A stretch of DNA of 32,841 nt from the NCBI GenBank assembly GCA_902790465.1, contig CADASF010000032.1, positions 1-32,841 of the forward strand. The letters run 5' to 3'. This stretch comes from an uncultured bacterium (GTDB taxonomy: Bacteria > Vulcanimicrobiota > CADAWZ01). The notes below the pieces were generated by a model. The model searched no databases. It was not told the origin of the DNA and saw nothing but the letters and a program-made list of their open reading frames with translations. Within the stretch, counting starts at the first letter, position 1. The number at the start of each line of letters is the position of its first letter. Positions 1-32,841 of this stretch are shown piece by piece. A program made the position numbers and the translations under genes.

Positions 1-37
1 CTATCAATATTGGTTCTATTCTTATCATATATAAAAA

Positions 38-91
38 CTCCCTTCTAAATGACATTTTTTATATTATTTTTAATGTCAACTTAGAAGGGAG
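38..91 (-). terminator. Long stem-loop, probable minus-strand terminator
   Basis: The arms CTCCCTTCTAA-TGACATT (38-56) and AATGTCA-TTAGAAGGGAG (72-91) pair almost perfectly around an AT-rich loop. Read on the minus strand the stem is followed by TTTTTATAT, as in a rho-independent terminator; on the plus strand no U-run follows. It lies about 200 bp beyond the feoAB stop codon, so it may end that transcript or belong to something outside the window. I see no open reading frame worth calling in 1-288. Confidence 0.5.
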
Positions 92-212
92 CATATCAAT
101 AATTTTGCAAGAGTTTTTTATTTGCATTTTGGGTGATATTGTTGTATAATTGGAAAAAATAATATAAAAAGTAGTATTTTAACTCGTTGTATTAGTTAAC
201 AAAAAAGTGATT

Positions 213-280
213 GAGATTGCCACGGTCGCATAGCTCCCTCGCAATGACATCGCCTCTATTTATTTTTTTCACAGCCCCTA
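213..280. repeat. Dispersed intergenic repeat (GCAATGACA type), copy 1
   Basis: This stretch contains GAGATTGCCACGG (213-225) and CTCGCAATGACA (238-249), with ATTGC/GCAAT able to pair, followed by TTTTTTTCACAGCCCC (263-278). The same two blocks recur at 27446-27716, GATTGCCACGG and CTCGCAATGACA together with the CACAGC end. From memory, GTCATTGCGAGG...GTGGCAATCTC elements are scattered in the intergenic DNA of many unrelated bacteria. This copy ends a few bases from the feoAB stop codon, so it sits in the 3' untranslated region of that gene. Confidence 0.6.
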
Positions 281-288
281 TTTTTATT

Positions 289-2739
289 TTATAACATTTT
301 TCCGATTTGATAAACAATAAATGCAACAAGCCAAGCTATTGAACATTGAGCAATAACGACAAGAACTGCATATAAATTGCCCAATTCTTTTTTTACTGTT
401 GCGATTGCTGCAACACAAGGGGTATATAATAGACAGAAAACAAGAAATACAAATGCCGTTAGTGGAGTAAACAAATTTGGAAGATTTGCGACATCTCCGC
501 CTATCAATACTGTCAATGTACCAACAACACTTTCTTTTGCCATAAATCCAGTTATAAATGATGTTGCTATTTTCCAATCATTTATTCCGAGTGGAGCAAA
601 TACAGGAGCAAGGAGATTTCCAAGACCTGCGAGTATGCTGTGTGAAGAATCAGAAACAATATTTAATTTTAAATCAAATGTCTGTAAAAACCATATCACA
701 ACTGTTGCCCAAAATATTACAGTAAATGCTCTTGTTATAAAATCTGCTGATTTTGTGTATATCAATCTCCAAATATTTTTTGCACTTGGAAATCTGTAAT
801 TTGGCAATTCCATTACAAAAGGAACTGCTTCGCCTTTAAATATAAAGAACTTCATTATATAAGCCAAGATTATTCCGACAATTATTCCAAGTCCATATAG
901 GCTCATTATCACGAGCACTTGATTTTTTACAAAAAAAGCACCTACAAACAATGTATAAATTGGAACTTTTGCTGTACAACTCATAAATGGAGTTAAAAAG
1001 ATAGTCATTTTTCTATCTCTTTCTGAAGGCAATGTTCTTGCTGCCATAATTGCTGGAACAGAACAACCAAAACCGATGAGCATTGGGACAAAACTTCTTC
1101 CTGAAAGTCCTATTTTTCTAAGCATTTTGTCCATTATAAATGCAACTCTTGCCATATATCCTGTATCTTCGAGTATTGAAAGAAAGAAAAATAGTACAAC
1201 GATCATTGGAAGGAATGTCAAAACGCTTCCAACACCTGCAAAAATTCCGTCAGTTATAAGTGATTTGAATGTTGGATTGAGACCATAAGCTGTCAATCCT
1301 TTATTAGTTATTGCTGTTAGAAAAGTAACTAAATTTTCTATTAAACCTGACAAATAACTTCCTATTGGTCCAAATGTTATGTAAAAAATTGTTGCTATTA
1401 TAATTAAAAATGAAGGAATTGCTGTATATTTGCCAGTGAGTATTTTATCGGCATTTGCGGAAAGCAAATATTTATTTGATTTGTGGGGTTTAGAAACAAA
1501 ACTATCACAGAGTTTTTTTATGAAATTGAATCTCATATTTGCAATGGCTGCTTCTCTATCCATTTCTGATTCAGATTCCATTTGTTCTACTATGTGTTCA
1601 CAGGCTTCTAATTCGTTTTTATCAAGATGAAGTTTTTCAAGTATTATTTCATCTTTTTCCATTACTTGACTTGAAGCAAAGCGTGGAGGGATTCCTGCTC
1701 TTTTTGCATGGTCTTCTATCAAGTGCATTATAGAGTGAATACTTCTGTGTACCGCACCTTCTTTTCCGTCATAATATTTGCAAAAATCTGTTTGTTCAGG
1801 TTTTTCATTATATTTTGCAACATTAATGACATGTTCTATAAGTTCATCTACACCTTCATTTTTTGCTGCCGAAATTGGAATTACTGGAACTCCCAAAATG
1901 GCTTCAAGACCATTTACATCTATTGTTCCGCCACTTTCTGCTATTTCGTCCATCATATTTAATGCAATAACCATTGGAACATCGAGTTCCATTAATTGCA
2001 AAGTCAATAACAGATTTCTTTCAATATTTGTTGCATCAACAATATTTATTATTCCGTCAGGTCTTTCATCGAGGATAAATCTTCTTGTGACGATTTCTTC
2101 TGTTGTGTATGGTGCTAATGAATAAATTCCAGGTAAATCTGTTATAGTTGTATTTTCATGTCCTCTTATAACTCCGTCTGTTCTGTCAACAGTAACACCT
2201 GGAAAATTTCCGACATGTTGATTTGCACCTGTGAGCTGATTAAAAAGTGTTGTTTTTCCTGAATTTTGGTTTCCAATAAGTCCAAGTAAAAGTTTAGATT
2301 TTGCTTTTTGTTGTGGTGGCTTTTCAGGATTGTCTTCTCCTTTTTTTGAATGGACAACTTCATCAAATATCTGTTTGACTTCTTCTTTTGTCTCTTTTGA
2401 TTCAGATAGATTTTTTATTTCAATATTTGAGGCATCTGCTTTTCTTATTGTCAGTTCATAACCTCTTACTCTGATTTCAAGAGGGTCTCCCATAGGAGCT
2501 GTCTTTATCATTTCGACATCAGCACCAGGTGTCAAACCCATGTCGAGTATTCGGCTTCTAAGGGCTTTATCCATACTATTTACAGATGATATTATGGCTT
2601 TTTTCCCTATTTTTAATTTGTCCAAAGTCTTTGGCTGATTTTTAGTTTGAGCTTTGGTTGAAGTTGTAGATTGTGTTTCTAACTCTGCTTTTTCCTGTTT
2701 CTTATTTTTATTGTCTTTTTTATTGTCTTTTTTAGTCAT
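289..2739 (-). CDS. feoB: Ferrous iron transporter, FeoA-FeoB fusion
   Basis: This inner-membrane Fe(II) importer is 816 residues long. A Lys/Gln-rich leader (1-36) precedes a FeoA (SH3-like) domain at about 37-109. The FeoB G domain follows, with G1 GNQNSGKT (156-163), the GVT switch, G3 DLPG (201-204) and G4 NMMD (261-264). A helical spacer leads to the polytopic FeoB permease from about residue 430, which has the Cys-containing gate segments GFGCSVPAIMAARTL and YTPCVAAIATVKKE. FeoA is a separate protein in enterobacteria but is fused in many anaerobes. No feoC is visible. A 10-bp-arm palindrome lies just upstream and may be the operator. The gene is complete and intact. Confidence 0.97.
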   Translation of the reverse strand: MTKKDNKKDNKNKKQEKAELETQSTTSTKAQTKNQPKTLDKLKIGKKAIISSVNSMDKALRSRILDMGLTPGADVEMIKTAPMGDPLEIRVRGYELTIRKADASNIEIKNLSESKETKEEVKQIFDEVVHSKKGEDNPEKPPQQKAKSKLLLGLIGNQNSGKTTLFNQLTGANQHVGNFPGVTVDRTDGVIRGHENTTITDLPGIYSLAPYTTEEIVTRRFILDERPDGIINIVDATNIERNLLLTLQLMELDVPMVIALNMMDEIAESGGTIDVNGLEAILGVPVIPISAAKNEGVDELIEHVINVAKYNEKPEQTDFCKYYDGKEGAVHRSIHSIMHLIEDHAKRAGIPPRFASSQVMEKDEIILEKLHLDKNELEACEHIVEQMESESEMDREAAIANMRFNFIKKLCDSFVSKPHKSNKYLLSANADKILTGKYTAIPSFLIIIATIFYITFGPIGSYLSGLIENLVTFLTAITNKGLTAYGLNPTFKSLITDGIFAGVGSVLTFLPMIVVLFFFLSILEDTGYMARVAFIMDKMLRKIGLSGRSFVPMLIGFGCSVPAIMAARTLPSERDRKMTIFLTPFMSCTAKVPIYTLFVGAFFVKNQVLVIMSLYGLGIIVGIILAYIMKFFIFKGEAVPFVMELPNYRFPSAKNIWRLIYTKSADFITRAFTVIFWATVVIWFLQTFDLKLNIVSDSSHSILAGLGNLLAPVFAPLGINDWKIATSFITGFMAKESVVGTLTVLIGGDVANLPNLFTPLTAFVFLVFCLLYTPCVAAIATVKKELGNLYAVLVVIAQCSIAWLVAFIVYQIGKML

Positions 2740-2759
2740 TGTAAAAAATCTACTTTCTA

Positions 2760-2787
2760 AAAATACTAAAAACTTACTTAGTATTTT
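2760..2787. promoter_or_regulatory. Palindrome upstream of feoAB, candidate operator
   Basis: AAAATACTAA and TTAGTATTTT form a perfect 10-bp inverted repeat with an 8-base spacer, ending about 20 bases before the feoAB start codon on the minus strand. Position and symmetry suit a repressor site controlling iron uptake. It does not match the classical Fur box (GATAATGATAATCATTATC), so the regulator is unknown. A weak AT-only terminator for the upstream gene is the alternative, although no U-run follows. Confidence 0.4.
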
Positions 2788-2829
2788 ATAGATGTAAATT
2801 TTTTTAAAAAGGATTCAATTTTTTAAAAT

Positions 2830-3759
2830 TTATTCATCATACATTGTTTTTGGAGGAGCAATTATGTTTTCTTTTTCGCCATTGAAAGCAAAGATTCCAA
2901 TAAGAATAAATATTAATCCAATGATAAAGGCTGGGATAAATCCTTGCATATTATTTCCTTTTATTGCTTTTTTTATTTCATCTTTGCTTAAATCACCATA
3001 AAATGCATGGGCGACATGTTTGTCTGTGTTATATGGATATATTTCAAGTGTGCCATTATTTTGAATACCAATCGCTGTAATAAATGGATTATCTTGTATT
3101 TTTTGTACTTGATAGGAAACTCTTATATCTCCAACATGGATTTTTCCATGTGTTCTACTTTTATAATAACCTTTAGAAAGTGTTAAACCAAATTTTTTGC
3201 CACCATCTTCAGGTAAATCAGTATATTTTACCCATTTACTATTTTTTTCTTTTTCTCTATTTAAGTTTTTCGTATCGGTATTCAAGTAAATAAAGTGGTT
3301 TCGGGTCAGTGAAAGCCCTGTATTTCCTAATGTTGCATTACTGTAAAAGTTTTTAGATTGTAAATCTTTGGAAAATTCAGGATTATAAAATCTCTCATTT
3401 CCTCTACTTGTATCAATAGCAAAAGGAGATATGTGATAAGAAAACCAGTTAATGGAATAAGAATCACTTCCCTTTTTTCTATACTGTAACATTTCAACAA
3501 TTCTTTTCATTGCAGAAACATCTTCTACAGAGACATTCATTTCTGAATCATAAATAGTAGAATTATTCTGTAGATTTCCCTTTATTATTATCATTTTGCC
3601 TTCATCTGTAGGATCGAATTTTTCTGTAACTATTTTTAAATCGTCAACAAAATTGGCATTTGCAGTTATAAATCTAAAAGACCAATAGAGGCAAAGTAAG
3701 CCCAAACCTAAACAGATTATTTTTCCAATAATACTAAATATGTTTAAATTTTTGAACAT
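2830..3759 (-). CDS. TMEM43-like two-transmembrane protein
   Basis: The product has 309 residues. An N-terminal membrane helix (about 8-29) is followed by a roughly 240-residue polar domain and a C-terminal helix (about 276-295) with a short charged tail. The motif MKRIVEMLQYRKKG near residue 84 and the later GDIRVSYQV resemble the RxVEMYQW and G.xRVxY signatures of the TMEM43/LUMA family (PF07787). Bacterial members of that family have no settled function. The AGGGAG ribosome site lies 6-7 bases before the ATG, and a strong sigma-70-like promoter precedes it. The gene is separated from feoAB by 90 bp in the same direction, so readthrough into feoAB is possible. The family call rests on motif memory only. 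Confidence 0.55.
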   Translation of the reverse strand: MFKNLNIFSIIGKIICLGLGLLCLYWSFRFITANANFVDDLKIVTEKFDPTDEGKMIIIKGNLQNNSTIYDSEMNVSVEDVSAMKRIVEMLQYRKKGSDSYSINWFSYHISPFAIDTSRGNERFYNPEFSKDLQSKNFYSNATLGNTGLSLTRNHFIYLNTDTKNLNREKEKNSKWVKYTDLPEDGGKKFGLTLSKGYYKSRTHGKIHVGDIRVSYQVQKIQDNPFITAIGIQNNGTLEIYPYNTDKHVAHAFYGDLSKDEIKKAIKGNNMQGFIPAFIIGLIFILIGIFAFNGEKENIIAPPKTMYDE

Positions 3760-3777
3760 TTTTTCTCCCTTTTGTTT

Positions 3778-3806
3778 ATATTAAGTCAGAAGCAGAAATA
3801 AGTCAA
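3778..3806 (-). promoter_or_regulatory. Sigma-70-type promoter for the TMEM43-like gene
   Basis: On the minus strand, TTGACT (3801-3806) and TAATAT (3778-3783) are separated by exactly 17 bases. The ATG lies 18 bases further on, behind an AGGGAG ribosome binding site. Confidence 0.6.
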
Positions 3807-3892
3807 TTAATTAAGGATTGTTAATAAAATTTTTATTCAATGTTTTTTTTGATTTTGCCTTTAGAATTTAGAAAAAGGAAAATATATTCATT

Positions 3893-3922
3893 TTGAAAAA
3901 AAATAATATAATATTTTATAAT
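3893..3922 (+). promoter_or_regulatory. Probable promoter of the Sel1 gene run
   Basis: TTGAAA (3893-3898) and TATAAT (3917-3922) are 18 bases apart, and the start codon at 3946 follows 23 bases later. This is the only clear plus-strand promoter before the run of closely spaced Sel1 genes at 3946-13445, so it may drive all of them. The surrounding DNA is almost pure A/T, which makes chance matches more likely. Confidence 0.45.
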
Positions 3923-3945
3923 ATATTTTTTTAGGGTGAAAAATA

Positions 3946-5586
3946 ATGACAATTTCTGAAGCGATAAAATATATAATTTCACAAAAAGATGATTCTGTTT
4001 TGTTAGATTCAAAAAGGTTTATTGAATATTTGCGAGAGCTTGATCCTGATGATTCTAAGAAATTTAGAGTTTTAAAAAAAAATTTAAATGATCAAATTTT
4101 GACTCTTTTTTTTAAAGATAATGACTTGATGATTTATAGAATTATAAAGATAAGAACTTTACTTGAAGAACAGGGGCTTTCTGAAAAATGGATAGATTTT
4201 ATAATAGATTCTTTTATTGAAGCCTTTAATTTAAATATGGAAAAGAATTGTAATATTCAAAATAATAATGTTGTTGATGGAAAAATAGATAATCTGACAT
4301 TAGACTTTGAAAATATTAGTAAAAACGAACTTGAAAATTTAATAAAATCTAAAGTACAAGAAATAGAAGAGATTGAGAAGTATTTTAAGAATTCTGAGGA
4401 AAAAGCCAAGCTGCTGAAAATAGATTTTGAAGATGCCCAAAATAGAGAGAAAAATCTACAGACAAAATATGATGAGATAACTGCTGAAAAATTAGAAATA
4501 GAAAAAGGACTTGAAGAAGCAGACAAACAGCTTGAAGAAGCTATGGCACGAGTCAATAAATTTAAAACAGAATTAGAACATATTATAATTGAACATAGAG
4601 AAGTTTCAGGGGATTTTACAGAACTTCAGCTGAAAGCCAGAAGGTTAAAATTGAGATATTATCAATCTATAAAAATATCCAATGAAGTAAAAATATTAAA
4701 TTCAACAGAAGTATTAATTGAAAAATTGAAATTGGAAGAGCTTATTTTGAGAGCAAATTATGGAGAACCTGAATCACAATATAATCTTGCTATTAAGTAT
4801 GATAATGGAGAAGGGGTTGCGGAGAATAAAAAAGAGGCTGTGAAGTGGTATAGAAAATCAGCAGAACAAGGTAAGCCAGAAGCACAATTTAATCTTGCCA
4901 TTATGTGTAGTCGTGGGGAAGGTATAGAACAAGATTATAGTGAGGCTGTTAAGTGGTACAAAAAGGCTGCAGAACAGGGGAATGTACAGGCACAATTTAA
5001 TCTTGCTATTAAGTATGAAGATGGTGAAGGGGTTACACAAGATCAGAAAGAAGCTGTCAAGTGGTATAAAAAGGCTGCAGAACATGGAGATGTAAATGCA
5101 CAATATAATCTTGCTATTAAGTATGATAATGGCGAAGGGGTCAAACAAGATACTAAAAAGGCATTGAAGTGGTATCGCAAATCGGCTGAACAGGGAAATG
5201 CAAATGCACAATATAATCTTGCTATTAAGTATGATAATGGCGAAGGGGTCAAACAAGATATTAAAAAGGCGTTGAAGTGGTATCGCAAATCAGCAGAAAA
5301 TGGAAATGCAAATGCTCAATGTAATCTTGGATTTATGTATGCAAATGGTAAAGGTGTAAAACAAGATTATTTAAAGGCTTCGAAATGGTTCAGGAAATCC
5401 GCAGAACAAGGTAAGCCAGAAGCACAATTTAACCTTGCTTGTATGTATAGAAAGGGTAGAGGGGTAAAAGAAGATGAGTCTGAGGCTGTAAAATGGTATA
5501 AGAAGGCAGCAGACCAAGGGTATGAAGTAGCTAAATTTCAACTCACTTTATTGGGTAAAATTTTATACAAAATATTTGGTCAATAA
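3946..5586 (+). CDS. Adaptor-domain / coiled-coil / Sel1-repeat protein 1
   Basis: This 546-residue protein appears cytosolic, with no signal peptide or membrane helix. Residues 1-95 form the helical N-terminal domain shared with the genes at 8324, 9589, 11820 and 25893 (key features: MTI.EAI at the start, KRF in the middle, EQGLSEKWIDFI near the end). Residues about 110-255 are Glu/Lys-rich with coiled-coil character. From about 265 there are seven 36-residue Sel1 repeats (consensus A..NLA.KYDNGEGV.QD..EA.KWY.KSAEQG). Sel1 repeats are TPR-like alpha-alpha hairpins that bind other proteins. The tail LLGKILYKIFGQ resembles the end of the protein at 9589. The ribosome site GGGTGA and the first 12 codons are almost identical to those of the gene at 25893. 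The inferred role is scaffold or adaptor; partners are unknown. Confidence 0.9.
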   Translation: MTISEAIKYIISQKDDSVLLDSKRFIEYLRELDPDDSKKFRVLKKNLNDQILTLFFKDNDLMIYRIIKIRTLLEEQGLSEKWIDFIIDSFIEAFNLNMEKNCNIQNNNVVDGKIDNLTLDFENISKNELENLIKSKVQEIEEIEKYFKNSEEKAKLLKIDFEDAQNREKNLQTKYDEITAEKLEIEKGLEEADKQLEEAMARVNKFKTELEHIIIEHREVSGDFTELQLKARRLKLRYYQSIKISNEVKILNSTEVLIEKLKLEELILRANYGEPESQYNLAIKYDNGEGVAENKKEAVKWYRKSAEQGKPEAQFNLAIMCSRGEGIEQDYSEAVKWYKKAAEQGNVQAQFNLAIKYEDGEGVTQDQKEAVKWYKKAAEHGDVNAQYNLAIKYDNGEGVKQDTKKALKWYRKSAEQGNANAQYNLAIKYDNGEGVKQDIKKALKWYRKSAENGNANAQCNLGFMYANGKGVKQDYLKASKWFRKSAEQGKPEAQFNLACMYRKGRGVKEDESEAVKWYKKAADQGYEVAKFQLTLLGKILYKIFGQ

Positions 5587-5613
5587 AAAAATAAAATTTG
5601 AGGTGATAATAAA

Positions 5614-6777
5614 ATGGCAAAAGAAGAAAATAAATCAAATAAGAAATTTATTTATATTGTTATTTGGGTTATTATTTTAATTGTGTTTTGTTTTCTTGCA
5701 TCTTCTGAAAAAAATCCTATTGGTTTTCAGGTAAAAAAAATATTGGCTGAAAATGGAAATGTAGATGCTCAAAATTTGCTTGGTTATATGTATGCTACAG
5801 GGAATGGAGTAGAGAAAGATTATGTAGAAGCCTTTAAATGGTATAGTAAATCGGCTGAAAAAGGAAATTCAAAGGGACAAAATGCTTTGGGGGTAATGTA
5901 TAATAATGGCTACGGAGTGGAGAAGAATCCAGCAAAGGCTTTTGAATATTACAAAAAATCAGCTGAACAAGGAAATGATTTAGCCCAGTCTAATATTGGT
6001 GATATGTATAATGAGGGCGACGATGTTGTGAAACAGGATAAAAAAGAGGCTATTAAGTGGTACAAAAAGGCAGCAGAAAATGGAAATGCACAGGCACAAT
6101 ATTGTCTTGCTTATAGATATTGTTTGGGTGAAGATATTGAAAAAAATCCTACAGAGGCATTGAATTGGTATGAAAAATCTGCAAAACAGGGATTTCCACC
6201 TTCAATATATGAGCTAGGTGTTCTGTACTATAAAGGTGAGGTTGTTAAGCAAGATAAGAAAAAGGCTTTTGAACTAATAAAAAAAGCTGCCAGTGAAGGA
6301 GAGGAAAGAGCTCAATATGATCTTGCAATGATGTATTATTATGAAGACCCTGTAAAGGGAAAGAAACAAGAGTCTGTTAAGTGGCTTAAAAAAGCTGCTG
6401 AAGCTGGAGTGGATTTAGCACAGCATAATCTTGGTAGGATGTATCTTCTTGGTGAATGTGTAAATTCAGATTATGATGAGTCATTTAAGTGGTTTTGGAT
6501 ATTGGCACAAAAAGGAAATCCAAGCGGACAAAATAGTGTTGGTGTTATGTATAAAAATGGATTTGGGGTAAATAAAAATTTAGAAGAAGCTGTTAAATGG
6601 TTCAAAAAATCTGCTGAACAAAGTGATCCATTGGGACAAAAAAATCTTGCAGATATGTATTATAATGGCGAAGGTGTAAAACAGGACAAAAAAGAAGCGT
6701 TTAAATGGTATAAAAAATCAGCAGAACAGGGAAATGAAGATGCTAAAGAAGCATTGGAAAAAATGGGTGAAAAATAA
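5614..6777 (+). CDS. Membrane-anchored Sel1-repeat protein
   Basis: The 387-residue product begins with a short Lys-rich N-terminus and one hydrophobic helix at about residues 11-29, then nine Sel1 units and a partial tenth ending in ALEKMGEK. With no cleavage site, the helix is probably a signal anchor. By the positive-inside rule the Lys-rich end stays in the cytoplasm and the Sel1 units face outward. Unlike its neighbours it lacks the N-terminal adaptor domain and the coiled coil. The repeats are more diverged than those in adjacent genes; unit 3 has one extra residue. A good ribosome site (GAGGTGA) lies about 7 bases before the ATG, and only 27 bp separate it from the previous gene, so co-transcription is likely. 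Confidence 0.88.
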   Translation: MAKEENKSNKKFIYIVIWVIILIVFCFLASSEKNPIGFQVKKILAENGNVDAQNLLGYMYATGNGVEKDYVEAFKWYSKSAEKGNSKGQNALGVMYNNGYGVEKNPAKAFEYYKKSAEQGNDLAQSNIGDMYNEGDDVVKQDKKEAIKWYKKAAENGNAQAQYCLAYRYCLGEDIEKNPTEALNWYEKSAKQGFPPSIYELGVLYYKGEVVKQDKKKAFELIKKAASEGEERAQYDLAMMYYYEDPVKGKKQESVKWLKKAAEAGVDLAQHNLGRMYLLGECVNSDYDESFKWFWILAQKGNPSGQNSVGVMYKNGFGVNKNLEEAVKWFKKSAEQSDPLGQKNLADMYYNGEGVKQDKKEAFKWYKKSAEQGNEDAKEALEKMGEK

Positions 6778-6830
6778 TTACAATTTCTGATAGAATTTGA
6801 TAGAGATGATTATGAGTTTTTGAAAAGAGG
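6765..6830 (+). pseudogene. Relic of an adaptor-domain gene start
   Basis: Directly after the Sel1 tail, GGGTGAAAAATAA is followed by TTACAATTTCTGAT. In the genes at 3946 and 25893 the equivalent is TGACAATTTCTGAA. AGATGATTATGAGTTTTTG further on matches AAGATGATTCTGTTTTG of the 3946 gene. The start codon has mutated (ATG to ATT), stops are present and some bases are deleted. I read this as the remains of an adaptor gene once fused head-to-tail to the previous Sel1 gene. Confidence 0.5.
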
Positions 6831-6837
6831 ATTTTGA

Positions 6838-7206
6838 ATGTTTAAATATGTGAAAATAATATTTGTTTTGTTGTTTGTTTCTTGTCTTTTTATTAATGCA
6901 GGTTGTTTTAAAAAAGATATTAATTTAAGGAAGCAAGCAGAGTCTGGAAATCCACAAGCACAATTTCAACTTGGTTTATATTATTATTTGGGAAAAATTG
7001 ATGGAAAAGTTGATTATGAAAAGGCTGTTTATTGGTTTACAAAATCAGCTGAACAGGGAAATACTAATGCACAAACTAATCTTGGAATTATGTATGAAAA
7101 TGGTCAAGGTGTAAAACAGGATTATGCTGAGGCTTTGAAATGGTATAGAAAATCTGCTGAACAGGGATATGCAGATGCTCAGTGTAATCTTGGTAATATG
7201 TATTAG
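6838..7206 (+). CDS. Sel1-repeat lipoprotein, 5' fragment (frameshifted)
   Basis: These 122 codons begin with a lipoprotein signal peptide: charged MFKYVK, a hydrophobic core and a lipobox-like INAGC, so Cys23 is the likely lipidated residue. Two Sel1 units follow and a third breaks off at ...NLGNMY before TAG. The break is caused by a perfect 32-bp tandem duplication (7174-7205 and 7206-7237). Removing one copy restores a continuous frame with the ORF at 7230-8327, giving a 485-residue lipoprotein of twelve Sel1 units. The ribosome site AGAGGA lies about 7 bases before the ATG. The fragment may be a dead gene, the OFF phase of a switchable gene, or a sequencing or assembly error in a repetitive stretch. 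Confidence 0.8.
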   Translation: MFKYVKIIFVLLFVSCLFINAGCFKKDINLRKQAESGNPQAQFQLGLYYYLGKIDGKVDYEKAVYWFTKSAEQGNTNAQTNLGIMYENGQGVKQDYAEALKWYRKSAEQGYADAQCNLGNMY

Positions 7207-7237
7207 ATGCTCAGTGTAATCTTGGTAATATGTATTA
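7174..7237 (+). repeat. Perfect 32-bp tandem duplication causing a frameshift
   Basis: The 32-base unit beginning GATGCTCAGTG and ending ATGTATTA occurs twice back to back with no mismatch. Because 32 is not a multiple of three, the second copy shifts the reading frame and creates a TAG at 7204-7206. With one copy removed, ...NLGNMY joins YNGKGVKQDY in frame. Confidence 0.95.
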
Positions 7238-8327
7238 TAATGGTAAAGGTGTAAAACAGGATTATGCTGAGGCTTTGAAATGGTTTGAAAAATCGGCTGA
7301 ACAGGGAAATGTAATGGGACAGTATAATCTTGGTAATATGTATGGAAATGGCAAAGGTGTAAAACAGGATTATGCTGAGGCTTTGAAATGGTTTAAAAAA
7401 TCCGCTGAACAGGGAAATGTAATGGGGCAGTATAATCTTGGAATTATGTATGAAAATGGATATGGTGTAACAAAGGATAAATCTGAGGCTGTGAAGTGGT
7501 ACAAAAAATCTGCTGAACAGGGAAATGCTAATGCACAACATAGTCTTGGAATTATGTATGAAAATGGTGAAGGTGTAAAACAGGATTATGCTGAGGCTTT
7601 GAAATGGTTTGAAAAATCTGCTGAACAGGGAGATGCAGAGGCACAATTAGAACTTGGTAATATGTATTATAATGGTGAAGGTGTAAAACAGGATTATGCT
7701 GAGGCTTTGAAATGGTTTGAAAAATCGGCTGAACAGGGAAATGTAATGGGACAGTATAATCTTGGAATTATGTATGAAAATAGTCAAGGTGTAAAACAGG
7801 ATTATATTGAAGCTGTGAAATGGTATAGAAAATCAGCTGAACAAGGATATAGTAATGCACAAACTAATCTTGGGATTATGTATGCAAATGGATATGGTGT
7901 AAAACAGGATTATCCTGAGGCTTTGAAATGGTTTGAAAAATCTGTAAAACAAGGAGATAGTTATGCACAAAATAATCTTGGTAATATGTATGAAAATGCT
8001 GAAGGTGTAAAACAAGATTATACAAAAGCTATTGAATTGTATAAAAAATCTGCTGAACAGGGAAATGCAATTGGGCAGTGTAATCTTGGTACTATGTATG
8101 CAAATGGCAAAGGTGTAAAACAAGATTATGCAGAGGCAGTAAAATGGTACAAGAAATCAGCAGAACAGGGACTTAAAGAAGCCCAATATAATCTTGGATT
8201 TGTGTATGAAAATGGATATGGTGTAACAAAGGATAAATCTGAGGCTGTGAAATGGTATAGAAAATCTGCTGAACAAGGAAATGAAGATGCTAAAAAAGCA
8301 TTGGAAAAATTGGGTGAAAAATTATGA
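7230..8327 (+). CDS. Sel1-repeat lipoprotein, 3' fragment
   Basis: The 365-codon open frame consists almost entirely of Sel1 units, nine full copies plus the remainder of the broken third unit, ending GNEDAKKALEKLGEKL. Taken alone it has no signal peptide. Its first ATG lies inside a Sel1 unit with no convincing ribosome site, so it is best read as the continuation of 6838-7206 beyond the 32-bp duplication. Low expression by reinitiation is possible. Several units are nearly identical in DNA, suggesting recent unit duplication. The final TGA overlaps the next start codon (ATGA), and the next gene's ribosome site GGGTGA lies inside the codons for the LGEK tail. Confidence 0.8.
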   Translation: MYYNGKGVKQDYAEALKWFEKSAEQGNVMGQYNLGNMYGNGKGVKQDYAEALKWFKKSAEQGNVMGQYNLGIMYENGYGVTKDKSEAVKWYKKSAEQGNANAQHSLGIMYENGEGVKQDYAEALKWFEKSAEQGDAEAQLELGNMYYNGEGVKQDYAEALKWFEKSAEQGNVMGQYNLGIMYENSQGVKQDYIEAVKWYRKSAEQGYSNAQTNLGIMYANGYGVKQDYPEALKWFEKSVKQGDSYAQNNLGNMYENAEGVKQDYTKAIELYKKSAEQGNAIGQCNLGTMYANGKGVKQDYAEAVKWYKKSAEQGLKEAQYNLGFVYENGYGVTKDKSEAVKWYRKSAEQGNEDAKKALEKLGEKL

Positions 8328-9592
8328 CGATAAAAGAAGCTATAGAAGATATAATTTCAATAAAAGATGATTCAATATTGGTTAATCTCAAAAGATTTAT
8401 GGCACATTTGAAAGATTTTGCTTCAGAACACCATAAAGAATTGAATATTTTGCAAAATGGTCTAAATGATAGAATTTTGAAACTTTTCTTTGATGACGAT
8501 AGACCGCCAAAAAATAGAATTGCACTTATTAAAATGGAACTTGAAGACCAAGGGCTTTCTGAAAAGTGGATAGATTTTATTGTCGAGTCTTTCTGCTCTG
8601 CTTTAGGTTGGGAAATTGAAAAGAAAGATGATGAACAAAAAGTTGCAGAAAATAACATTGTTGTAAATAAAGAAATTGATTTTGAAGAAGCTAAAAGGCA
8701 AGTTGAAGAAGCTAAAAAACAGTTAGAACTGGCTCAAAAAAAAGAGCTTGAAAATTCGATAAAAAATAAAAAACAAGAAATTAGAGAAACTGAAAATAAT
8801 TTAAAAGAAGCAGAACGAAAAATTATTTCATTGAAATTTGATTTAGAAGAAGCAGAAAACCAAGAAAAAGAGCTACAAGAAAAATATGATAATATTACAA
8901 GTGAAAAATTGGCAACAGAAAAAGATTTTGCAGAAACTAAGGCACGATTTGAAAAATTGAAAGTAAAATTAGAACAAGGTGAAATTGAGTATAAAGAAAT
9001 TTCTGATGATTTAGATGAAATTCAACCAAAGACTAAAAAATTAAAATTAAAATATGATGAATCTGTAAAAAAATCAAATGAAGCTAAGGCTAATCTTGAA
9101 AAACTTAGTTTGGAAGAACTTATTTTGAAGGCAAAATGTGGAGACCCTGAAGCACAAAATGATCTTGGTGATAAGTATTATGTTGGCAATGGTGTAGCAG
9201 AAGATGAATCAGAGGCTATTAAATGGTACAGAAAATCGGCAGAACAGGGAAATTCAGAAGCTCAAAATAATCTTGGAGTTATGTATGAAAATGGTAAAGG
9301 TGTAAAACAAGATTATGAAGAGGCTATTAAGTGGTACAGAAAATCGGCTGAACAAGGAAATGCAAGAGCTCAAAATAATCTTGGAGTTATGTATGCAAAT
9401 GGTAAAGGTGTAAAACAGGATTATGAAAAGGCTATGAAGTGGTACAAAAAATCTGCAGAAAATGGAAATTCATTAGCAGAACTTAATTTAGCATATTTAG
9501 AATTACATAAAAATTTAGAATATTGTTCAAAATCAGTTCCAGAACTTATTGGAACATTAGAAAACTTGAGAGAACTTGGTGAAAAATTATGA
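8324..9592 (+). CDS. Adaptor-domain / coiled-coil / Sel1-repeat protein 2
   Basis: In this 422-residue paralog of the 3946 product, residues 1-100 form the shared helical domain (FMAHLKDF, ILQNGLNDRIL, EDQGLSEKWIDFI, ALGWEIEKK). Residues about 110-250 are a strongly charged coiled coil. Only three full Sel1 units follow (about 266-376), then a degenerate unit and a non-repeat tail with SVPELIGTLENL ending ELGEKL. It has the fewest Sel1 units of the five adaptor proteins. Start and stop both overlap neighbours by four bases (ATGA), which indicates translational coupling with the lipoprotein frame before it and the adaptor gene after it. Confidence 0.9.
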   Translation: MTIKEAIEDIISIKDDSILVNLKRFMAHLKDFASEHHKELNILQNGLNDRILKLFFDDDRPPKNRIALIKMELEDQGLSEKWIDFIVESFCSALGWEIEKKDDEQKVAENNIVVNKEIDFEEAKRQVEEAKKQLELAQKKELENSIKNKKQEIRETENNLKEAERKIISLKFDLEEAENQEKELQEKYDNITSEKLATEKDFAETKARFEKLKVKLEQGEIEYKEISDDLDEIQPKTKKLKLKYDESVKKSNEAKANLEKLSLEELILKAKCGDPEAQNDLGDKYYVGNGVAEDESEAIKWYRKSAEQGNSEAQNNLGVMYENGKGVKQDYEEAIKWYRKSAEQGNARAQNNLGVMYANGKGVKQDYEKAMKWYKKSAENGNSLAELNLAYLELHKNLEYCSKSVPELIGTLENLRELGEKL

Positions 9593-11772
9593 CGATAAAA
9601 GAAGCTATCGAAGATATAATTTCAAAAAAAGATGATTCTTTATTGATTGATCTCAAAAAATTTATGTCATATTTGCGAGATCTTATTCCTGAACACAATA
9701 AAGAATTAAAAATTTTGCAAAATGGTCTAACAGAAAGGATTTTGGAACTTTTCTTTAATGATAATAGACCACAAAAAAATAGAATTGCACTAATCAAAAT
9801 GGAACTTGAAGACCAAGGTCTTTCTGAAAAGTGGATAAATTTTATTGTTGAATCTTTCTGTTCTGCTTTGGTCTGGGAAATTGAAAATACAGATGATGTT
9901 GCAGAAACAATTACAAAAGAAGAAGTAACAGAAAATAATTTTGATGTAAATAAAGAAGTTGATTTGGAAGAAGCAAAGAGACAGCTTGAACTGGCTCAAA
10001 AACAATTAGAAAAAGCACAAAAAAGTAAAATTAATGAAGCACATTCAAAAACTAAAGAAGCCGAGGAAAAATTTGAAAAATCTAAGCGAGAATCTAATTT
10101 ATTGAAACTTCATTTTGAAGATACAGAAAAAAGAGAGAAAGAATTAAAAGCAAAATATGATAAAATAATAACAGAAAACTCAGAAACTAAAAAAGATTTA
10201 GAAGAAACTAAATCACTATTAGAAAATTTGGAAATCAAATTAGAACAAGTAACACTTGAACATAAAGAAATTTCAGAAAATTTTACAGAAATTCAGCTAA
10301 AAACTAAAAATTTAAAATCAAAATATGATGAAGCTATAAAAAAGTCAGATGAAACAAAGTCATTATTAGAAAAATTAAACTTGGAATATCTTATTTTAAG
10401 AGCAGATTATGGCTATCCCGAGGCACAATATGATCTTGCTGTTAAATATGATAATGGTGAAGGGGTAGAACAAGACGAAGAAGAGGCTGTTAAGTGGTTT
10501 ACAAAATCAGCTGAACAGGAATATGCAGAGGCTCAAAAAAAACTTGGTTATATGTATGCAACTGGGGATGGTGTAACAAAAGACCATTCAGAAGCTATTA
10601 AGTGGTTTAAAAAGTTCACAGTATTTAATTGGGAACTTGATGATATTTATGTTGATCTTGCTAAAAAATATGATAATGGTGTAACAAAAGATAAAGAAGA
10701 GGCTGTCAAGTGGTACAGAAAATCTGCAGAACTTGGAAATGCAACATCACAATATAATCTTGGTCTTTGTTATAAGAATGGAGAAGGGGTAACACAAGAT
10801 TATACAGAAGCTGTTAAGTGGTATAGAAAATCAGCTGAACAGGGAGATGGAGATGCACAATTTTATCTTGGTGTTATGTATGACTTTGGGTATGGCATAA
10901 CAAAAAATAAAGAAGAAGCTGTAAAATGGTACAAAAAATCCGCTGAACAAGGAAATGCAACATCACAATATAATCTTGGTCTTTGTTATAAGAATGGAGA
11001 AGGGGTAACACAAGATTATACAGAAGCTGTCAAGTGGTATAGAAAATCCGCTGAACAAGGAAATTCAACTGCTCAATTTAACCTTGGTGTTATGTATAAA
11101 AAGGGTGAAGGTATAGAACAAAACAAAAAAGAGGCTGTAAAGTGGTATAGAAAGTCCGCTGAACAAGGAAATGTTAATGCTCAAAATAATCTTGGTCTTT
11201 GTTATGAGAATGGAGAAGGTGTAAAACAAGATTATGCTGAAGCTGTAAAATGGTACAAAAAATCCGCTGAACAAGGAAATGCAAATGGTCAATTTGCTCT
11301 TGGTACTATGTATGACTTTGGGAATGGTATAACAAAAAATAAAAAAGAAGCTGTCAAGTGGTATAGAAAATCTGCTGAACAGGGACATTCAACTGCTCAA
11401 TTTAACCTTGGAAATATGTATTATAAGGGTGAAGGTATAGAACAAGACAAAAAAGAGGCTGTAAAGTGGTATAGAAAATCTGCTGAACAGGGACATTCAA
11501 CTGCTCAATATAATCTTGGTCTTCGTTATGAGAATGGAGAAGGTGTAAAACAAGATTATGCTGAGGCTGTCAAGTGGTACAGAAAATCTGCTGAACAAGG
11601 AAATGCAAATGGTCAATTTGCTCTTGGTACTATGTATAGACTGGGGAGAGGCGTAATAAAAGATGAAGAAGAATCTAAAAAGTGGTTTAAGAAGAGTGCT
11701 GAACAAGGTGATGAGAGAGCTAAATTTCAACTTAATGCATTAGGTGGATTCTTATTAAAAATATTTGGCTAA
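9589..11772 (+). CDS. Adaptor-domain / coiled-coil / Sel1-repeat protein 3
   Basis: At 727 residues this is the longest of the adaptor-Sel1 family. Residues 1-97 are the shared N-terminal domain, about 110-260 a coiled coil, then twelve Sel1 units from about 270 and a tail ending ALGGFLLKIFG. Unit 3 is irregular (TVFNWELDDIYVDLAKKY). Units 4 and 6 are almost identical in DNA, as are the core segments of 9 and 12, so the array grew by duplicating blocks of two or more units. The ATG overlaps the previous stop (ATGA). After the TAA at 11770-11772 the same frame stays open to 11823 and ends LGEIL, a decayed copy of the LGEKL tail seen in its neighbours, so the protein may once have ended later. 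Confidence 0.9.
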   Translation: MTIKEAIEDIISKKDDSLLIDLKKFMSYLRDLIPEHNKELKILQNGLTERILELFFNDNRPQKNRIALIKMELEDQGLSEKWINFIVESFCSALVWEIENTDDVAETITKEEVTENNFDVNKEVDLEEAKRQLELAQKQLEKAQKSKINEAHSKTKEAEEKFEKSKRESNLLKLHFEDTEKREKELKAKYDKIITENSETKKDLEETKSLLENLEIKLEQVTLEHKEISENFTEIQLKTKNLKSKYDEAIKKSDETKSLLEKLNLEYLILRADYGYPEAQYDLAVKYDNGEGVEQDEEEAVKWFTKSAEQEYAEAQKKLGYMYATGDGVTKDHSEAIKWFKKFTVFNWELDDIYVDLAKKYDNGVTKDKEEAVKWYRKSAELGNATSQYNLGLCYKNGEGVTQDYTEAVKWYRKSAEQGDGDAQFYLGVMYDFGYGITKNKEEAVKWYKKSAEQGNATSQYNLGLCYKNGEGVTQDYTEAVKWYRKSAEQGNSTAQFNLGVMYKKGEGIEQNKKEAVKWYRKSAEQGNVNAQNNLGLCYENGEGVKQDYAEAVKWYKKSAEQGNANGQFALGTMYDFGNGITKNKKEAVKWYRKSAEQGHSTAQFNLGNMYYKGEGIEQDKKEAVKWYRKSAEQGHSTAQYNLGLRYENGEGVKQDYAEAVKWYRKSAEQGNANGQFALGTMYRLGRGVIKDEEESKKWFKKSAEQGDERAKFQLNALGGFLLKIFG

Positions 11773-11819
11773 AAAAGAATATTTATAAAAACACATTTGC
11801 AAACATTGGGTGAAATATT

Positions 11820-13445
11820 ATGACGATAAAAGAAGCAATAAAATTTATAAAAAAAGATAAGTCATTATTGGTTGATTCAAAAAGATTTATGTCCTCTTTA
11901 CGAGATTATTCTCCAGAATACGATAAAGAAGTGAAAATTTTACAAAATAATCTAACGGAAAGGATTTTAAGACTTTTCTTTGATGACGATAGACCACAAA
12001 AAAATAGAATTGCACTAATCAAAATAGAACTTGAAGACCAAGGGCTTTCTGAAAAGTCTATAGACTTTATTCTTGATTCTTTTTGTTCTGCTTTAGGTTG
12101 GAAAATTGAAAAGAAAGAAAATAAGAAAAATAAAATTACAGAAAATAATGTTACTAAAAATAAAGAAGTTGATTTGGAAGAAGCAAAGAGACAGCTTGAA
12201 GAGGCACAAAAACAATTTGAGCAAGCAAAAAAGAAAGAAATAGATAAAGCAATTGCAAAAACTCAAGAAGCTGAAAAAAAATTCAATGAAGCAGAACAAA
12301 AATCAAATTTAATAAAAATAAATTTAGAAAATACAGAAAAAAAGGAAAAAGATTTAAAAGCAATATATGGTAAAATAGCTGCTAAAAAGTCAGAAATAGA
12401 AAAAAAATTTGTAGATACTAAAGCACAATTTGAAATTTGGAAAGCAAAATTAGAAGAAAGTAAAACAAAATTAGAACAAGTAAAAATTGAATATAAAGAT
12501 ATTTCAGATGATATTACTGAAATTCAGCTAAAAGTTAAAAATTTAAAATTAAAATATGATGAATCTCTAAAAAAATATGTAGAAGCAAAAGAAATTCTTA
12601 AAAAAACGGAATTAGAAGAACTTACTCTAAAGGCAAATTCTGGAGATTCCGAAGCCCAAAATGATCTTGGTGAAAATTACTATTATGGAGAAGGAGTGAA
12701 ACAAGATTATAAAGAGGCTATAAAATGGTATAAACAATCAGCTGAACAGGGAAATATAAGTGCTCAATTTAATCTTGGTCATATGTATGAAAATGGATAT
12801 GGTGTAAAACAGGATTATGAAGAGGCTGTAAATTGGTATAAAAAATCTGCTGAACAAGGAGATAAAGACAGTCAATATTGTATTGGTTATATGTATGAAC
12901 ATGGATATGGTATAAAACAGGATTATTCAGAAGCTGTAAAGTGGTATAGAAAATCTGCTGAACAGGGAGATGCAGATGCTCAAAATAATCTTGGTCTTTG
13001 TTATAAAAATGGGTATGGAGTAAAACAGGATTATGCAGAAGCAATTAAATGGTACAGAAAATCGGCTGAACAAGAAAATGACTCTGCCCAATATAATATG
13101 GGTATTATGTATGAACATGGATATGGACTAGAACAAGATTACTCAGAAGCAATTAAATGGTATAGAAAATCGGCTGAACAGGGAAATGCACAAGCTCAAT
13201 TTTATCTTGGGCTTATGCATGAAGAAGGTCGAGGGGTAAAACAAGATTATTTAGAAGCAGTAAAGTGGTATAGAAAATCTGCTGAACAAGGAAATGCAGA
13301 TGCTCAAAATAATCTTGGTATTATTTACTACAATGGTGAAGGTGTTCCAAAAGATAAAAAAGAGGCAATTAAATTGTTTAGACAATCAGCTGAACAGGGA
13401 AATACAAAAGCTGAAGAAATACTAAGAAGAAGATTTGGATTATAA
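11820..13445 (+). CDS. Adaptor-domain / coiled-coil / Sel1-repeat protein 4
   Basis: This 541-residue member has the shared domain at residues 1-96 (two residues shorter near the start than its paralogs), a long Lys/Glu-rich coiled coil at about 105-265, and seven Sel1 units at about 270-523. It ends in AEEILRRRFGL. The ribosome site GGGTGA lies in the remnant tail of the previous gene. Its last six bases overlap the end of the convergent LRR gene (13440-13442 is that gene's stop), and no terminator hairpin is visible between them. It is the last gene of the plus-strand Sel1 run. Confidence 0.9.
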   Translation: MTIKEAIKFIKKDKSLLVDSKRFMSSLRDYSPEYDKEVKILQNNLTERILRLFFDDDRPQKNRIALIKIELEDQGLSEKSIDFILDSFCSALGWKIEKKENKKNKITENNVTKNKEVDLEEAKRQLEEAQKQFEQAKKKEIDKAIAKTQEAEKKFNEAEQKSNLIKINLENTEKKEKDLKAIYGKIAAKKSEIEKKFVDTKAQFEIWKAKLEESKTKLEQVKIEYKDISDDITEIQLKVKNLKLKYDESLKKYVEAKEILKKTELEELTLKANSGDSEAQNDLGENYYYGEGVKQDYKEAIKWYKQSAEQGNISAQFNLGHMYENGYGVKQDYEEAVNWYKKSAEQGDKDSQYCIGYMYEHGYGIKQDYSEAVKWYRKSAEQGDADAQNNLGLCYKNGYGVKQDYAEAIKWYRKSAEQENDSAQYNMGIMYEHGYGLEQDYSEAIKWYRKSAEQGNAQAQFYLGLMHEEGRGVKQDYLEAVKWYRKSAEQGNADAQNNLGIIYYNGEGVPKDKKEAIKLFRQSAEQGNTKAEEILRRRFGL

Positions 13446-16400
13446 ACCAAGACAAAATAAAAGTATTAGAAGTATTAGAATTGTTAATACTAATAATAAA
13501 ATGAACGGCTTTCTATAATCATAATCATCTAATAAACATATTGATATAATTATAATAGCTAAAATTGCTATTCCCAAAATAAGCCAACTATGTAAAATTA
13601 TAATTAAAAAAAGAATTATTAGAATTGTTAATACTAATAATAAAATGAACGGCTTTCTATAATCATAATCATCTAATAAACATATTGATATATTTATAAT
13701 AGCTACAATTGTTATTGTTATTCCCCAAATAAGCCAACCTTGATAATTGAATACAAACTTAAATAGACCTGATATTACTAAAAATAGACAAATAGATTGT
13801 AACAAGGAAAGAATTATTGCAAATCCTCGTTCTTTTAATTCATATTTAATAAAGATTGCATCAAAAATTGAAAATATTGTTCCTATAAATATAAATGATA
13901 AAAAAATATTTTTCCAATATTGAATTACATAATTATTTGTATTTTTTGTTTCCAAGAGACACATTAAAAATGTAAAGAAAATCATTATAATTGTTAGTGA
14001 TAATAATATAGCTAATGGTTTTTCATAATCATATTCCATTACCAATATTGCTATATTTATAATAGTTAAAATTGTTATTATTATTCCAGAAATAAGACAA
14101 CCATGCCAATTAAATATAAAATTAAACAAACTTGATATTGTAAAAAACAAACAAATAGATTGAAGTAAAGAAATAAATATTACTGTTCCGTGTTCACTAG
14201 AATATCTATCATTTATATGTAAAGACGATGAAACTGAAAATATTATTCCTATAATTATAAATATCCAATTCCAAATAGGAGCATAATTACAACTTTGCAA
14301 TAATTGAGGAATTATAAATAGAGTTGTCAATACAGATAATATTAATAATATAGTTAATGGCTTTCCATAATTATCGTCTTGCACCCATATTGCTATATTT
14401 ATAATCAATAAAATTGCTATTAATATTCCCCAAACAGTCCAACCATGCCAATTAAATAATATGTTAAATATATTTGATATTATAAAAAATAAACAAATTG
14501 ACTGGATGAATGCAAAAAATATTGCAATTCCGTGTTCACTAGAATATTCATTACTTATCAATTCAAGACTTCCAATTACAAATATTATTCCTATAATTAA
14601 AAATACCCAATTCCAACCCCATTTATAATTCCAACAATTATAATTAAAATATCTATCTATAAATTTTGTTGTCTCTTTTTTATGTTGTATTTGTGAATTT
14701 TGACTTGCTGTTTTATTTTCATTAGTAGTTTTTTCAATTTGTGTATTTTTATTTACAGTTTTATTTTCATTATTTGTTTTTGCATTTTGTGAATTTAGAC
14801 TTATAGTTTTTGTTTCATTATTTGTTTTTGCATTTTGTGAATTTAGACTTACAGTTTTATTTTCATTAGTAGTTTTTGCATTTTGTGTACTTTGACTTAC
14901 AGTTTTATTTTCATTATTTGTTTTTTCAATTTGTGAATTTAGACTTATAGTTATTGTTTCATTATTTGTTTTTGCATTTTGTGAATTTAGACTTACAGTT
15001 TTATTTTCATTAGTAGTTTTTGCAATTTGTGAATTTAGACTTACAGTTTTTGTTTCATTATTTGTTTTTGCAATTTGTGAATTTAGACTTACAGTTTTTG
15101 TTTCATTATTTGTTTTTGCATTTTGTGAATTTAGACTTACAGTTTTTGTTTCATTATTTGTTTTTGCATTTTGTGAATTTAGACTTACAGTTTTTGTTTC
15201 ATTAGTAGTTTTTGCATTTTGTGTACTTTGACTTACAGTTTTATTTTCATTACTTGTTTTTGCAATTTGTGAATTTTGACTTGCAGTTTTATTTTCATTA
15301 CTTGTTTTTTTAATTTGTGTATTTTGACTTACAGTTTTTGATTCATTAGTAGTTTTTTCAATTTGTGTATTTTGACTTACAGTTTTATTTTCATTATTTG
15401 TTTTTGCATTTTGTGTATTTTGACTTACAGTTTTATTTTCATTATTTGTTTTTTCAATTTGTGAATTTTGACTTACAGTTTTTGATTCATTAGTAGTTTT
15501 TGCAATTTGTGTATTTTTATTTACAGTTTTATTTTCATTACTTGTTTTTGCAATTTGTGAATTTTGACTTGCAGTTTTATTTTCATTACTTGTTTTCGTA
15601 ATTTGTGTATTTTGACTTACAGTTTTTGATTCATTAGTAGTTTTTTCAATTTGTGTATTTGAATTAACAGCTATTCCATTTATAGATTTTGCTCCCCAAG
15701 GTGAACCTGTTGCTACACCTGAATATTCTATATTTCTAACTCCTATGAAAACATTCTCACCAATTTTTACAACATTATTTGGAACTTTCAAATTACTTAA
15801 AGATAAACAATTATTAAAAGCATTATTTCTAATAATTGTAACACTTTCAGGGATAATTACATCTTCTAAAGATAAACAACCACTAAAAGCACTATCTCCT
15901 ATTTCTTTTATTCCATTAGGTATTGTTATCTTTTTTAAAGATAAACAATTTTCAAAGGCACTATTTCCTATTTTAATAATACTATTAGGAATTGTTATTT
16001 CTGATAAATATTCACAATCTTTAAAGGCATTATCTTCAATTTTAGTTATTTTGTAATATTTGTTTTTATATTTAAAAGTTTCTGGGATTTCTATTGATGT
16101 AATTTCATTTTTATTTTTATATCCCAATTGTTTTAAAATTTTATCATTTAATGAAATTTCTATTGGGGAAGTTTCTACTTTATTTACTGCTACATTTGTA
16201 TTTAAATTTTTGAATATAAATATGATTCCTACAATTAAAATTATAATTGCAACACTGGCAATTAGATATTTAATATAATTTGTGTTATTAGTTTGATTTA
16301 TAGTATTAGAATTATTTGCTATTACCTGTGGTGGTGTATAATTAGTATGAGAAGTTCTATTATTTGAAGTTTTAGTGTTTTGTGATGTATAATTATTTTC

Positions 16401-16628
16401 TAATTTTTTTATGATTTTGTGTGCTTTAGATTCATTACTATCATTACCATTTAATACTTTTTCTAACCAATTATCATCTAAATTTTTGGCATTATTTACC
16501 AATTTTTCAGTATCATAACCTGAAGAATGAGCTTGAGGTAAATAATCTCTAATGATTGCCTTGAATTTTTTAGGATCATTTGATGTATTCTGTATTAAAG
16601 ATTGTTTTACTATTTCTTTTCTATTCAT
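13440..16628 (-). CDS. BspA-type LRR membrane protein with 16-residue repeat array
   Basis: The 1062-residue product has several parts. Residues 1-80 are helical and resemble a short form of the Sel1 proteins' N-terminal domain (KKFKAIIRDYLP, then LEKVLNG, then KIIKKLENN). One membrane helix spans about 121-140. About 176-303 are BspA-type LRR_5 repeats (IPNSIIKIGNSAFENC and similar), ending with GSPWGAKSING. Residues 325-644 are twenty copies of a 16-residue Thr/Ser/Asn repeat. Residues about 655-1062 are three tandem copies of a multi-helix membrane module (conserved EHG, QSICLF, NWHGW and DDYDYRKP) plus a partial fourth. LRR_5 regions usually bind proteins at the cell surface. The start follows AAGG and a long hairpin. 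I do not recognise the membrane module. Confidence 0.85.
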   Translation of the reverse strand: MNRKEIVKQSLIQNTSNDPKKFKAIIRDYLPQAHSSGYDTEKLVNNAKNLDDNWLEKVLNGNDSNESKAHKIIKKLENNYTSQNTKTSNNRTSHTNYTPPQVIANNSNTINQTNNTNYIKYLIASVAIIILIVGIIFIFKNLNTNVAVNKVETSPIEISLNDKILKQLGYKNKNEITSIEIPETFKYKNKYYKITKIEDNAFKDCEYLSEITIPNSIIKIGNSAFENCLSLKKITIPNGIKEIGDSAFSGCLSLEDVIIPESVTIIRNNAFNNCLSLSNLKVPNNVVKIGENVFIGVRNIEYSGVATGSPWGAKSINGIAVNSNTQIEKTTNESKTVSQNTQITKTSNENKTASQNSQIAKTSNENKTVNKNTQIAKTTNESKTVSQNSQIEKTNNENKTVSQNTQNAKTNNENKTVSQNTQIEKTTNESKTVSQNTQIKKTSNENKTASQNSQIAKTSNENKTVSQSTQNAKTTNETKTVSLNSQNAKTNNETKTVSLNSQNAKTNNETKTVSLNSQIAKTNNETKTVSLNSQIAKTTNENKTVSLNSQNAKTNNETITISLNSQIEKTNNENKTVSQSTQNAKTTNENKTVSLNSQNAKTNNETKTISLNSQNAKTNNENKTVNKNTQIEKTTNENKTASQNSQIQHKKETTKFIDRYFNYNCWNYKWGWNWVFLIIGIIFVIGSLELISNEYSSEHGIAIFFAFIQSICLFFIISNIFNILFNWHGWTVWGILIAILLIINIAIWVQDDNYGKPLTILLILSVLTTLFIIPQLLQSCNYAPIWNWIFIIIGIIFSVSSSLHINDRYSSEHGTVIFISLLQSICLFFTISSLFNFIFNWHGCLISGIIITILTIINIAILVMEYDYEKPLAILLSLTIIMIFFTFLMCLLETKNTNNYVIQYWKNIFLSFIFIGTIFSIFDAIFIKYELKERGFAIILSLLQSICLFLVISGLFKFVFNYQGWLIWGITITIVAIINISICLLDDYDYRKPFILLLVLTILIILFLIIILHSWLILGIAILAIIIISICLLDDYDYRKPFILLLVLTILILLILLFCLGL
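13473..13760. repeat. 144-bp direct duplication at the 3' end of the LRR gene
   Basis: The block beginning at 13473 (TATTAGAATTGTTAATACTA) recurs from 13617 with near identity over more than 70 bases, including the segment for DDYDYRKPFILLL. The copies then drift through GCTA.AATTG.TATT and AATAAGCCAAC. The period is 144 bp (48 codons), so the frame is kept. This explains the partial fourth membrane module at the C-terminus. Confidence 0.8.
14701..15660. repeat. 48-bp minisatellite, 20 copies, inside the LRR gene
   Basis: Twenty consecutive units of 48 bp encode variants of SQNAKTNNETKTVSLN. Units differ at fixed positions (I or N, E or A, T/S/N, E or N, V/A/I, Q or L) and fall into subfamilies: copies 1-9 mostly end SQN, while copies 10-15 and 17-18 end SLN. 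This points to local homogenisation. Every unit keeps the frame. Confidence 0.95.
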
Positions 16629-16650
16629 TTTTGCCTTAAAATTTAGAAAT

Positions 16651-16692
16651 AACCCATGTAAGCAATAATTTCACATATTGCCCACATGGGTT
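16651..16692. terminator. Hairpin between the PP2C and LRR genes
   Basis: AACCCATGT (16651-16659) pairs with ACATGGGTT (16684-16692), and inside it GCAATA pairs with TATTGC, giving a near-continuous stem. On the minus strand it follows the PP2C stop codon by about 30 bases and ends 22 bases before the LRR gene ATG, without a strong U-run. It could be a leaky terminator, an mRNA processing or stability element, or a control on LRR translation. Confidence 0.55.
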
Positions 16693-16721
16693 TTGGTTAT
16701 TTTTTGTATTTTTGATTTTAG

Positions 16722-19700
16722 TTAATCGTACAAATCATCAATGTCATCGTCTTCTTCAAATTCTGGATTAGGATATATTTCCAATTGAACTTTAAATTTC
16801 CTAGAGACAGAACAAGAATATTTTTCTTTAGATATACGACGTTCTGAATAATGGCTATTTACAACTCTTGTTGTTTCGCCTTTATTGTTAGATTTTGTAG
16901 TATGTTTAACTTCTATAGGTATGCTTCCATCCTCATTTCTAACTTCTTTTTTAGCATTCTTTCTAGCATCTTCTTCAGCTTTATCAGGTGGTATCTCCAC
17001 TTCTGCTGAATCAACGGGATCTGCAAATTCTTTTTCTTCTTGTTTAGGTTCTGTTACATTTTCTTTTGGCTCATTAACAGGTTGTGTTGTTTCTTTTACC
17101 ACTGAATTGTTACTAAAATCTTCTATCAGTGTCTGTTGCTGATCGCCTTGAGGTTGTTCTTCACTTTCAGAAGTTGTTGTTTCATTTGTTCCTGATTCTT
17201 CAGAATCCGTTACTCCTGTGTTAGGTATTATAACAATATCATCTAAGTTATCAGTTAAATCAACTGGTTCTATTACTTCTAAGGTAGTTTCTTCTGTAAC
17301 ATTTTCTTTTGACTCATCAACAGTTGGTGTGTTATTTCCTGCTGAATCATTGCTAGAATCATCGCTCAGAACCTGTGAACCGCCTTGAGGCTGTTCTCCA
17401 CCTTCAGAAGTTGTTGTTTCATCTGTTTCTGATTCTTTAGAATCCGTTTCTTTTGCAGAATCTGTGGCAACATTTGCAGCTGTTTCTGGGGCAACATTTG
17501 CAGGTGTTTCTGTGTCATCATTTGCAGGTGTTTTTGGGGCAACATTTGCAGATGTCCCTTGGTCAGCATTTACAGGTGTTTCTGTGTCAGCATTTGCAGG
17601 TGTTCCTTGGTCAACATTTACAGGTGTTTCTGTGTCAGCATTTACAGGTGTTTCTTGGTCATCATTTACAGGTGTTTCTGTGTCAGCATTTGAAGGTGTT
17701 CCTTGGTCAACATTTACAGGTGTTTCTGTGTCAGCATTTGCAGGTGTTTCTGTGTCAGCATTTGCAGGTGTTTCTGTGTCAGCATTTGCAGGTGTTTCTG
17801 TGTCAGCATTTGCAGGTGTTTCTGAGTCAACATTTGCAGATGTTACTTGGTCAGCATTTACAGGTGTTTCTGTGTCAGCATTTGCAGGTGTTTCTGTGTC
17901 AGCATTTACAGGTGTTCCTTGGTCAACATTTGCAGGTGTTTCTGTGTCAGCTTTTACAGGTGTTCCTTGGTCAACATTTGCAGGTGTTACTTGGTCAACA
18001 TTTGCAGGTGTTTCTGTGTCAGCTTTTACAGGTGTTCCTTGGTCAACATTTACAGGTGTTTCTGTGTCATCATTTGCAGATGTTACTTGGTCATCATTTA
18101 CAGGTGTTTCTGTGGCAACATTTGCAGGTGTTTCTGTGTCAGCATTTACAGGTGTTCCTTGGTCAACATTTACAGGTGTTTCTGTGTCAGCATTTACATG
18201 TGTTCCTTGGTCAACATTTACAGGTGTTTCTGTGTCAGCATTTACAGGTGTTCCTTGGTCAACATTTACAGGTGTTTCTGTGTCAGCATTTGCAGGTGTT
18301 TCTGAGGCAACATTTGCAGATGTTACTTGGTCAGCATTTACAGGTGTTTCTGAGGCAACATTTGCAGGTGTTCCTTGGTCAACATTTGCAGAATCTGGAT
18401 CATCATTTGCAGGTGTTCCTGTGTCATCATTTGCAGGTGTTCCTTGGTCAACATTTGCAGAATCTGAGTCAACATTTGCAGAATCTGGGTCAACATTTGC
18501 AGATGTTTCTGGATCAGGATTTGATTCTTTAGATTCTGTTACTCCTCCACTAGGTATTGTACCATTATCTAAGTTAGCAGTTGAATCAACTTGTTTTGTT
18601 AATTCTTGTTTAGGTTCTGGAACATTTTCTTCTGACTCATCAACAACTGGTGTGTCTTTTCCTGCTAAATCGTCGTTAGAATCATCGCTCTGATTTTCTT
18701 GTTTATCTGACTTATCTTCTTCAGTATTTTTAATAGAAGATTCAGTCTCATATTCAATAGCCTTTGAATCACCAAATCGAGATTGTTCTTCCCCTTCAGA
18801 AGACCCCATTTGAACTGAAGAATCCATTTGATCAGGCGATATGTATAAATTACCTAAAGGTCCAAATTTCAATACATTGTCAATATATTTTCCACCTTGT
18901 TCAATATATTGTCCGCCTTTTTCAACTGCACCATTTATGAGACCATTTATTGTTGACATAAAGCCAAAAACTTTATTGTCTTCAGTTGTTTGTCCAGCCT
19001 TTCTTCTAGCCTCTGCTTCAGCCCTTCTTCTTTCTTCCTCAGCCTTTCTTCTTTCTTCCTCAGCCTTTCTTCTTGCTTCTTTTTCAGCTTTTCTTCTAGC
19101 CTCTTCTTCAGCTTTTCTTCTTGCTTCTTCTTCAGCTCGTCTTCTAGCTTCCTCTTCAGACCTTCTTCTTTCTTCTTCTATATCTTTTTCTAATCTTTCA
19201 AGTTGTCCATCTAAATCTTTAATTTCATTGTCTAATTTTTCGATAGTTTCATATAGTTCTTGTTGGATTTCTTCATTATAAATTTTATTTTTATCAGCGA
19301 TTGAATTATAAGAATTTCTATCTGGGTCACTTTTTTTTTGTTTGAGTAATTCTATTTCATCTTGTATTTTGTTGAATGTTTGATCATAGTCATTAAATAA
19401 TTTATTATCTTTAAGACATTGTTCCGCTGCTTCTTTACATTTTTGTTTTAGATTGCGTCCTCTCTGTCTAAGCCAATATTCCTCCTCAAGATTTTTAGGC
19501 TTACCAAATCTATTTCTTTTTTCCCAAGCATCAACAAACCTATTATACTCATCTTCTGCTTTCTCATACGCAGTTTCTGAATCTAAATAATTTTGTTTTA
19601 AAATTCCATGTTTACGAAGTTTTCCTCTTAATTCGTCACCTTTCCAAAAAAGTTCTTCGTCTAACTTATAGATATTTATGTCGTCCTTGAATTGAGAAAC

Positions 19701-20669
19701 ATATTTAGACAATGCCTCAACATCTACAATACCTGCGATAGATACATCATCACCACTACCTGTACGACTGAACAATCCATTTTTACTAAAGTCAGGAAGA
19801 TTTTTTTTAAGACTTTGTTTAAACTCAATCTCACCTTTTTTTACTATTTTATATGAAAGATGTTTATAAAAAGTATCAACTCCACCCATTTTTTTATGTG
19901 AACCACCAAGGTCTTCATAGGTATCTCTGTAAGCATCTTCAACACCATCTGAACCCAAATAACAGGCTATAACTTTTTTCTTGGTGAGATTTATAAAACG
20001 ACTTCTAATACTCTCTACAACATCTTCATCACACATTGAAGTTGTAACATTATATTCACATCTTGAATCCCAAGGTATAGGTTGTCTTATTTGTAATCCT
20101 TTATCTGATTCAATGAATACTTCACATCTCCCATCTCCCTGTTGGATAAGAATCAGACATTTAGAAAGCATTAATCCAGCTATTAAAGTAGTACCATAGA
20201 TATGAAATTTTTCATCTTCAGACAGATTATTTATATCCATATCCTCTACTTTATTGTCTTTCAATTCTTCTTTTGTAGGTGGGTATTGTTCATAGTGATT
20301 TTTAACTTCATCATGCCATCTATATATTATAGTATCTGTAAGTCTTTTTATTTCTTGATTTCTATAATACTCACTATCACACAGCAATTCTTCAGAAAAT
20401 GGACGAGGAGTTATAAAGACTGTTTTATTTGTTATCTTTTCTTTAGGAGAAATTATTATACTTTCGGCAAAATCTTTTAAACATTGTTTAGTTATTTCAA
20501 CTGCAAATTTTGCCCCTAACCCGCTTCTAAAACACTCTTTAGCTCCATGTCCATCTGCTACTATAGCTATGTAATATCTTTCATTGGAAATAGAATCAGA
20601 AAAATCTTCACATTCTGTATTTTTTATAATGTGGTTATGTCCTGTTGCTGTTTCATTAAAAGCAAACAT
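16722..20669 (-). CDS. PP2C-type Ser/Thr phosphatase with coiled coil and giant acidic repeat tail
   Basis: I place the start at ATG 20669 (1315 residues) because AGGGAG lies five bases upstream; an in-frame TTG at 20693 would add eight residues. Residues 1-317 are a PP2C domain with its metal-site motifs: ECEDF, VADGHG (39-42), GTTLIAG, LGSDGVED (240-242) and GDDVSIAG (306-308). Residues about 350-565 are coiled coil, ending in an EEARRKAE-rich stretch. Then comes a long Asp/Glu/Thr/Pro-rich region containing about 44 octapeptide-like repeats (TPVNVDQG, TPANADTE). A charged C-terminal segment ends in DDDIDDLYD. No signal peptide is present, so the enzyme should be cytosolic and is expected to reverse phosphorylation by the kinase in the same run. 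It is the phosphatase member of the TerY-P triad. Confidence 0.92.
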   Translation of the reverse strand: MFAFNETATGHNHIIKNTECEDFSDSISNERYYIAIVADGHGAKECFRSGLGAKFAVEITKQCLKDFAESIIISPKEKITNKTVFITPRPFSEELLCDSEYYRNQEIKRLTDTIIYRWHDEVKNHYEQYPPTKEELKDNKVEDMDINNLSEDEKFHIYGTTLIAGLMLSKCLILIQQGDGRCEVFIESDKGLQIRQPIPWDSRCEYNVTTSMCDEDVVESIRSRFINLTKKKVIACYLGSDGVEDAYRDTYEDLGGSHKKMGGVDTFYKHLSYKIVKKGEIEFKQSLKKNLPDFSKNGLFSRTGSGDDVSIAGIVDVEALSKYVSQFKDDINIYKLDEELFWKGDELRGKLRKHGILKQNYLDSETAYEKAEDEYNRFVDAWEKRNRFGKPKNLEEEYWLRQRGRNLKQKCKEAAEQCLKDNKLFNDYDQTFNKIQDEIELLKQKKSDPDRNSYNSIADKNKIYNEEIQQELYETIEKLDNEIKDLDGQLERLEKDIEEERRRSEEEARRRAEEEARRKAEEEARRKAEKEARRKAEEERRKAEEERRRAEAEARRKAGQTTEDNKVFGFMSTINGLINGAVEKGGQYIEQGGKYIDNVLKFGPLGNLYISPDQMDSSVQMGSSEGEEQSRFGDSKAIEYETESSIKNTEEDKSDKQENQSDDSNDDLAGKDTPVVDESEENVPEPKQELTKQVDSTANLDNGTIPSGGVTESKESNPDPETSANVDPDSANVDSDSANVDQGTPANDDTGTPANDDPDSANVDQGTPANVASETPVNADQVTSANVASETPANADTETPVNVDQGTPVNADTETPVNVDQGTHVNADTETPVNVDQGTPVNADTETPANVATETPVNDDQVTSANDDTETPVNVDQGTPVKADTETPANVDQVTPANVDQGTPVKADTETPANVDQGTPVNADTETPANADTETPVNADQVTSANVDSETPANADTETPANADTETPANADTETPANADTETPVNVDQGTPSNADTETPVNDDQETPVNADTETPVNVDQGTPANADTETPVNADQGTSANVAPKTPANDDTETPANVAPETAANVATDSAKETDSKESETDETTTSEGGEQPQGGSQVLSDDSSNDSAGNNTPTVDESKENVTEETTLEVIEPVDLTDNLDDIVIIPNTGVTDSEESGTNETTTSESEEQPQGDQQQTLIEDFSNNSVVKETTQPVNEPKENVTEPKQEEKEFADPVDSAEVEIPPDKAEEDARKNAKKEVRNEDGSIPIEVKHTTKSNNKGETTRVVNSHYSERRISKEKYSCSVSRKFKVQLEIYPNPEFEEDDDIDDLYD
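17457..18516. repeat. 24-bp minisatellite, about 44 copies, inside the PP2C gene
   Basis: Plus-strand units such as TTTGCAGGTGTTTCTGTGTC repeat every 24 bases (some 21) for about 1060 bases. On the coding strand they encode (E/G/V)T(P/S)(V/A)N(V/A/D)D(Q/T). All length changes are multiples of three. The array keeps the complementary strand open too, producing long but meaningless plus-strand frames. Confidence 0.95.
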
Positions 20670-20683
20670 AGCTTCTCCCTTCA

Positions 20684-21466
20684 TTAATCCCAATCATCAT
20701 CTTCAAAATTGTCATCTGTATTTGTTGGAGGTGGTGTAGTATATGAATCAGGAGCCAAATCTGGAGTAACAGAACTTGAAGATAAATTGTTTTCTGCTAT
20801 TGCCTGTTGTACAACATCTTTTCCAGTTGTTACTGTATTTGTTGTACTTGACTTAGAGGCAAGCATAGATGATGTAACACTGACAAATCTCATCAATTTT
20901 TTGAATAATTCCATATCAGCTGTCTGTATTACAGCCTCTGGTCCTCCGACTATTGAAGCTAACATTGCAGCATCAGCATCATCACCAATAGCAAAACCTA
21001 TTTTTGTGGCTCTTTCAAACCATTTGTTTCCTCTTATTTTATCCAATGGTCCTTGCCAACTGTCATTTGCATATCCGTCTGTCATAAAGATGATAACTGG
21101 CATCAATGCTCCTGTCATTGATTTTAGATACCCATTTTTTGAAAGTTTTGAATTTAACTCTGTTAGAGCCTGTCCCATATATGTTCCGCCAAAAGCAGTT
21201 AAATCTTGCCACATAAAATCGCCCTCTAATGATTCTGGACCATTTACTGTAATCCACTTGCAATTGGAATTAAATTCCAAAACAGCTATTTTCAACAAGG
21301 CATCTGCATTGTCTTTGGCCAATTCTTTTAATGCTTCTGTAGATTCAATCATAGCACGATTTAAAATTGCTATTGGTGTTCCAGACATACTTCCTGATGT
21401 ATCTAGTACATAGAAAACATGTAGTTCTTTGCGTGGCATTGGTTCTCTTTTTTCTAAACTTGGCAT
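20684..21466 (-). CDS. TerY-like von Willebrand factor A protein
   Basis: The 260-residue product is one VWA domain with an intact metal site: DTSGS (22-26), Thr95 in GGTYMGQAL and TDG (129-131). A short Ser/Thr/Asp-rich tail ends DDDWD. The pattern and size fit TerY, the VWA protein found with a PP2C phosphatase and a protein kinase in the TerY-P triad, where it is thought to act as a metal-dependent adaptor. The ribosome site AAAGGA precedes the ATG. It starts 16 bases after the kinase gene ends, and its stop lies 14 bases before the preferred PP2C start, so the three genes form a tight minus-strand operon. No terB/C/D/Z genes are visible nearby. Confidence 0.9.
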   Translation of the reverse strand: MPSLEKREPMPRKELHVFYVLDTSGSMSGTPIAILNRAMIESTEALKELAKDNADALLKIAVLEFNSNCKWITVNGPESLEGDFMWQDLTAFGGTYMGQALTELNSKLSKNGYLKSMTGALMPVIIFMTDGYANDSWQGPLDKIRGNKWFERATKIGFAIGDDADAAMLASIVGGPEAVIQTADMELFKKLMRFVSVTSSMLASKSSTTNTVTTGKDVVQQAIAENNLSSSSVTPDLAPDSYTTPPPTNTDDNFEDDDWD

Positions 21467-21482
21467 AATTTTATTCCTTTCA

Positions 21483-22814
21483 TTATTTATTTGCTTCTAT
21501 TTTTATTTCTTGATCATCTACTATAAATTTTATTCCATCTTTTAAAGGAATTTTACTTTCAGGAACAACTTTTTTATGTTTTCCTGATGGTGTGGTAGCA
21601 TTCCAAATATCCTTTGTTTTATTCCAAATGTGTAGTTCACCAGTATCCTTACTAGGAACAATTGAAGCAACAGGATCTATTGCATTATTTGCACTACATA
21701 CTCCTAGTTGACATTTGTAGATCCTACTATTTTTTATTGCAGGAATTGAATAATCTCGTAAAATCAATCTAAATGGAATTTGAATTTTTTTCCCACAGCA
21801 CTCACATTTGCATGGTTCACCATTTTTTGTGAAAACTTCATTTCCACAAGAACAATCAACTATTTCACTTCTAAATCTTGTCAAAACCTTTAACCAGTTG
21901 ATTTCTGATGGTCTGCGATTCGGATTTTTTATTGAATCTTGGCTAAATGCGTTTGAAAAGATTTCTCTAATATAATCTGGAAGACATTTCCAAAAAGTAA
22001 TAGAATCTTTGTGATTTTTTATTTTTGGTTCAGGCTTATTTGGATTATTGGGGTCTGGATCCATCATAAAATATGCTTCACTTCCATATAATTTTTTCTG
22101 AAGTTCGGCTGATAAAGCAGGAACAAAATATCTTTTTCCTTCTAATGGGTGGTTATTACAGAATAGAATATAAAGTATTATTGACATTGAAAATATATCT
22201 GTTTGAGTATTTGGTTTTGTTTTTCCAAGTACAACTTCTGGAGCTAAATATCTAGGTTTACCGATGATTCCCATTTCTCTTCCATTTGGAGCTACATTGT
22301 CATTGTCACATATCAAAACTTTTCCTTTTTCAGGATATATAAAAAAGTTGCCATCATTTAAATCTTGATAGCTATATCCCATATTGTGAAGTTTTCTATA
22401 GGCATCAACAATATGTAAACAGGTATCTATTATTTTACGATATGAACTAAAATTAGCTGTTCCACGCATAAATTTTGGAATATCATAATACTCAGGAGGT
22501 CTCAAATCCATTATATATCCAAATGAATCATTGCCATTGTTATCCCATTCAGTTATATCAAGAGGCCACAAAAATTCTTCACTTGGCTTTCCCTTGTTGA
22601 TGTTTGTTCTTAAATTGTCATAAAATGCTTGTATATTTTTGTTACTATCTAAAAAAGATTTTTTGTACCATTTCAAAGCTTTTTCTGCACCTTGATATGT
22701 TACTTTATATACTTCACCTTGACCGCCTTCTGCAAGAAATTCTTTGACGGTTAATGTATCATTGGAAACTGTTTTTATTCTTTTTCCAACTTCTAATGTC
22801 CCAGTTCCGTCCAT
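21483..22814 (-). CDS. Active-type protein kinase with zinc ribbon and FHA-like tail
   Basis: The 443-residue protein carries an N-terminal kinase domain with the needed residues: glycine loop AEGGQGEVYKV, ATP lysine at about K48 (EKALKWY), catalytic loop YQDLNDGNF (D151, N156), metal-binding D170 in the variant CDND, and APE (191-193). A four- to six-Cys zinc ribbon lies at about 320-343 (CSCG...CKCECCG). Residues 344-443 resemble the diverged FHA-like tail of triad kinases (GELHIWNKT, IPLKDGIKF). It is probably the working Ser/Thr kinase paired with the PP2C phosphatase. AGGAGG precedes the ATG. Its upstream DNA, including promoter and palindrome, is a near copy of that before the kinase gene at 24343-25650. 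Confidence 0.92.
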   Translation of the reverse strand: MDGTGTLEVGKRIKTVSNDTLTVKEFLAEGGQGEVYKVTYQGAEKALKWYKKSFLDSNKNIQAFYDNLRTNINKGKPSEEFLWPLDITEWDNNGNDSFGYIMDLRPPEYYDIPKFMRGTANFSSYRKIIDTCLHIVDAYRKLHNMGYSYQDLNDGNFFIYPEKGKVLICDNDNVAPNGREMGIIGKPRYLAPEVVLGKTKPNTQTDIFSMSIILYILFCNNHPLEGKRYFVPALSAELQKKLYGSEAYFMMDPDPNNPNKPEPKIKNHKDSITFWKCLPDYIREIFSNAFSQDSIKNPNRRPSEINWLKVLTRFRSEIVDCSCGNEVFTKNGEPCKCECCGKKIQIPFRLILRDYSIPAIKNSRIYKCQLGVCSANNAIDPVASIVPSKDTGELHIWNKTKDIWNATTPSGKHKKVVPESKIPLKDGIKFIVDDQEIKIEANK

Positions 22815-22829
22815 TACTCCTCCTATTAA

Positions 22830-22858
22830 AAATTTATTAATACTAATTTAATAAATTT
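22830..22858. promoter_or_regulatory. Inverted repeat in the kinase 1 leader
   Basis: AAATTTATTAA (22830-22840) and TTAATAAATTT (22848-22858) are perfect 11-base arms with a 7-base loop, just upstream of the AGGAGG of the kinase at 21483-22814. In RNA this would be an AU hairpin beside the ribosome site; as DNA it could be a protein site. The corresponding leader of the 24343-25650 gene keeps only part of it. Confidence 0.35.
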
Positions 22859-22894
22859 AATTAGCTGTTAAAAAGTGTATTTCCTTTATTTAAC

Positions 22895-22927
22895 ATTATA
22901 ACAAATGACTATGACAGAATCTGTCAT
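22895..22927 (-). promoter_or_regulatory. Promoter with 17-bp palindromic operator, kinase 1
   Basis: On the minus strand ATGACAGAATCTGTCAT (22911-22927) is a perfect palindrome around one central base. Ten bases later comes the extended -10 TGTTATAAT (TATAAT at 22895-22900). The palindrome covers where a -35 box would be and no good -35 is seen, which suits an activator- or repressor-controlled promoter. The same arrangement with the same spacing occurs at 25734-25766. Confidence 0.65.
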
Positions 22928-22952
22928 TCTAATGAAATTTTGAAAAATAGTT

Positions 22953-24257
22953 TTAGTTTTTATTTGCTTCTATTTTTATTTCTTGTCCATTTACTGTAAA
23001 TATTATTCCATCTTTTAAAGGAATTTTACTTTCAGGAGTAACATCTTTAGATTTCCCCGATGGGGTTTTTGCTTTCCAAGTATCTTTTGTTTTGTTCCAA
23101 ATATGTAGTTCACCAGTATCTTTAGTTGGAACAATAGATGCAACTGGAGCTACAGCACTGTTGTCATCTACTCCAAGTTGACATCTATAGATTCGACTAT
23201 TTTTTATTGCAGGGATTGCATAGTCTCTTAAAACCAATTTAAATGGAACTTTAATCTTTTTCCCACAAATTTCACATCTGCAAGATTCACCATTTTTTGT
23301 GAAAACTTCATTACCACAAGAACAATCAACTATTTCACTTCTAAATCTTGTTAGTGCTTTTAACCATTCAACTTCGAAAGGTCGATAACTGGGATTCTTA
23401 ATTGAATATTGATCAAATACATTTAAGAATAATTGTTTTATATAATTTGGAAGACGATTCCAAATAGCAATAGATTTTTTGTGAACTTTTGGAGAAGGCT
23501 TATTTGGATTTTGTGTGTCTGGATCCATCATAAAATATGCTTCACTTCCATATATTTTTTCCTGAAGTTCAGCTGATAAAGCAGGTTCTAAATATCTTAT
23601 TCCCTCCAATGGGTGGTTATAACAGAGTATAATATAAAGAATGATTGCCATTGAAAATAAATCTGTTTGAGTGTTTGGTTTTGTTTTTCCAAGTACAACT
23701 TCTGGAGCTAAAAATCGAGGCTTACCTAAAATTCCAAGTTCTTCACCATCTTGAGCTACTTTGTCATTGTCTGATATCAAAACTTTTCCTTTTTCAGGAT
23801 TTATCCAAAAGCTAGAATCATTTAAATCTTGATAACTATATCCCATATTATGAAGTTCTCTAAAAGCATCAACAATATTTAAACATGTATCTACTCTTGT
23901 ACGATAAGATTTAAATTCCAATTTTCCCAACATTAAATTTTGCATATTGCAATAACCTGCAGGTATTGGATCCATTACATATCCAAATGAGCCATTCAAG
24001 AATTCACTTATATCTCTAGGCCATAAAAATTTATCACTTGGCTCTCTAGTTCTTGTAGTTCTGTTTAAATTATCATAAAATTTTTTATCTAAACTATCTA
24101 AAAATGTTTTTTTATACCATTTAAGAGTTTTTTCTGTGCCATTATAGTCAACTTTATATATTTCGCCTTCACAGACTTCAGCAATAAAATCTTTAACAGT
24201 TAATATATTGTTGAAAGCTGTTTTTAATGTTTGTCCAAGTGCTAATGTTCCGTCCAT
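22953..24257 (-). CDS. Kinase paralog 2, partly degenerate, zinc ribbon and FHA-like tail
   Basis: I place the start at ATG 24257 (434 residues; MDGTLALGQ) because GAGGAGGT lies directly upstream and the start matches its two paralogs; the longer frame to 24299 has no such site. The domain order equals kinase 1. The ATP lysine region (EKTLKWY) and catalytic Asp (YQDLND, D144) remain, but the glycine loop is AEVCEGE (central Gly lost) and the catalytic-loop Asn is Ser149 (DLNDSS). The metal Asp is kept (SDND). Zinc-ribbon cysteines are kept (CSCG, CRCEICG). The 3' third is very similar in DNA to the 24343 gene. Activity is doubtful; it may regulate or compete with kinase 1. Confidence 0.88.
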   Translation of the reverse strand: MDGTLALGQTLKTAFNNILTVKDFIAEVCEGEIYKVDYNGTEKTLKWYKKTFLDSLDKKFYDNLNRTTRTREPSDKFLWPRDISEFLNGSFGYVMDPIPAGYCNMQNLMLGKLEFKSYRTRVDTCLNIVDAFRELHNMGYSYQDLNDSSFWINPEKGKVLISDNDKVAQDGEELGILGKPRFLAPEVVLGKTKPNTQTDLFSMAIILYIILCYNHPLEGIRYLEPALSAELQEKIYGSEAYFMMDPDTQNPNKPSPKVHKKSIAIWNRLPNYIKQLFLNVFDQYSIKNPSYRPFEVEWLKALTRFRSEIVDCSCGNEVFTKNGESCRCEICGKKIKVPFKLVLRDYAIPAIKNSRIYRCQLGVDDNSAVAPVASIVPTKDTGELHIWNKTKDTWKAKTPSGKSKDVTPESKIPLKDGIIFTVNGQEIKIEANKN

Positions 24258-24342
24258 TATACCTCCTCTATCTAATTCAACAGTTAAATATTTTTGCATA
24301 TTTTTAAACTGTTTAGTGAGCCATATATTTAGTTTTTATTTT

Positions 24343-25650
24343 TTAGTTTTTATTTGCTTCTATTTTTATTTCTTGTCCATTTACAGTAAATATTATTCCA
24401 CTTTTTAGAGGAATTTTACTTTCAGGAGCAACTGTTTTTGACTTTCCAGATGGTGTTTTTGCATCCCAAGTATCTTTTGTTTTGTTCCAAATATGTAATT
24501 TACCAGTATCTTTAGTTGGAACAACTGAAGCAACAGGGGCTAATGCATTATCAGTATTATTAAGTTGACATTTATATATTCGAGAAGTTTTTGTTACAGG
24601 AATTGCATAATCACTTAAACACAATTTAAATGGAATTTGAATTGTGTTGTTACAATTTTCACATTTACAAGATTCCACGTTTTTTGTAAAAACTTCGTTA
24701 CCGCAAGAACAATTAACTATGTCACTTCTAAATCTTGTTAGAATTTTTAACCAATCAATTTCTAATGGTCTATCTATTTGATTTTTAATTGAATCTTGAC
24801 TAAATACTTTTAGGAATATTTCTTTTACATAATTTGGAAGACGGTTCCAAATAGCAATAGAATTTTTATGAATTGTTTCAGAAGGCTTATTTGGATTATT
24901 GGGGTCTGGGTCCATCATAAAATATGCTTCACTTCCATATGATTTACTTATCAAATCGGCTGATATAGCAGATTCTAAAGACCTTTTTCCTTCCAATGGG
25001 TGATTATAACATAGTATAATATAAAGAATGATTGCCATTGAAAATCTATCTGTTTGATTGTTTGGTTTTGCTTTTCCAAGTACAACTTCTGGAGCTAAAT
25101 ATCGAGGTTTGCCTAAAATTCCAATTTCTTTATCTGATTGAGCTATTTTGTCACATTCAGATATCAAAATTTTTATTTTTTCAGGATTGATCCAAAACTC
25201 ACAAGCATCTAAATCTTGATAGTTAAGTCCTTTATCGTGAAGATTTTTAAAGGCATTAACAATATATAAACATGCATCTATTCTTTTGCGATATGAGTTG
25301 AAATTTACTCTTCCAATCATAAATTCTGAAAGAGTGCGGTATTCACTAGGTATTATATCCATAATATAGCCAAATGTATCGCCATCAAATTCAGTGAGGG
25401 CGATAGGCCATAAAAATTCATTACTTGGTTTTCCATTATTTATGTTTGTTTTCAAGTTCTCATAAAATGCTTGTATATCTTTGTTACTGTATAAAAATGA
25501 TTTTTTGTACCATTTTAGAGCTTTTTCTTCGCCTTGATATGTTACTTTATAGAGTTCACTTTCATCGTCCTCTGCAAGAAATTCTTTGACGGTTAATACA
25601 TCATTTGAAGTTGTATTTATCTTTGTTCCAACTGTTAATGTTCCGTCCAT
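24343..25650 (-). CDS. Pseudokinase paralog 3, zinc ribbon and FHA-like tail
   Basis: The 435-residue paralog shows clear loss of catalysis. The glycine loop is AEDDESELYKV (all Gly lost), the catalytic-loop Asn is replaced by Glu151 (YQDLDACEF) and the metal Asp of the DFG-like motif is Glu165 (SECDK). The ATP lysine region (EKALKWY), catalytic-position Asp146, APE motif, zinc ribbon (CSCG, CKCENC) and FHA-like tail remain and the frame is intact, so the fold is probably under selection for a non-catalytic job. It has an AGGAGG-type site before its ATG and an operator-promoter that duplicates that of kinase 1. It is first in the minus-strand run, 85 bp before the preferred start of kinase 2. 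Confidence 0.88.
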   Translation of the reverse strand: MDGTLTVGTKINTTSNDVLTVKEFLAEDDESELYKVTYQGEEKALKWYKKSFLYSNKDIQAFYENLKTNINNGKPSNEFLWPIALTEFDGDTFGYIMDIIPSEYRTLSEFMIGRVNFNSYRKRIDACLYIVNAFKNLHDKGLNYQDLDACEFWINPEKIKILISECDKIAQSDKEIGILGKPRYLAPEVVLGKAKPNNQTDRFSMAIILYIILCYNHPLEGKRSLESAISADLISKSYGSEAYFMMDPDPNNPNKPSETIHKNSIAIWNRLPNYVKEIFLKVFSQDSIKNQIDRPLEIDWLKILTRFRSDIVNCSCGNEVFTKNVESCKCENCNNTIQIPFKLCLSDYAIPVTKTSRIYKCQLNNTDNALAPVASVVPTKDTGKLHIWNKTKDTWDAKTPSGKSKTVAPESKIPLKSGIIFTVNGQEIKIEANKN

Positions 25651-25733
25651 TATTCCTCCTGTTTGGAAGTTTTATTTAATTCTATTTTAATAAATTTAAT
25701 TAGCTTTTTAGTTTTGTATTTCCTTTATTTCAT

Positions 25734-25766
25734 ATTATAACAAATAACGATGACAGATTCTGTCAT
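25734..25766 (-). promoter_or_regulatory. Promoter with 17-bp palindromic operator, kinase 3
   Basis: ATGACAGATTCTGTCAT (25750-25766, plus strand) is the second copy of the palindrome, and TATAAT (25734-25739, minus strand) follows at the same spacing as in the kinase 1 promoter. About 84 bases separate the -10 from the ATG. Downstream, blocks such as AATTAAATTTATTA and AAATAAAGGAAATAC are shared with the kinase 1 leader. Confidence 0.65.
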
Positions 25767-25839
25767 TTATTTTATGAAATAAAATAAATTGTAAAAATAG
25801 AAGGTTATTATTTAAAATACTAAAAAAATAAATAATATA

Positions 25840-25893
25840 TTTTTTGAAATAAAGCGACTAAAAAATGCATTGGCAAGACTGGGTGAAAAATAA
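25840..25893 (+). pseudogene. Relic of a Sel1 gene tail before the fifth adaptor gene
   Basis: In frame, this segment reads FFEIKRLKNALARLGEK followed by TAA, matching the end of intact Sel1 genes (EDAKEALEKMGEK at 6777, EDAKKALEKLGEKL at 8327). The TAA shares its last base with the next ATG, and GGGTGA within the relic serves as that gene's ribosome site. The rest of the upstream Sel1 gene is gone. This suggests a former tandem Sel1 array now interrupted by the minus-strand kinase block. Confidence 0.6.
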
Positions 25894-27416
25894 TGACAAT
25901 TTCTGAAGCGATAAAAAATATAATTTTAATTTCAAAAAAAGATGATTTATTGTTACTTGATCTCAAAAGATTTATTGCACATTTGAGAGACTTTTCTCCA
26001 GAATACAATAAAGAATTGAATATTTTGCAAAATGGTTTAACTGAAAGAGTATTGAAACTTTTCTTTGATGACGATAGACCACAAAGAAGTAGAATTGCGA
26101 GAGTTAAAATAGCACTTGAAGACCAAGGACTTTCTGAAAAGTGGATAGATTTTATTGTAGAGTCTTTCTGTGAGGCTTTGGGGTGGAAAATTGAAAAGAA
26201 AGATGATGGCGAAAAAGTTACAGAAAATAACATAGTTGTAAATAAAGAAATTGATTTTGAAGAAGCTAAAAGACAACTTGAGTTGGCTCAAAAACAATTT
26301 GAGCAGGCTCAGAAGAGTAAAATTGATGATGCACATTTAAAAACTCAAGAAGCCGAGAAAAATTTTGAGGAAGCCGAACGCAAAGCCAAACTATTGAAAT
26401 CTAATTTTGAAGAAACGGAAAGAAGAGAAAAAGAGTTAGAAGTAGAGTATAAGAAAATAACTGCTGAAAATTTGAAAATAGAAAAAGAACTTGAAGAAGC
26501 AAACAAACAGCTTGAAGAAGCTATGGCACGAGTTGAGAATTTGGAAATAAAATTAAGAGCTATTGAAATCGAACATAAAAAAGTTGAAGAAAATTTTACT
26601 GAAATTCACTTGAAAGCCGAAAATATAAAATCAAAATATGAAGAATCTTTGCAAAAATCAAGTGATTCAAAGGCAGTTTTGGAAAAATTACAATTGGAAG
26701 AACTTATTTTAAAGGCAAATTATGGCGATTCTGAAGCACAAAATAATCTTGGTGGAATGTATGACAATGGCAATGGTGTAAAGCAGGATTATGAAGAGGC
26801 TATTAAGTGGTACAGAAAGTCAGCAGAACAGGGAAATGCAACGGCACAAAATAATCTTGGTGATAAATATTATTATGGTCAAGGTGTTATACAGGATTAT
26901 GAAGAGGCAGTAAAATGGTACAGAAAATCAGCAGAACAGGGAAATGTAATGGCTCAATGTAATCTTGGTTATATGTATGAAAATGGTAATGGAGTAAAAA
27001 AAGATTATTCCGAGGCTGTTAAGTGGTACAGAAAATCAGCAGAGCAGGGGAATGCACATGGACAGCTAAAGCTTGGGTTTATGTATAATAAGGGATATGG
27101 TGTAACACAGGATTATTCAGAGGCAGTCAAATGGTACAGAAAATCGGCAGAACAGGGAAATGCAACGGCACAAAGTAATCTTGGTGTTATGTATAATAAT
27201 GGCAATGGTGTAAAACAAGATTATGCAGAGGCAGTAAAGTGGCACAGAAAATCAGCAGAACAAGGAAATGCTCAAGGGCAGGCTTATCTTGGCGATATGT
27301 ATGAATATGGCAAAGGTGTAACACAAGATAAAAATGAGGCTGTGAAATGGTATAAAAAATCGGCTGATCAGGGAGAAGAATTTGCAAAAAAAGCATTGAA
27401 AAGATTGGGGTATTAG
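25893..27416 (+). CDS. Adaptor-domain / coiled-coil / Sel1-repeat protein 5
   Basis: This 507-residue protein is the fifth member of the family, separated from the others by the whole minus-strand kinase block. Residues 1-98 are the shared domain (DLKRFIAHLRDFSPEYNKEL, EDQGLSEKWIDFIVESF, ALGWKIEKK), about 110-265 a coiled coil that shares the segment KQLEEAMARV with protein 1, and about 270-490 six Sel1 units, ending ALKRLGY. Its leader and first 12 codons are almost identical to those of the 3946 gene, so those two are the closest pair at the 5' end. A weak candidate promoter (TTGTAA, 18 bases, TAAAAT) lies near 25790-25820. It diverges from the pseudokinase gene. Confidence 0.9.
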   Translation: MTISEAIKNIILISKKDDLLLLDLKRFIAHLRDFSPEYNKELNILQNGLTERVLKLFFDDDRPQRSRIARVKIALEDQGLSEKWIDFIVESFCEALGWKIEKKDDGEKVTENNIVVNKEIDFEEAKRQLELAQKQFEQAQKSKIDDAHLKTQEAEKNFEEAERKAKLLKSNFEETERREKELEVEYKKITAENLKIEKELEEANKQLEEAMARVENLEIKLRAIEIEHKKVEENFTEIHLKAENIKSKYEESLQKSSDSKAVLEKLQLEELILKANYGDSEAQNNLGGMYDNGNGVKQDYEEAIKWYRKSAEQGNATAQNNLGDKYYYGQGVIQDYEEAVKWYRKSAEQGNVMAQCNLGYMYENGNGVKKDYSEAVKWYRKSAEQGNAHGQLKLGFMYNKGYGVTQDYSEAVKWYRKSAEQGNATAQSNLGVMYNNGNGVKQDYAEAVKWHRKSAEQGNAQGQAYLGDMYEYGKGVTQDKNEAVKWYKKSADQGEEFAKKALKRLGY

Positions 27417-27445
27417 CTTGTTCTATCGAAAAAAAGGAAAGATTA

Positions 27446-27716
27446 GGGGGCTGTGAAAAAATAAAATAGATCGATTACTGAATTTGAAATAAAGGCGATC
27501 AATTTAATTTTTAAGTAAATAATAATTTACAGGCTTAGATTGCCACGGCTAAAGCCTCGCAATGACAAAATGGCAGTATACAGGCATATATTGGATAGTT
27601 TAGTTTATAGCAACTTTTATTTACTTATTTTTTGCATTTAGCACAATGAGTTAATTTACGAAGATTATATAAAATAAAAAAAGGCTATGAAAAATATTGA
27701 TTTTTTTCACAGCTCC
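27446..27716. mobile_element. MITE-like element with terminal inverted repeats
   Basis: GGGGGCTGTGAAAAAA (27446-27461) and TTTTTTCACAGCTCC (27702-27716) are inverted repeats with one mismatch, about 270 bp apart. Inside lies GATTGCCACGGCTAAAGCC followed by TCGCAATGACA (27538-27567), a hairpin (GGCT-AAA-GCC within ATTGC/GCAAT) that is also present in the copy at 213-280. An 18-base direct repeat AAAAAAAGGAAAGATTAG occurs at 27429-27446 and 27730-27747, flanking the element as an imperfectly placed target duplication would. No coding frame is seen. The last 35 bases also fold on themselves and could end transcription of the Sel1 gene. I see no gene between 27417 and 27796. Confidence 0.5.
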
Positions 27717-27747
27717 AAAAAATGAGAAGAAAAAAAGGAAAGATTAG

Positions 27748-27771
27748 CTCCTAAAAAAATATTTTTAGGAG
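27748..27771. promoter_or_regulatory. Inverted repeat before the flavoprotein gene
   Basis: CTCCTAAAAA and TTTTTAGGAG are perfect 10-base arms separated by 4 bases, ending about 25 bases before the flavoprotein ATG and just upstream of its GGGGAGGA ribosome site. It may be a repressor site or an RNA hairpin that presents a decoy GGAGG. Confidence 0.4.
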
Positions 27772-27796
27772 GAAAAATATAAGGGGAGGATTTTTT

Positions 27797-28378
27797 ATGA
27801 AAAAACTTGTTTTTATTTCAGCAAGTCCAAGAAAAAATGGCAACTGTGATTCTATTGTTGAATTTGCAAAAAAGCAATATGAAAACAAAGAATCTGTTGA
27901 GGTCGATTATGTAAATATAAGAGACCTTAAAAATGTTAAAAATTGTATTGGTTGTGATTCTTGTAAGAAGACTAAAAAATGTATTCACAACGATGATATA
28001 GTCGAAGTTTTGAACAAAATTTATGAAGCAGATAGTATCGCTTTCATATCGCCAATTTATTTTAATTATCCTCCTGCGACTATAAAAATGCTTGTAGATA
28101 GATTGTATGTATTTTTTGATCCTTCAAAAGGTTTCGAAGTTTCAAAAGATAAAGTCAAGAAAATGCTTGTTGCTTTCTCTTTTGGAGCTGGTCCAGCTGA
28201 GGAATACGATAAAGTTGCACATACAACAGCATTTAATTTTATGGTAATCGGTGTAAATGAACATAAAACAATTATGTTGGGCAATCAAAATGACAAAAAG
28301 GCATTTTCAGAAAAAGTTGCAAATGATTCTGAATTAGCAGGCAAAATGAAAAGTCTTTTCGATTGGTTAGCTGAATAA
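27797..28378 (+). CDS. NAD(P)H-dependent FMN reductase / iron-sulfur flavoprotein-like
   Basis: This 193-residue flavodoxin-fold oxidoreductase has the FMN phosphate loop SASPRKNGNCDSI (8-20), the second flavin segment SPIYFNYPP, and a Cys motif C50-x2-C53-x2-C56-x5-C62. That motif resembles the compact cluster-binding motif of archaeal and clostridial iron-sulfur flavoproteins (Isf, PF03358). Such proteins transfer electrons in anaerobes and often act in redox stress defence; the substrate cannot be told. A strong ribosome site (GGGGAGGA) precedes the ATG, and a textbook terminator follows the stop codon, so the gene is probably monocistronic. The cluster could be absent, since many FMN reductases keep only some of these cysteines. 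Confidence 0.88.
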   Translation: MKKLVFISASPRKNGNCDSIVEFAKKQYENKESVEVDYVNIRDLKNVKNCIGCDSCKKTKKCIHNDDIVEVLNKIYEADSIAFISPIYFNYPPATIKMLVDRLYVFFDPSKGFEVSKDKVKKMLVAFSFGAGPAEEYDKVAHTTAFNFMVIGVNEHKTIMLGNQNDKKAFSEKVANDSELAGKMKSLFDWLAE

Positions 28379-28393
28379 AAATTATTGATAAAT

Positions 28394-28442
28394 AAAAAAA
28401 CAGGAGAATCACAATTCAAAAATTGCATTCTCCTGTTTTTTT
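28394..28442. terminator. Bidirectional rho-independent terminator
   Basis: CAGGAGAAT (28401-28409) pairs with ATTCTCCTG (28427-28435), with an inner AATT/AATT pairing. A-tracts lie on the left and T-tracts on the right, so it can stop transcription from the flavoprotein gene (plus) and from the convergent protease gene (minus). Confidence 0.9.
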
Positions 28443-28449
28443 ATATCTT

Positions 28450-29781
28450 TTACACGGTGTATTTTTTGTTGTTTAGAAGTGCGAGGGCTTCGTCCCAATG
28501 GGTGTCTTTTGAAAATTGCAATGACTTATAATTTTTTCCGATGTTATCTTTTGAACTTTCAATTTGAAGTCCGTGTGCATTGCTATAATCATCATTTGAA
28601 TATTTTAACATACCCTTGGGATTTTCTGTTTTAGAATAATTTTGATTTGCTATTATTGCTTCATTAACAGCTGACATAACTTTTTTGGCTGTTTCCTGTA
28701 ATTTTGAATCTTTAAATTTTGGATCATTGCTAATTTTTTCACAGAAATCGTGTAAATCTATTGAATCATTTAAGAAAGATTGTGTATCTGCTCTCAATGA
28801 ATTTAGATGTTTTAGTGTGTCCGCACTTTGTTTTTGTTCCAAAATAGCCTTGGAAAATTCATCAACTGTATTTGCTATCTGATTCATTTTGCTTGTATCT
28901 ATTGCTGATAAAGTCTTTAAATCTGCTTGATATTTTGGAATAGCAAAAGATTTTACAATGTCTTTTGCAAATGATTCAGGTTTCATATTGCCATTAGAAA
29001 GATGATTTAACATCTTTTTATAGCCCCAACCTTCTCCTCCTTCTGTCTCTTCAGAAGCAACAATATAATTGGCAGAATTTCTAAGCTCGTAAGTCGATTC
29101 TGTATTTGCCATAAGACAAGCATCAAAACCGAGGATATCAATTTTTTTACCTGTGATTTTTTCAGCTTCTTGAAATGCCTTGTTCATATCTTGTGGTGTC
29201 ATCATATTGTAGTCGAAAGAATAATCTTCTCTTCTTACTCCATTATCATGATCGGCAATGGCACCATTAGAACCGCCTCCGTGGCTACTTATAACGACCA
29301 TAACATGATCAGAAGGATAATTTTTGATTCCCCAAGATATAAAATCGCTAAGCACCTTGGAATTTGACATATCTACATTTTCTTGTTTTGGAACAACAAC
29401 AGGAGAATACAATTCACCATATTCATCTGATCCATCAGATTTTGTTACATAATAAGTTGTGCAACCTTCATGAAAACAATCAAGCATTGACACAACATTA
29501 ATGTTTTCATTTGAGCCAACAGCTTGCATTTCTTCTCTTACATCAGCCAAAATATGACCATATAAATCATTATCACCTGCTCCATAGTGGAGAACAGTCC
29601 ATTTTTTATTGTCAATTTCGTTTTTGTTGTCTTGACCAAGTGAAACTGAATCTCCAATTTCTGCATTATCATTCTGCTCAGTTTTTGTTGAATCAGATTT
29701 CAAAGAAGATTTTATATTTGTATTATCATTTGGAAATGATACATTATTCAAATTTTGTGAAGTCAAACTGTTTATATTCAT
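28450..29781 (-). CDS. Clostripain-family (C11) cysteine protease
   Basis: The preferred start is ATG 29781 (443 residues; MNINSLTSQ), with AAGGTG about nine bases upstream; a GTG at 29793 would add four residues but overlaps that ribosome site. After a roughly 55-residue Asn/Ser-rich leader without a hydrophobic signal, the C11 domain runs from WTVLHYGAGDNDL. Catalytic His167 lies in ISSHGGGSNG and Cys222 in LGFDACLMAN; EETEGGEGWGY is typical for the family. C11 peptidases cut after basic residues and usually self-process for activation. How this one would leave the cell is unclear, since no Sec signal is visible. It sits between two terminators, so it is a single-gene unit. Confidence 0.9.
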   Translation of the reverse strand: MNINSLTSQNLNNVSFPNDNTNIKSSLKSDSTKTEQNDNAEIGDSVSLGQDNKNEIDNKKWTVLHYGAGDNDLYGHILADVREEMQAVGSNENINVVSMLDCFHEGCTTYYVTKSDGSDEYGELYSPVVVPKQENVDMSNSKVLSDFISWGIKNYPSDHVMVVISSHGGGSNGAIADHDNGVRREDYSFDYNMMTPQDMNKAFQEAEKITGKKIDILGFDACLMANTESTYELRNSANYIVASEETEGGEGWGYKKMLNHLSNGNMKPESFAKDIVKSFAIPKYQADLKTLSAIDTSKMNQIANTVDEFSKAILEQKQSADTLKHLNSLRADTQSFLNDSIDLHDFCEKISNDPKFKDSKLQETAKKVMSAVNEAIIANQNYSKTENPKGMLKYSNDDYSNAHGLQIESSKDNIGKNYKSLQFSKDTHWDEALALLNNKKYTV

Positions 29782-29850
29782 ATAAATCTTCACCTTTTTT
29801 ATTGATTTAGATTATTTTTTCTATAATTCAAAACTATTTCCCTTTTAATT

Positions 29851-29897
29851 AAAAACTCTTGCAAATTATCTTTTGGACAATTTACAAGAGTTTTTTT
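29851..29897 (-). terminator. Terminator after the S46 peptidase gene
   Basis: CTCTTG-AAATT (29856-29867) pairs with AATTT-CAAGAG (29879-29890), with a T-run on each strand outside the stem. It follows the S46 peptidase stop codon by 15 bases on the minus strand. Confidence 0.8.
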
Positions 29898-29912
29898 ATC
29901 CCTGTTTATGTT

Positions 29913-31991
29913 TTATATACCTGTTTTTGTCAATTCATCTGCCAATTTTTCGGCACCATAGACATTGCGAAGAGTTTCAAGAACAGCAACTGCACTGACT
30001 GCAAGACTTCTTGCATATCTTCCGTCATACATAAACTGTCTTGTCATTCCTTCAGTGTTTCTGTCAAAATTGATTCCTACAAGTTCGCCTTTTGTATTGA
30101 CAACAGGTGAGCCAGAATTTCCGCCTATTGTGTCAGCGTCATAGACAAAATCGAGAGTTTCGGCTTTGTTTATTTTTGATTCTTTCTCAAGATAGATTTT
30201 GGGGATATCCCATTCTTTCATTCCTGTTCCCTTGAATGAGTAGTATCTGTCATATAATCCGTAAAAAGTTGTCTTACAAGGAGCATAAGTTCCATTTGTC
30301 TCATATCTCTTTACTGGACCATAGGCGAGACGAGGTGTAAATGTTGCATCTGGATAGATGTCTTTTCCATATGTTTTGAATTTGATAGCTGCGATTTTTT
30401 CAACAGAAGGAACTACTCTTGATTCATACTCTTTTTGATACCAATCCTCTTGGGCTGCTTTTATTGGTTCCATTTGTAATGCCAACTGGATAAGTGGGTC
30501 TTTACTTTGTTTACAGGCTTTGAGTCCGCCTTCCATCAATTTTTTTCTGTATTCAACATCTTTAAGTCTTGTTCCAGCTATCAACTGTTTTGCTCTTTCA
30601 TTTGGTGTGTATATGTCAAGAAGCATTTTTACTATTGGATTTTTTTCTTTTGATCCCAAATTTTCTTCTGCCATTTCGAGATATGATCTTAACATTATTG
30701 TTTCCAAATCATCATAAATAGGCTCTGGTGAGAGATATTCATATTTTAGAACATCGAGTTGTGAATCGTGAAAGCCATTTTTGCGTTCTGCATCAGGTTT
30801 TTCCATTTCTGTACAATATCTGACAATGACAAAAGCAATTTCAGGAAGTCTGTTTCCACCTAAGCAACCAAATGCAAGTTCATCATATCTTTCTTTGTAT
30901 TTACTGACAGCTTTTCCTATATCGTTATAAGCTGAGTCGAGTTCTGCTTTTTGTTTTGGGTCTTTTGAAGCAGATTCTCTGAATTTGTCTTCTTTTGTTT
31001 TAAATATTGCTGAAAGTTCTTTGTCTTTTACGCCTTTAAATTCGCCTTCAGATACTTTTTTGCTGTTTTCATAGGAAAATATGAGTGTTTCTGCTCTTCT
31101 GGCAGATTCTGGGTCTTGTTTTGCATAGGCATATAGATTTTTTAGAATTTTGTTATATTTGTAAATTTTTGCTGGGTATTGAAAATCTCTGCTGAAAAGA
31201 TATTGTGAATATGTTATATTCCTTTTTGTTCTTCCAGGGTTTCCTGAAACGAAGATAAGAGAATTTTCTTCAGGTGATTTTGTGCTGAATTTCAAGAAGT
31301 GATCACAGTTTATTGGTTTGTCATTTTCATAAACTCTGAATATTGCAAAATCCAAATCATAGCGTGGATATGTAAAATTGTCATAACTGCCACCATAGAA
31401 AGCAATCTGTTTTTCAGGTGCCATTACAAGGCGGACATCTCTGTATTTTTTGTATGTGTAGAGCCAGTATTCACCGCCATTGTACAATTTTACGACATCA
31501 CTTCTCATTCCAGTTTTTTCTTTATTTGCTTTTTCAATCTGTGCGATTTTTGCTTTTCTTGCTTTAATTGCCTTTTCACCATCAAGACCTTCTGCAGATT
31601 TTATGACTTCTTCAGTAACATTTTTCATGTCAAAAAGTACATTGAGTTCAAGGTCTGTACATTTCTGTTCGAGTTCTTGTGTTGGTGCATAAAATCCCTC
31701 TTTTAGATAATCTTTTTGAGCTGATGACATTTTTTGAAGTTGTCCAGAAGCTACATGGTGATTAGTGATAACTAATCCTGTTTTGCTGATAAAAGCACCA
31801 CTTCCTCCGTCATTAAATCTGACACTTGAAAGGCGTACATTGTCAAGCCACTGTTGAGTTGGCTCAAAGTTGTATTTTGCCTTTATTTTTTTTACAGGAA
31901 TATTGTCAAATGTCCACATGCCTTCATCAGCACATGAAATTCCTGTAAGAAGTCCTGCAATACCTATTGCCATCGTAAGTTTTTTTAACAT
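29913..31991 (-). CDS. S46 dipeptidyl-peptidase, DPP11-like (Asp/Glu specific)
   Basis: The 692-residue serine exopeptidase carries a Sec signal peptide (MLKKLTMAIGIAGLL...), probably cleaved in SCA-DEG; the mature start DEGMW is characteristic of S46 enzymes. The catalytic triad is visible: His79 (TNHHV), Asp214 (DLDFAIFR) and Ser626 (GGNSGSP). Arg644, eighteen residues after the Ser, lies in GINFDRN. In Porphyromonas DPP11 the Arg at this spacing (Ser655/Arg673) confers preference for Asp or Glu at P1, while DPP7 has Gly, so acidic specificity is predicted. The enzyme would release dipeptides in the periplasm for peptide-based nutrition. AAGGAT precedes the ATG. Length and motifs indicate a complete enzyme. 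Confidence 0.95.
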   Translation of the reverse strand: MLKKLTMAIGIAGLLTGISCADEGMWTFDNIPVKKIKAKYNFEPTQQWLDNVRLSSVRFNDGGSGAFISKTGLVITNHHVASGQLQKMSSAQKDYLKEGFYAPTQELEQKCTDLELNVLFDMKNVTEEVIKSAEGLDGEKAIKARKAKIAQIEKANKEKTGMRSDVVKLYNGGEYWLYTYKKYRDVRLVMAPEKQIAFYGGSYDNFTYPRYDLDFAIFRVYENDKPINCDHFLKFSTKSPEENSLIFVSGNPGRTKRNITYSQYLFSRDFQYPAKIYKYNKILKNLYAYAKQDPESARRAETLIFSYENSKKVSEGEFKGVKDKELSAIFKTKEDKFRESASKDPKQKAELDSAYNDIGKAVSKYKERYDELAFGCLGGNRLPEIAFVIVRYCTEMEKPDAERKNGFHDSQLDVLKYEYLSPEPIYDDLETIMLRSYLEMAEENLGSKEKNPIVKMLLDIYTPNERAKQLIAGTRLKDVEYRKKLMEGGLKACKQSKDPLIQLALQMEPIKAAQEDWYQKEYESRVVPSVEKIAAIKFKTYGKDIYPDATFTPRLAYGPVKRYETNGTYAPCKTTFYGLYDRYYSFKGTGMKEWDIPKIYLEKESKINKAETLDFVYDADTIGGNSGSPVVNTKGELVGINFDRNTEGMTRQFMYDGRYARSLAVSAVAVLETLRNVYGAEKLADELTKTGI

Positions 31992-32016
31992 ACATTTATC
32001 CTTTCGTTTTTTATTG

Positions 32017-32514
32017 TTATTTAAATTTTTCGTAAGCTAATCTTGGAGAATTATTTCGGACAAAAATAATTCCGCAATATTTATATCCTAATTTTTTTAA
32101 CAAGTTTTGTAAAGGCTTATTGTCTTTGTGGGTATCAACACGAATATGTCCATTACTTTGTTTATAAGCCCATTCAAAACATTTTTTTCCAATTCCTTTA
32201 GTTGTGAAATTGCTGGCTAAACGATGAATAACACCATAAGCACTATTGTCTTCCCAATTCCCTTCTTCTATAATTTCGTAGGTTGGCTCAATGTCTTTTC
32301 CAAAATCAAAGAAAAAAGTTCCAACAATATAGCCATTTTCTTCACAGACATAACTTTTTTCTGATTTTATGTCTTGTTTTATTAAGTCGATAGATGGATA
32401 TTTGTCATTTCCCCATTGGTTTGGGTTTCCATTTTCTGCCATAAATTGTCTTGCACATTCATAAATTTGCATTATTTTTGGCAGGTCAGTGATTTGAGAT
32501 TTTCGTATAATCAT
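32017..32514 (-). CDS. GNAT-family N-acetyltransferase
   Basis: The 165-residue product has the GNAT fold order: N-terminal MIIRKSQITDLPKIMQIYECAR, central strand VGTFFFDF, the segment IHRLASNFTTKGIGKKCFEWA carrying an acetyl-CoA loop of the R/Q-xxG type (KGIGKK), and C-terminal KPLQNLLKKLGYKYCGI. The substrate is unknown; the TFFF...EP.Y..I.EG.W pattern resembles small unassigned acetyltransferases. It begins eight bases after the upstream hsdS-like stop with only a poor ribosome site (AAAAAATAAT), so translation may depend on coupling. The S46 gene follows 25 bp downstream in the same direction and has its own ribosome site. Confidence 0.88.
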   Translation of the reverse strand: MIIRKSQITDLPKIMQIYECARQFMAENGNPNQWGNDKYPSIDLIKQDIKSEKSYVCEENGYIVGTFFFDFGKDIEPTYEIIEEGNWEDNSAYGVIHRLASNFTTKGIGKKCFEWAYKQSNGHIRVDTHKDNKPLQNLLKKLGYKYCGIIFVRNNSPRLAYEKFK

Positions 32515-32522
32515 ATTATTTT

Positions 32523-32841
32523 TTACAGAACACTTTTTAATAATTCGATTGAATTTTCTTCATTTGGATCATTTGTTCCAAGAACTCCACAAAATGCACG
32601 AGTTAAAAGATTTTCCCTTAAATACCCAATTCTTTCTATTTCTTTTTCTGCTATTTCTTTAACTTGTTTTTCTTTTGACAAAACAGAATCAAGGATTTTT
32701 ACAATCTCTTTCTGTTCTTCAAGTGGGGGAAGAGGGAAAGGTAATTTTGATGTTTTGGTTTTATTTATAATATAAATTGTTGTTGCACAAGATCTTTCTC
32801 TTATAACTTTCTTAAAAAACTTACTACAACAATAATAATAT
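32523..32841 (-). CDS. hsdS: Type I restriction specificity subunit (HsdS-like), C-terminal part
   Basis: The frame is open from the window edge to TAA at 32523-32525, giving about 106 codons. It contains KLPFPLPPLEEQKEIVKILD, the hallmark end of an HsdS target-recognition domain, then a charged helix (LSKEKQVKEIAEKEIERI) and LLTRAFCGVLGTNDPNEENS with IELLKSVL, the usual HsdS C-terminus. HsdS directs the methylase and nuclease of a type I restriction-modification complex to its DNA site. The N-terminal part and any hsdM or hsdR lie outside the window. The gene end is intact and the acetyltransferase gene follows at once. Confidence 0.85.
   Translation of the reverse strand, partial: YYYCCSKFFKKVIRERSCATTIYIINKTKTSKLPFPLPPLEEQKEIVKILDSVLSKEKQVKEIAEKEIERIGYLRENLLTRAFCGVLGTNDPNEENSIELLKSVL

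Follow-up and report, generated by a model that had tools for sequence, protein, structure and literature searches.

The systems closest to the locus described here are the TerY-P triads. They consist of a TerY-like VWA protein, a PP2C phosphatase and a Ser/Thr kinase with a zinc ribbon, in a definition that follows Anantharaman et al. 2012 (PMC11090510), and they are regarded as phosphorylation switches tied to restriction and antiphage systems (PMC11090510). Linked kinase, PP2C and vWA genes, the kinase having a kinase-zinc ribbon-beta domain architecture, are also found in the GAP1-N2 systems (PMC7159879). The effector-associated domains (EADs) of the vWA-MoxR and GTPase systems are regarded as coupling adaptors which occur in many copies per genome, both beside the core and away from it (Kaur et al. 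2020, PMC7159879), the record for EAD1 being 22 copies per genome (PMC7159879).

The window analysed here is the whole stretch of 32,841 nucleotides of contig CADASF010000032.1, from an uncultured bacterium of the Vulcanimicrobiota. It contains a kinase-VWA-PP2C triad which shares with the TerY-P triads the adjacency and common direction of all three components, the zinc ribbon of the kinase and the intact MIDAS of the VWA protein. It differs from them in its adaptor-domain proteins and two pseudokinases, and no TerD, TerB or McrBC gene is present in the window. The kinase architecture and the linked kinase, PP2C and vWA genes are shared with the GAP1-N2 systems; however, that association has been described only for actinobacteria, and the likeness here is that of the three linked genes.

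Organization of the locus

All the genes named in the sequence-only reading of this DNA were recovered as open reading frames (ORFs), at the coordinates given below. The adaptor is the N-terminal domain common to most of the Sel1 proteins.

3946-5586, plus strand: SelA, adaptor domain (residues 1-99), coiled coil and Sel1 repeats
5614-6777, plus strand: SelB, single N-terminal TM segment (12-30) and Sel1 repeats, without adaptor
6838-8327, plus strand: SelC, signal/lipoprotein-like N-terminus and Sel1 repeats, in two ORFs (6838-7206 and 7230-8327)
8324-9592, plus strand: SelD, adaptor, coiled coil and Sel1 repeats
9589-11772, plus strand: SelE, adaptor (seven helices, AlphaFold2 pLDDT 93), coiled coil and Sel1 repeats
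11820-13445, plus strand: SelF, adaptor, coiled coil and Sel1 repeats
13440-16628, minus strand: LRR membrane protein, truncated adaptor (about 16-84), BspA-type LRR (LRR_5), Thr/Asn-rich repeats and about 15 hydrophobic segments
16722-20693, minus strand: PP2C phosphatase (PF13672), with a coiled region and a long tail of ETPVNVDQGTP-type repeats
20684-21466, minus strand: TerY-like VWA protein (PF00092), MIDAS intact, acidic C-terminal EDDDWD tail
21483-22814, minus strand: K1, Ser/Thr kinase with zinc ribbon (four invariant Cys) and beta-rich tail, catalytic residues present
22953-24299, minus strand: K2, pseudokinase paralogue, glycine loop and catalytic-loop Asn gone
24343-25650, minus strand: K3, pseudokinase paralogue, DFG Asp gone too
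25893-27416, plus strand: SelG, adaptor, coiled coil and Sel1 repeats, transcribed away from the kinase genes

The five adaptor-Sel1 genes (SelA, SelD, SelE, SelF and SelG) are thus all on the plus strand, and between them lies the minus-strand run K3–K2–K1–VWA–PP2C–LRR. The flanks of the window encode FeoB, FMN reductase and peptidases, and no defence gene is recognised among the annotated window genes. In the sister species (L074), FMN reductase, SelA, SelB and an S46 peptidase are close together, and about 20 kb including the triad (window 6838-27416) is extra in the present genome. Long tandem repeats of 48 bp and 24 bp (window 14689-15660 and 17461-18523) give rise to the Thr/Asn-rich tails of the LRR and PP2C proteins. 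Long plus-strand ORFs at 17453-18693 were rejected as genes, being antisense to the PP2C repeat tail.

The triad and its pseudokinases

The adjacent kinase, VWA and PP2C genes (16722-22814, minus strand) had been read as a phospho-signalling triad, and K1–VWA–PP2C does meet the TerY-P definition. The PP2C protein matches PF13672 (E 1.2e-18), the VWA protein matches PF00092 (E 1e-5) with an intact MIDAS (DTSGS/T/D), and K1 matches PF00069 (E 9e-15) and retains its catalytic residues. The match of the PADLOC TerY model to the window VWA is weak (E 0.008). The zinc ribbon of K1, which none of the zinc-ribbon models matched, is assigned by its Cys pattern alone, the four Cys being invariant among six triad kinases. 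The spacing of the three genes is as in an operon, since K1 and VWA are 16 bp apart and the VWA and PP2C ORFs overlap. A PADLOC match of REase_II to the PP2C protein was discarded as due to repeats and coiled coil.

The other two kinases had been described as degenerate, and K2 and K3 are indeed pseudokinases. In both, the VAIK Lys and the HRD Asp are still present but the glycine loop and catalytic-loop Asn are missing, and in K3 the DFG Asp has gone as well. The FHA-like tail ascribed to the kinase was not borne out. It consists of a zinc ribbon and, after it, an all-beta domain, which is called here only beta-rich because the AlphaFold2 model, made with three window sequences, is poor (pLDDT 46).

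In triads ordered kinase, VWA, PP2C (hereafter KVP), the VWA proteins have a conserved acidic C-terminal tail that ends in DDW or similar (window 20684-20710). Such a tail is also found at the end of an adaptor-LRR protein of the sister species and is absent from Enterobacter VWAs; it is a possible docking peptide.

The Sel1 and LRR proteins

The common N-terminal domain seen earlier in five Sel1 paralogs is confirmed, their N-termini (about 99 residues) being 50-75% identical to the first. It is followed in all five by a coiled coil and then by Sel1 repeats, which match with E 4e-38 to 9e-145. PADLOC matches of PtuA/JetC to the Sel1 proteins were set aside as due to repeats and coiled coils.

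It had also been proposed that the Sel1 set occupies three cellular locations and that the triad controls scaffolds linking cytosol and envelope. SelB does have one N-terminal TM segment, and the N-terminus of SelC resembles a signal sequence and includes a non-canonical lipobox (...INAGC). However, neither of them carries the adaptor, and the proposed link is to that extent unsupported. The sole window protein joining an adaptor, in truncated form, to TM helices is the LRR protein. Its N-terminus is a short form of the domain, as had been suspected, scoring 25.8 bits against an adaptor model built without it and lacking the last helix. An exact tandem duplication of 32 bp (window 7173-7237) divides SelC and may represent a real pseudogene, a switch or an assembly fault.

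The adaptor domain

The AlphaFold2 model of the SelE adaptor (99 residues) consists of seven helices and has a pTM of 0.83. Pfam has no family matching the domain, and the hits of 32 adaptor members up to E 1 include no EAD model. PDB chains gave no match either, by sequence (best E 0.097) or by fold with the AlphaFold2 model (best E 2.3), and on these grounds an already known domain was rejected. Among the papers searched, none names such a domain together with TerY-P; an earlier mention in Anantharaman et al. 2012 is possible.

The genome contains 22 adaptor copies, namely five in the window, one on contig C39 and sixteen elsewhere. The carriers outside the window include LRR_5 proteins, zinc-ribbon proteins and a large Sel1 protein, among others. 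The sister species (G001, RUG13696, a MAG) has 14 copies, some fused to GTPase domains and one to a TerF-like VWA. Sel1 is not essential, as the adaptor is also joined to LRR, FGE-sulfatase, FtsK, Clp_N, ClpX zinc finger, Tim44 and TerF-like VWA modules. The sequence-only reading held that adaptor genes situated mostly far from the triad would speak against its proposal. Indeed, 16 of the 22 copies in this genome are away from it, but such scattering is what has been reported for EADs (PMC7159879).

The adaptor resembles the EADs in being a small helical domain with many copies and diverse fusions, and perhaps also in having one copy fused to a core-type component. The core-type fusions seen are the C39 gene, on a separate contig, and the TerF-like VWA of the sister species. 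It differs from the EADs in that it matches no EAD model in Pfam and that the core is kinase/PP2C/VWA, not MoxR-vWA. By this analogy the adaptor appears to behave like an EAD, and it is not filed among them because no EAD model matches it.

The C-terminal domain of several adaptor proteins that have an LRR or zinc-ribbon part (L019, L022-L027, L030) contains WWLRSP...VRPALWINL motifs and by eye is C-type-lectin-like. In the sister species, two neighbouring adaptor genes (L070:11977-12268 and 13041-13320) are frameshifted at a nearly identical place, apparently from different causes: one has a tandem duplication of some 13 bp, the other a longer A-run. The two sister genomes are fragmented MAGs, and some frameshifts may be assembly errors.

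Linkage of adaptor and triad across genomes

Eight KVP loci were examined. Those beyond the window were found by a kinase search and their neighbours were inspected afterwards, so that the adaptor was not the query; a truncated copy (L115) and a lone kinase (L117) were left out of the count. The check that had been suggested, a search for genomes in which adaptor and triad are neighbours, gave a positive outcome, the adaptor adjoining seven of the eight triads. The seven are those of the window and the sister species, of a further family in the phylum, of one plasmid each from Prevotella and Methylomonas, and of two IMG/VR contigs. In the sister species (G001:C90), adaptor-LRR, adaptor-VWA (TerF-like), adaptor-Sel1, kinase, VWA and PP2C genes all have the same direction. 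In the other family (G024:C108), three adaptor-LRR genes are divergent from kinase-VWA-PP2C. Among 72,556 plasmids, only those of Prevotella sp. E2-28 and Methylomonas sp. AM2-LC gave full-length kinase matches. In the former, an adaptor-FGE protein (E 5e-7) comes after the triad, along with an adaptor protein that matches less well (E 9e-4). In the latter, the triad precedes five tandem adaptor proteins (E 3e-9 to 1e-8) bearing Sel1, Tim44, Clp_N and ClpX-finger modules. When adaptors from Methylomonas, L113 and L114 were compared with all plasmids by tblastn, which is not very sensitive, these same two records alone were matched, a result of supporting value only. On each of the IMG/VR contigs, L113 and L114, two adaptor proteins follow the triad. 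At the eighth locus, L116, no adaptor was detectable nearby. The distant adaptor matches score 24-31 bits and are convincing by repetition and position, not singly; the weakest (Prevotella, L114) rest on a broader profile.

The adaptor is absent at all four classical Ter-type triads taken as controls (contig C9 of the present genome, G007, G137 and an Enterobacter plasmid). These have a different gene order and match in the kinase core only; G007 and G137 are from the same phylum. A marginal 27-residue adaptor match on the Enterobacter plasmid (E 0.008) was discounted. Seven of eight against none of four corresponds to a one-sided Fisher p of about 0.01 (by hand, 8/792). The triad on C9 (G000:C9:7855-11241; L142:3811-7242) is the second of this genome and has the classical order VWA-PP2C-kinase, with no adaptor genes near it.

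Few KVP loci were sampled, and the survey covered 149 genomes of one phylum plus plasmids and viral-collection contigs. Of the 149 genomes, 3 have the full-length KVP kinase. The adaptor is present in these 3 and in one more, a same-genus relative of G024. For this co-occurrence the naive p is 7e-6 with genomes as units and 4e-4 with genera, but only two lineages are independent, and for this reason the cross-phylum cases weigh more.

It is very improbable that a tandemly expanded Sel1 family merely came to lie beside an unrelated triad. Sel1 is abundant in the genome (150 reported repeat matches), and in the sister species (G001:C200) a SelA orthologue adjoins SelB near FMN reductase with the triad absent, as coincidence would allow. 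However, the linkage recurs independently with non-Sel1 partners in other phyla, the adaptor is missing at classical triads, and adaptors lie near triads in G000 (the present genome), G001 and G024 more often than under uniform placement (binomial P 2e-5 to 1e-4, with tandem copies counted separately). We are highly confident that the linkage of adaptor and triad is real. Because the same pairing recurs in unrelated bacteria, the adaptor-Sel1 and LRR proteins are probably the true working partners of the trio.

Fusion genes and defence neighbours

On contig C39 of the present genome, a single gene encodes adaptor, coiled coil, Sel1 and VWA. Its VWA is 72% identical to that of the window triad, the unusual DDDWD tail included, and has Cys in place of the MIDAS Thr, while its N-terminal/Sel1 part shares 46% identity with SelA across 395 aa. 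In the adaptor tree it groups with SelA and the SelA of G001 C200 (support 100/96), beside the other window adaptors. No other single finding points as strongly as this fusion to adaptor-Sel1 proteins and the triad VWA acting together.

The fusion also bears on whether the adaptor-Sel1 family could be a pool of kinase substrates, in which the phosphorylated domain would oligomerise only with itself and proximity would reflect co-regulation of enzyme and substrate, with no docked complex. Many paralogues with a common N-terminus, the distance of most adaptor copies from the triad and the lack of an adaptor on the core proteins of the window would all suit such a pool. It is nevertheless distinctly unlikely, as the fusions to a triad-type VWA and to the TerF-like VWA place adaptors physically on VWA-type components.

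A kinase-VWA fusion occurs on contig C3 (L043:6979-9222), with a degenerate MIDAS and no PP2C within that stretch. It follows a UDP-glucose pyrophosphorylase-like gene, which in the sister species precedes the triad locus; owing to this matching neighbour, the C3 gene is likely a reduced remnant of an ancestral triad locus.

The C39 fusion is located between Shango-like SngB (7e-187) and SngC (3e-275), right after McrB/McrC (L042:4171-17294). This recalls the CoCoNuT systems of type II/III-A with TerY-P, in which TerY-P is likewise linked to McrBC-type restriction (PMC11090510). Beside the window triad, however, there is no McrB GTPase and no CnuH/CnuE, and CoCoNuT membership was rejected as the McrB-family GTPase and CnuH/CnuE are missing among the annotated window genes. 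Other sister modules also have defence genes upstream, namely BREX PglX/PglZ/BrxL at L114 and a type IIG RM gene at L113.

These neighbours weigh against a module for housekeeping or envelope signalling in a rumen-type bacterium, whose Sel1 and LRR proteins would take part in surface homeostasis. The flanks of the window, its lack of recognised defence genes and the membrane or envelope nature of the LRR protein, SelB and SelC agree with such a role. It is rather doubtful given the Shango, BREX and type IIG contexts of the sister modules and the restriction and antiphage contexts reported for TerY-P (PMC11090510). The sister modules suggest defence; the window itself does not.

Proposed mechanism and its significance

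The earlier view that triad and adaptor proteins belong together stands, given their proximity across phyla and the adaptor-Sel1-VWA fusion; its cytosol-envelope part is not supported. We consider it somewhat probable, by analogy, that the locus is a KVP-subtype TerY-P switch coupled through the adaptor to exchangeable scaffolds or effectors, with the balance of kinase and phosphatase setting assembly. Through the adaptor, interchangeable modules (Sel1 and LRR in this locus) would be docked either to the triad or to one another. The VWA protein would sense or bind a partner via its MIDAS, and K1 and PP2C would set the phosphorylation state by which the adaptor complex is assembled or released. 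The triad would in this way control the assembly of the adaptor-bearing proteins, and K2 and K3, which have the same zinc-ribbon tail, may tune or titrate the switch. As the three core proteins of the window have no adaptor, homotypic docking to the core has no obvious basis in this locus. The output would most likely be a stress or antiphage response, since sister modules sit in defence islands. In relation to TerY-P, the adaptor would hold the place that the EADs have in the vWA-MoxR systems.

More tentatively, the undescribed helical adaptor could define a cross-phylum TerY-P subtype serving defence, a signalosome with EAD-like wiring in which one phospho-switch is combined with swappable scaffolds and effectors (Sel1, LRR, FGE, FtsK and Clp docking domains). 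The partners and outputs of TerY-P are poorly defined, and a conserved neighbouring adaptor names candidate partners. It would also extend the coupling principle of the EADs to kinase/phosphatase switches and provide a marker for more such systems.

One of the Methylomonas adaptors (L111:14927-16418) is fused to Clp_N and a ClpX zinc finger, which are docking parts of Clp unfoldases. Fusions to Clp_N and the ClpX finger hint that some outputs may proceed via regulated proteolysis.
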